Shown: positions 1 to 64,000 of the stretch, piece by piece
Position numbering within the stretch: position 1 is the first letter of the stretch
Layout of the letters: every line of letters begins with the position of its first letter
Translations under genes and position numbers: made by a program
Assembly: GCF_025698545.1 (NCBI RefSeq)
Contig: NC_068570.1
Location: 52,471,924-52,535,923 of the forward strand
DNA from: Gossypium raimondii
Taxonomy: Eukaryota > Streptophyta > Magnoliopsida > Malvales > Malvaceae
DNA length: 64,000 bases
Direction of reading: 5' to 3'
The notes under the pieces: model-generated
Seen by the model: only the letters and a program-made list of their open reading frames with translations
The model's database searches: none
Told to the model about the DNA's origin: nothing

Positions 1-1797
1 ATTTCTTGAAGTCAAAACCTTGGATGTTGAAACTTGAAATTAAATAAGAAAAAAGAGTATGAGAAAAAGATTCAAATTAATCAAGATTAATAAAGATATG
101 GGGAAGGTGGAAAAGGATTGGATAGAATGTAATGAAAAGGCAATACCTTATGCAACCCTTTAAAGAAAAAACTTCAATCCTATTAAATTGGGGGGTGAAA
201 AATGCTTCTCATGGCTTCTTGAAGAAAACCAAGATGAAACTTCTAAAAATCACAATAGAGATATTGCAAAGAGAGAAACTCAAATGTATATTTTATAAAA
301 AAGAGATGCGTGTGGTGAATTACATGAAAGGGCAAAATTAGGGTAAAAACAAACTCTTAATCACACTAGGATTACCTCAACAATAAGTAACAAGTAAATA
401 ACTAACCTAATGAATGAAAATAAGACTTAAGTATGAAAATAACAAAGAGAAATTCAGCCGGCTAGTAAGGAAAGGGCATAGACTGAATTTCAACATTCAA
501 ATAACATAATTGGGCTTAATAAAAACTATTTTAATGGATCAAAAACAAATTAGGTTAAAATAACGTTTAAATGGGCTCAAATTGGGCCGAAACTCCACCA
601 AGATTTGTATGGATTGTTGGAGCTTGTTTTGTTTAAGTTTTTAACTCTACTAAGCTCGTAGGTGATCGTCCAAGCACGTCCCGCTTCAAGAAATTTGATC
701 TTGAACTAAGATTTCCAAGAATTGAAATCTATATTTTCTTGAAACTTAAAACCATCAAATCTGTCCATTTTAAACCAAGATTTGGCTTCTTGATTTTCTT
801 AAAACCAAAATTCAAAATCTTGATGATCTTTCTCAACTCCAAGGTTGTCCGGTTCCCATCCAAAGTTGGGCCTCCTGTTTTGTGATCTTTTGAGCTTGTT
901 ACATGGGCTTTGTAGAAGGTTAAGCCCAACATGTTCTTGGGCCGAAAATTGAGCCCCCATACTCGTATCATGAGTTTGGAAATTTAAAAAAGTAAAAGAA
1001 CTAAAATCTTGAAAATAAAATTACAAAGACTAAATTCTAATTTTTTTTTTAAATTACAACACGAGAAACTAAATATTAATTTATCCCTGAACCCATCATT
1101 CAATCAACAAAGACTGGCTTAAAAATGAATCAACGCAGGCACACTCGATTTGATGATTGTTTATCAGCCCAATCTCCCCAAAGCGAAAATGAACTTACAG
1201 AATGGTTGTTCTCTTTACTTACCTTTTCCTTGAGAGATGGAAAGGAAAATCAATGGATATGTATCTAAATTCTAATGGATTAATTTAACATCATTTTGCC
1301 TCCAAGATTCACAATGTTTAATTAATTCCTTCAAATTTTGTTTTTAATATGTGAAGAGAACAATAATTAAGTTATTAGCACTCAAATGACCAAATTTCAA
1401 GTACGGTTAATGTAATTTTCAAAACATTTAGATATGATCAAAGTCTAACGCTTTTCTTTTGCTTTTGCTTTTTGTTTGCCTTCATCAAGGAGACCAATTG
1501 ATTCTAATATCATCTGCAATGTTCCTTACAAATGAAAGCTTAACACATAAGCTACAAACCAATATATACATATATAGCTACCTCCATAAGCATTATATTA
1601 CTGGTATTTACACTTGATTGATTTGACTATTATTACAATAAAAAATACAATCTTGTTAATCGTAATATGGAAGGAACATAGAAAGAGAAGAACCTCTACT
1701 TTTACAAAAGCAAACAATTCTCATCATGAGATTTAACTTTCTCTATAGCCTTACAGCTAAATAATGGTGGTACTGGTTCCATCTTTGATTAGCCACA
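1..1797. other. AT-rich intergenic DNA, nothing identified
   Basis: No coding exon, RNA gene or recognisable repeat could be supported. Short open frames on both strands have no protein-like composition. The last 250 bases, which include runs of TATATA near 1563-1577, presumably contain the promoter of the X8 gene, but no core element can be fixed with confidence. Confidence 0.5.
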
Positions 1798-2348
1798 ATG
1801 TCATCTGCTCTACATAGGATTCTACTTGTTCTTTGCTTGGTTTCATTACTATTGCAGATGACTGCAGGTAATCCCAATGTTTTCATGATTTTCATTGATG
1901 TTTCCGTGGTTTTATGGTGGTGTACTTTTTTTCGTTCTTTTTTTTTTTTTTTTTTTTGTGATTGTATTAGGAGGAGGGTTCAGAGAATGGTGCATAGCTG
2001 ACGAACAAACACCAGATGAAGAGTTGTTGAAGGCACTTGATTGGGCCTGTGGAAAGGGAGGTGCAGATTGCAGTAAGATACAAGTGAACCAGCCTTGTTA
2101 CCATCCAAATACTATAAAAGACCATGCATCTTATGCCTTTAACAACTACTACCAGAAATTCAAGAACAAAGGAGCTACTTGCTACTTCAATTCTGCTGCA
2201 ATCATCACCGATCTTGACCCAAGTAAGATTATAATCTAGTTGTTGCCATCTTCACAGGTCTTGATCCCTATCCATGATTCAAATCTAAGTTAATATCTTT
2301 TTTTTGTTGACAGGCCATAATTCATGCAAATTTGAAACCGTTCCCTAG
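1798..2348 (+). CDS. Secreted X8-domain (CBM43) protein, small
   Basis: Three exons are read as 1798-1867, 1971-2222 and 2314-2348, giving 118 residues. Both introns are GT-AG, and the first ends in a long T tract. Residues 1-23 form a hydrophobic signal peptide. The rest is a single X8/CBM43 module with the family's six cysteines at C31, C50, C57, C66, C94 and C112, starting with the typical EWC and including the ALDWACG, DCS and CYFN motifs and the final SHNSCKF. X8 modules bind beta-1,3-glucan, and plant members act in the cell wall or at plasmodesmata. No GPI-anchor tail follows the domain, so this is a short, apparently soluble, apoplastic member rather than a PDCB-type anchored protein. 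It has no glucanase catalytic domain. The ligand is inferred from the family only. Confidence 0.88.
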
Positions 2349-5300
2349 GTGGAGGGCAAAATCATTGCAATACTTTTCGTTTGGAAAGTTTTCAGACTTG
2401 TTGACAATGAGCCTATTTTGGTTTTTATTGAATGCTAATGTTCCCTAATTCCAATTTCAACCCTTTGAAAAACCCAAAAATTGTCATCTTTTCCTTATCT
2501 CGCTATGTACCATCCCTAAATCCATTTTAAGGTACACACATAGAAGAATGCTTCTTATTATTCTTATTATTGGATTAGATTCTGTTGAGAGAGTATATGC
2601 TTTGGGGTGTTTTACTCCCTCAAAGGAGAATATCTTCCTATTGAGATTTTATCTGCAAATTCACAAGAGAAATGTCAATATTTTACGAAATATTAATTAC
2701 GAATATTGCACCTATAAGAGTTCAAACCCCACAGACGCAATATACATAATTAATATTTTGCACAATATTAATACTTATCCTGTGAGCTTGCAAGTTGTAT
2801 CTTCATCAACTAAAACACTCCCCAAACTCTGTGAACCTCTTTGGACCTTTTTTAGAGTACGGGAGACAAAATTTCAACATGAAAACAATACCTTCTATTG
2901 AGAAAGTGATACGCTTCAAAATAGATATTCGCACTCAACATATTGGATAGGATAAGATGGATGAATTGGTGTAGCAATTCCATTTCAATTTTACAACTTG
3001 GGGAAATTTAATATCACATGCACTCAATATAGAAGATTGAAGAGTGTCATCACTTTCATACATTCACATATATTTGGGGACAATACTGAGGATTAAATTT
3101 GGTATGGTGTTGCTCACAAACCAAAAGATCCTCAAAATCAGTAGCCACCACACCCAGCGAATGTTGATATATACTTATCAATTTTAAACAATCTCCATCG
3201 TTTCGCAGCCATATATGACAGAAATCTATGTTAGTGTTTGGGGTTCACTTTGCCCATACTTTTATATATGGTGGCTACACAAGGTATGGCGGATGCTATC
3301 CTCTTCGAAAGCCCAACATTGCACCTTCCATGGGAATATCAAATTTAGTTTTCAAGCTAAATTTGCAATTAAGGTGAAGCATGCATGGAGCAAGTTAATT
3401 AAAAAGTTTGCCCGAAGAGTGTGTAATATAAATACTGTATTAGTGTTGCGAATTAATGAAGTAATTCATATAAAAAGATGGTAAATTATGATCATTCAAA
3501 ATTTTCGTTCTCCAAAGAGTTTGTTTGCTAATTTCATCACTCAATTTATTTTGTCATTTTCTTACTACCATTAGAATAATTGGAATTATTGTTAGAATAT
3601 ATTTGGTAACTATTGACTTAATAATAAATTTAGTTCCCAACCCTTAAATCTTTTTATTTATTTAGCTTTTCTTCATTATTTTGATGTATTGTTTTGACTT
3701 GCACTCGTTTGGTTTTCACAAATTTTATAATTTTAATATACTTTTATTTATTTTATGATTTTCTTATCATTTTAAATAATCTATAATTTCTTAAATTAAT
3801 GTTTTAATTATTTATAATTTTCAATAACTTTAATAATTAAAAAAAAAGCTATGATTTCTTTAAACCGATCAATGCACTTTTTCTGTAAGGCATTAATTGC
3901 TTTCTTGATTTTTAATTAATTGTTTTTTTATCCTAGTCTTTTAAAATATTTAAATTGGGTCAATGTCAAATTAATAAAATATATAAAACAGAGAGCTAAA
4001 TTTATTATTATGCTAATGAAAATGACTACATCAACATCTCATTAGGTGATTAGATATATTTTAGCGATGAAGTAACTACAAATTTCAATTATTCTAATAG
4101 CAATTATGAAATTCAAAAAAAATTAGTAATTGAAATAAGAGTATTCTCAACCTTAGGTGATTATCCGAATAGTTTAATTATATATATATTACTAACTAGT
4201 TGCCACTTGTTATTTACAGTTGATATTATTAAAATACAAATTAAATGGACATCTATGGGAGAAGTCGAGGTCGATCAATGGTGTTACAATTAAAGGTGGA
4301 GTTAGTTGCTACATATTGTATTTGCAGATGGCTATATAGAGTTAACACAGTACTTGAAATAGGAAAGCTAAATTTTGTTTATAACTTAATTTTTGAGCAT
4401 CTAACAAGTAATTATATTAGAATTCGATTAAATTTAGAGTTCAACTGAGTTAAATTTTTAAATAAGGTAAAACTTACTTTCGGTATTATTTCTTTATTCA
4501 CAAGTCTTGAATCTAAAATTTTATTTAAAAGACATCAAACTTTTTACCACTCAATTGTTAAAATATAGTGTTTTTACTTACTAGCTTTGGAAGGAAGGAG
4601 GGATGTTCCATTGTTTTTCATGGAGATGTAGGCTGATCTACTAGTGTATGCAGTAGGCATAGAAGGAGGAGAAATGGGTGGTCATTAAATTCAAGCATCA
4701 GCCTGAAAGCACTGTTGAGAGCCCCTTACCTTATCTCACCACTACTCACCCCCTTCTTGAAACAACAAAAAGGTCCACCACCTAGTAATACAAGACAAAT
4801 TAATGAAAGAAAAGGCCATTGCCTTCACTCCCTTCCATCTTTTCCAGGTTTTTCCTTTTCCCCACAAAAGGACTTTAATGGTATGGTTACCCACCATTAA
4901 TGCCCCTCTCTGTGGTCTCAGTCTGTTCTCTCTACGGATGAGGTGGTCGGTCGTTAATTTCGTCTATGCCTCGTGCGTTATTTGAGCTTTTTTTGTTTGA
5001 CCACGTTCCATCGGCTCCGTTACCCCCACTCATAAGCAAACCTCCATCACCATATATTTCTTTGTTTGCATTTTTACATTTATCGCGATGAATCTAGAAA
5101 GGAAGAAATTAAAAATTAAAATTATTTATGAAGTGGTTAAGGATTTAAATTGTTTAAATTTTTAGTGATATTATTTGTGGATGCATACAATGATCAAATA
5201 CATTATACTTTCAAAGAAAAGACTCAAATTCGAACATTAAAAATAAATATTTTTGAAATGGTATAATGTGAACAAATCTTTCCTTTACTCTTTTAATAGA
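2349..5300. other. Intergenic DNA, no supported gene
   Basis: The stretch is AT-rich with scattered short open frames, the longest about 117 codons at 2548-2901. None shows a recognisable domain, a conserved splice pattern or codon bias. A less AT-rich patch at 4600-5040 has no coding signal on either strand. Confidence 0.45.
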
Positions 5301-5360
5301 AAATAATTAATGACGAAATAACTTTTTAAAATTACTGAAAAATGAAATATGTTACTTAAC

Positions 5361-5700
5361 TCAGCTTCTTTTAAAGAAAAACAATTCATTAAACATTACA
5401 TAACAAGGCCCAAAGCCCAAAGAAATAAAACCATAAAGTACAAGGCCAACCAAGCCTAGCCCAGAACACAAGAGGGTGAACCCTAGACCCCTCATCAGCG
5501 TAGCCATCGTTGCCTGGAGCAAGAAGAGAAGAAAGCTTATCGGAAGTGTCTGTTCAAGCAAGGCTGATTTACCCACGTCCAGCAGGTACGCTGGCGAGGA
5601 GGAAATAAAGTCGTCATCATGGCGGAGCTTGTCGGGGCATCGACTGAGCTTTAATGCTAAGCCTTCGAGCCGGCGTCAGCAACTTATTAAAAGCTCTTAA
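5361..5700 (-). mobile_element. Possible 3' end of a LINE-type element (5'-truncated)
   Basis: This is a GC-richer island in AT-rich surroundings. Read on the minus strand it ends in GGGCTTTGGGCC-like stretches, then a TAATG, T-rich and TTTAAAG-rich tail. This resembles the 3' untranslated ends of plant L1-type LINEs. No endonuclease or RT coding sequence is present and no target duplication was found. It could equally be an unrelated transcribed fragment. Confidence 0.25.
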
Positions 5701-5996
5701 ACTAGTACACTAAGTAAATCTATTGTTTTTTAATTAAGTAAAAATTTATTCGCTTATTTTTATTCGTGAAAACTCTTAATTTTAACTAAAAATTATTCTT
5801 ATTAAACAATAGAAAATGAAAGTAAAAACGATTTTATTTTACAATTTTTTTATTACTCAAATCTATTTTACTATTCATGTTTGAAGTTCGTGATTGTCCT
5901 CCCACAAATGTTTTCTTCAAAGTTTAAACCTGCATTTTTCTTTGAGAGTATGAGGTGTCTTATCGTTGCACCCAACCTTTTTAATTATTTTATAAA

Positions 5997-6312
5997 GGTA
6001 TAATGACTTATTTGACTCACCAATTTACAAAAATAAAGTCATTTTAGCCTTCCATTTAATTTTTTGCCTCTTTCAACTCTTGAATTTGCATTATTCGTCA
6101 AATCACCCCAAATTAATTAAAAAAGTTAATGTTTGCTGACATGGCATTTGCATGGAAGTCCATGTGTATGCCACGCTAACATTTAATTAACTTTTCCATC
6201 TATTTTTGAATAATCTAACAAACAACGTAAGTTTAAAGGTTAAAAAAGTAAACATTTAAGTGATAGTTAAAATGATTTTTATCGAGTAAAAAATTAAACA
6301 AATCATTATACA
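5997..6312. mobile_element. Foldback MITE, about 316 bp
   Basis: The left end GGTATAATGACTTATTT and the reverse complement of the right end TGTATAATGATTTGTTT match with few differences. The imperfect inverted repeat continues inward almost to the centre near 6150, where a palindromic core around TGACATGGCAT and ATGGAAGTCCATG lies. There is no coding capacity. The family and target duplication are not certain. Confidence 0.6.
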
Positions 6313-8068
6313 CCATTCATGTTAAATTAATAATATGAAATAATAAGGTAGTAAAATTTTGTAATTTTGGACAAACACTAAAAACTTTTATCATTTTCGT
6401 TTTAGCTTGGCACATGCCACAATTTTATTTGTTTTCTACTTCAAAAACTATTTTAATCTGTCGAAATAATAAACATAGTAAAGTTTGATATTTATAGCTA
6501 TATATATCAAAATAATAAAATAATTTATCTTATCCTCAATGTTGGCATTTGAACAAGAATGAAAGGTTAGATATATCGATTATTTGGAAATAGAGAAAAA
6601 AATTACGTTGATTATACCAGAAGTCCCTAGAGTTTTCCATATGATTATGGCATCAATCTTATGTATGGTATATATAGGGCATTGTTTGCGGGTATTCAAA
6701 AAGCTTGAACTCCTGGCCGCATAACGACTGTCACCTGGCCCCCCCGATTATACTCGAACTCGTGACCGCATCACAACAGCCTACTGGGACCTTCACATTC
6801 ACTTTGACCCCTGATTGTATCAAACATTATTACCTCTAAATTGAATTTCCTCATGATGGGTTTATAAGGTCATAGTCCTATCCCACCATGACATATGAAA
6901 TGTACGTATGCTAAGGTGCATTATCACATCCCGACCCCTCAAAACTACTTAAGAATTTCCGTCGAAAATCCTGAACACTTTTAAAATACCGAAAACCCTT
7001 AAAACAAAAACCCTAATCCTAATAAAATAAAAACTTTAACCCTAGGAGAGAACTGAAAAGCGCGTCTACTTTTCATGAGGCATCATCGTATAAATCACCT
7101 ATAATCTCAACATCATCGTGTGAATTATCTCATTTCCATGAGGCGTTTTCCAATAATAGAATACTTTATGTGGTTTATACCTAAGCAATACCATTAATGT
7201 ACGTATCTCTAGGTTTACTTTTAAAAGATGGAGAGCCGTGGTTTAAAAATGTCGAGACAGGAAAGAAGATACAAAGGGCAAGTGAGAGAATTCTCTTTAT
7301 ATATAAGAGGTAATAAAAATATAACATGTCAAAATTTGATTGGTAGTCAGTTGGCACCTTGGACAAAAGTGATGTATAGCTAATGAGTGACATATAACAA
7401 TTAAAAGAAACTCATACCATGTACAAAAACTATCCTACTATAATTATTCCCCTAAAGGTATATTTTTCAAAACTTTTTCTCAATTTCACTCCTTTTCTAT
7501 TAGTTGAATGATGGATAAATCAAAAGTGGAAAAAGGAAAACAAAAGATTATGGTTTTATACATTTATTAACAAATAATAATAAATTATTCTCTAGTCGAT
7601 TATGAATTTTAATTTTGTGCAATTTGAAAGAAGTTTATTTGAGAATTTAGTTTTTTTTATTTTTATATTTTAAATTCATATTCAATTATTAATATATTTT
7701 TATTAAATTTATTGATATGATATTTTAAAATTAAAAAAATCACTGAATTTAAAATCTAAAATGTTACGAAAACTACAGCTACTTCTGACATATTTGAACA
7801 AAAAAAAAATTCCAATCATATGTTGAATTTTCATTTTGTAATAGTACAATAATATTATTTATTATTTATTTTAATTTTTTATCTTCTCATTATTCTACCA
7901 TCCAACGCCTTTACTGAGCTCAAACCTATTTAAGAAGTAAGGTGGATGTAGGCTAGCGGCCCTGGTTAGTTAGGTGTACCGTGTACCTTCACTGTGCTCC
8001 AAGATTTGTTTTTGCTGTGCTGCTCTATTTCTTCCTTCTCTGCTAGAGTGTTGGAATTTAGCAAAAAC
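6313..8068. other. Intergenic DNA upstream of the CASP-like gene
   Basis: No gene or clear repeat can be supported. A GC-richer block at 6690-6800, with a run of seven C at 6739-6745, and a CCCTAA-like stretch at 6990-7050 are unassigned. The last few hundred bases presumably carry the CASP-like gene promoter. Confidence 0.4.
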
Positions 8069-9788
8069 ATGAGTTATCTGGGTGTGGGAGTTAGCCCTGG
8101 GAATGTTCCCGTCTACCATGGCACTAATTTGAAGGTCATTGATAGAAGAGTGAGAGTTGCAGAGCTGGTTTTGAGGTGTCTCATATGTGGCTTAAGCGTT
8201 CTTGCAGCTGTTCTTGTTGGAACAGATACCCAGATCAAAGAGATCTTCACTATTCAAAAGAAAGCTAGATTTACAGACATGAAAGCTCTTGTGTAAGAAA
8301 TATATATACCCTCTCTACTCCCTCTTGTGAGTTGCTTTTGTTGATCAAGTTTGATGTACATAACGCAGGTTTTTGGTGGCGGCCAACGGCATAACTGCAG
8401 CTTACTCATTGGTACAAGGAGTGCGTTGCGTTGTGGGTATGGTGAGAGGAAGTGTCCTTTTTAGTAAGCCTCTGGCTTTTGCCATTTTTTCTGGAGATCA
8501 GGTACTTGTGTTTCCCATTATAGAAGCTATTGCATGCCTTGGTCTCGTTTCGTTTATAGTATATATATATGTATGCATGTATGTATGTTTCAGTTGCAGA
8601 ACTATCCACATATCCAGAATTGGCTAATGGGTTCATTTAACCATAAAAGAAACCAAAAAAGAAATTGTTTTTTTGCTGTTTTCATGCTGGCTTCGCGAAG
8701 AAAAAGATTATGAATTGTATGCTTAGTAGTTGAAAAAAAAGTAATAAAACGTTGTAAAATGGCAATTTTAAGATGCATTGAAAGAGAACAATTTTTTTCT
8801 TCCTTCAACTGCTAGAGAAAAGGAAAGAGAAACAGGGGAGGAAAGCTGAGTCACTAGCTTTTAATGCTCAAAGTTAATGTTGCGATCAGGGTGGCAGGTA
8901 ATTTGCTGCTTAGCCTTTAATATTACACTGCTGCGTAGAAAAATGAAAACCCTATATTTCGACAGCAACAACAACAGTACGACGAGTCAAGCAGCATCAT
9001 GTAATAATGAGGGGAAGATGAACATCATTAATACAAAGAAACAACTAATACCTACTTGATAAAGCTTGTAATAAATATGAATGAGTATATAAGTAGGTGG
9101 ACCTATAACCAAATTTTCTATGCCAAAAGAAAAGTTGGTCGTTGGTGCTGTTGAAATGGAATTATTGTTCTTTCATGACAAGCTTTACTGGTTTTTTCCA
9201 CTTGCTGAATTTTGTCCAACCAGTTTAATGTTGCTGCACAGAATCTTCACGCGGTTTCGAAAACCTAACTAATGCGGGTGGGTGGAGAAGGGAATTCTGG
9301 GGTGATATGTATGTTGCCTAATAATGCACATAAAAGATAATGTTAATATTTAATGAAGAGAGGAGATTTCTATTGCAGTTCACACTTGTAGGACTAGTGA
9401 CGTTAGGTGTGTCACTAAAGGTTTGGTTTCGGGTCGCTAAGAACCGCCACTGTTTGTATTTTTACCTTGAAGTAGCCCTTTAACATGCATATATCTAAAC
9501 CAAATGATTAACACATGAAGTGTTTTCGCATTGCAGGCACTGGCATACTTGAATGTGGCTGCAGTGGGAGCTGCAGCACAGTCAGCGGCGTTTGCTAAGT
9601 TGGGGCAAACAAAGCTTCAATGGATGGTGATATGCAACATGTACGGGAAATTTTGTAACCAAATTGGGGAAGGAATAGCAGTGTCACTACTAGTTAGCAT
9701 CTGCATGGTGGGCCTATCTTGTATCTCAGCATTTGGTCTCTTCCGCTTATATGGTAGCAATAAGGCCAAGAACAACTCGGGGTGGTAG
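8069..9788 (+). CDS. CASPL2B: CASP-like membrane protein, 2B type
   Basis: Three exons (8069-8292, 8369-8501, 9537-9788) give 202 residues, and the splice phases join without error. The second intron is about 1 kb. Four transmembrane segments lie near residues 31-52, 72-93, 112-135 and 164-187, with short cytosolic ends. This is the MARVEL-like topology of Casparian strip membrane domain proteins. The family-conserved Arg in TM1 (R36, in VLRC) and Asp in TM3 (D118, in FSGDQ) are present. The start [20 protein letters not shown] and the end LFRLYG are typical of the CASPL2B subgroup. Family members form plasma-membrane scaffolds, and the specific role of 2B members is not established. The in-frame upstream codons of the longer open frame lack this conserved start, so 8069 is chosen. 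A polyadenylation signal AATAAA lies at 9944-9949. Confidence 0.92.
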
Positions 9789-10180
9789 AAATTTGGGTGC
9801 TAAAAATGTACTGCTTTGTTTTACTTTCAAAGGCTGGTTCCCTAGTTTTTCTGTAATTTTTTATGTTTGTTTCATATAATATAGTGTTAATGCTTATATA
9901 ACAAAAAGTGGGGTTTTATCAGTTTTTGGAAATCCCATTTGTCAATAAATGAATTTTGGATTTTGCAGATTGATTGTGATTTTCCTACCATTTTTTATAA
10001 CATTTAATAATATAAAAGGTGAAATGTTTGAAACATAATTAACTAATAATATGTTGTAAAAACATTAAAATTTCTATATTTGATTGTCTTTTTAGTGTTG
10101 ACATTTTCCTCATAAAAGCAAATTTGGTTGTATTAACGTAACGTACAGAAAAGAGCAGAGCAGTAGTCCCACGTTTTGCT

Positions 10181-10188
10181 TATAAAAC
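10181..10188 (+). promoter_or_regulatory. Probable TATA box of the RAMP4-type gene
   Basis: TATAAAAC lies 105 bases before the start codon, and a pyrimidine-rich leader (CTTCTTCATTTCTTC type) follows. A CCCACG motif 12 bases upstream of the TATA box could be part of a bZIP site, but no full ER-stress element is visible. Confidence 0.55.
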
Positions 10189-10292
10189 GATAGGTGTTGT
10201 CACATGACAGCCCCTATATCTTCTTCATTTCTTCTTCTTCCCCATTTCACAAACCTTTCTGCTTTCAATAAACGCAAACCACACTTACAACA

Positions 10293-10699
10293 ATGGTAAG
10301 TTTAATTGCATGTCAAAGTAATTGGTATAATTGCTTGTCGATACTGGTGTTTCTAATCTATGTCGTTGTTGTAATTGGTATTTGATGATAAAAGACTACC
10401 TCAAAACGCCTTGCGGGAAGGAAGGTTGCAAGGTTTCAAAGGAACATCACAAAGAGGGGATCTGTGGAAAGCTCAGCAAAGAAAGAAAATGGATACCCTG
10501 TTGGCCCAATTCTTCTAGGCTTCTTTGTGTTTGTGGTCGCTGGGTCATGTATGCTCACTTTCTGTCTTTGGATATCCTAGTACTAATGGTTTTAGATAAA
10601 CATTTTGATTGCTTCAACTCAGCCTTTGGCTTTTTTTTTTTTCCTTTGACAGCTCTTTTTCAGATCATTAGGACTGCTACCAGCAAAAGCATGGCCTGA
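10293..10699 (+). CDS. RAMP4/SERP1-type ribosome-associated ER membrane protein
   Basis: The coding exons are 10293-10295, 10395-10548 and 10653-10699, giving 67 residues. Exon 1 contributes only the ATG, directly followed by GTAAGT. The protein begins MTTSKRLAGRKVARFQRNI, a basic segment, followed by KRG and a Ser/Lys-rich linker. The YPVGP motif comes before one transmembrane helix at about residues 38-58, and the tail is LFQIIRTAT. This is the complete RAMP4/SERP1/YSY6 layout of tail-anchored small ER proteins linked to the Sec61 translocon and to stabilising new membrane proteins under ER stress; Arabidopsis members are similar in length. AATAAA signals follow near 10757 and 10811. The longer frame through intron 1 is a shadow. 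Confidence 0.93.
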
Positions 10700-10980
10700 G
10701 CAGAGGAGTTGATCGGATGAATAAGACAGCCGTTGTTACAGAGTCGTGTTCGTTCAATAAATAACAATGTTGTACAACTGATGTTTGTTAGACATCTCGG
10801 TTTGGTTTCAATAAATCATTATGACATCTTGTTGGTAATGAAGAATGCTTGTAATTTGGCTACTAACAACATAAAATTTTTATTCAAAAAGTATAAATTA
10901 TAATCTGCCAAAAGGCAGGGGCAATGGATGAAAAGATGAAGTGAAAAGAAATTCGAACAGAAATGCTCAACTGAGTGATA
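10700..10980. terminator. Shared 3' region between convergent genes
   Basis: Only 281 bases separate the stop codon of the RAMP4-type gene from the stop codon of the minus-strand coiled-coil gene. Plus-strand AATAAA motifs lie near 10757 and 10811, and a minus-strand AATAAA lies at 10884-10879. The two mRNA 3' ends may therefore be very close or overlap. Confidence 0.6.
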
Positions 10981-12490
10981 CTAAGCAATTAAGGAAGGTT
11001 TATGATGCATGGAGCTTCCTTTATTGGATCCTGGTAGCAGCATTCTGTAACTGTGGGACAAGTTCTTGGCACGAGAACTGAATCCGAGCCCATTGAATGA
11101 CTGTTTATTGTTCTCATAGAAGGTTTCATGATGGGGTGAGTCATAGCCAATCTCATCAAATTCCTGCAGGAAGTTCATTCAGGCTTAACTATCCCATACA
11201 AGTATTATCCCCAATACATATGAACATTAGTAGGAATTTTTAAGGCTGTTTTCTACCTTGGATTTTGCCTTAACATAGTAAGGTGTTAAACAGGGATTTA
11301 AATCTTCAAGGACCAAATCACTTGGACTACCAGGAGCTGTTGGATCACCAGAACTGTATTCCTGAAAAATGATCACCTTGGGGTTCACCTGATTTCCAAT
11401 GTTCCAAGTTATAAACACTATAGGTGCTAATAAAGTCTAAATTCTTACCAAAGAATCAAAAGGTCCATCAGGATCAGATTTGGGTGTCATGGGAGAGCTG
11501 CCATACTGCTGGTGACATGCATTACCACAATACTTATCTGCTTTCACCTGTTACAAGCATATGTTAACAACAATCCTTATAATGGGTTTTAGTTACTTAA
11601 TTGAAATGATATCTTTGGACTTTTTCTTACCTGATCAAGATCCAGGGCAAGGCATTGGAGTTGTTCTGTAAGAGAAGTAACCTGTCTTTGGAGAGTTGGG
11701 ATTAGTTGTTTGGCTTGGGTCAGCTCCGAACCTTGCTTTTGTACAAGTTCTTGAAGCTGGGAATTCATGGCGTCTGGAAACAGTATCGCATTTTTCAATG
11801 ATTTAATTTCTTCTCTTTGTTTCAAACACAAATCTTTCAGCTTCTCAACCTGCAAAACACTTATATTAACACACACACACACACACACACACAAAAAGCC
11901 TCATACATAAATTATATTGGAAGGGCAAAGGGGGCAGCTGAGGAGCTGACCTCTGTGTTCTTGTCTTGAAGCTGAAGCTTGAGCTCGGCAATCTCCATCT
12001 CGAGCTCCTTATTTGCACTCAACAGCTCCCTCTCACTTCTCAAAACCATAGCCAAGGTCCTAGTGTTCCCTTTAACCTCAGTCAAGGCTTTCACCTCCAT
12101 TTTGCCCCTGTCCTTACCGGCAGAGCCATTCCCGAACAGCTTCCTCTGCAAGACGGTTAAAGCAGCTCCCTTTCTTGCCGTCTTCTTGAGGTCCTCGGCT
12201 AGGACATCAGATGGAATGAGAAGCTGAGCATGCCCCATTGCCTTGGTTTTGGATTTATTGTCCACAAATCGCTTAACCATGCTGGTGAAGTTGTAGTGAG
12301 TGGTGGTGGCCTTGCTCTTGCTCCGGCAACCATGGTCGACATCCAAGGGGTTCGATTTCACAAGGGCTCGAGAGAAAGAGGATTTAGGTTTCCCAGAAGA
12401 GGAAGTGTTGAGGTCTATGGATGAGGAGGGATCGGAGAAAATGGAGGAAGTGGAAGAGCGTGAATCGTACGACTTGTAGCGGGTCGCCAT
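10981..12490 (-). CDS. Plant coiled-coil protein (myosin-heavy-chain-like), 381 aa
   Basis: Five phase-0 exons are read on the minus strand: 12490-11951, 11849-11631, 11547-11449, 11361-11257 and 11163-10981. The N terminus (about 1-60) is Ser-rich and basic. Residues about 60-115 hold a conserved-looking SMVKRFVD and a Lys-rich stretch. From about 145 to 250 there is a strong heptad-type coiled coil, with LRSERELLSANKELEMEIA leading into VEKLKDLCLKQREEIKSLK. The C terminus is polar with SP and TP sites and ends in SYRMLLPGSNKGSS. I recognise the architecture as a plant-specific family usually annotated as myosin heavy chain-like or hypothetical, but I cannot name its function. It lacks motor, kinase and membrane segments. 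The start at 12490 is the first ATG of exon 1. Intron 1 carries an (AC)n microsatellite. Confidence 0.85.
11869..11893. repeat. (AC)n microsatellite in intron 1 of the coiled-coil gene
   Basis: About twelve AC units lie 20 bases inside the intron, upstream of the exon 2 acceptor on the minus strand. They read as a GT-rich tract in the transcript. Confidence 0.95.
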
Positions 12491-12966
12491 TTTCAGGGAG
12501 ACAACACCACTTCGGAGATGATGTGTGTTCTGTTTCTGTTTTGTTGGGTTTTGTTTTTTGAATTTAATCCAAATTTGAAAATTTTCTTAGCTACACACAT
12601 TTGGGTTTTGAATTTAAATGTGTGTTTTACGTGACAGGCGCGGAAATGTTTTTTATATTCAACTCATCAACCTTATTTTATATTTTCTTTGGTTAATTTG
12701 TCTTCTAGTCTTTCTACTTTTTACTTTTTACTTTTTACAGTTTTAATTTCCTATTTTTTCGAAGACATTCAATATTACTACATTTGGATTTGCACTTGTA
12801 AATAAAAATTAAATCTCAAATGTATGAAGAGTGAAGGAGTTAGAGCACTTTTCACCAATTTATTTTAAATTAGTTGCATTGCATTTTTGAACTATATCTA
12901 TATTTTATAAACGTTTAAGGTATAAAATATTCTCAATTTTCAAAATATAATAATAATTAAGCTTGC
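12491..12966. other. Upstream region of the coiled-coil gene
   Basis: The first 60 bases next to the start are GC-richer leader, and AT-rich spacer follows. No further gene is seen. Confidence 0.4.
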
Positions 12967-13794
12967 TTTTTTTTTTTTTGCACTCATTTGGATATTGGAA
13001 TTGCCAAAATGCATCAAAAAGACCCTTGGATCGTTAGCTTTAACAGTTGACCATTAAAGTTAACTTCCCCTAATCTTTTTCAGTTAAAGCTACCTCGTGT
13101 CACAACTACGGTGTGACATATGGCAAAAAATTATAAAAAATAAAAGTTATAAAAATTATTAAATTATAAAAAAATTATAAAAATCATAAAAATATAAAAA
13201 AATATTATAAAATTTTATAAAAATCATAAAAATAGATATAAAATGCATAAAAATGACCTTTAACCATTAATTTTAACCATTGATCGTTAAAGTTAACGAT
13301 CCCAATTTTTTCTAGTTAAAGTCATCACGTGTTGCAACACAACATGACATGTGGCAAAAAATGATAAAAAATAAAAATCAATAAAAGTTATAAAAAAATT
13401 ATAAAATGCTTCTTTTGGTACGATAATTTTTTATAATTTTTACGAATTTTATTCTTTACATTTTTTATAATTTTCTTATGATTTTATAAAATTATAATTT
13501 TTCTATATTTACATAAATTTTATAATTACAAATTTTATAAAATTTTACAATTTTTATAATTTTTAATATTTTTATATTCTTTTATTAAAATTTAATAATT
13601 TTATAACTTTTATTGATTTTATTATTATTTTTTGCCACATGTCACGCCGTAATTGTGACACGTGGTGGGTTTAACTGAAACAAAATTAGGGGCAGTTAAT
13701 TTTAACTGTCAATTGTTAAAGTTAACGGTTAAATGACCTTTTTGATGCATTTTGACAGTTCAAGTACCCAATTGAGTGCAAAAAAAAAAAAAAA
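12967..13794. mobile_element. Foldback element with inverted arms of about 170 bp
   Basis: The left arm (12967-13135, from a poly-T and GCACTCATTTGG through TGTGACATATGGC) is the reverse complement of the right arm (13625-13794, ending ATTGAGTGC and poly-A). The arms share CAAAATGCATCAAAAAG, a TTAACTGTTAAAG-like stretch and CACGTGTCACAA. An internal third copy of part of the arm lies at 13255-13365. The middle is very AT-rich (ATAAAAATT repeats). It has no coding capacity. The long arms resemble foldback or Mutator-like non-autonomous elements; no target duplication was established. Confidence 0.7.
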
Positions 13795-13935
13795 GAGCAG
13801 GGGCCTAATTGCTTTTTTTGAAAAAGTTTTAAGGCCTTTTTAATGCATTTTGAAAGTTCAAGTACCCAATTGAGTGGAAAAAACGAGGGTTTAATTGCTT
13901 TTTTTTTAAAAGTTAGAGAGCCTTTTATACCATTA
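13795..13935. repeat. Partial extra copy of the foldback arm
   Basis: The stretch repeats GCATTTTGAAAGTTCAAGTA, CCCAATTGAGTGG and GGCCTAATTGC-type motifs found in the adjoining arm, in the right-arm orientation. It suggests a second, truncated insertion or an extended terminus. Confidence 0.55.
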
Positions 13936-13948
13936 AGCCTTTTATAAA

Positions 13949-14510
13949 TTAAGTGTTTAACTGAGTTTGTGTAGCCCATCACGTGAGTCTTAATTCGGTT
14001 GTAAAATTATCGAAAACTTATTATTTTTCAAAGCAATTAATATTATTTTGAGGTTATTTTTGTCTTTTATTTTTAAATAAAATCTAAAAAAACATATACA
14101 TGTTGGGATTTAAATCCGAACACTATAAGATTCAGTCCTTCAACTTTACCATTTCAACCAAAATCATATTTGATTTTTATGTCAATTTTAAAATAATTTT
14201 ATAATATAATTATTTTCACTTATATCATTGGTATGTCATAATCTAGTTATATTTTAAGTGTTTAATTAAGTTTGTGTCACCCACCAATCGGGACTAATAT
14301 AGTTGTGAATTTATTTTAAAAAACCCATTATTTTTACAAAGTAACAAATATATTTTAAGGTCTTTTGTATTTTTATAGATAATCTAAAAAATACGTACAC
14401 ATTATGCAATTTAAACCTACCACATCATAGTCTTTAATATTATAACTTTACTATTTGAATCAAAACTTCATTTGATTTTTATATAATTCTTTTTCATCCA
14501 TACGTAATAA
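13949..14510. repeat. Diverged tandem duplication, period about 305 bp
   Basis: The copies start at about 13949 and 14254, each with AAGTGTTTAA, GAGTTTGTGT/AAGTTTGTGT, CCCA, a TTATTTTT tract, ATCTAAAAAA and a final TTTGATTTTTAT. They are roughly 70% similar by eye. There is no coding capacity. Confidence 0.55.
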
Positions 14511-15709
14511 TGTAGTATTAATTGTAGCATTGATATAACAAAGGTACTAAGCCATTGAGGGGAAATAGGTAGTAAGCAAGAGTAATAAGCAAATTGTAGC
14601 AGTAAGCCTGCCAAATAAGGAAATTTGCCTCCACAATCACAATTAAAGAATGGTTAAGCCTCAAGGCATTCACATACTCTTATTGCAACCTAAGCTCCTA
14701 TAACACTTTTAGTATAAAAGTCTCATGTACATTCATTTTGAGATGTGAGTCCATATACTCAATATATTCAGCCTAAATATTCCTTTAAGCTCACCATCAC
14801 CCTCCTTTAAACTTAAATATGGGAGAGCATCTCGAATCATAAGCGTGGATACCCCTATAGCTTACATTTTGTCTCGTAAGTCCTGAATCATTCTTCACTC
14901 AAAATCCTTCAACTCATTTCAGTTTTAAAAGTGATTGAAACAAGTGTTAAATACAAGTAAAATTATTTTAGCTTTTCCTTTGATTCCAGTTTTGTTTAAT
15001 AATAAGTACTCAAGTAATGTAAATCATTTACCATTATACTATTGACTAATTGACCATGGGAGTTTGTGATTGATACATTCTTAATGTATTAATTTATATA
15101 ACAATAATGCATTATGTGATGATTTATTGTTAATAACAAAGAATTTATTGCCAATAAACCTTTAGCACAGGACCTGGTGTGTCGTAACATCGACTATGTA
15201 CGAAAAATAATTACAAGCCATGGGTATTTTGGCTCGCACAATCAAACATTAAGCACGAGGACAACAGCTGACCTAGGGTCAAGGACAACAACCACTTTAA
15301 TTCTATCAATAGGCTCATTTAACACATGTTATGGACAATTTTTATAAAGTATAATTTTCTTCATAGTTTTAGTCTTTAGTTTTCTCTTTTCTTAGGCTTT
15401 AGGTTTATTTTTAGTTTTGTTATTAGATTTCATTAGGAGATCTGATATGTGGAACTCAATAAAACTTTGTGTGGATTCGGTATTATATTTAATACAATTC
15501 AGGCTTCTCCTAAACCTTATTCTCTTGATTCGTTATTCATGTCTATTTTATATATCAAGTTTATCATGCTTATGAGATCCATGAGGAACTAATCCTTTTA
15601 TGGGGGATTAACAAGTAGATGTATGATTAATTAATTGTTTTGTAGGGTTCTCTTAACGGATTAGTTGTTTAGGAGAGGAATAACATAAACCTTAGGCTTG
15701 ACGACCCTA
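14511..15709. other. Unassigned, probably retroelement-derived DNA
   Basis: There is no coding frame of note. A TATAAAAG motif at about 14712 is followed by transcript-leader-like sequence, which could be a short LTR promoter. The 15340-15700 part, with repeated TTTTAGT and TTAGGTTTA stretches, resembles the noncoding 3' parts of the Athila-like element seen near 60.3 kb. Neither boundary can be set. Confidence 0.25.
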
Positions 15710-16590
15710 TGTAACACCCCTAACCCGTCTCTGTCGCCAAATTAGAGTTACGAAATATTACGACACATATCAAATATCATTAATCAATTCATTTATTAAT
15801 TTAAATAACAACATTTGAATATGCATTTCATTCATAGCAAAATAACATTTACGGGCCTTAAAATGAGCTTACGGGGCCCTAAAAATAGTTTGGAAACAAT
15901 CAGGGACAAATTTGAATCAAAACAGAAAAATATGCAAAATTTTGAAAATTTTGGAAATAGGGGTCACACGGCTATGTGGCTAGGTCGTGTGAAAGAGGCC
16001 AGCCCGTGTGGCTTCAAACACGCCCGTGTGGTTACCCCACACACTCTTGTGCTCAGACCGTGTGAAAAATCTTGCACTTATAATTAATAAGGCACATGAC
16101 TGTGTGTCACACACGGCCGTGTGGATAAGCCCAGGTCGTGTGCACCTTAAAAAGCTTCAAAATCAATGCATACTTTCATCCAAACTTAGGTACCAAGCCA
16201 AATCAAAATAAACTATTTCCACACTTTAAAAACACATTTAAACAAGCCTAAAACATGCCAAAACAATCAACCTAAGTGCCTAATCAATTTGTCATCATTG
16301 ACACCACAATTCAATTATTAACCTCAATTCACATGACACATCAACTAATTTGCATTCAATTTTATAAGTTCATATATAGAACTCGTACAAAGCTTATCAT
16401 TTCTTATTCATTCACATTCATTCTTACCATGATTCAAACACTTAAATAAGGTTTATATCAAAAGATCAAAACAACTTTATATAAACATATTCACACCAAG
16501 ATTAAAGGCACATACACAAGTAAGCTTATACCCAGCTTAATACATAACATTTGTAATAAGTATCCAAGTATATACAAATACACCTATTAT
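15710..16590 (-). mobile_element. Gypsy-type LTR, minus orientation, left part (LTR a)
   Basis: It begins TGTAACACCCCTAACCCGTC, the reverse complement of the usual 3' LTR end. It carries a CACACGGCCGTGTG palindrome array and is broken at 16590 by a plus-oriented LTR. The sequence resumes at 22310; the stretch at the junction (CATGCCATTTA, then a GTGATAGG and GAGCTTTC order) matches the order in the intact minus LTR at 45132-48066. Confidence 0.8.
15963..16142. repeat. Palindrome array, CACACGGCCGTGTG type (LTR a)
   Basis: Six or more diverged copies of CACACGG/CCGTGTG half-sites are present, including the perfect 14-bp palindrome at 16110-16123. The array starts about 250 bp from the LTR terminus. 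Confidence 0.85.
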
Positions 16591-18377
16591 TGTAACATCC
16601 CAGTTTAGACCCTAGTCGGAACAGTGGTTTCGGGACCACAAATTCGAGTCAAAAAAATAATTTAATATTATTTTTGGTGTTTGCAGTATGTGAATTAAGA
16701 TGTGTGAAAGTTTCGTGTGAAAATTTTATCCGTTTGTGTGTTTAATTTGATAAAAAGGACTAAATCGCATGAAGCGTAAAAGTTGAGTTCTAATAGCTAA
16801 AGGTATTAAATAGCTATAGGGCTTTAAAGTGGAAGTCTTTATTTGGTAATTAGCCCATTAGATTTGATAGTGGATTTTAATGGCTTGACATTTGAGTAAT
16901 TTTTAAAATTTTTAAAGGTTAATTAAGTAAATTGGTAATTAATGATTATTATAATAAAATAAAGAAAAAGAAGGTTAGCAGGGGAGAGGGGTGTTTTTCT
17001 TCTTTCTTGTTGCTGTTGAAAACATGGAAAGCTTTGGAGAAAGCTTTGCTATTTGTTACTAACTTTGAATGCATGTAAGTGTTTTTAGCTTTCATTTTTG
17101 GTAAATTTTGTATTTTTGAAACCATTAATGTTAGGCACAACTAATAAAGGGATTATATTGCTAAATTTATAATAAATTTTGGGACTGGTTTTCTTTTGAA
17201 GTATTACGTTGTGTTGGAAAAATGTAGATGAATGGCTAAATATTTTTTTGAGCAATTTAGCTACTTTAGGTAGTAATTATTGTTTGTATTAATCCCTAGT
17301 GACTTAGATATTTTAAATCTATAATAACATGGTGTTAATCAATAAGTTGTCAAGGTTTGGGGGGGGGGGGACTAATTGAGAGTTGTATATGTATGATTAG
17401 CTGCGAATTTGGTTAAGGAGGTGGATAAAAATAGTTTTTGTGTAATGATTTTTGCTAGCATTTATCTTTAAGGAGTTGGGTGTTACAAAAATTAAAATAG
17501 CATGGTAAAAAAACTGTAAATTCGGTTAGCTGATATTTAATTCAAAAAATAAAATAAAATACTAAGAAGGCTTAGTTGCTGGTGTTTAAATATTTTCGGT
17601 GGTTGGATTAATTAATTAAACTAAATTATTATTAAATTAGCATTGATGTTTCGGTTTCGATTTAATGGTTGAAAATGTTTACTGTCTAGCATTAGTTAGA
17701 TTCTTTTATTGTAAGTTTAAATGCTGCTCGGAAATAGTGTAAAAATTAATGCTGCCCAATTTTGTGCCCTTTTTATGCTGTCCAAAATTTGAACAAATTA
17801 ATGGTTCTATTTTCATGCCGATTGGGGGCTGTAAAAATAGTCCCATTTGTTGCATTATGCTGTCCAGTTTTAGGATGAATTAATTGAGTTATTACAAGAT
17901 TAAAAAGCATGGATTTTTGCTATGATAAGCTAGTAAATTTTAATACTATTGAGTGTGTTCTTGCGGATACAAATGCCCTACATGTTTGCTATCTTATTCT
18001 GTCCAAAATAGGACAAATTGAATATGTTTGTGAGTGAGTTTTTTTCAAAGGAAACTTTGTAAATTCTCATGTTTAAATTCTGATGTTGCATGAGGTAAGT
18101 TATGGTTATAGGAATTGATAAATCGAGTTTAGTAGCTAAAATATTATGTTATTCTTACTAAGTCTCGGTTGTTAGTAGTGAAGAAAAATAAATAAATAAA
18201 TAAATAAATTTACAATTAAATGTCAAATAGGTGATTAAATGAGTTAAATTTGAATTCATATAGATCAAGAAAGAAAGAAATCGGATTGATATCGGGGGAA
18301 ATCGAAAGTTGACGAGTAGTTGATCCGATCCGTTCGTTTTCGTACGAGGTAAGTTTATAAGCAAATAGATGTTATAA

Positions 18378-20696
18378 TGTAACACCCAAAACTCGGTCTA
18401 AACATTATGACCGAATCTAGCAATGTCACATTGTAACACCCCTTACCTGTATTCGACGCCGGAATAGGGTACGAGGCATTACTAGAAGACATACATTTGC
18501 ATACGTATTAAACTGAGTTACAAAATTTCATCCGAATTAAAACTTTTAAATTATTAACGTGCTTTTATAATTCTTTACAACATATCCTCGAAATATTATA
18601 TTCATAACAAATAGGGCCTACGAGACCCGATATTTACTCATGTAATTCAAAGCTTCATTTCCATTTCATTCAATTCACAATTTCTCATGTTCACAATTCA
18701 AATCAATTTCTCAATCCAATATATATATTTCAATCATCTAAGAATATAATTCAAGTTACATGAACTTACCAGGCTAAATTGTAGAAATACCAAAATTCAG
18801 GGACATTTTGATAATTTTCTATTTTCCTCAAATTTTCACCCAATCTTGACATAAATTAATATTTCATTCAATTTATTAATTTAAATAATAAAAAATTCAT
18901 TTCATGCAATTTGGTCACTTTTGACATCTTTACCAATTTACCCTTAAAATATTACTTTTATTCAATTTAGTCCTTAAATCTAAAACATGCAAATTGGCCA
19001 TTTTGATGAGAACTCATGCTAGTTGAATAACCATTTATTTTCCTCCTCCTCCTCTCCATTCCACATCCTTAATGTATAATATGCTTATATGTAACATTAT
19101 ATATAATTCCACCATTTATTTATATATTAATTCAAAGCTGTCCACTTGAGTCATAGTCACTAAATTATTTATATCTTGAGCTATGGAACTCCAAATTAAG
19201 ATCTGCTAAATTCCTATGAAACTAGACTCACATATCTTGTTACCATAATATTTTCATAATTTTTGGTTTAACCAATAAGTACAGTTTATTCTTTAAAGAT
19301 TCCCCTGTTTCACTGTTTGACAGTTCCGACCCCTCTTCACTAAAAATTAATTATCTCTTTATAAAGAATTTGTATGATGTTTATGTTTGTTTATATTGAA
19401 AATAGACCCATTCAGGATTTTAAACATATAAATTTAAGCCTCTAATTATTTTTATTCAATTTTTTATGATTTTCCAAAGTCAGAACAGGGGAACCCGAAT
19501 TCATTCTGACCTTGTCTCACAAAATTTATTATATCTCATGATTTACAATTACATTACTAACACCGTTTCTTCTATGAGAAACTAAACTTAATAAGATTTA
19601 ATTGCATATTTTATTCATACTCTAATTAAATTTCCACAATTTATGGTGATTTTTCAAAATTAACCTGCTGCTGCTGTCCAAAACTGTTTTAGTGCAAAAT
19701 GTTGATTACTAGGTGTATAACTCCCTTATTCCCTTTCTCTATAATATTTCTCATAACTTTCACTTATTTCTCTTCACTAATATATCAAGAACTTAAGACC
19801 TTATATAAGAAAACTCTACTATAACATTATTTCCATTCTTTTCAATAATATCAAACTTAAAAATATATTGAAATCTTGATGTTCTTACCTTGTGCTATTG
19901 ATTTCAATCTTTAACTTGATTTTCTCTCTCCTCCAGCTTCTATTTCTTGAATCTAACTTGATATTCTAGCTCCCCATTACCTCTTTATCAATTTTCTCTC
20001 TTGGTGGCTATGGAAATTTCTTTGATTTCTAAGTGAAAATGGTGAATTTTTGGTGCGAGGACCAAATTGTAAAGAAAGGAAAACTTCTTTCTTTTCCTCT
20101 CTTCTCACGTTGGTTGCATGGAAAAGATGATGATTTTTTTCATCATCTTTCCTCCCTTTTATATTAATCATTTAATAATAAAATAATACTAAAAATCTTA
20201 ATAAAATATTAATTAAATAACATTTATCTAATTAATTAATTAAAAATATCACAAACATCATCATTACCTTCTAGAATCTCTCTCTCTCTCTATTTGACCA
20301 TTTTTCCCTTTATAATCTTTTGAAATTCCATCCTTGAGTCATCACTTAATTTGGTAAAATTGTAATTTAATCCTCAAAATTTTCACCTTTTCAATTTGGT
20401 CCTAATTCATCCATTTTCCTTAGTTTCTAGATTATTTCACTCTTAAAATATTTACACTATTGGTTCTTCAACTTTTTGTATTTACACTTTAACCCCTCAA
20501 ATTTGAAGTATTTACTCTTGGGCAACAAAACTTTTCTCACTTTTACAATTTAATCCTTTCTTAAATTAATATGTTATAATATACTTCCCAATGTTGACAT
20601 AACTCAATATTACCCTTTTATCACTTTATTTTCTTATTTTACTATATCAAGGATATTATCTTACTTTCTTACTGTAGTAATTTTCGGGGTATTATA
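18378..20696 (-). mobile_element. Nested solo LTR, minus orientation (LTR c)
   Basis: It is flanked by perfect 5-bp duplications TATAA (18373-18377 and 20697-20701). The plus-strand left end is TGTAACACCC and the right end is GGGGTATTATA, the mutated complement of TGTAACACCCC. There is a second TGTAACACCCC at 18432, so the terminus appears twice, 54 bases apart. No coding domain is present. It lies inside LTR b. Confidence 0.82.
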
Positions 20697-20825
20697 TATA
20701 ATCTTTAAATAAATATTAAATATATATGTTGAAATGAAAATATGCAAATGTATATTTATATGTGTGTAGCCGAATGTGTTTAAGCCCGGGAAGTAGAAAT
20801 AGACGTGGATGTGATTTATCAATAT

Positions 20826-21040
20826 TTAGCACTGAGTGTGAGAGTATAGAATAGCTACGGCTATATGATTGGCACTAAGTGTGCGAAATTAAATAATGAT
20901 GTTGAATAACGAGCACTAAGTGTGCGAAACTAAGTAATGATGTTGAATAACGAACACTAAGTGTGCGAAACCAAGTAATTATGTTAATAACGGGCACTAA
21001 GTGTGCAAAACCGAGATCAATTTGGTTAAATGAGAAAGAG
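20826..21040. repeat. Tandem array of about 43-bp units in LTR b
   Basis: Four to five units contain GCACTAAGTGTGCGAAA followed by AAGTAATGATGTTGAATAAC. GCACTAAGTGTGC is itself near-palindromic. Flanking units are more diverged. Confidence 0.85.
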
Positions 21041-22309
21041 CACTAATTGTGCAACTTTATTATGGCCTCGATAAATTATTTAGCACAAATTGTACTGATC
21101 CGATGAATGATAAATGTGACATATATGTATATGTTAGTATAAGTATGTAATAGTTAATTAATATATGCTATCAAAGTTAGTTGGTTATGTCAATTTTGAT
21201 ACAAATTATTTGATGCAAATGGAAGTATGTGTGTGTGAAAAGCTTATATTCGGCCAAAGGGGTAAGTATATGTGAAGTCATAATTATGTTTTATATGCAT
21301 TTATATATGAATGAGTACATTCAGAAAGAGTGGGTATATGATTTGAAGATGAAAAATAACTATGTTATTATTTAAAGGTATATTCGGCCAAGTTGAAATT
21401 GGTTCATAGTTACATATTTGATATTTAAGTTTTGAAAGCTTGAATGTGTATATATATGAATATGATTGCATTATTCGATTTTGTTATTGAATTATTAACG
21501 TCATTGAATTGTTTAATTGCTTATGACTTACTAAGTTGTGATAGCTTATTGTGTATGTGTGTTTCCTTCGGTTTTATAGATTTTGGAAGCTAGTTATGGG
21601 CTCGGGGATCGTCAGCGTAGTCAATCACACTATCGTCCGTCCATCGGTACCTATAAAAGTTAAATTTAAAATCTATGGCATGTATAGGCTATACTCCCCT
21701 TTTGAATATATTTTGAATGAAGTGTATATATAATGCGAAAATGACTTGTTTATTTTGACATGAATGGTTTCATGCTTTGATTAAATATTATGGTTGATGA
21801 TTTGGCTATGTTTCGTAAATGGTTGAGACTAATATAAGTGATGTTATGCTTTGGAAGATTTTGAATTTTGATAATTATACAAATGCTTATGGCATATTCG
21901 GGCCAATGTTTATAATTGCTTGTATTTATAAGGGTTGATATAGGTACATATGTTAAAATATAATGATTACATGTAAAATAGGTAAAATTTTAAATGTGAG
22001 TTTTATATACACATTTGTGTCATTGTTGTTTGTAATTGATTTGTTAGTCGAGTAGGCGAAATGAGGTATGACCAAAAGTGGTGTTTGATATATTTTGCAT
22101 AATTTTTAATTATGAGTTATGTGTTTACGAATATGTTCGATGCATGATATGAAATGACTCGTAATAAGTTGATATTACCTTTTTGATTTAAGACTTGGTT
22201 GGTTTAGTAGGTTGAACATGTGTACATCTATGATTATTCGAATTTGAATTTGGTTCGGTAATACCTCGTAACTCTATTCCGGCAACTGTTACGGGTTAGG
22301 GGTGTTACA

Positions 22310-23370
22310 ATTACACATGAGCCTTATACATGCCATTTATAACCGTAACCAAAACGTTCAAAAACTACCAAAATGATCGATGGATAGTGTGATAGGCTCT
22401 GACAAGATTCCAACCGATTGAGCTTTCTGATGATCTATAAAATAGAGGAAAACAACTACGTAAGCATTTAATGCTTAGTAAGTTCGTATAAGAGAAACTT
22501 AAACTTACCGTTCCTTAATATTTAATCATCCAATCATGCTCATTAAATCATATAGTACTTGACTTTCCTAAACACCACAATTCACATCATTAGTAAATAA
22601 CTTAACAATTCATCATCTATGAAACATAGGATACAACATGAAATTAGTTGCATTTACTTTCATTACTTCACATATGTGATTAATGCCTTTATTCATTCAT
22701 TTTCATAGCTCATTTTACCATTTCATAAAATAATCGATATCCACAATTTCATATCTAAACCTTTCCATTACTTTACTTACCCGTTGAACCGTATAGAATA
22801 ACATCGGATACTCGAGAATACCTTTCCATTTAACCATAACATTTTCAATAATGCTTACACAAGCTGTGAAATGGGCCTGCTAACACAAGCTGTGGGTCGG
22901 GATGTTAGCTACACGATGCTGCTCACACAAGGCGTGGGGAATCCACAACAAATGCAGGACCTCAGCCATCGGTAGGACATCCAGGACTAGCACCCAAACA
23001 TATAATCTCTAATGACATGTCATTTGTATCCTAAGCATTCTTTAAGTTCAAACGGGACTTTTGTCGTCAACTATTCAATTATCGAATTATTACCAAATCA
23101 ATTGTAAATAATATAACATTAACAAATAATCAACCAAAATAACATTTAATAAATATTAAATTCATATGAACTTACCTCGACCACAACGGTTGTATCAACA
23201 AAAGTTGATAATTAATTTGAGACTTTTGCTTTTCCTTGATTCAAGTCCGGTTGATTCTTTTCTTTATCTAAATAATAATTTAACTCAATTAAATATTACA
23301 ATTGACTACAATTATCCAATTCAAACCTATTATCCATATTAATGTGAAATTACAAAATTACCCCAAAATT
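22310..23370 (-). mobile_element. LTR a, right part (truncated)
   Basis: It continues the minus LTR broken at 16590. It holds a mid-LTR array at 22858-22945 with CACAAGCTGTG units. Similarity to the intact minus LTR order stops near 23370, so the terminal CGGGTTGTTACA and roughly the last 0.8 kb are missing. Confidence 0.7.
22858..22945. repeat. CACAAGCTGTG tandem units in LTR a
   Basis: Three diverged units (ACACAAGCTGTGAAATGGG, ACACAAGCTGTGGGTCGGG and CACACAAGGCGTGG) correspond in reverse complement to the CACAGCTCGTGTGAGCAG array at 38338-38430. Confidence 0.75.
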
Positions 23371-23930
23371 GGTATGGCTTATTCGTGAACACCTTAGCCC
23401 TGAATTGGTCTGGATTATGAGGTAGAAAGATAAGTAGTTCTTGCTGACTCATTATTATGGTGGAAGATCGGAAGATCCTGCTAGGGTATCAACTAGTTGA
23501 TTGAACAAAGAAACCGAATATTCATTTAATTAGGATTACCAAAGCGAACTAATCATCCATGCTCAGGTCTGACTAAGTTTCCATAGCAAATCTTCCTAGT
23601 TTTTCTATTTATATTATATTATTTTTAGCTATTAAAAACTCTATTTTTATGTTTAGTCATAATATAATTTATTGAAAGTACTAATTAGTTCTATTTTTGC
23701 TTAGGTTAGGATTAATTTAGTGCTTGCTTCCCTTGGGTACGGTCCTCGGAGTACTCACCTACTTTGTTGTAACTATATTACAACTTGTCCTGTATACTTG
23801 CAGATTCCACATTTTAAACATATTTTGTGCAGGATTTTTACTTTAGATGTTGGTACGTTCGGAGGTGGTCAAAATTCCATTTTCATTCTCGATAGTTATC
23901 GCCATTCAATTTATTTTTAGTAAGAATGCT
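23371..23930. mobile_element. Possible Athila-type LTR or 3' fragment
   Basis: GCTTCCCTTGGGTACGGTCC and the following ACTACTTTG/TGTAACTATATTACAAC resemble the end regions of Athila-like plant elements. No domain or terminus is visible, and the assignment is by general resemblance only. Confidence 0.3.
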
Positions 23931-25700
23931 AATAAGTGGAGTATGAGACATATTTGAACTTAAAACAATAAAGATTCACTAATTACTATCTTTGTATTAA
24001 ACAAATATGTTCATTTCAGCAACATATTAAGAATGCAGTATGATACATGCGTCTTGTATTAAAACCTTAAAAACATTTTTCTGTTGCTACGATCATTCTC
24101 ACACCCATCAATAATGTTGCCTTGAGGTTCCATGGTTAACTAACAAGAACATTGATTACATCCAACCAGTTCGTGAATCTTTATTCTTAAGACTCCACAT
24201 GAACCAACGACCGTTTAACATTTTGCCATCATCTTTAGCTTAAATATTGTTTATTAGGAAACTATTTAATAAGAGACGATCTTGAGTGTGTAACCATTGA
24301 CTCAACACCCATCATGAACATCTTTTCATTTGTGAGTCATCTTGAGAATATCTCACTAAAAATCATGCATAACTAATTGTCCTTAAAAAGAGATCACATC
24401 TAGTGAACTCACATGATAAAATTTACCTTGGGGTTCAGCCAGGGTAAGAGCCGACTCGAAACTTGATCATGCTATCACTTAGAGACCATCAATGGAGGCC
24501 GTAGGTCTTGTTTGAGGACTTTCTCCCACTCAATATTTAAAAAAAAATATGCAAGGTTTTTTATCCTAGATTTCAAGAATGATGATACAATAGTCCTAGT
24601 GGCATTCTTACCTAATTTACATGTCATGCTTCCAGTATATGCATGACATGTTATGAAAATTTTATAATATTCACATTCATTCATTCAGAAGAATCAATCA
24701 ACCATAAAAACAAACAAATTTGATTCTCCACAATTTTTCGTTTAAGGGAAAAACCAAAGAAGTGAATGTGAACATTTCAGGGACCTTCTCTTACACAATA
24801 TTTTAAAAAAAATATGCAAGGTTTTTTATCCTAGATTTCAAGAATGATGATACAATAGTCCTAGTAGCATTCTTACCTAATCTATATGACATGCTTTCAG
24901 TATATGCATGACATGCTATGATAGTTTTATAATATTCACATTCATTTAGAAGAAGAATCAATCAACCATAAAAACAAACAATTTTGATTCTCCACAATTT
25001 TTCGTTTAAGGAAAAAACCGAAGAAGTGAATGTGAACAGTGCACCAGGCAAGGTCATAGGAAAGGGAGGTGAGTCTTATTTAATTGCTTAAAAACCAAGT
25101 CTTTCCTTGCTAGACCCAATCCTAGACATATACCTTCTCATTACCACACTTCTTATCTTTAATCGATCAATTGTGGATCATTTCATACAAATATATCACA
25201 ATTATAATATAACATAATATAAATATTATAAACAAATATATAAAGAGATGTGTAATTAAAATAAAACTGTCAACCAAGGTTTCCATGGTTCTATTTCTAG
25301 TAAATAAAAGAGAAACAAAATTACATAATTTTCCACCACAAGGTATTCTTTGGGCCTTCAACTGCCATTGCTCCATCTTCTTCTTGTCATGAACTCTTTT
25401 TGAAAAAATTACATTTAAGTCCTATGTCTGTTTTCGGCTAACAAGAATTTTATAAATTTTAAAAATAAACAGTCCTACGTGGGGATGATAGTCCATGGTT
25501 TATTTCCCAAGAACCACAACCTTGACAAAAAATAACAATTATACAATATTACATTCATTCCCATATATAACTCAAAGCATGCATAAGATATAAAGAATGC
25601 CACTTTCTATGTAATCGAATCATTGAAGAAGAGAATTCTATTTTGATTACTTTTTAATACTTTTAGATAGAACAAAACTTGACTTTGATACTAATTGTTG
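23931..25700 (-). mobile_element. Copia-like remnant, minus orientation
   Basis: CAGGCAAGGTCATAGG, GGAGGTGAGTC and a degenerate complement of a Met-tRNA primer site at about 25683-25694 (TTTGATACTAAT) followed by TGTTGG suggest a copia-type leader read on the minus strand. No gag-pol coding sequence remains. It includes a 265-bp duplication. Confidence 0.45.
24521..25037. repeat. Direct tandem duplication, period 265 bp
   Basis: Copy 1 starts at 24521 (TTCTCCCACTCAATATT) and copy 2 at 24786 (TTCTCTTACACAATATT). They share long blocks such as ATGCAAGGTTTTTTATCC and GATTCTCCACAATTTTTCG and differ by scattered substitutions and small indels. Confidence 0.9.
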
Positions 25701-26384
25701 GAAAATCGCATTTGAAAAACCCAATGAAAAATTATTTTTTACTATTATTGTTAAGAAAATTTTAAAATACCAAAAAAATATTTTAATTATAGCTCAAGGA
25801 CAAATTAGCTATTAACCCTTTAAATTAAGGTGCAATGTTACTTTTTAATGAGTGACAAAAATAACTATAAAGAAAGTTTAGGATAGTTGGTGTAATTTAC
25901 CTTACATAAAAATATTAATAATGAGTTATACTAAATTTTCATTTTATATTTTTACTGAAATATTATAATATCAACCAATTTGAATATAATTAAAATGCAT
26001 ATTTTTACTTTACAATATCACGTATAAAATAAATATTTTATTTTTAAAAACACTTTTATGAGAAATACTAAACATAAATCTTTGCTTTTTAAACAGGTGA
26101 ATTATTTTTCTTGGAAATATTTGGTACACTATCAATGGAGTTTTTTAAAAAGGACACATGTGATAATTTTTTAAGGTTGCTTGTGAAATGAAAAAAAGTA
26201 TGCTATCAGTGTACAAAATACTAACCTTTATTTTTTTTATACAAAGTCTATCTTTACCTATAACCTCTCATCATATTTAAATTAAAAGAAAAACGTGTTT
26301 AAACTCGCATTCTTTTAATTATTGCTATAATAACAGTAGTGATTGTGCTAAGATTAAATTAACACAAATTTAGTAAAAGTATCA

Positions 26385-26690
26385 TGGAGGCCCATGTACG
26401 AGGGGTTAGATTAGATTTTGCCCTCTCTACTTAAAAAATGAGCAAATTAGTCCTTATACGTTAGATTAAAGAGTAAACTGGTCATTTTATTTAAAGTTTA
26501 ATCCAGTTTTACTGTTAAAAATTAGTTCATGTATGTTAGCATGAGGTCTACATGACACACAATGTTTCACTATCTGATTTTTTGATTAACCACCCTAATT
26601 TTTAATAATATAAATAAATGAAATTTTAAACCGAAAAATCAATTTGTAGTATTTTTTATTTTTAAGCAATCACAAATCTAATAAATATGC
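26385..26690. mobile_element. MITE remnant, same family as 30825-31150
   Basis: One clear arm (TTTTGCCCTCTCTAC, AAATTAGTCCTTATACG, TTAGATTAAAGAGTAAA, AGTTTAAT) matches the left arm of the element at 30825. The other arm is heavily decayed. It lies about 150 bases before the Ycf33-like start. Confidence 0.5.
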
Positions 26691-26842
26691 TTTAATCACA
26701 AATTCTTGTTTGCTTCTAAAAGGATAAGGTGTGGACACCTCATAGTAACCACACACTTGGCAATGCGGAACCTAGATGCCATCCAAATAGCCTCAGAATA
26801 AGGTCCCAAGCTCTGCAATTAAGTGCCCGGGGGAAAAAAAGA

Positions 26843-27427
26843 ATGAAGACCTCTACGCTCACACTCCAAATCTACGCCTCCGGCTCCAAGCCATACCAAC
26901 CTCACCCCAAAGTCTCCACTATTTTTTACCCCCTTCAACCACCCATCACATCTATCACATTCAACGCTTTCAATCCTCGTCTCAAGTTAAAACCCGGGAC
27001 GCCTCCTAAAACCACTGCGATAGACAAGCCAGTACTAATTCCACAAACAGAATGTCAAGTAACCCCCGAAAGGGAGCTTACTCAAGTTTCTTCAAGTGGG
27101 TTTTCACGGTTTGTGGTAGTAGGAGCTGTTTCTATGGGTTTGGCATTGCTCCTAATGGAAGCGGATGTCCAGAAGGCTTTGGCGTTGGGTCCTGAAGGGC
27201 CATTAATGGAGGAGTTTTGGGAGAATGTGAGGAGATACGCACTTTATGCGCTTACGGTCAGTACTGGGGCTATATACACTATCTTCCAGCCTATACTGGA
27301 GTTGTTGAAGAACCCCATCTCTGCAATTCTTATATTGGTGATTATGGGTGGCAGTCTCTATATCGTTTCCCAAATACTCTCCGCCATGTTTGGAGTAACC
27401 GATTTTACTTACACTTACGGATATTAG
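26843..27427 (+). CDS. Plastid-targeted Ycf33-like membrane protein
   Basis: One intronless frame gives 194 residues from this ATG. The first 75 or so residues are Ser/Thr/Pro-rich, basic and poor in acidic residues, as in a chloroplast transit peptide. A membrane segment follows (RFVVVGAVSMGLALLLMEAD). The conserved C-terminal part reads EEFWENVRRYALYALTVSTG, then IFQPILELLKNPISAILILV and GGSLYIVSQILSAMFG. The FW-NV-RY, LLKNP and AMxG spacing fits the Ycf33 family, which is plastid-encoded in algae and of unknown function. The assignment is from recalled family pattern, not a search. A longer frame begins at 26729, but its extra 38 residues look like upstream leader. No expression signal was identified. 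Confidence 0.78.
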   Translation: MKTSTLTLQIYASGSKPYQPHPKVSTIFYPLQPPITSITFNAFNPRLKLKPGTPPKTTAIDKPVLIPQTECQVTPERELTQVSSSGFSRFVVVGAVSMGLALLLMEADVQKALALGPEGPLMEEFWENVRRYALYALTVSTGAIYTIFQPILELLKNPISAILILVIMGGSLYIVSQILSAMFGVTDFTYTYGY

Positions 27428-28447
27428 TTTTTGACAGTTTTCGGCTTATTTGGTATTTGCTTCTCTATATTTACAAACCTTTGCCGGTTCCATTTTGTGC
27501 TTGTTCCACTAGCAGAACTTTATTTTATCTTTTCGAGTTAGTCTTATCTTCCATTCCTGAATTGTTTTCTTTTTAGATCGAATTAGTTCCATCTGACTTG
27601 CAAATTGGATGTGTATGCCTTGTCCTGGTCCAAGCTAGGATAGCCCTTGGCCTATATGGTCGACCACTAACGTATACCTTTATAGCTCAATTGGTTTTGC
27701 TCGTTATATTGTGTGTAAAAAAAGCCCAGCTTTGATGGCATTACAATTTAGGGAAAAAAGTTGGTTTGGAGAATTTCTTTTTATAATTAGTGTTATCATC
27801 TGTTTTATGATATGAGATTAGTCTTATTTATGATATGAGATCACTCTTATTGGATTAGAACTGAAATTGGTATTTAGATAAAACTTATCCGATAATAATA
27901 GCTACAAAATTTGAACAACAACAAATATGTTGGGGAAAGAATGTTCTTAATCCTTAGCAGTTAACAATACATGAAAGGTTTAATTATGATTTTAGTTTCT
28001 CTATTATCTTAAAATTTAGTATTTGATCCTCTAACATCCTCCACTTTCATATCGTTGTTAGTCATTGTTAATTGTCGTCTTTAGGGTGATGATGTGATTT
28101 CTTTTGGAAAAATAAAATTTAAGCACGAATGTGGTTATCTGTATTATATGTATTTTCATAAGATCCTAATTATGAGATCGGACAACAATAAAAGATTTCA
28201 CACCATCACTTTATTGCCTGTAACTAACAATGTTTTTAATTTAGCCTATTATTATAATAATATAAAAATAAAGAGATCAAAAGGATTAAATTCTAAATTT
28301 CAGGATTTTTTTTGTCAAAGAAAAAAAAACAGATAAACATAAATAACTGGCACTAACATTAATATTTAATACTATATATGTGATAACTTATTGCGAAGTA
28401 GAAAACATTAATTAATTGTATATATGTGAAACCGAGTCATGCATGAG
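27428..28447. other. Intergenic DNA, nothing supported
   Basis: The first 150 bases are the probable 3' untranslated region of the Ycf33-like gene, and AT-rich spacer follows. The open frame at 28094-28336 has low-complexity composition and no family resemblance. Confidence 0.45.
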
Positions 28448-29662
28448 TTAGCAGGAGGCTGCAGATGACACGGAGAGAGGGTAGCTAAAAGTATTAGCAT
28501 AGTCGAAGGAGAGGCATTCACCAGGTCCAAGAGGCTCCCCGTCATTCACAAGGCAATCGTCATAGTAGAGTCGCCTAAACACCGTGGGATTTATCAACCT
28601 CACCGAACTGAACCATCCACAACTGACGTGAATGTTGGAGATACTGCAACCCGACAAGCACACGTTCATGATTTGAACGGTGTAGGAGGGGATTCCATTG
28701 GGAAGCGGCGCCGTGGAACCTTGGAATATCACGATGTCGTCCTTTGTGCATGCCGTGCCTATTCGATTAGCATCGCCGTCCTCTATATGTGCATGCATAT
28801 ATATCAGGTTTCAAAAGTCAAAGCTAACATGATGGTGTTAATTAATTTAAGACAGGGAGGGTATACTATACCAGTGGACTGCAGCAGCTTCCGAGCAACG
28901 GCAGATGTATTGTTCTTCTTGGAAAAGACTAGATTTTTAATGCTTCCTTGACTCACTGTTTCTTCACCTTGGATTGACTCCTCCACTGCTTTCATTTATT
29001 TTGATTATACCCATTATTTATTTCCAAAAGTAATCTAAATATTAGTGATACATACAGTTATAGCATCAATATTATGCAAATTAAAGCAAACTAGAGGTAT
29101 AATTTAAAGAGTAATATTTGATGCATTCAGGTGAATAAAAAATATTTTAATTTCATTTTAGTTTAAATTACTATTCATGCATGGTGAAGGTAGTTGCAAG
29201 AGAACAATTGACAACACTTTTATATACAAAAGAATCTTAAAACACATTTTAAAAACAATTTTCAAAACTACAAGATGTTTTTGAAAATTTTAAAATTGAT
29301 GGTGTTGGTGTGATATATTTTAAGTAAAAGAAATTATATTTTGATTTTTATTTGGTATATGTAATATTTTTCTAGGAGCTATAAATTTATTTATAATTTT
29401 CTTTTCTGTTTCTTTACAAAAGAAATCAATATAAAGAAAAGAAAAGAAAAGAAAAAGAGATGGTGACAATTAACAGCTTAAAATTCATTTATATACAAAA
29501 TCAAAGTGAAGCCATGAGCAAAAAAAGAAAGTGAAGTATGAAAAATATAACGAGAGAGAGAGAGAGATGCACGTTACCGAAGAAAAGTATCAATAGCAAA
29601 GCCATAAAGGTTAGGGCATTGCCAAGTCTTTTCTGTTGCAGGCTTCCCAGAGCAGGTGCCAT
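28448..29662 (-). CDS. TPD1-like: TPD1 homologue, small secreted cysteine-rich signalling protein
   Basis: Three minus-strand exons (29662-29578, 28985-28872, 28782-28448) give 177 residues, close to Arabidopsis TPD1. Residues about 14-28 form the hydrophobic core of a signal peptide. The middle is polar with a dibasic RK at 60-61. The C-terminal domain starts at RIGTAC and contains [60 protein letters not shown] and [11 protein letters not shown]. Seven cysteines fall at 78, 108, 112, 121, 143, 156 and 177. TPD1 is the ligand of the EMS1/EXS receptor kinase that specifies tapetum in anthers, and homologues also act elsewhere. The exon 2 acceptor could shift by 3 bases (CAG or AAG), adding one residue. 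Intron 1 has GA repeats. Confidence 0.9.
29552..29567. repeat. (GA)n microsatellite in intron 1 of the TPD1-like gene
   Basis: About eight GA units lie within 30 bases of the intron 1 donor. They read as CT repeats in the transcript. Confidence 0.9.
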
Positions 29663-30824
29663 TGTTATCCAACCTACCTCTTAATTAATTGATAAAACAA
29701 ATATTCCAACTTTCACTTTTATATAAGTATAGGTAGTTTTGGATTGGATTGATAGGCAAAAAACTTGTTGCAGTAACTAATTAAGAAAAAAAAAAAAGAG
29801 TTATAGATGAACAAGGCGGAAGGTGCTGCCAGCCTGAGGTAGAAAATGAAGCAGGCTTAATAATAGTTAGACTCTGTTATAGTGTTTTTCATTCTGCTTG
29901 GCGGACCGACCCAGAATGCAGCAAAGGAAAGCAAAGGAGGAGGAGGAGCTGAGGACTGAGGTAGCTCTGGAAAGGAATTTATAAGAGCAGCAAGCCTAGA
30001 GCCTAGGGTGTTCCCCGTTACCAGATTGCCCTCCCCTTCTTAGCCTGCTACCACGTGTGCCAACTTCATTTTCACTTTTTACTAGTATACTTCCACTGTT
30101 GAGTTAATTATTAATTTTTATTAGAATTTAATCTTTAATTCTTTTATTTTTATAAATTTAGTTGTTCTATTTTTGAAATTTAAAAATTTAGATTTATTTG
30201 TTAATATTGTTAAAATTCTTCTGTTGAATTACTAGTATAACATTTTGAAATAAAAATTTATTCACTTGAAATTCATGTAACCAAAAAAAAAAACATTGTA
30301 ATAGAATTAAATTTAATAAAAATTTTAACGGTATTAACAATTTTTAAAATTCACATCAATATTTTGATCATAAGCAAGTATTTAGATTAACTAAAAATAT
30401 TATAAAAATTGAGATACTAAATAATGTCAAAATTAAAATATAAAGATTATATATTAAATTTGAGTGCAATATAGAGTTTAAAATTAAATTTTGAACATTT
30501 TATATAATCTCAAAAACTAAAGAGATTACAATTGAAATTCAACAATTATCTTCTCATGTAAAAAAAAACAATCGGCATGAGTCAAGTTGTCATGCAAAGA
30601 AGGTCTTAGGGCATTATAAAAGTAGAGTGACTAAATTGACGTCAATATTTTTACTGAAATAGTTAACAATATTAATTGCTTAGATTAATTAATGACATTA
30701 TAAACATAAAGAGACCAAATTATATCAAAAACTAAAAATATATATTAAATCTCAAGTTTCAACATAATACAAGGTCCAAAACTAAAATTTGACTATTATC
30801 TTATAATTAAAAAATCCTATTAAG
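29663..30824. other. Promoter side of the TPD1-like gene and AT-rich spacer
   Basis: The first 400 bases hold a purine-rich patch (29920-29970, GGAGGAGGAGGAGC) upstream of the gene. The rest is AT-rich without genes or clear repeats. Confidence 0.4.
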
Positions 30825-31150
30825 AGTTAAATTATATTGTGGTCCTTTTACTCAAAAAGTAGGCACATTAGTTCTGCATATTAGATCAAAGAGTAAATTA
30901 GTCTTTTGCTCAAAATTTCATCTATTTCTATCATTAAAATTGGTCATTATATCGTTAGTATAAAGTATACATGACATGTCGAATGTCATTGTCTTGTTAT
31001 TCTATTACTCACACCAATTTTAATAGTACAAATAGATGAAATTTTTAACAAAAAAGACCAATTTACTTCTTAATCTAACATACTAATTTATTGATTTTTT
31101 AAGTATAGGGGACAAAATACTACCCGACTCCTAGTACAAGAGTCTTTATG
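30825..31150. mobile_element. Foldback MITE, about 325 bp
   Basis: The left arm (30825-30955) and right arm (31010-31150) are inverted copies. They share TTAGATCAAAGAGTAAATT / AAGACCAATTTACTTC and ATTTCATCTATTT / AAATAGATGAAAT. It is noncoding. A decayed relative lies at 26385-26690. Confidence 0.7.
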
Positions 31151-31207
31151 TTACTTTTACCCAACTTTTAATGTCTTAACAACTTTTTACTGTTAATATG
31201 TAATTGG

Positions 31208-31601
31208 TGTTGGAGATATTGACTGGAGACGATAGATCTGGAGACTACATGAAATTAAACAATAGACTTTGAGGCGCGGATGACACTTTCCAAAGAGAAC
31301 TATTTGCCCCCACATAAAGTTGCTAGAGGGTTAAAATAAAGGTCTTCCCAAGATACATCGAAGCTTTTGAATTTCCTTTGATTAGCAAAATCGAGGGATT
31401 CCCTAACTCTTACTCTAATTTCTGAAATTGGATTGATTGTAATGTACATTATGAGCATCATAGTCTCACTATTTATATGCACTCAATGGATACTAAGAAG
31501 AAACATGTCCCATGAAAATGTATCCATTAGATGATAAATGATCACTTTTTAATTTGAATAGTGCTCATAAATAATTAATTTGTAATCTACAATTTCCAAC
31601 A
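31208..31601 (-). mobile_element. Copia-type solo LTR, 394 bp
   Basis: The element is bounded by TGTTGG and CCAACA and flanked by perfect 5-bp duplications ATTGG (31203-31207 and 31602-31606). On the minus strand it starts TGTTGGAAATTG and has a TATA box, which sets the orientation. No internal region remains. Confidence 0.88.
31470..31477 (-). promoter_or_regulatory. TATA box of the copia-type LTR
   Basis: TATAAATA lies on the minus strand about 125 bases from the LTR start, the usual position for an LTR promoter. Confidence 0.65.
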
Positions 31602-31999
31602 ATTGGAGACTTACTCTCCTAGAGTACCATATCCAAGTAAGGTGAATGTATTGGAAGGCTATAGGTGGTTGAGCCCAAGTTAGGGAAAAACCTTAAGTTT
31701 GGATCTCTATAGTTTGTCAAGAATTTTCGTTTTGCATGGCTACGAGTTGTGGGTTTTGTTTCGATTCATATGATTTCACTTTGTTGTTTTTGTCTGTTTT
31801 CTTTGTGTCCTTGTTGCAAAAAAATAAAAATTTGTAATCAGTCTCTATAGTTTGTATAAATTGTAAATTTAGTCTTTTTATTTTAATTTGATCAATTTTA
31901 ATTTATGTACTTTCGTATTGGTCATGTAATGACTTGAGTTTCAATGACATCAAAAATTTCTATTTGAAGACTGAATTTATTAAATCAAGTTAGCTAAAA

Positions 32000-33633
32000 C
32001 TTTGGATTGAATATTTATGTGTCAAATAAGGGATTATAGGGTTGAATATTTAAGTGACATTAAATTAGATCAATTAGTAATTATAGTATAGAGACTAAAT
32101 TGTATAGTGACCAAACGAGTGGAATTTGACTTTTAAGTTAGCAAGTGCCTTAAATAGCAATTAATCTAAGAGTATGTTAGCAATTAAGCCATTTTAAGTC
32201 ATAATTATTGCTTAAGCATTATTATGCCAACATTTTCCATTAACTAGAATCATAATATAATAAACTAATAGATTCGTTAATAACTTAAGCTAATTATCAT
32301 GTTAATTACCCATATATATACATGAAATTAATGGGAGAGAGAAAATGGTAAAAGTCTTACTTTCTTTTTCTTTACCGATTCACCATAGAGAAGAAAGGAA
32401 AAATTATTTTCTCATCTTCCTTTGTTGTCGTACATTGTTAAAGGGAGTTGTAAGTTTTCTTCATAAATTTTGGTTGGATTTTTAGATAAAAATGGTAGAT
32501 GGTGAAGACCCTTATGTTAGATTTATGAATTAATAAAGTTTTAGTTTAATTTTTCATTCTTAGAAAACATAGAGAAATTTGATGTTAAGAGATTAAGTTC
32601 ATGCATGAATGAGGTTAGTTAAATTAGGTGTGAAAATGATAGAAATGTGGTAGGTGATAGTGAATAGAGTTTGAATCAAGTTTAGATTATTGATAAATTA
32701 TGATTTATTAAGGACCTATTTGTAAAAGGTAAAATTTTAGGGTTTATTAATAAATAATAAAAGTAGGAAGTTCTTGTACTATATGTGTTTAGTTGAGTTT
32801 AGATTCAGTTGGGTAAATCTTTAGTTACAGGTGTTTTCTACATTAGGAATTCGAGGGACCAAATTGTAATAAATGCATTGATGTTTATATTATTGTAATC
32901 TATGTTCGAATTTTATAATTAACAATGTCTCCATAATGTATTATCGAATGTAGAGAAATACAACATCAGGACATCGAATAACTATTGCGATTTCTGCTTC
33001 TATAATTCTCTTTCAATAACTCGTTCGTAGTCTACTAAGTCATTATGTTTGAATATGAAATAAATGCTGAGGTAATCGTACCTTTCCCCAAAAAATATGA
33101 GATAATGAATTTGATGTCATGATTGTTGAAATTAAACTATGAATGATTGAATTGTGATATAAATATACATGTATGCGTGTGTGTGTACGAGCACACTGTG
33201 TACATATAAGCTTGATATAATTGTGTATATATAGTATTGAGATCTTGATATCATGTTGAATTGTGTTATAATGGTGATAATGATGATCATACCTCGTTAA
33301 ATGGTGTTAGACGTAGTCCAGGTATAGTTTGCATACCATAGGGTCACCAATATAAGTGATTTATTAGGTCCAATTCCTAGAGGGCCGTGAGCAACCTCAA
33401 TTCTTAGAAGGTCATAGACATATAATGGCATTCATATTAAGTAGTCCAAATTCCTAGAGGGCCGTGGACTTACTTATTATATAGATCTACGTATTTGTCC
33501 TAATGTCCATTGTCAGTTAATAGGGGACATAATGAATAAGCATTGAAAATGATATTGAATGACATGTTGAATTATTGAGTACACCATGATATGAAAATTA
33601 AGAAATATTGAAATAATTATTGAATGAGAAAGT
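32000..33633 (+). mobile_element. Truncated gypsy-type LTR, plus orientation
   Basis: It has the general middle-LTR order (start-side AAATTGTA-rich tract, GAGGTAATC, mid array) and breaks off at 33633 where a minus LTR begins. The left limit is uncertain. Confidence 0.5.
33355..33470. repeat. CCTAGAGGGCCGTG tandem units
   Basis: Three units run TCCAATTCCTAGAGGGCCGTG, TCAATTCTTAGAAGGTC and TCCAAATTCCTAGAGGGCCG, at about 55-75 bp spacing, in the mid-LTR array position. Confidence 0.75.
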
Positions 33634-35245
33634 TTGTAACACCCTTTACCTAACCTAATCGCCAGGTCCGATTTACGAGATGCTACAACCATTGCTGGAG
33701 CAACTATAATTAGACATTCACCATACAATCATTCACACATAGTAATTAATGTAATTCACATTTATTCTATGCTAAACAAATGATTTTGGGTTCTACATGA
33801 GCTTACGAAAGCTCATTTGCCAACCCGAGCATGAATTAAGACCAAATTGTAAAGTTTTCAAAATATCGGGCCGACATCACAACTTTGTTGATTCCTCGTT
33901 GAGGCGTGGTCATCTTTGTATGTCACATCTTGATGACATGTGTTTTCTTATCAGGACGTCACTCTCTGATATGATGACGTTGCGACATCAAGATCCCATA
34001 GTTGCGACGTCACCCCTATTTTTGGCAAAATGCACATTTGGTACCTATTTCAAGCCTTCAACAAACACCTTAATGCTTACATGACATCTCCTCAATTTAA
34101 ATCAATCACAATCCATTTCAAATATGCCCAACCAAGTACATGAACATTTGAAATCAACCTTTAACATGGTACATTTCACAAGAACATCAACTAAACTTAT
34201 CCAAGTTATATGCTCAATTTGTCATACCAAAGCACTTCTTTTAAATTCCAACTCATTTCTAATTAAGACCTTTTTAAAATAGGAACATATATGTCCACAA
34301 TTTGAGCTAAACCATACATAACCTAACTTATACATCATGCTTAACATTCAATTATACAAACCCAAGTCATTCATCAACTTGACTTATTCAACTACTTCAT
34401 TTATGTAGGCTTTAGCATCTCAATATCTTGCAAGAGCATAATCACTTATATACTAACATTAAAAAAGTCCAAACCATGCATCAATAGATCACATGCCAAG
34501 TTCAATACTTAAGTTCAAACATACTTAAATATACTACATAATTGTCCTCTCAAAAAAGACTATATGCACAATAAGTGCCCTTATATACATGTTGCAACAT
34601 TAGGCTCAAAATGGACTTAATTCTACAATCTTTTGATAGTGTGAGCTTCGTGCTGGTCTAGGTCCACAAGTTTCGTAAGGCGATGATCTACAAGGGAAGG
34701 AAACAACACGAGTAAGCATTTAGAATACTTAGTAAGTTTAAATGGAAAATACTATGCTTACCTTGTTTTTACATTAAGCATTAAATCTACCTTAATTCGA
34801 CATAACTTTGGTTAGAACATGACACTTAAAAAATATCAACAATGTGAGCAAATCTTTATAACATGATCACCAAGTATTACATGTACCTTAACATACCAAA
34901 TTCATGTTATTTTCATATAACTTAATAGAATGACATATTCAATCAACAAACATGATATAATTCAATCACCTCTGCCATCAACAATCACAAGAATATACTA
35001 TTGCAATTCAATCCCTTTAATGACTTTTTAAATTAGATATCAAGTCCATTTCATCATATTTTCAAATTCTCAATTTCATTTATAACGTTTCGCTCGATAA
35101 ATCCTAGTAAATAGACTCGGATACAAGGGTAAATTACACCACACTAGTTGCTTGTCCGAGCTAAACTTGTGTCACATAATACCTGAATTTGAAACGAAGG
35201 TTAGACTTCATTAACATCTGTAATAAATCTCGTACAAGTGCATAT
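33634..35245 (-). mobile_element. Gypsy-type LTR, minus orientation, truncated (LTR e1)
   Basis: It begins TGTAACACCCTTTACCTAAC. A palindrome array starts about 235 bases in. It is cut at 35245 by another minus LTR start. Confidence 0.75.
33868..34015. repeat. Palindrome array, GACGTC/GACATC type (LTR e1)
   Basis: Repeated half-sites include CGACATCAC, GTCACATCTTGATGACATG, GACGTCAC, GACGTTGCGACATC and TGCGACGTCAC. The consensus is a GATGTCGCGACATC-like palindrome, also seen at 61149-61290. Confidence 0.7.
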
Positions 35246-35487
35246 TGTAATACCCCTCACCCGACCCGATCGTAAGGTCCGAGTTACAGAATGCTACAGT
35301 CAAAATCAGAGCAACTATCGTTGAAAAGTATTGAAAATAATCTTTTAAACATGAAATAATTTCATAATCACATTCATAATACAACAATTAAAACTTCCCA
35401 AGACTCAATTGAGTTTACAAGACTTAAATGTTAATTCGTTAATGAAATGGGGCTAAATTGCGAAATTTTCAAAACTTAGAAACATGT

Positions 35488-35780
35488 ATTAGAAACATGT
35501 ATCAATACCCCTGAAAGGTATCGATGCTTAAATCAACTTCGATGTTTGGAAAATTCAAAATTAAATCACAAGTGCTGATACTTTTGATAAGCATCGATAT
35601 CAAATTGTGAATCTGTTTCTTTTGTAAAATCAATCACCAATCATATGTATCGATACCTTTGTAAAGTATCGATACCTTGGTGTAGGGTATCGATACCAAA
35701 TTGGCATTCTATTTGTTAGAAAACTATTTAAAAATGCTAAGTATCGATACTTTGGTAAAGGTATCGATACCTTAGTGTCA
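35488..35780. repeat. Palindrome array, GGTATCGATACC type (LTR e2)
   Basis: At least seven copies or half-copies are present, including perfect GGTATCGATACC at 35686-35697 and near 35760. They alternate with spacers of 20-70 bases. Confidence 0.88.
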
Positions 35781-36058
35781 AAAACTACCATTTGGTCTCT
35801 TTTCATGCCAAAACCAAATTTGGTTTAAATAGTGCCCTAAGCACAACAGAAAACCTTCACAAAACACTCCAATTGCATACAAAACATACTATAATACCAA
35901 TTTCCAATCCATTATATCACAAGTTGACACCAATTCACTTCAATTTAACCTATATCAATTTAATTCAAACATACCATTAACCATAGGATGTTATCATTTA
36001 ATCTACTAAATCATACTTTAAACATACAATTTTCATGACCATTCATACCATCGTCTAA

Positions 36059-36467
36059 GGGTGTTCAAATTTGGGTTAAATCGAATTAACCGGCTGAACC
36101 AATCTAGTTTGGTTAATCAATCTAATTTGGTTGGAGGTCGGTTAATAATTTTTTGGAAATTCGATTATCGGTTAATTTGGTTTGAAATCGGGTAATTCGA
36201 TATGTAAGTTTAATTTGGTTAATTTGATTAATTCAGATAATTCGGTCAAATGAACATTATCAATTTATTTATTTTTGATATTTTTATACCTTTTTTAACA
36301 AAAAATATAAATTTTGGTTAATTCGGTTAACCGACCGAATTTAACCAAAATATTTTGGTTTGGTTAATTTTTTTGAAAAAAAATTGGTTCGATTAACGGT
36401 TAAAGGATTAAAAAGTTCGGTTAATTCGATTAATACTAGTCTAGTCCGGTTACCCGTTTGAACACCC
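36059..36467. mobile_element. MITE, 409 bp, TSD CTAA
   Basis: The ends are GGGTGTTCAAAT and GTTTGAACACCC in inverted orientation, flanked on both sides by CTAA (36055-36058, 36468-36471). The interior is built from GGTTAATTCGGTTAA-like repeats. It is noncoding. TAA could be the true target site, which would suggest the PIF/Harbinger group. Confidence 0.75.
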
Positions 36468-36728
36468 CTAACATTTTTCCTACAAACAAATCATCCCAAT
36501 ACTATTCATATGATCCCAAAAGTGATCAAAACATGTCGTACTTATATATATACATTATAACAACCCATTTTTAGTGGTGTCAGAAATAATAGTTTTGGGA
36601 CCACAAATTTGACGAGTAAATTATTATTTTAATGTTTATTTAAGGTCTACAAGATTATATTAAGGTCGAATTAAAATTTCGTTAAGAAATTTTGATGTTT
36701 AAATGGTTAATTAGGTAAAAAGGACTAA

Positions 36729-37359
36729 GGGCTAGTTTGGATGGGCGGTGTGTTTACCTCCGGTGAGGTTAAAAACAGCGGTGGCAGTGAGATCAGTTAC
36801 TGTAGCGGTGAGATTGGATACTGTAGCGGTGAGATTAGAAACAATGGTGGAGTGTGTGTTTGGATTCAAACGTAGCTGTAGCGGTGAGGTGAGAATAAAA
36901 AACGACTGTGAAAGACATCAGATTAGAATTGATATATAATAGAAGTTTTTTAAATTATTTTACTTTTTTAAAATTATTAAAATATGTGAATTTATAAATT
37001 CATTTAATAAAATATTAAAATGTATCTTCCAATATTTTAATGAATTATATAATTAATTTAAATTATTTATTAGATAAAATGATAATTATTTTAATAATAA
37101 ATGAAAATACTTTAACTTTCAAGGATAAACTTGTAAAATAATAAATGAAAATATGGGCATTTTGTGCGCAATAAAACTTGATCGCCCTTGTGTTTAAGTG
37201 GAGCTTTTACCTCCAGTTGGAAATGAAATTTGGCAGTGAGGTTCAAACCTTCAATCGCACCTCACCATTGTTTCTCCAAACACCAACACAGTGCAGGGAA
37301 AAAGAATATTCCTTCAAAATTCCATCTCACCATGGCTGATTCTGCATCCAAAGTAATCC
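36729..37359. mobile_element. Tourist-like MITE (PIF/Harbinger type), 631 bp
   Basis: The ends GGGCTAGTTTGGATGG and (reverse complement) GGATTACTTTGGATGC match at 12 of 16 positions. TAA target duplications flank it (36726-36728, 37360-37362). The empty site is visible in the related LTR near 16750, where GGACTAAATC is uninterrupted. Both subterminal regions carry CTGTAGCGGTGAG / CTCACC repeats. Confidence 0.85.
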
Positions 37360-38337
37360 TAAATCATAAAAGGTGTAAAAGTTGAGTTCTATTATTTAAA
37401 AGGGCTAAATGGCTATGGAAATGAAATTTAGTGGACTTGAATGGTAAATATACCATTGAAGGTGTTAGTGGATGTGCATGGGCATGATTTTAATGAAATT
37501 TTGATAGTTTTTAAAGGTTAAAATAGTAATTTGGTAAATAAAGCTAAAATAACCAAAGAAATTAAGCTCTTCTTCTTCTTCCCCATTTCATATTTCCATT
37601 GAAAATCACCATTGAAATAGGGTTTGAGCATTTGGCTAGGCTGCCATCTTACATGTAAGTGATTTCAAGCCCCGTTTTCAATGATTTTTATGTTTTTGAG
37701 TTCGTTTTAGCTTAATCTAGTTATTCCGGGGGTTAATTTGCAAAATTGTTAAAGGTTGAGGGACTTGCCATGGATATTTTTGAATGATTTTTGATGTTAG
37801 TAGATAGATTATGAATCTTTACTATAAAATAAACATGTTTTGTTAAGTGATTTTTGGTGAAATTATATTTATGGATTAAATTGTTAAATGTATAAATTCA
37901 TGGGTTTTATTGTGAAATGTTGGTAATAATGAGTTGTTTCAAGGTCCCTTGTAACTTTGGATTAAATTGAATCCTAGAAGTAATTAATTGAATGAAATTG
38001 TTTATTTAGATTAAGATAAACCACAATCGAACTTAAATAGAGAAAAAGCTAAAGCTTCGGATTAGTTCGACTATACTACTATGCCTCTAATTATCGAGGT
38101 AACTTCATATGAATTATGATTGTTTTAATGTTAGCTAAATTGACATTTACTATGTTGTTTTAGTATAAATGAATTTATAAATAAATGTATCCATGCTATG
38201 ATGAATTGATGGATAACTAGTCTCGGTTGAACCTTAAGAATTCTTAGGATACAAATGACATGTCATTAGGGATTTCATGTTTCGGTGCTAGTCTTGAATG
38301 CCCTACCGATGGCTGAGGTCCTGCATTTGTTGAGGAT

Positions 38338-38430
38338 TCTCCACAGCTCGTATGAGCAGTATCGTGTAGCTTACATTCTAACCCACAGCTCGTGTGAGCA
38401 GACCCATTTCACAGCTCGTGTGAGCAATAA
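38338..38430. repeat. CACAGCTCGTGTGAGCAG tandem units (LTR f)
   Basis: Three units, about 30-55 bp apart, lie in the mid-LTR array position. Confidence 0.85.
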
Positions 38431-39124
38431 TGTAAAGAAAATGTTACGATTATTTGTAAAGGAACACTATGTGTGAGCTTTCTCGAGTATCCAATGTAAT
38501 TCTAGATGGTTCAACTTGTGAGTTGATGATGCTTGTATAGGCTTATGTCAAGCTTATGGTTTTGGTTGATATTGAACCTATGCTATAAATTGTGTAAATG
38601 AAATGGTAAGTTATGTTTAAGTTTATATGAGCTTACTAAGCACTTGTTTCTTATGTAGTTACTTTTCTTTATTTTATAGATTATCGAAAGCTCGATCAGT
38701 TGGAAGCTCGTTGGAGACCTATACACTATCTCGCAACCGTTTCGGTAGTTTTTGAGTTTTTTGGCCAATGTTAATAATGAATTGTATAGTATCCTTGTAA
38801 TGTATGTTTTGGTATGTTTAAGCTTTTGGAAGTTATTTTGGTTTGATGCTTATGAATGCCTTGCCAAGTTATGTCATTTTGGGTCACTTGTAAGGGCTTG
38901 AAAATAAGGTTCTTTTGGCATGTTTTGTTGGCCTTCAAATGGTCATGTATGGTAGTTAAGTGAACTAGGTTAGATGTTTGAGATATGGACAAATTGTTTT
39001 GGTATGATTCTTAATGTTTGATACAATTGTGATGCCTTTGAATAGCATATTAGTTAGGTGATTTAGGATGTTTGATATGACATAATTATGAATGTTTGAA
39101 TGATGTTTGAACCTCTTGAATGTG

Positions 39125-39435
39125 TGCCTGGGACACGGGCTGTCACACGGTCATGTGACAGACATGGCCTGGCGACACGACCGTGTGACACACACAGTCT
39201 GGTGATACAATTGTGTGTCATTTGAAATTTCTTAGTGTTTCAAGGTAGTGAGTTACACAGCCTAGCACACGGGTGTGTGTGGCAACTGAGAGGGTTACAC
39301 GACCTAGCATACGACTTGGCACATGGGCATGTGGGGCAACTCAGTGAGTTGCACGGGTGAAGACACTGGCTGGTACATGACTGTGTGTCCCTTGTTTGAA
39401 TGTTACACGGCCTGGCCACACGGTCTTTTAGGGTC
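39125..39435. repeat. Palindrome array, CACACGGCCGTGTG type (LTR f)
   Basis: About a dozen diverged half-sites (CACACGG, CGTGTGAC, CACGGGTGTGTG) end about 185 bases before the LTR end. Confidence 0.8.
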
Positions 39436-39621
39436 CTGAATTACTTTTAAGTTATTTTTAGGGTCTCGAAGGCTCAATTTAGGGACAAAATGCATGTGAT
39501 TGAATAACTTGTAATGTGTTTAATTTATTTAATGTTATTATGATAAATGATTTTTGATTGTTCGTTAATGCTCCATAACCTTAATCCGGCGGCGGATACG
39601 AGTTAAGGGTGTTACATTTAG

Positions 39622-39633
39622 TGGTATCAGAGC
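39622..39633 (+). other. Primer-binding site for tRNA-Met
   Basis: TGGTATCAGAGC, the standard plant LTR-retrotransposon priming site complementary to the 3' end of initiator tRNA-Met, lies five bases after the 5' LTR. Confidence 0.92.
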
Positions 39634-39766
39634 TACGATTTAGCCGGTTCTCGGGCTGAACATAACATGTATGGAGTATAGAAATACATGCCAGTATATA
39701 ACCTATGATAGTGTGATAACTCCTAACTCCTAACTTAAAATGAATTATGTTTTCATATAGATAAAG

Positions 39767-41059
39767 ATGCCATCCAACCAAGCCGATTCTGATGAGGTTG
39801 AGAGTAATGCGCAAGCCTCTGTACATGGAGCACCTAGTAGTAAGCTTGTAGTTGAGGGCCGGGGAAGTGAGGCAAAAGAAGCCTTCTTCCAAATGATGTC
39901 AGAATGGTTCACTGAGTTCGTTAGAACGAACCCGATGGCTCAACGATATGAAACAAGTACTTAGGAACAAGCCTCTGGTTGATAAAATACGTAAATATGA
40001 GGCTGAAGAGTTTCGCAGTATAGCTGAAGATGATCCTGAAAAAGTTGAGTTTTGGTTAGAAAACACTATGAGGGTTTTTGATAAATTATCTTGTACACCT
40101 GTTGCATGTTTAAAGTGTACAGTATCTCTGTTGAAAGACTTAGCGTATCAATGGTGGAACACCTTGATTGCGGTGGTACCTAAAAACCGTGTGAATTATG
40201 ATTTTTTTGAGACAAAATTCAAGAAGAAATATGTTAGTCAACGATTTCTTAACAAGAAATGGAAAAAATTTCTCGAATTGGAATAGGACCGTATGACAGT
40301 AGCCAAGTATGAAAAAGAATTTGTACGACTCAGCAAGTATGCCTGAGAATGTATACCATCAGAGGTTGTTATGTGTACCTAGTATGAAAACGGTTTAAAG
40401 AAAGATACCAAGTTGTTAGTTGGAATTCTAGAGTTGAAAGAATTTGTGGGTTTGGTGGATTGAGCACATAAAGCCGAAAAACTCAGTAAAGCTAAAAGAA
40501 AAGTAGGTTTCGAGGCTTGTGACATTAGTAAACGATCTATGGGAAAGTCATTTTCTTCTTATCGAAGAATTCAAAGGAATTTCACAGTTGTACATTAGCA
40601 TCAGTGGGGTTTTCAGGAAGAGATAAAAGAAAGTAACATTCGAGTTCGAGACCTCAGGCTACATTTGTAGCGAGTGTGGGTAGTGTCTGAAATAATAAAC
40701 CTGAATGTCAACAATGCAATAGACGACATTTTGGGGAGTGTAGATTGATAAACGGGTCGTGTTTTAAATGTGGTTCTTGCGATCATTTCCTTAAAGACTT
40801 CCTTGAAAGATCGGATAAAGAGAAAGCTCAAAACATTCATTTGAGTAATACGATTGCGAGAGGGAGACTATCTAGAAATGGTGGCAATACAGGTAACAGT
40901 GAAAGTGGAATGAAAGATTCTACTGTTAGATCTGAGGCTCGAGCACCAGCTAGGGCTTATGCGATTCGTGCTCAAGAGGAAGCTTCAACACCTGATGTGA
41001 TTAGTATTACCAATGAAATTATAGAAAATACACAATGTATTCCATGTTTCAATGCTTAG
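39767..41059 (+). pseudogene. Decayed gag of a Ty3/gypsy element
   Basis: The reading frame starts at 39767 (MPSNQADSDEVESN). One frameshift near 39950 leads to the gag core, with WFTEFVRTNP, then EEFRSIAEDDPEKVEFWLEN, LKDLAYQWWNTL and FFETKFKKKYVSQRF. In-frame stops occur at 40284 and beyond. A zinc-knuckle-like stretch (CQQCNRRHFGECRLINGSC, CFKCGSCDHF) and the Ala/Arg-rich end ARAYAIRAQEEASTPDVI follow. It is intact in order but cannot be translated as one protein. It would have formed the capsid-like particle of the element. Confidence 0.85.
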
Positions 41060-41305
41060 GAGGTTCCACTCAGATCCATTTCATGTTATTGCGATGGATG
41101 AAATTGAGATTTAACTTTATCTTATAATGAGGAACCGGCCGAAATTTTAGCTCGTGAAATGAAAGAGCTAAGGAATAAACACGTCTCACTAGTGAAAGTC
41201 TTATGGTACAATCACAGTGTGAAAGAAGCGACTTGGGAACCAGAAGAGAAGATAAGGTCCCAATATCCTCATATCTTTTCAGGTAAAGTTCGGGGACGAA
41301 ATTTC
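41027..41305 (+). pseudogene. 3' end of pol with chromo-like tail, joined to gag by deletion
   Basis: The translation HNVFHVSMLRRFHSDPFHVI is the well-known end of gypsy integrase. It is followed by LVKVLWYNHSVKEATWEPEE, QYPHIFSGK and GRNFLKRGE, the chromodomain-like end. It follows the gag end directly, so protease, RT, RNase H and most of integrase are absent. A stop and a small frame change lie near 41112. Confidence 0.82.
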
Positions 41306-41307
41306 TT

Positions 41308-41320
41308 AAAGAGGGGAGAA
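41308..41320 (+). other. Polypurine tract
   Basis: The purine run AAAGAGGGGAGAA lies directly before the 3' LTR start TATAACAACCC at 41322. Confidence 0.8.
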
Positions 41321-41321
41321 T

Positions 41322-43600
41322 TATAACAACCCAAAAGTTAGTGGTGTCAAAAAACGTGGTTTTGAGACCCCATCTCCATAAACCAGACTTTTGAATATTT
41401 TATTAAAGATTTTCGAAAGTTATATTGTAGGTGAATTGAATTTTCGATAACTAATTTTATCAATTTAGTGATTAATTTAAGTTCAAGGACTAAATTGTAA
41501 AATTGATAAAAGTTCAATTACGATAGGGTTTATCATATAATCTTAGGCTAAGGACTAAAGTAGAAACTATACCACTATACAAATGGAAATGAACGGTGAT
41601 GGCTAGTGGGTAATGTTTTAAATTATAAAATTTTATTTATTAAAATATATATATGTTAGTTTTAGTGGAAAGAAAGAAAAAAATACATTCTTTTCATCTT
41701 TATGCCCCAAATCTCCATTTTTGGGGAGAATATATTTTACCTTAGGTCTTCAAACTTGGAGCTTCAATTGGTTAGAGCAATTTAGTCATTTTTCTTGTAA
41801 TTTTTATGTTTTTGGAATCTCAAGAGCTTAATCTAGTTGACCTGTGCTTTATTTGTGAAACTGTTAAAGTTTTAAAAGAATGCCATTGATGAATCTTTTA
41901 AGTTTAGGGTACTATATATATAGAATTTAAGCTTAGAAGTGAAAAAAGACTAAATTGTAAAGTTAATTTATAGTTTTGCACAATAGGGACTAATATGCAA
42001 GTTTTAAAATTTTGTGTTAGAAATTAGAAATAAGAAGTCCTGTAAGGAATATAGTGAAAATGTTTTGAAAATATGAGTTCTAGATTGAAAGTTATATTAG
42101 TCTCGGTTTTAAGGAATAAATTGAACAAAATGTAAAAGTTGTATAAATTTACGATTGAGTGCGAATTCGTTTGTATATTGCTGAATTGTTGTGTTTATGT
42201 TAATCTGTAGCTAACATTGACCCAAATTTCTCGAAAAAGAAAGGAAAAGACAAAGCCGTCGACGAATAGCTTGAAGTTTACAGTTTGTATTTCTATAATC
42301 TGAAGTACTTTGAGTTTCACTGCATTATGAATTGTTTGCATGGTAAGTTTATAAGGTGAGTTGGTATTAACGAAAATGAATTCAATTGATTTGGTTTGAT
42401 TTGATTGATATCGATGAGGGCTAAATTAAATATATGTGAAAATATTATATTTTTATATAAATGTGAAATTGAGCCTATATGGTAAGGAATGGTGCTGCTC
42501 CATGTATGACTTAATATTTTGGTATTGAATTATAAATTTAATTGAGAAATGGTTACCTTATTAACTGTTCGGGCAGGGTTGGGTATAATTGGCATGTTAC
42601 AAGATAGGAAGATTTCAGGGTTATAGAAGACTACGTGTTGGGGAGTGCTGGGCACACCCATTTTTTGGTTATAATGACCAATTCTAGGCACATATATTTG
42701 TTGATTATATAGACCAGCGTTGGGCAGAACTTAGTATAAAAATGGAATAAATGTATTATGAAAGGATTTGGTATGAAAATGTATTGTTTATTTGATATAT
42801 AAAGTTCGAAATTGAAAGAGAAATGAGACATTATATTATTGAAATAGTAACTACGAGATAAATGTATCAAATGTTGAATAATGTTTGACAAATTATGTAA
42901 TAGTATGCGATAATATTAAATGACATATGTATCTTATGATCTTTAATTCTTGCTCTAGTATAATTTATATTATGATTTGTTATTCAGATTGTGGAAATAC
43001 CACTGAGTTCATACTCAATGTGTGGTTTTGTTTCTGTACGCAGATTAGGTTTTGATCTTGTACACTTGTTGAAATCAACATCCAATTGCGATCACAGACT
43101 CAACATGTTGGTGATGTCTTTTTTTTTTTTTTGTTAATGGCATGTACCTTAGGGTGTCCTTTGATTATACAAAGTTATGTTACGAGATGATGGTCTGGTA
43201 TTTTGATACTTTGATATGGTACATACACTTATCTTAGTTGGTTGATAATGATATGAAACTTGTAAATATTAAATATGAGGTGCTAATGTTTGGTAGTGAA
43301 TTGATTAAATGGTATATGTGACTTGAATAACTAAGATTGTATGTTAATATTACTATGAATAGGTAAGGGAAATGTTTATTATGTATTAGACATGAAACGA
43401 TCATATGTGAATAAATTGAATATGCATATTGAAAGAATAAATTCTTGTTGATTAGAATAAACTTGTTTGGTTATTAGTTTAAGTGATGGAATAGTTGATA
43501 CATTGTGTTAAACCCGAATAAACATGTAATTGTATTCTATGTATTTGAATGATGAATAAATAAATAAAGTTAATTTTATATTTCACTATTATATCTTTTG
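41322..43600 (+). mobile_element. 3' LTR-like sequence, unlike the 5' LTR
   Basis: It starts TATAACAACCC, but beyond the first 30 bases it resembles the LTR at 48353 (TAGTGGTGTCAAAAAACG, then ACCCCATCTCCATAAA) more than the 5' LTR of the same element. No GGGTGTTACA end is found; the right limit near 43600 is estimated. Confidence 0.6.
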
Positions 43601-45131
43601 TGTTTCTATCTGACATGTTTTGCATGTATAGAAAAATTGTGACAAGAAAATGTTAGCATATTGATTGTCTAAGTTCAAACTGATGATAAGTGGCATTGTA
43701 AGAATGTTTACACTGTGAGAAAGACAACTTACTTCAGTAGATAACCTAAACAAGTTTGTAATCCCGTAAAAAGAATTAAAGTGGGCATTTGATTCAAATA
43801 TTTAGAAGGATTATTATGTCGTCTGCAATTCCAATTAGGGAGATGTTTAGTCTTGGCCACCGGAGCAGTTGACTCTACGAGTAGAGATATAAATGTACTC
43901 ATTGGAAGAATGATACATTGGACTGGACCCAAGAAGAATTAATTTTGAATCTATTTATGAATTAATTCTCTTGTGATGTTTATGGTGTGACTTACCTAAA
44001 TCCTAAGTTAGTCACTGACCATGCGTATATAACTTATGTGCTTTGATATTAGTATAAGTGGAGGCTTATGCTCTAAAGATGATCGAGTTGATAATCGGTA
44101 TGTTGGGTACATGACTTGTGTATGACATGACTTTACTAGCAACAATGGACTTCATAGCTTAATTAAAAAAAGTAAAGATATCCTCTCATTGGCATTGATT
44201 GGATTGATAAATATGGGACGTGGCCACAAGTTACTGGTTCTCGAACGACTAATTTATCACAATTATTAGTTGATAGTGGTCATATTAATCATTAAGAAGA
44301 CATAATGGTGACAATGAGATAAAATAAGATTGTACTGAGTGAAGTATTTAATTCAAATGAAAATGATATCATATAAGGGTAACACACATATGACAAGGTC
44401 ATTGGAAAAAACAGTTGGACGAATTGCTTTCGTATATGATAAGGTCATTGGAAAAAGCAGTTGGACAAATTGCTTTCATAAAGAGTATACAATAAGGAAT
44501 TTTCAATCATGATACTTATTGTATACTGACTTTATGATTAAGTAAATTGTGAATTATCGGAATGATACTTCTGGATATAATTGTAATTACTCGAGCCTAA
44601 TTGTATATGTCAAATTGGTCCCTCCACTAGCTCAATAAAAGATCGATCAATCTGCATTTGAATCAGAAGAAAATTCTACGACTTTGGAAATAATTTAATT
44701 GAGTTGAATTACTTGATGTGGAATTAAATTAAGTGGTCGTGGGAATTGTTCAACTAGAGAATTTGATTAAAGAATTTCCTTGAAAAATTAATTTAGAAAA
44801 TCTTAGTGAATTTTGGGAAAATGAATTTTGATAAATTAAAATTAAATATGATATTTTTGAAAATTAATTTTCAAGATCGAAAATTAGTCACATGGATAAT
44901 TGAACTTGGAAATTGGACTCAATATCGAAAATTGAACTAAGAACCAAAACTTGAGACTGAAACCCAAAAACTGGTTGAACAAGGCTATGTGTATGTAACT
45001 GGTCCCACGGTCCAACCGGTGGATAGATCGGACTGTTCGGGATGTCACTAGCCCAGATCGAATCGAAAATAGTCGAATAGGCTAGGCCCATTCGAGCAAA
45101 ATGGTGATGGTTCAGGGTTTCGGGGAGGTGT
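43601..45131 (+). mobile_element. Unclassified retroelement-like remnant
   Basis: There is no coding domain. The CATTGGACTGGACCCAAGAAG stretch and downstream leader-like sequence resemble noncoding parts of plant LTR elements. It includes a 51-bp tandem duplication and continues at 48067-48186 after a solo LTR insertion. Confidence 0.35.
44385..44483. repeat. Tandem duplication, unit about 51 bp
   Basis: Two copies run TGACAAGGTCATTGGAAAAA, CAGTTGGACGAATTGCTTTC and TGATAAGGTCATTGGAAAAA, CAGTTGGACAAATTGCTTTC. Confidence 0.92.
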
Positions 45132-45376
45132 TGTAACACCCTTAACCCGTATCCGATGCCAGAACAGGATTACGAAGCATTACCGGACTTCTAGATCAAT
45201 CAATCAAACATTTCATATACATTTCTCATTCAAATAAAAAACTCATTTATAATCAATCATATTGTCCCTAATACGAGCCCTCGAGGCCCCAAATAGATAT
45301 TAACAATGGTTCGGGACTAAACCGAGTACTCAAGAAATTTTTAGGAAAACATTGAAATTTTTTCAAAGTGCAGGGG

Positions 45377-45735
45377 ACACACGTCCGTGTATCTCACTGA
45401 CGCCCGTGTGGGCATTCAGAATGGACCTTACGCCCGTGTCCTAGCCCGTATAGCTCACTGATTTGGGTCACACGGCCAGACCACACGCCCGTGTGCCAGG
45501 CCGTGTACGCTTCAAAATGGCCTCACACACCCGTGTGCCAGGCTGTGTGCTAGGCCGTGTGAAAACTGGAGGGTATACTAACTTGTGCCACACGGCCAAT
45601 CCACACGCCCGTCTGTTAAGCCGTGTGAAGCTATTGACTTGATTTCTATAGAAGTATCAAAGGACACACGTCCGTGCCACCAGGCCGTGTGTCATACACG
45701 GTTGAGACATACGCCCATGTCTCTGCCTGTGTGGA
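45377..45735. repeat. Palindrome array, CACACGGCCGTGTG type (LTR g)
   Basis: More than ten half-sites such as ACACACGTCCGTG, ACGCCCGTGTG, CACACGGCCA and AGGCCGTGTG are present. The array starts about 245 bases from the LTR terminus. Confidence 0.88.
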
Positions 45736-46727
45736 CAAAAATAGGCCATTTTCCAAGCCATATTTCTCACCCAAAGTGGTGTCAATCTAAGCTCAACAAT
45801 GTACAAACAACCATGGCATAAATAGGCATTCAAAACCAACTAATATGAAGTTTGTAACATGTTAAAATATCACACACTATCATGATATCCATAAGCACTT
45901 CAATTGACCACATGTATTCATGCAATCTATGTATCTCAAACATACCTAAATGGTCAAAATGCCTACATGCATCATTGTGCCTGAAATATAACATATATGT
46001 CACTTATCCATTTCAACTATTTGGTACCCAAAATACCAATTCACAAACAAGGCATTCACATGGCAACTATACGCCATATACAAAGGCTATTTACATATTT
46101 GCATAACCAAAATATGTTCACAAAACAAGGCAACTCAAATAACAAAAACACAACAAGACATATAGGCTACCATTAGCCAAAATGACCTATACATGCCATT
46201 TAACCCAAAATATAAAGTCAAAAGTACCAGAATAAAGTTTGATATTGTGATGCGGTCTCTGACAACTTCCAACCCGAATGAGCTTCCGAATCACTATAAA
46301 AAACGGGAAAATAAACAAAGTAAGCAATTAAGCTTAGTAAGTTCGTATAATACATAATTAAACTTACCATTTAACCACAAATTTAGGTAAGCAACTCAAA
46401 GCATAACATAATTAAATTTGGCCAAAGCCTATCACATAACCGTTAACCAAGTTAGCCATGTATTCATATAAAATCGAGAATCATGTATGAATTCAACAAT
46501 TATTAAATTCCATGTACATGTACCATCTATACCGTGTATCTGTATATCATATATAAACCATTTCCATGTAAATACCTGTACTAGTTCGTATTGAACTTGT
46601 GTAATCTCGTAATAATATTATGCCCGTTGAACCACTTAAAATATCGTTAGATACGCGGGTAGTACATGCGAGATGCACTAAACTATAAACCCGTCAATTC
46701 TTGTACATGTATGCTCATACAAGCAAA

Positions 46728-46832
46728 AAATGGTAAGCTCCTCCGAGTTGGATATCGGTAAGCTCATACGAGTTGTGAATCGGTAAGTTCTGACGAGCTG
46801 AAATCGAAAAGCTTATACGAGCTGTGGTGTGT
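46728..46832. repeat. AAGCTCATACGAGTTG tandem units (LTR g)
   Basis: Four units have the core AAGCTC-TACGAGTTG and a spacer like GATATCGGT, with a period of about 27-30 bp. Confidence 0.85.
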
Positions 46833-48186
46833 TTGCAACACATGCAGAACGACAACCAAATCGGTAACCTTAATGACATGTCATTTGTATCCTACGAATT
46901 CCTAAGGTTCAAACGGGGCTCGGTATTCTTCGTATGTCATCGGTTATGCGCTAGATAATTATACATAATAATTAAACCATTCACATACATATATTTCAAT
47001 TAAATCATATAAATATGCAATTTAATTACACGAACTTACCTCAAACTCATACGAAGATAAAACCATCGGTTAGTCCACTACTTTATCTTTTCCCCTATTT
47101 AATTCCGAATGTTGCTTTTCTTGATCTATGGATCAAATTTAACCGATTTAAACCTCACTCTATTTAATTCAATCCAAAATTCATGTTTTGGAAATATTAC
47201 TATTTTTCCCTTATACTTTTGACCTTTTTACAATTTACTCCCTAGGCTCGTAAAATGAAATTCATGCAATTTCATCCATACCCAAGCCTAGCCAATTTCT
47301 ATACATGCATATAGCAGCCCAAATATTTCACAATTTCACACATTCCCCGCACAATTTACACATTTCTCAATTTAACCCCTAATTGACAATTTCATTAAAA
47401 ATCACTTAACAAAAGTTGTTTCATTAACGACAGGGATTCATTTTCTTCCATTAAACTTCAAAACCTTATCACATTCATCAATGGAAAATTTCAAAGTATT
47501 CAATATTTTTGCAAATTAGCCTTCTAGTTGGCTGGGTTAAGCTACAACAATCTCGAAAATATAAAAATCAACAAAAACGGTACTAAATAACACTTACATG
47601 CAAGGGACTTTCTTTGCAAAATTTTCAAGATTTTCTAAACATCTTCTTTGCTGGAAAAATCAGCTCATGCATGAATGAAAAAGATGACCCTTTTTTGTTT
47701 TATTTAATTTTAACCTTTAATTACCTATTTACCAAATTACCCTTACCTAACATTAAAATTTTCATAATTGTCAAGCCGTGCACATCCACTATCACATTTA
47801 ATGGTCCAATTACCATATAAGGGTCTCTACTTTAATGTTCTATAGCTATTTAACACCTTTAGCTAATAGAACACCACTTTTGCACTTTACACGATTTAGT
47901 CTTTTTTCATAAATTGAGCATACGAACGGTAAAATTTCTTAACAAAATTTTTATAATATCATATTATCATGCTTAGATATTAAAATAATATTAAAATAAA
48001 TTTTTTGACTTCGAATTTGTGGTCCCAAAACAACTGGTTCGATTTCACTAAAAACGGGTTGTTACAGATGTGGCGTCGACAATGGCACCATCAGTCATGA
48101 CGGTGGTGATTTGACGATTGACAGATAGTCAGTAGTGACAATTCTTTGGTGGTAGAGTAGTGGAAAAATTAGACTCCCGGTGGGAC

Positions 48187-48352
48187 TGTAACAACTCGTT
48201 TTTCAATGGCATATGAAATGGTGGTTTTGGAATTCTATTTTTGATGGTTAAGTCTGTAAATATTATTATTTAATATTTACTAGTTTAGTATAAAGTTTAA
48301 TTAGAGTTTGGTTCTTTAATTTTGTTAAATGGATAGTTAACTAAGGTACAAG
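48187..48352 (+). mobile_element. LTR stub, plus orientation
   Basis: It begins TGTAACAACTCG and is interrupted after about 166 bases by the next LTR start. Confidence 0.6.
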
Positions 48353-49639
48353 TGTAGTGACCCTAAAGTTTGTGGTGTAAAAAAATGAGGTATCAGGACC
48401 TCATTTCCGTAAATCGAGCCCATAGATATTATAAAATATTTACGAAATCATTTTATGGGTGATTTAAATTTTGGATAGGTAATTTTGTCAAATTTGTGAC
48501 TAATTATGGTACTATGACTAAATTTTAAAAGTGGTGAAAGTTAATCGCTTAATATTTTTAATTGCTAAATGACTTATGTAGTAATTAAATTAAAGTAAGA
48601 AAATGGAAAATAAACCATTTTTTAACTTAGTGGACGGTTTGGGTGGCTTAATTGTTAAAATAATGTTAAAGTTTCAATTATATTAATATGTGTTTATAAT
48701 TTATAAATTATTAAAAATGAAAACATGGAAAGAAAGATAAAACAATTCTCATTACTTCTCCATGCACCAAAACTACATTCTTGAAGGAGAGAGTATCGTC
48801 CATTGAGCTCCAAACTTTAACCCCCTCAATTGGTGAGTTGAATTTATTATGTTTCTTGTAATTTTTCTGCTTTTGAGATCCCGGAAACTTGATTTAGTTA
48901 ACTCGTGGATCAAATTGTGAAACTTTTAAAGTTTCTAAATGTTTCCATTGATGAATTCTTGATGAAATTAGTGTTATTTGGTTATATTTGATGCTTAGAT
49001 ATGAAAAAGAACTAGTTTGTAAAGTAAAAGTTATTAGTTTTGAACTTAGGGACTAAAGTGTAAATATTTCAAAATTGACATAAAATTTCTATTATAAATA
49101 ATTGAGGGTTATGGAAGGTTGAAATTGAAATCATATTAAAAATGAAGCTTAAATGTGAAAGCTTTAATTGTTTCGATTTTAAGGACTAAATTGAATAAAA
49201 TGAAAACTTGAGGAATATATGATAGATGAAATTGAACTGTTACATAACTATAGTAGGTGGTTAATTGATGTTTGGAATTGATAATTTAATTGAATTATGA
49301 TATACATCGAGATTTAAACTAGTCAGAAGATAATCACGAAAAAAAAAAGAAAATTGTGGATTAGTGCTTGACACCTTATCTGTTGTTGTTTTTCCAAGTA
49401 AGTTCATAAGTTGTGTTGAGTTTAAATTATATTGTCTTTAATGCTGTGAATATATTTATGTTTAAATGGAATTTGAATTATTTACGTTTTGGAACAAAAG
49501 GTGAGATTTGGACTAAAATGTGAAGAAATGAATATTGGCTTATATGATGGATTACTCTGATGGGCTTAGTTAAGGTCTCGTACCCATGGATAATGATTAT
49601 TACCGGTGATTACCGAGATCCAGCATTTGTTGTTGACTC

Positions 49640-50010
49640 GAAAATACATGTGACACAAGTTTAGCCCAAATGAGTAACCTGATGCCATGTTAAAGGTTTA
49701 TCCTGGACAGGTAACCTTATTTGTATGTTTACAACTTTATCCAAGATATTTGATATGTCGACAAAGGTTTAGCCCAAACGGGTAACCCGAAACTAATATA
49801 TGTTTAGCTTGGATGAGCAACCTAAGGTCGTTTAAAGGTTTAGCTTGGGTAGGTAACTTGACTTGTACATGTAACCTGACATGATTATAGGTTTAGCTTA
49901 GAAGAGAAATTGATATATCGAAGATACTTAGGACACAGATTTAGCTCGGACGAGTAATCTGATGTTGTTTAAAAGGTTTAGCTCGGACGGGTAACTTGAT
50001 GTATGTTTGT
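49640..50010. repeat. GGTTTAGCTCGGACGGGTAA tandem units (LTR j)
   Basis: About eight diverged units of GGTTTAGC-[CT]NGGANGGGTAACCTGA are spaced by 20-45 bases, in the mid-LTR array position. Confidence 0.85.
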
Positions 50011-51138
50011 ATATTCATTCAGCTCAGATAACTGGGGTAATAGGATAATTATGCATGATATGAATTTTATATTTTAAAGCTGTTATATGTTGAATTGATT
50101 AGCCATATGGTATCGAAAAGTTGATATTGAATTGAATTGAATTGAACAGTTTAAAGTACATTGTTTGGAATGTGTTTGAAAACGTTTTATGTATGTTTGG
50201 AAGTGTACAAATACACTAAAGGTGCAAACGGTTGGAAAGAGTGATTATGAACTTAGTTGATATGTTTATAAAATGTATGTGAGGGAAATACATGAAAATA
50301 ATTAGTATGGTGGTACATGTTTGTAATTTGAATACTTTGATTTTATTATGCCAATGTACTAACTTGTGGTTGTTTTGTGAATTGGTACAAGATTGCTTAA
50401 GGATGTCAAAGAAATGTCATGTTATGTATATTTGTATTTCTATTGATTAAATTAATATAAAATTTAGGTACGTTAAGTGAAATTTCGTATGAACTTACTA
50501 AGCATTTTGTAATGCTTACCCCGTTACTTTTCTTTTCTTGTAGATTTTGACTTGTACAACGTGTTGACCGAACCCTCGAGGAGCTCACACTATCCATCTC
50601 ATGATTCAGTAGTTCTTTGATCGTTTGAGCTCGGTTATATGTGGCTTGTACTTAGGGTTTGTCATATTACCTTAGAATGCTAAGTTTGATTTAGAACTAT
50701 TTTTTATATATAACTTATATTGTAAATGCCAAATGGTATATATGCATAAGCTGAGTAATGTGCTATAATGACTGTTTGATATCTAAAGTTGCATGATTGA
50801 TCATGAATTGAATTGAAGAAATGAATGGTTAAGTCCATGAAATGGTATAAATAAGTATGATGTGTATTGGTTCAAAATGTGGCATACTGGTTAGATGTTT
50901 AGAAGGATGGTTATATGTTATGTTTTGGTTTGTTTTGAATCTTAGAAGTTTGGTTGTATTTAGATGAGATATTAGTTTAGTTGAGGTTGGAATTGTATAA
51001 AGGAATGATTGTGTATGTTTTTGGAATGGTTTATGTGCAGGTTTTGAATGTGCTTAAGGCACTATTTAAGTAAAGGTTTGGTTTAGGCATGGAAAGGGAC
51101 CAAAGTGTGAGGGTTTTTGGCATTTTGGCAATAAGGTA

Positions 51139-51472
51139 TCAATACACTAGGTAGAGGTATCGGTACTTTGCATTTTTCAATTGATTTTTCAAACATCGAA
51201 TGTCAATTTGGTATCAATACCGAACTAAATTATTGATACTTAATACTAGAGTATCGATACTTTACAAGGGTATCGATACTATTCAACTTATGTTTTAAAG
51301 TTTTGCAAAACAGAATGCCAAAACGGTATGGATACTAATTTAAGGTATCAGTATCTAATGATAAGTATCGATACTTCAAGACTATTATCAATACCTTTTA
51401 ATTTAACTTGATTTTATTGAAACACCGAACCTAGAAATGGTATTGGTACCTAGACTTGGTATCGATACCTAT
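51139..51472. repeat. Palindrome array, GGTATCGATACC type (LTR j)
   Basis: Some ten copies or half-copies are present (AGTATCGATACTT, GGTATCGATACTAT, GGTATCGATACCTA). It is the same palindrome as in LTR e2, although the two LTRs have opposite orientations. Confidence 0.87.
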
Positions 51473-51720
51473 ACTTGGATTAACTCAGGAGCTTTCGTAA
51501 GCTCGATTGAGGCTCGATTTTGATTGTATATCATATTATGCATGGAATTATGTCATGAATCGGTGATGGAGTGAATTAATTGCTATACATTGTATATGGT
51601 TTTCTTTGATATTGGTGGTAGCATTTCCTAGTTCGGGGCCATTGATTGGACCGAGCGAGAGGTCTTAGAGGGACTCTGCCGGGTAACTTGATTTCAAATT
51701 AACTTTTCCAAACATAATAT

Positions 51721-51900
51721 TATTTTAATGAATTTAATATTAAATTTTATTTAATATTTATCTAGATATTAATATGAGATATTAAATTTAATTTAATATT
51801 TGTCTAAATAGTATTTTATTAATTTAATATTAATATGAGATATTAAATTTAATTTAATATTTATCTAGATAATATTTTATTATTTTAATATTAATGTGAT
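51721..51900. repeat. AT-rich tandem repeat, unit about 70-78 bp
   Basis: Two and a half units contain ATATGAGATATTAAATTTAA then TTTAATATTTATCTAGATA, with small differences. Confidence 0.85.
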
Positions 51901-51927
51901 TAATTTTAATCCTAGTTAAACTCTCTC

Positions 51928-51935
51928 TATATAAA
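51928..51935 (+). promoter_or_regulatory. TATA box of the Athila-like LTR
   Basis: TATATAAA, inside the near-palindrome CTCTCTCTATATAAAGAGAG, lies about 430 bases before the primer site. Confidence 0.65.
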
Positions 51936-52366
51936 GAGAGCATGTATCATTATTCTCACATACTTGATTTCAAGAAAAGTTTTAGAGAGAAAATTCTCTG
52001 AAGAAATTAATTCAGAAAATTTCTAGAGATATTTTTGTTATTTACAATTTCACCCAAAAGTTTAGAGAAATATGAAATTGCCCTGTTGGTAATTTTGTTA
52101 AAATTTTTCTAATCCGAAGTGAGCCCACACTCGATAGATGTGAGTTTGAGGATAGAAGAATAGATTACTTGATTGAAGTGTTCATCCTAGATGAATCACA
52201 AAGGTATAATTTTGATTAAGTGTTTATTACTTTAGATAGCACAACCAAGTTCTTGTCCTTGAAAATTTTTTAAAACTTTAGTTTTCCCTTAAACTTATTT
52301 TTCGCTACGTTTTCCAAACCCGATTTTCCAATAATGAACACATACGTCGGGGCACAGTCAAGTTAT

Positions 52367-52384
52367 TGGCGTCATTACCAAGGA
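52367..52384 (+). other. Degenerate primer-binding site for tRNA-Asp
   Basis: TGGCGTCATTACCAAGGA differs by a few transitions from the tRNA-Asp primer site typical of Athila-type elements (TGGCGCCGTTGCCGGGGA). Confidence 0.65.
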
Positions 52385-52527
52385 CTTTGTGTGTGATTTA
52401 TATGATTGTTGCATGTTATCTTTGGAATATAATTGGCCAAAGCTATGTATATAGATACAATGTTTTATTTTTATTTTTATTTTCATTGGTTTCTTAATTT
52501 CTTCTTGTTGAGAATTGATTGATAGTC

Positions 52528-53325
52528 ATGTTTAATAATGAATTTAGGTGGCCAGAATGTCCATTCATGTTTTATGCGAATGGTATTTTAATGCCTAGCT
52601 GCGGGTGTGATGGAAACAATGGGAGGCAAGGATATGAATCTCCTTATGATTCTTATGGTTACGCGTATGGAGTAGATAGTTGCAATCAAGGGTTGGTAGG
52701 TAGTAACTCGGTGTATGATCCGTATTCCTCATATTCTTATCAAGATAGGGGTATGTAGTGTGAAGAACCTGATGAAGATCACTACTTAACCACTCAGGTT
52801 GGTACACTTGAGGATGCCATGTCCGCATGCCACAAAACTATGAAGACCAGAAAGAATTAATTGGACTTATTGTTAGAAGTCGTCCAACGTCAAGCTAAGG
52901 AGCACATTCCGGAGGAAGAGTGTGTAGAGCCAAATAATTCAAAACTTGAAAAGGAGGTCCCCTATATAAGTGTTGAACATGACTTGAAGGCCGATTTTCA
53001 ACAAGAGATAGAGATTGGAGAATTGGGTGAAGTGTTAGGTATTATTGAGGAGATCTCCAATCCTATTAACATATGTTTGGAGGAGCCACCACATCTTTCG
53101 GACATTATGGATGAAATCCCTCAACGTGAAATGACCAAAGAGGTGCTCCAACAGAGGTATATTCAAATAGAAATGGAGAACTCGGAAGAAATTGAGTTTG
53201 TGGTTTCAAAATTGATGATCCCTCGAAAGGTGCAATGGAGTGGATTGGGTTTTGGTGAGAAACGACTCATAATGTACATGTCGAAATGGTCCAAGATGAG
53301 GGGGATTGATATGCTCATTCGCTGA
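52528..53325 (+). pseudogene. Retroelement-associated open frame with two in-frame stops
   Basis: One frame of about 266 codons is broken by stops at 52756 and 52858. It starts with a Tyr/Gly/Ser-rich part (YDSYGYAYGVDSCNQ), followed by a Glu-rich part (LDLLLEVVQRQAKEHIPEEE, EVPYISVEHDLKADFQQEIE, LSDIMDEIPQREMTKEVLQQ). I do not recognise a domain. It lies just after the primer site where gag would be expected, but it is not a recognisable gag. The Glu-rich linker-like part resembles accessory regions of plant gypsy elements. Confidence 0.55.
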
Positions 53326-54183
53326 AGTAGGTCCTTATCAATTTGATCATGAACAAACTTCAGGTCAAAGGCTCTCAAACCTTGTGGAAATTTTGTTTTA
53401 GGGGTGTAACGAATTGTTCGAGAACCACTCTTTAAACTTGCATTTGGGAAATTGATCATTATTGTAAATAATTAAATTATTTGAGCTGAGACTTATAATG
53501 ATTTTATTTAGTTTAGGTTTTAAATTCATTGCATGTTTAGATTTAGGACTTTGTAGGTTTAATTTTTGTGTATTTAGGAGTTTAGGCTAAAAAACTAGGA
53601 ATTTTGGGTATCATACAGTGGTATCACGAAAACCAAGGGTCAGTGTCATAATACCCAAAACAATTTCAAGGGAAGGCAAAAACACCTTTCAGTATTGCGG
53701 AACCAACCCTTTGATATTGTGATCCCTAAAATAATTTCAAATGAGGTTGTAAAACATACAGGGACATCACGATACCCTAACTCTAATATCGCGATACCTC
53801 TTTTGGATTCTGTAGAAAACCCATTTTGGGTATCCTAACCCCTTTGTTTTACCCCTATTGTCTCTTAGTTTTCAGCCTTAATCTCCCTCATACTCTTCCC
53901 CATTTCACTTTCCTCTCAATTTCTTCTCTTTATTTGCAATTGTTTTTATCACTTTTGGTGTTTTCTTCCAATTTATCAGGTATCCTTGGTTGATTTGGGA
54001 ACTACGGCACCACACGAACAAATCGAGAGCCTTCAACACCAATAGCCATTTGAGGTTAAAAGCTCCAACTCGTTCTTTAAAGGAATTTAGTTGCTATTGA
54101 TTTTAAAATTACTGTTGTTGAGACTAGTTGGGTAGACTTATTTTTGTTATATTGTTTGATTGGATAAGAGGAAATTATATACA
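53326..54183 (+). other. Noncoding interior of the Athila-like element
   Basis: There is no frame of note. TATCGCGATACC-like copies (53690-53810) echo the palindromes of the LTRs. Confidence 0.4.
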
Positions 54184-55495
54184 ATGCCATCAAGGAAAAC
54201 CAAAAGGACTTAATCTCAACCTAAACCATCTTCGTCGTTAGGGTTTGTTCTGAGTAAATTTAAATCACAAGAGGTTTAAATTTTTTCCCTTATGCTTCAA
54301 GGATGAATATTCATCCTTGAACATGGTTTTGACCCAACCTCGTCTTTATGCGATGAGCGGGTGGCATAACTTCTGCCTTGTGCCAAAAGCACCTGTTGTT
54401 ATACCTGTTGTTTTGGATTAATACTCCAATTTAAAATTCACTGTAGATAACTGGGTTTATGTTCGACTCCAAAAGGATGATATCTCCCCTAAAATGATTT
54501 GTGACTATTATGGTGTTCTGTTTTTCGAAAAGGACAACATTTCTGCTATGGATTTACAATTTTATATAAATGTCAACATGGACGCCATTTTAAGTTATTT
54601 AACTGATAATAGGGGAGAGCGTAAGTGAGAACCATACAGAGATTTCCCTCTTTCATTTAATTAAGTCATGCAAAGATGTGGATGCATTTTATTTGTACCC
54701 GTGTTAGCCCTATTCTTAACATTAATACGGTTAATATCTACCGAGTTGTTTTGCTGTATTGTATTTTGTATCATAAGAACGTCTGTTTAGGGAGATGAAT
54801 CAATAAGGAGATGAGGAATGTATGGCTGGAGGCAAAGTTGGTAACTATTTCCTACACCTAATTACGAATTTATACTATAAAGAAAGGGTGGTTGTGGAAC
54901 CAACTGATCACCCCACCCGTAGCATCATAGGCGACTCCATGCTCCATCAATTCAAAAAACTACAGAGAAACAAATTCAAGAGTGGAACTAGTGCCAGAAA
55001 CACAAGATAGAGATGCCTCCTGCCTTTCTGAAGAAGGCCATTTCAAAGAAGGCTTTCAGAGGCAAAAAAACGTAGCTCGATGAGCTATTAAAGATGGTGC
55101 GGTACAACACTCTGATGATGAAAGTGAAAAAGCTGTGTGCTGATCATTACACGAAGAGACACAGGTTGGAAGACTTACATTGGCCGGTGAAGCCATGAGT
55201 TGCATCCTTTTGAGGAGAAGGAAGAGGAGAAGAAGAAGAAAAAGGCGGAGGGAACAATAGAGAAGATGAAGAGCAAGAGGATTAGATAGAGGACGATCAC
55301 CTTGAGCCCTATGTTGATGAAATGGAGGAAGTGTTTGCTCTAGAGCGTCCCTCAACCAAGGGGGTAGTCTTTTGCAGCCATAGGGAGGACGAGTCACGTA
55401 ACCAACCACCCCAACGATTTTACAAGCGGGCTACAATTAAGGGAAATGGGAAAGAGATAGTGGAATCGAAGTCTGACTCCAATGGTGAAAATTAG
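54184..55495 (+). pseudogene. Decayed 'putative plant transposon protein' frame
   Basis: It starts MPSRKTKRT and soon meets stops and frameshifts. Across frames one can read the family landmarks: GWHNFCLVPKAPVV and PVV, then VYVRLQKDDISPKMICDYYG, then RVSPILNINTVNIYRVVLLY and INKEMRNVWLEAK. The end is Lys/Glu/Asp-rich with KGNGKEIVESKSDSNGEN. This matches the short protein often found at the 3' side of Athila-like or non-autonomous gypsy elements, sometimes called a putative plant transposon protein. Its function is unknown. At least five lesions prevent translation. Confidence 0.65.
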
Positions 55496-55676
55496 TTACA
55501 TTTTTTTGCATACCAATAGCGGAATGTAACTATTAAATACTGAATTATTTTGAATTGAACTTGGTTTTGGATGGTTTTTGTTTTTTATTTTGTTATTCGC
55601 ATATGTTTTTTGTGTTTTTCTATGTAGGCAACTCATTCGAGAATTACATTAAAAATACGTGCTTAAATATGAAAGT
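55496..55676. other. Athila-like interior left of the solo LTR h insertion
   Basis: T-rich noncoding sequence ends in the target site AAAGT (55672-55676). Confidence 0.5.
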
Positions 55677-57471
55677 TGTAACAGCCCGATTTTGACCCTA
55701 ATCAGACAAAGTGGTTTCAAGACCACAAATTCGAGTCAAAAAATAATTTAAAATTATTTTTGGTATTTGCAGTATGTGAATTACTATGTGCGAAAATTTC
55801 GTATGAAAATTAGATCGTTTGAGTGCTCAATTTGATTAAAAGGGCTTAATCGCGCAAAATGAAAATTTAGGGGGTTAAATCTAAAAGCATCTATTTGTTG
55901 TTGTCTTTTTAATCAAAAGGTTTAAAGATGCAATTTAACCACTATTTAGATAGTGGATGGTTAAGGTCAAAACTAACCTTAATATATAAAGGTTATAATT
56001 ATTTTTAATAAGGTTAAATTAGTAAATTAAAATTTATTATAATACATAATAGTTAAAACATAAAATATAGTTTGTATTATCTTCTTTAGCCGAAATTGAG
56101 ATGAAAGAAAGCCATTAAAATGCTTGAAGAAGGTTATAATTAAAGGTTTGTTTTTGTTCGGTTTTTGAAAATTTTTACGTTTTTGAGATCGTTGCTGTGT
56201 ACTACAAGACCCATGCTTTAATTTTAGAATTTGGTGATGATTTTGTGATATGCCATTGATGAATGCTTGAGCTTTGTGATAGTTGATGATGAAATGTGAA
56301 AGATTAACATGTTTTGTCTTTGAATTTTTGGTGAAATTAAATTTTGGGGGGACTAAAATGTGAAATAAATTAAATATGTGGACTTGTATGAGCACTAGGA
56401 ACATTCGGCCCTTGTATAGTGTGGGCAAATTTTGTGTATTTTTGTGTTTTATGCAATAGGGACTAAATTGTAAAAAGTGTAAATGTCAGGGGTAAAATGG
56501 TAATTTTCTCATTTATGTGTTTTTGGACTAAATTGAATGTAATAATATTTAATTTAGCTCATTTTGAATATATTTAGATCAAGAACCAAAGAAATCGGAG
56601 TTGGATCAGGGAAAAGCTAAAGTCGTCGACTAATCGTCCGGTTTTGATTTTTCACTATCCGAGGTAAGTCTATTAGCTATTTAATATTATTAAATTGGTA
56701 TATATGTATGTAAATGTATTGTATTTTTGTTGAACTTTAATTTAAAAGTATATTGATTGAAATAAAATAAAGTATGAATGATATACATGTATTATTAATG
56801 TTCGAATATATATATAGGTTTATACTTATATAAACCTTTAAATTTAGTTAAAGTATAAATGGTATATAAGTATATACATGTATAAATTATTGGATTAATC
56901 AAAGATATCTATAAGATATATGTATATATATAAGGTTCGAATGATTATATAAGTATATGTATATGTATAAACTCTTGGATTTGATTTGTGATATGTATGT
57001 TATAATTGTATATATATATTGAATAAGCATGCAAATATACATGTATGTGTTGTGTATTGAATTTAGATATGTCATTATATAATTATATGAGGATCGATTA
57101 TGCATTTATATATGTATAAGTTCTTGTTTTGAAATTGAGTATGAATTTATACATTTATATGGTAGATTGAATATGTATAAATGTACATGTATAATTTCTT
57201 GAATTGAAATTAGGTATGGAATTATATATGTATACATGAGGTCGAATGTGAATGTATATGCATATGTATAAGTTTTGTATTGAATTAATGGTATGAAATT
57301 ATTAGCTTAGATTATTTTAATATGTTCGAATGTTAAATGTATATTATTTAAGTATATTATAAGTTAATAGTATGATAGTAGTAGTAGGATCCAAAATATA
57401 AGGTTATGTATAGATATGTTCGGTGGAATCATTAAGTTATGAAGCTGGAATTGATAATACAAATTACATAA

Positions 57472-57492
57472 ATATATATATATATATATATA
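57472..57492. repeat. (AT)n microsatellite
   Basis: About ten AT units lie inside LTR h, in a region rich in ATATGTATAT-like steps. Confidence 0.9.
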
Positions 57493-57599
57493 TCCATGTG
57501 TTGAAAGAGAAAGATTATAAGTTTTGAGCTGAATTTTACGTATGGATTTATATCCACAAATAGTTCAAATATGAGATACAACTTATGTGAATTGAGATT

Positions 57600-57840
57600 T
57601 CAAGCTCAGTGCCTAGAAGGCTTATTGCCAATGAGATAATTCAAACTCTATGTCTAACAGGCTGGATGCCGGTGAAACAATTCAGACTCTATGTCTAGCA
57701 GGCTTGATACCAGTAAAACAATTCAGACTTTATGTCTAGCAGGCTTGATGCCTGTGAAACATTTCAGACTTTAAGTCTAGCAAGCCAAAAGCTGGTGTAC
57801 TGAATCAGGTTTTAAACCTAGCAGGCAAAGTGCCGGTGAA
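57600..57840. repeat. Tandem array, unit about 43-45 bp (LTR h)
   Basis: Five to six units contain TCAGACTCTATGTCTAGCAG, then GCTTGATGCCGGTGAAACAA, with gradual divergence at both ends. Confidence 0.92.
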
Positions 57841-58963
57841 TCTGTTTATATTACGTGTTTAAATATAATGGATATGCGAATGAATTATGTCATATGAGTT
57901 TGAAGAACATGTACATATATTCGGTCATTGGATGTTGATGAGCATATAATCATTCATTTATATGTAATTGAAGAGCATATAAATATATATATTTTTTCTT
58001 ATGCATTTGCTAAGTTTATATATATTCGGATGTATGCATGTGATAATCTATATATATATGCATTTGGTATATGCATTTAATAAGCATCTACATATACGGT
58101 GAAATGCATTTTTGGTAAGTAGGAATATATTCGGTTAAATTTGTTTGAGGTCTATGTATATATATAAATTGATGATAATCTTTGTTAAGCATATATATAT
58201 GCATTCGACTATTCTTGTTTAAAGTGTAGATGCATTTGGTCTTAAATGTTGATAATTATGCAAGCATTTGACTATCGTAGGTGATATGTAAATGTATTGG
58301 TTGTAAAGTTTGATGAGTATTTATAAATACATTTGATTATATGCATGTCATATATATATATGTGTACTCTTTGATATGAATGCTATGAGTTCATATATTT
58401 GGTTATAAATAAGATATTTATGAATAGCAATATTCAAATGGTAATATATGTAGTATCCATGATTTCATTAAGTGTACGCAGGAAATTATATAATTTATTT
58501 TATATTTAGTTATGTTGTAAACTTACTAAGCTATAAAAGCTTACTTTGTTTGTTTATGTCTTTCTATTTTATAGATTTAAAGATCAAGCTTCAAGCTTGA
58601 GGATCGTCAACAAGATCATCACTCTATCTACTATCTCGGTATTAAAATGTTTAAATTTTAACTATGACATGTATAGACTAGATAAATGTTTTGAAGGTCA
58701 TACTTTGTTATATTGTATTTTAATTTTATAGCCATACGAAAATGATTTATTTCCTTATCGATTAGTTGGATTGTAAAGTCTTTATTTTGTTTTAAATGAT
58801 CTAAGTGAAGTTCATAATATGTCATATTTAATATTTGATCAAGTTTATTAAATTTTAAATATTTATATACAATGTATATGTTTTGATTTTGTAATGGTTG
58901 TGTTTTGTTCAGTAATGCCTCGTAACCCTAATTTGGCGACGGATACGGGTTAGGGGTGTTACA

Positions 58964-61004
58964 AAAGTGGACAACCCTAGCTTGCCTTGATGAGCGGTCA
59001 CAATATTTAGGGATGTCCGATAACCTTTCTATCTTTGTTTGGGGAATGCACATTGGGGACAATGTGTAATTTAAGTGTGGGGGCATTCATATAAAAATTT
59101 TGCATGCTTAGTTACTTTTATGGTTGTGTGTTTGTTTTATCTTTTTGTTTCAATTGTGTATGGTACTTGAACATTGTGTGATTGACAATTGGTTGAATGA
59201 GGCATGATATGATACTTTGAATGATGCTAAATAAATTCTATTCTTAGTGAGCTATATTAGTTAGTTCAATTAGTTACATTGTATAGTAAAATAGAGGTAG
59301 CCAAATTTCATGAAATTTTTAAAAATTTTAACCAAATGATGAATGAGTATGTGGATAAATGTGTGAATGCATGCATTGGAATTTAACATTATTCATGGAA
59401 AAAAGTAGAAGCATGTTTCGGGTTTGGGTATATTGAGATGCTAAGGCATGACCTAAGACATTGTTTGTTATCCAAGAGCCTAAATGACTAACCTATTAGC
59501 TATATACAATCCTATTACCCTAATTTTGAACCTTGTGATCCATTCTTAATGAACCAACATTTTTGAACCTTGAGCCTAAAGTGAGTTAAAAATTCAACCC
59601 TTCTTATTCCTTAATCTTAAATTTCACTATAGAATGGACATCATGCCACGGGCATTAAGGGGTAGGTAGGAACAATTTGGAGGTTTAAAAAATGTAGCTG
59701 AGCGGATAGTGAAGAGATGGTTCGATATAGCGTGTATAGGCTCTTACAAAAGGTGTGAAGAACGAAAAATGTGAGCAAACAAGGAAAAAATTGTGAGAGT
59801 CAAAACCAAAGCGAGTGAATAAAAAAACATGATTAGAGATAAAAGAATTGTGAGTGAAAAGAGGAAAAATTGTAAAATATGCTCAAAAGGAGAGATCAAA
59901 CATTTCATTGTCATAGTGCAAAAATACTCACTAAGTTGTTTGCACTAACTAATATTGAGCCATATCTTCAACATTATTAGAGAGAAAAAGAATGTAAGAG
60001 AAGAAGAAATAAGGTGGTGAGTGTAAAGATTACATATTGGGGGAATTGGGAATAATGTCATGTGCTATACTAGAGCCTAGGTATTGTTATACCGTTGCTT
60101 AACGGGAAGAAAATTTATTGTAGGGTTAGTTTTTGTCCAACATCAACACCAATCAAAATAAAACATCCAGGGGCATTTTGGTCAAAAATTTTAGGTTGTA
60201 ATAAGATGTTAAAAGCCACTTTTGGCTGAGAATTAAAAAAAAGAGCGATTGACTTTACTTTTTCTATCATATTTTTATCTTTCTAATTATCTTCTTCATT
60301 TTTCTAGGGTTTAGTTTCAAGCTTTTCTAGTTTTTAGTTGTGTTAGTAGGTAGTTAGTTAGTTTTTATTGTAGCTTTGTCTTAATTATTATTTAGTACTC
60401 AAAATCTATTTGTATTTTAATTTTAATCCAAAACATTTAATATATCTCAACTATATTTCCTTTTTCTTAGTTAAAAATCTTAACTTTCATGATATTTTGT
60501 ACCTCCATTGTTGTCACCTTCATTCTCCTCAACCATCAAGAAATCAATAAGCTTTCTTCAACCCTATTCCTTGTGCTTATTTTAATATATGTTGTGAACG
60601 TATGTGGGGTTGTTGCTTGTATGTAAACGATGATGAGTAACTAAATTCATGGTAGTGGGTTGATAGAAATGTTGCTTGGTTTGTTTTTGGTATAAGTACT
60701 AAACTAGATAAACTTTGAAACTTAGAATTGACGCCTCTAGGGTAAAACATAGATAACTGAGACCGAGAGGAGACCATATCGAGCACCAATTTAGTTGTCT
60801 TGAGTTAGTTTGGAGAGGTCGAGAGATAAATCAGACTAAATCGCCTAATTTGGTAAAGTGGTGACCGAGAGGTAAAATTGAGCCAATTAAAAGTTTAGGT
60901 TTTTTAGATCCCTAATCCAAAGACTAATTAGCAACATGGAAATCAATCAACCATTTTTGTTTATTGAATTGTTAATTTCTTAGTTTTGGAAAACAATCCT
61001 GAGT
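58964..61004 (+). mobile_element. 3' part of the Athila-like element
   Basis: It resumes after the solo LTR with GGACAATGTGTAATTTAAG and TGTGGGGGCATT (59058-59087), the purine-rich landmark that follows the last frame of Athila-type elements. About 1.9 kb of noncoding, A-rich 3' sequence follows. No 3' LTR terminus is visible before the next LTR fragment. Confidence 0.6.
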
Positions 61005-63627
61005 CTTATTTTCACATGCATTCAAACATTAATCACATTCATTTTAGGTTAAACAAATAATCTCGAGTCTTAATCAAGCTTACAAAATTATTTTGACAAT
61101 TCAAGCATGAAATATGACCAACTTGCAAAGATTTAGAAATTCAGGGGTGACATCGGGGCATCATCTCTTCCATGTAATGACGTTGCCAAACAGTTTGTCA
61201 CGTCACAAAATCAAGCCACTCGATGTCGCGATGTGACTCATTGTCGGTCGACATTGCAACGAGGTAGGTTGCTCATCAAGATGTGGACTCTGTTTTTGGT
61301 AAATTTTGAGTCATTTGGTACCTATTTCAAAGTTTCCATTTCAACTATTCAAAAATGTATCAAAATATTATTCCCAATTGTCTCAAAACCTACCTAAACA
61401 TACCTAATATTTCAAACAAATATGTTTAAGTTTCCATCCATCAAAACATTCATTACATGTACATCATTCACCAAGTCATTCAATACCAACTTTACCTATG
61501 CCAATCCACTTTAAAACATGCAATTTCATATGCCATACATACCTCGAGCATATAAACCAAAATACTCCAATTCAACTAGGTATCACAAATGCCAAATCAT
61601 GCATTTCTAAACCACATACCAAAACCAACGTCTAAATCACATAAACCAAGTTCAATGCCATATTCAACTCGTAAAGACTTATATAAAATAAAGTTTGCTC
61701 CACACACTTATATACATGCCACAATTCTTGACTCAAAATAATAAAAAAGCTACTGATTCAGTGATAGTGTGAGCTCTGAGATGATTTGGCTTGACGAGTT
61801 TCGTAAGGTGACAATATACAAGGAAGAGAAAAGGGAAAAATAAATAGGGTAAGCATATAAGATGCTTAGTAAGCTCATAAGGAAACTAAAGCTTACGTTG
61901 AGCATTAAAGTATAAACAACCATTCTATTAGGCTACTAATTTAACTTCCCTTAACATATTAACACATATCTATACATGCAACATCACCAGAAATCAAATA
62001 TGTTAATTACGTTTCTCAAATCGTAAATATTGCTAACAATTAAAACATAATCATATAGCAATCTATATGTCAAGTATCATCAATATCATTTCAATTTCAA
62101 TTCATGAATTAAATTCCATTTTCAATCAATTGAACATCGCCCAATAGAACTATAATAAAATGGATTCGAATATACGAGAATGTAATGCTCACACAAGCTG
62201 ACATTATATCGAGCTAAACCTATGATACATATATTTCGAGGATTTGCAACAAATGCTAGATCTCATAATAACCTATAAAATCCCTGATTAATCACTTATA
62301 TAACCCTAATAGCATGTCATACGTATCCTAACATTTTAGTAAGTTCATTCGGGCATCATTTCCATACAAATGACATTATCAATTCCTATACTCAATTTCA
62401 TTTCTCATATGAAACATATATTTAGTCAACAAGCTCGTTTACATCCTGTTCTATTTCTATATAACCAACATTCTCAAGAATTTTACAATTCAGTCAATTT
62501 TGAGCTATAAGTGCCAAATTCACTAATTCATTTAAATATTACATATAAATGAAATAGAAAACAAATAAACATGACATAAAATAAATTAGTAAGTTCTATA
62601 TGAACTTACCTAGTCAAAACAACAAACAACTGAATCTTTAAGAACTAATCGACAATTTTGGCTTTTCCTCGATTATCACTAGTTTGATTCAATTCTTGAT
62701 CTATACAACTATTCCATTCAATTAATCAATACCAAAGATTTATACACTATTTCATTATATGAATGAACCTGTGAAACTTTATTTTTTATACCCTAAATTT
62801 TTACATTTTATACAATTTAGTCCCTAAAACTAATATAATTATATCTTTCAATTTTGAGCATCGATTTTAAAACCAATTTCAATTACATCCCTTAAGGACT
62901 CCATATTATCTATTTTTACTGCAATTTCACATTAATTTCACAATTTATTTCACTTTAGTCCTTACGATCAAAATTAACAATTAAACATTACAAACTAGTC
63001 CTTTTCACATCTAAGCTTAAAATCTATCAATTTAACACTGATTTCTTCAAGAAATAAACAATGGAAACTTTCAAAAACTTCAATTTTTTTCAAATTGGTA
63101 CATGGGCTAGGAAATTAAGCTCCCATGACCTCTCAAAAACCTAAAATTTACAAGAAAATGACTTAATTGAACATACCAATTGAGGACCAAAACTTTGAAA
63201 GCTTCCAAGGGCTTTCTTTGTTTTAACTCACAGCATGAAGAAGAAGATAAACGTGATGCTTAAAGTTTTCCATTAACTTATGTATTTTATACTTTAATTA
63301 AAATTTAATTAATATTAATTAATTAATCTTAATCACAAATAACTAAAATTAATGGATGTTAAATCATTCTCCACTAATTGATGAAACAAAATGATTTATG
63401 TACCATTTAAAACCTTTATCTATTTAAAAATCTATAGCGATAAAATTTTTACATTTTAGTCCCTGTACCTTAATTAAGTAATTAATAGACAAAATTGAAG
63501 GACCAAATTTTAATATTCTTTTATACCAACTCCTTAAATATTCATATTTGATATTTACGAATCTAGTTTACGAAAATAGGGTTTTCAAACCACCTTTTTC
63601 AGCATCATTAAAAATCGGGTTGTTACA
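61005..63627 (-). mobile_element. Gypsy-type LTR, minus orientation, left end missing (LTR k)
   Basis: It ends AAAAATCGGGTTGTTACA at 63627. The left TGTAACACCC end is lost. The internal order matches e1, including CTTACAAAATTAT, TTCAAGCATGAA and a GATGTCGCGATGTGAC array. Confidence 0.72.
61149..61290. repeat. Palindrome array, GATGTCGCGACATC type (LTR k)
   Basis: Half-sites are GACATCGGGGCATC, TGACGTTGCC, GATGTCGCGATGTGAC, GGTCGACATTGCAACG and AAGATGTGG. Confidence 0.72.
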
Positions 63628-64000
63628 TAAATTAGGTGTTTATGCCTTGATGCATTGAATGCTTTGGTTTGATGATATATAATTGTGTTTTGCATGTACC
63701 ATTTGGGTTTTTTTATTTGGTTTAAAGTTAGGTATGTTTAAATAGGTTTTGGTCATGATTGAATGTATTTAAAATGTTCAATTTAAGTAATTTTACCATT
63801 TAGTCTCTAGACAATAATAAAATGTCTCGAGACCCTAAGCATAAAATGTATCATTTAAGATGTTATTTTGTTCATGGTCTTGGGACCAACCTTTTGGGTC
63901 TCTAGAAATTGGGCGTATGTCTCAAGAGTCTCTATCTCAAGATAAAGGCACATCGAAGCTAAATTTATTTTGCATTGTTCTAGGTCTTGAGACAAGAACC
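63628..64000 (+). mobile_element. Plus-oriented LTR fragment running off the window
   Basis: The sequence has the general composition of the region before a plus LTR 3' end (GTATGTTTAAATAGGTTTTGG) and enters a palindrome array. No terminus is visible in the window. Confidence 0.5.
63826..64000. repeat. Palindrome array, GTCTCGAGAC type
   Basis: The copies are TGTCTCGAGACCC, GGTCTTGGGACC, TGTCTCAAGAGTCTC and GGTCTTGAGACAAG, reaching the window edge. Confidence 0.78.

Follow-up and report, generated by a model that had tools for sequence, protein, structure and literature searches.

Word arrays at a similar LTR position in decayed retrotransposons of Gossypium raimondii, with a mirrored base change between two array types

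The long terminal repeats (LTRs) of several decayed retrotransposons in a 64-kb window of Gossypium raimondii (the whole stretch of DNA analysed, and the scope of all array results given here) carry, at comparable positions, clusters of short words that resemble binding sites, and the sequence of these words varies by copy. Conserved units lie amid unconserved bases, the T2 and T3 types have homologous flanks, and T2 differs from T4 by a mirrored base change. On balance, these sequence features tip slightly towards reading the arrays as clustered sites, in the regulatory part of Ty3/gypsy chromovirus LTRs, for a DNA-binding protein that recognises a specific sequence and would act as a dimer at least on the palindromic types.

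Arrays, LTR ends and the element that carries them

Four array types were distinguished: T1 (CACACGG-type), T2 (GTATCGATAC-type), T3 (GATGTCG-type) and T4 (GTCTCGAGAC-type). T1 arrays were found at 15963-16142 (16.0 kb; minus strand, LTR 3' end at 15710), 39125-39435 (39.2 kb; plus, 39616) and 45377-45735 (45.5 kb; minus, 45132). The T2 arrays lie at 35488-35780 (35.5 kb; minus, LTR 3' end at 35246) and 51130-51472 (51.3 kb; plus), the latter with a degenerate LTR end, perhaps near 51680. T3 is represented at 33868-34015 (33.9 kb; minus, 33635) and 61149-61290 (61.2 kb; minus, with no recognisable LTR 3' end), and the single T4 array at 63803-64000 (63.9 kb; plus) is cut off at the window end. 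Exact-word counts over the window returned CACACGGCCGTGTG once, at 16110-16123 in the 16.0-kb T1 array, GGTATCGATACC three times, the core GTATCGATAC nine times and GATGTCGCGACATC not at all. Exact GTCTCGAGAC occurs once, at 63824-63833, starting 2 bases ahead of the array start given in the original prediction. Two arrays cited in that prediction fall outside its own range of 35488-64000.

An nhmmer model built from 39546-39616 and six other termini (18432-18496 not among them) located eight LTR 3' termini in the window, including the one at 39546-39616 itself (plus strand, 7.7e-17), which ends in GGGTGTTACA. Three termini without an array served as controls: 22238-22309 (plus, 1e-18), 58892-58963 (plus, 4.8e-20) and 18432-18496 (minus, 5.7e-13). 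Distances from array to LTR end could be taken for the five arrays with a recognisable 3' end, the 63.9-kb LTR running off the window, and came to 253 (16.0 kb), 233 (33.9 kb), 242 (35.5 kb), 181 (39.2 kb) and 245 (45.5 kb) bases; for the 51.3-kb array the distance is 208 if the LTR ends at 51680, a guess given its degenerate end. The predicted position of 185-250 bases inside the 3' LTR end thus proved close for the measurable arrays (181-253), but three of the eight termini have no array. When the segment 170-600 bp inside each 3' end was compared with 500 shuffles, inverted 7-mer pairs exceeded all of them at four of the eight termini (15710, 35246, 39616 and 45132). The terminus at 33635 did not exceed all 500, and the array-less termini had no excess (174/500 at 22309, 367/500 at 58963 and 233/500 at 18432).

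In Ty3/gypsy chromoviruses, gag is followed by pol, with the integrase ahead of a chromodomain, and the LTR ends in CA before a tRNA primer site. The element at 39.6 kb has an LTR ending in CA, with GGGTGTTACA followed by TGGTATCAGAGC over 39607-39633; the latter word, an exact match at 39622-39633 on the plus strand, is presumably a tRNA-Met primer site. With up to two mismatches allowed, this was the only match in the window, and the word is thus present at one of the eight termini. Downstream on the plus strand lie a gag fragment (39897-40283; Pfam Retrotrans_gag, 6.1e-4, under the curated cut-off) and a chromodomain piece (41108-41323; Pfam Chromo, 5.7e-6, over the cut-off). The reading frames are broken, and one of them (40691-41059) ends a mere 48 bases ahead of the chromodomain piece; pol thus seems to have been lost from this copy. 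By its chromodomain and its LTR end with primer site, the element is typed from sequence as a putative Ty3/gypsy chromovirus, and this typing covers the 39.6-kb element only.

Palindromy of the arrays against chance

Each array was compared with 1,000 dinucleotide shuffles, using the originally predicted coordinates (51139-51472 for the 51.3-kb array). Perfect palindromes of at least 10 bases numbered five in each T2 array, a count reached by 0/1000 shuffles in both cases; at 51.3 kb, four of the five are the motif and one is not. One such palindrome was present at 16.0 kb (191/1000) and one, a spacer word, at 45.5 kb (321/1000), and none in the 33.9-, 39.2-, 61.2- and 63.9-kb arrays. Inverted 7-mer pairs were more widespread, with 28 at 16.0 kb, 216 at 35.5 kb, 66 at 39.2 kb, 84 at 45.5 kb and 126 at 51.3 kb (all 0/1000); the count of the T4 array was reached by 11/1000 shuffles, and the T3 arrays were at chance level (296/1000 at 33.9 kb, 741/1000 at 61.2 kb). 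The 33.9-kb T3 array contains five GAYGTY/RACRTC words (1/1000). Inverted pairs therefore lie beyond all shuffles in five of the eight arrays, and perfect palindromes in two. The shuffle test rejects equal palindromy of all four types, T2 alone forming perfect-palindrome arrays.

The orientation of T1 half-sites is mostly one-directional, with seven forward and two reverse at both 16.0 and 39.2 kb, and 12 forward and seven reverse of 19 at 45.5 kb; mirrored half-site pairs in these arrays number one, zero and three, respectively. As the half-sites mostly point the same way, a dimer is not needed for T1. The description of all eight as palindrome arrays consequently holds for T2, but not for T1 or for T3, which is at chance. 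High CpG was considered as a hallmark of T1 and rejected, with observed/expected ratios of 0.72, 0.53 and 0.84 against 0.62 for the window; the other types gave 1.11-1.18 (T2), 1.00-1.07 (T3) and 0.47 (T4). A window-wide scan blind to LTRs returned six peaks with a score of at least 20, against top scores of 11-16 in five simulated windows. Four of the six are arrays and the remaining two lie at 36101-36475 and 56651-57050; the 16.0-, 33.9-, 61.2- and 63.9-kb arrays stay below 20.

Palindromic units could also work in the transcript, as hairpins or as loop-loop dimerisation sites in which any two units are able to pair. Indeed, sense-strand folding beats shuffles in six of the eight arrays, with z of -8.7 (51.3 kb), -6.4 (35.5 kb), -5.0 (45.5 kb), -4.5 (33.9 kb), -3.3 (16.0 kb) and -2.8 (63.9 kb), against -1.2 and +0.5 for two control LTR segments. 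Sense beats antisense in five of eight, clearly so at 51.3 kb (-8.7 versus -5.3) and 33.9 kb (-4.5 versus -1.4). Such folding is, however, expected of any palindromic array, and the antisense strand is strong too (-5.2 at 35.5 kb, -5.3 at 51.3 kb and -4.2 at 45.5 kb); it beats sense at 16.0, 39.2 and 61.2 kb, and one control reaches -2.6 in antisense. Moreover, sense folding is at chance for the 39.2-kb (-1.2, 12/100) and 61.2-kb (-1.6, 7/100) arrays, G-T mismatches within T2 and T4 units outnumber A-C mismatches by only 18 to 12, and pairing would not demand a single motif across an array. A role in RNA structure is thus considered improbable.

Change in place and exchange between flanks

T2 and T4 agree at eight of 10 core positions. 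With both diagnostic positions masked while units were searched, the two T2 arrays read AT at them in 8 of 11 and 11 of 12 places and CG in none, and T4 read CG in six of six. These differences are mirrored transversions, and hence not the product of CpG decay; the outermost T2 base pair showed no clear co-variation, as judged by eye. At a match of at least 7/10, units number nine at 35.5 kb, 13 at 51.3 kb and seven at 63.9 kb, the T4 units starting at 63803, 63824, 63877, 63898, 63919, 63934 and 63984. Five of these seven lie within 1 base of shifted T2 positions, an overlap in spacing that random placement reached in 14/5000 (35.5 kb) and 63/5000 (51.3 kb) trials of a test designed post hoc, with the data already seen. 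The comparison covers three arrays, one of them cut by the window end, and the T4 units were first located with the originally predicted motif. Spacing differs among arrays: the nine units at 35.5 kb are 20, 54, 21, 19, 56, 19, 54 and 19 apart, whereas the T1 arrays have mixed spacings of 19-21 and 55 (16.0 kb), 54 twice (39.2 kb), and 12-13, 30 and 41-42 (45.5 kb), so that a single spacing for all arrays was rejected.

Functionless old tandem repeats, grown by slippage and then drifted, would account for the regular T2 spacings (mostly 19-21 and 54-56), the variable number of T2 units (nine versus 13 hits) and the three of eight related LTR termini that have no array, the palindromes then being by-products. 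Within arrays, however, mean pairwise identity of the 12-mer units is 0.77 (35.5 kb), 0.73 (51.3 kb) and 0.67 (63.9 kb), against 0.40/0.43, 0.31/0.31 and 0.30/0.25, respectively, for the six bases on either side. Alike units beside unlike neighbours argue against recent tandem copying, which keeps spacers, and a mirrored change in T4 is unexpected from drift after duplication, unless copying from one changed unit occurred early. An origin without function is therefore held to be unlikely.

The original prediction had neighbouring LTR sequence alignable between some copies while the array was replaced, and inferred exchangeable arrays. BLAST of the 33.9-kb LTR against that at 51.3 kb gave an upstream match (1e-15) and a weak downstream one (2e-5), and against that at 35.5 kb a downstream match starting at the array end (4e-13). 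The 61.2-kb LTR matched upstream at 51.3 kb (2e-14) and downstream at 35.5 kb (5.5e-8), and its fellow T3 copy at 33.9 kb over 302 columns including the array (62%, 5e-20). Between T2 and T3, no array match was reported by BLAST. T1 LTRs matched others far upstream (5e-11) and next to the array merely at 1.5e-4 and 5.6e-5, values also attained by a few of the 30 shuffled sets used as background (best 7.8e-6, none at 1e-6); the T4 LTR entered with its upstream flank only.

Recombination between LTR subfamilies that swaps whole arrays at one position would fit T2 and T3, whose arrays are unmatched amid matching flanks (1e-15 upstream, 4e-13 downstream). Fast divergence of one ancestral array could equally leave T3 unalignable. 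In a four-way alignment, cross-type identity is 0.31-0.57 over the arrays and likewise low, at 0.35-0.49, over much of the far-upstream sequence, so the dip at the arrays is not sharp on that side. T2 and T4, for their part, have eight of the 10 core positions in common and agree partly in spacing, and so resemble a single array modified in situ. Homologous T2/T3 flanks thus bear out alignable neighbours, with a less distinct replacement than had been envisaged; exchange or fast divergence is possible for T2 and T3, and wholesale swapping is quite improbable as the general explanation. For T4 versus T2, the sequences favour a concerted change in place of what may be sites for a dimer-type protein over wholesale exchange. 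The proposal that palindromy is constrained and sequence is free likewise suits T2 and T4, which differ by one mirrored pair, but not the mostly one-directional T1 or the chance-level T3.

Known systems and a possible binding protein

Relatives were sought in several collections. Viral contigs gave no match for any of three array patterns and no relative of the gag piece; seven contigs contain GTATCGATAC twice at 8-11 bases, with two or three copies each. The 35.2-35.8-kb LTR end had no match in plasmid records. When prokaryote genomes were scanned for the LTR end together with the primer site, six contigs came up that are apparently of plant origin within bacterial assemblies; by eye, their LTRs resemble one other family. 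In five (the sixth being too short), the inverted-word count was reached by 25 to 54 of 300 shuffles; with no significant array, they are of use as an outgroup only. Among the literature matches listed, which comprised titles and abstract starts, with subscription journals mostly outside their scope, none dealt with palindromic arrays in the LTRs of cotton or of chromoviruses; a letter search found three of six array words, in five papers with titles on other subjects.

Palindromic repeated motifs (RM) in LTRs are known from 13 Sireviruses, with at least eight copies per element that are commonly more than 85% alike (Bousios et al. 2010, PMC2829016). As here, many short palindromes occupy one LTR region with a consensus that varies by element. 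The CGG-CCG core of all RM but one recurs in T1, and the ATCGAT core of the Tnd-1 motif, ACAATCGATTGT, in T2. Sireviruses, however, are Ty1/copia elements, whereas the element examined here has a chromodomain, and RM are stated to be absent from classic retrotransposons (PMC2829016). In Sireviruses, a conserved TATA box follows the RM, whereas none could be placed here in alignments judged by eye; RM also form CpG islands, compared with an observed/expected CpG of 0.47-1.18 by array here. No mirrored change spanning a whole array was met in the passages on RM; the chromovirus-type LTRs and the mirrored T2/T4 change set the present arrays apart from that account.

VANDAL elements of Arabidopsis carry VANC targets (Hosaka et al. 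2017, PMC5735166), likewise dense short motifs in non-coding parts, which vary between related elements and change together within one array. Their motif, YAGTATTAY, is non-palindromic and has a single orientation, as T1 mostly does. VANDAL elements are not LTR retrotransposons, and binding by a VANC protein has been shown; the element examined here has broken reading frames. Tekay-type chromoviruses, a gypsy lineage stated to be predominant among full-length cotton elements (PMC12389642), have a chromodomain, as the 39.6-kb element does; the words 'palindrom' and 'motif' are absent from the main text of that paper.

Under the favoured reading of the arrays as binding-site clusters, a T2 or T4 unit would consist of two mirrored half-sites and a T1 unit mostly of a single one. 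The putative protein would occupy many sites in parallel, in the manner of an operator array, and once bound might set LTR transcription or the escape of the LTR from silencing. Were the recognised base to shift, half-sites across the array would follow, leaving the palindrome in place and the sequence different by LTR subfamily. Binding by a protein, its dimeric state, its source in host or element and its effect on transcription are what we infer. A bolder version is rather doubtful: chromovirus operator arrays may switch specificity wholesale, a dimeric factor of element or host and about 20 half-sites per LTR changing together by mirrored pairs, so that each LTR subfamily would have a regulatory or anti-silencing address of its own at the shared position.

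Should the arrays be confirmed across the genome, palindromic LTR arrays would no longer be a Sirevirus peculiarity: Ty3/gypsy elements would have them as well, and two of the cores would be the same. The mirrored change would then offer a clean and cheap handle on the co-evolution of LTRs and DNA-binding factors, through the comparison of mirrored with one-sided differences across copies.

LTR ends and coding remains

A profile built from the final 75 bases of seven LTRs located eight LTR 3' termini in the window at E 6e-13 or better, on the forward strand at 22309, 39616 and 58963 and on the reverse strand at 15710, 18432, 33635, 35246 and 45132; seven of these matches were profile members, so that only 18432 is independent, and five weaker matches (0.009 or weaker) were left out of the count. 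With a GC content of 0.27-0.38 per 2 kb, the window is AT-rich and plant-like in look. AT-rich LTRs with the plant-type terminus and primer site were also seen in six contigs of bacterial genome assemblies (L001-L006); they are very similar from assembly to assembly, and the contigs are probably plant contamination.

Among the window's LTRs, coding parts were linked to the 39.6-kb LTR only. Downstream of it lie a primer-site word, a gag match that falls short of the curated cut-off and then a chromodomain piece (best solved-structure match Clr4, E 0.0026), with little space for pol between the latter two. By its sequence, this element looks like a chromovirus remnant. At 39622-41323, where the gag region runs almost straight into the chromodomain, it could represent a deleted, non-autonomous chromovirus form.

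Upstream of the 35.5-kb array, inverted ends (TAAGGGTGTTCAAA ... TTTGAACACCCCTAA) surround many GGTTAA and CGGTTAATTCG words (36056-36471); this looks like a small inserted element, which we take to be of hAT type. MIR7502, a microRNA family described from cotton, has three Rfam matches in the window, which together with the style of the LTRs point tentatively to Gossypium or a close relation. A self-complementary stretch (30835-31119) is matched in both orientations, and another copy is found at 26.5 kb (26373-26632); on sequence grounds, the family seems to be located on a repeated hairpin element. A reading frame at 26720-27427 matches Pfam DUF751 (4.8e-23), which we take to be Ycf33, a plastid-type protein, and is likely an ordinary nuclear gene. 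A 265-base unit is tandemly duplicated at 24516-25038 (copies 92% alike), and a 26-base perfect palindrome, TTCAAGGATGAATATTCATCCTTGAA, occupies 54296-54321.

Array enrichment and palindromes

Inverted 7-mer pairs were compared with 500 shuffles over the segment from 170 to 600 bp inward of each terminus, bounds that were identical for all eight termini but set once array-to-end distances were known. They exceeded every shuffle at four of the eight: 15710 (z 6.1), 39616 (6.3) and 45132 (8.2), whose LTRs carry the CACACGG-type (T1) arrays at 16.0, 39.2 and 45.5 kb, and 35246 (19.3), whose LTR carries the palindromic (T2) array at 35.5 kb. In the same segment, no excess was found at 33635 (98/500 shuffles), beside the GATGTCG-type (T3) array at 33.9 kb, or at 18432 (233/500), 22309 (174/500) and 58963 (367/500). 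The arrays at 51.3 kb (T2), 61.2 kb (T3) and 63.9 kb (T4, related to T2 and cut by the window end) fell outside this count because their LTR ends are degraded, unrecognised or cut.

The T1 arrays hold 9, 9 and 19 CACACGG half-sites, mostly in the same direction, against shuffle means of 1.2, 2.8 and 3.0 (0/500 each). The GATGTCG half-site word is in excess in one T3 array (1/1000 shuffles) and marginal in the other (41/1000), and shuffle tests found palindromes in neither. The original prediction that arrays cluster at a common LTR position is real, but it overstated their palindromic nature: tested array by array, perfect palindromes make up an array at 35.5 and 51.3 kb alone.

According to Bousios and others (PMC2829016), 13 Sireviruses carry palindromic repeated motifs whose consensus varies between elements and is near-identical in some; the core is CGG-CCG in all but one, which is ATCGAT-cored, and classic retrotransposons are said to be without such motifs. 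VANC targets (PMC5735166) are described as arrays of motifs whose units change jointly and which differ among related elements. Neither "palindrom" nor "motif" was found in the main text of a cotton Tekay paper (PMC12389642), and PMC6911290 treats palindromes at insertion sites, a different subject.

Homology of the array flanks

LTRs were compared by BLAST of 1400-base oriented segments, for which 30 shuffled sets gave a best E of 7.8e-6. The 33.9-kb LTR matches the 51.3-kb LTR on the upstream side (60% over 594 columns, 1e-15) and, weakly, on the downstream side (2e-5); it also matches the 35.5-kb LTR from array end to LTR end (61% over 232, 4e-13). The 61.2-kb LTR matches the same two upstream (2e-14, with a weak downstream match of 8e-6) and downstream (5.5e-8), respectively. 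No BLAST match joined T2 and T3 across the array stretches themselves. T2 and T3 arrays thus occupy the same place next to homologous flanks. A four-way alignment gives cross-type identities of 0.31-0.57 across the arrays, 0.55-0.60 directly after them and 0.51-0.66 in the few windows directly before; however, they are 0.35-0.49 further upstream too, and the dip at the arrays is thus not clean. Different arrays at the same LTR position, as predicted, therefore hold for T2 and T3, but the proposed exchange between copies went too far.

T1 and T2 are linked far upstream (39.2- versus 51.3-kb LTR, 5e-11); beside the arrays, T1 LTRs match T2/T3 LTRs at only 1.5e-4 and 5.6e-5, which is not safe. 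The array-less 22.3- and 59.0-kb LTRs align to T1 LTRs over their final 79-156 columns (2e-8 to 2e-14). The T4 LTR, compared on its upstream side only as its downstream side lies beyond the window, matches the 16.0-kb LTR upstream (1e-12) and the 61.2-kb LTR directly before the array (8e-6, borderline).

A mirrored change between T2 and T4

Two bases set the T4 core, GTCTCGAGAC, apart from that of T2, GTATCGATAC: those at positions 3 and 8, opposite one another in the palindrome. In a search with this diagnostic pair masked (pattern GTNTCGANAC, 6 of 8 required), designed, like the spacing test, once the pattern had been seen, the T2 arrays had AT in 8/11 (35.5 kb) and 11/12 places (51.3 kb) and CG in none, the other pairs being TC, AC and TA in the former and AA in the latter; T4 had CG in 6/6. 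The full motif recovered one further T4 unit, the seventh, whose decay had kept it out of the masked search; no clear consensus of T4 units extends beyond the core. This mirrored, array-wide change is a result added to the original prediction and comes from one array pair type.

Unit spacings are 20,54,21,19,56,19,54,19 at 35.5 kb, 21,54,19,21,19,56,19,20,20,29,26,19 at 51.3 kb and 21,53,21,21,15,50 in T4. After a shift, five of seven T4 units agree with T2 positions within one base (random placements 14/5000 for 35.5 kb and 63/5000 for 51.3 kb), and six of nine agree between the two T2 arrays (11/2000). When 1024 palindromic 10-mers were run against the T4 stretch, only 4 reached this spacing agreement, all of them GTCT..AGAC variants. 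The T2 LTRs also have a CACTATTTAA word in common roughly 65-75 bases ahead of the first unit, a possible TATA box.

In the T2 and T4 arrays, units are conserved and their surroundings are not. Together with the facing half-sites and the array-wide mirrored change, this suggests that the units would be sites for a dimeric DNA-binding protein. The main rival, that the arrays act by RNA folding, draws on sense RNA folds with z -2.8 or lower in six of eight arrays, better than antisense in five; yet antisense folding is also strong in the same arrays except at 33.9 kb, one control segment reaches -2.6 in antisense, and folding in two of the eight is not beyond chance. The mirrored, array-wide change between T2 and T4 merits a genome-wide count.
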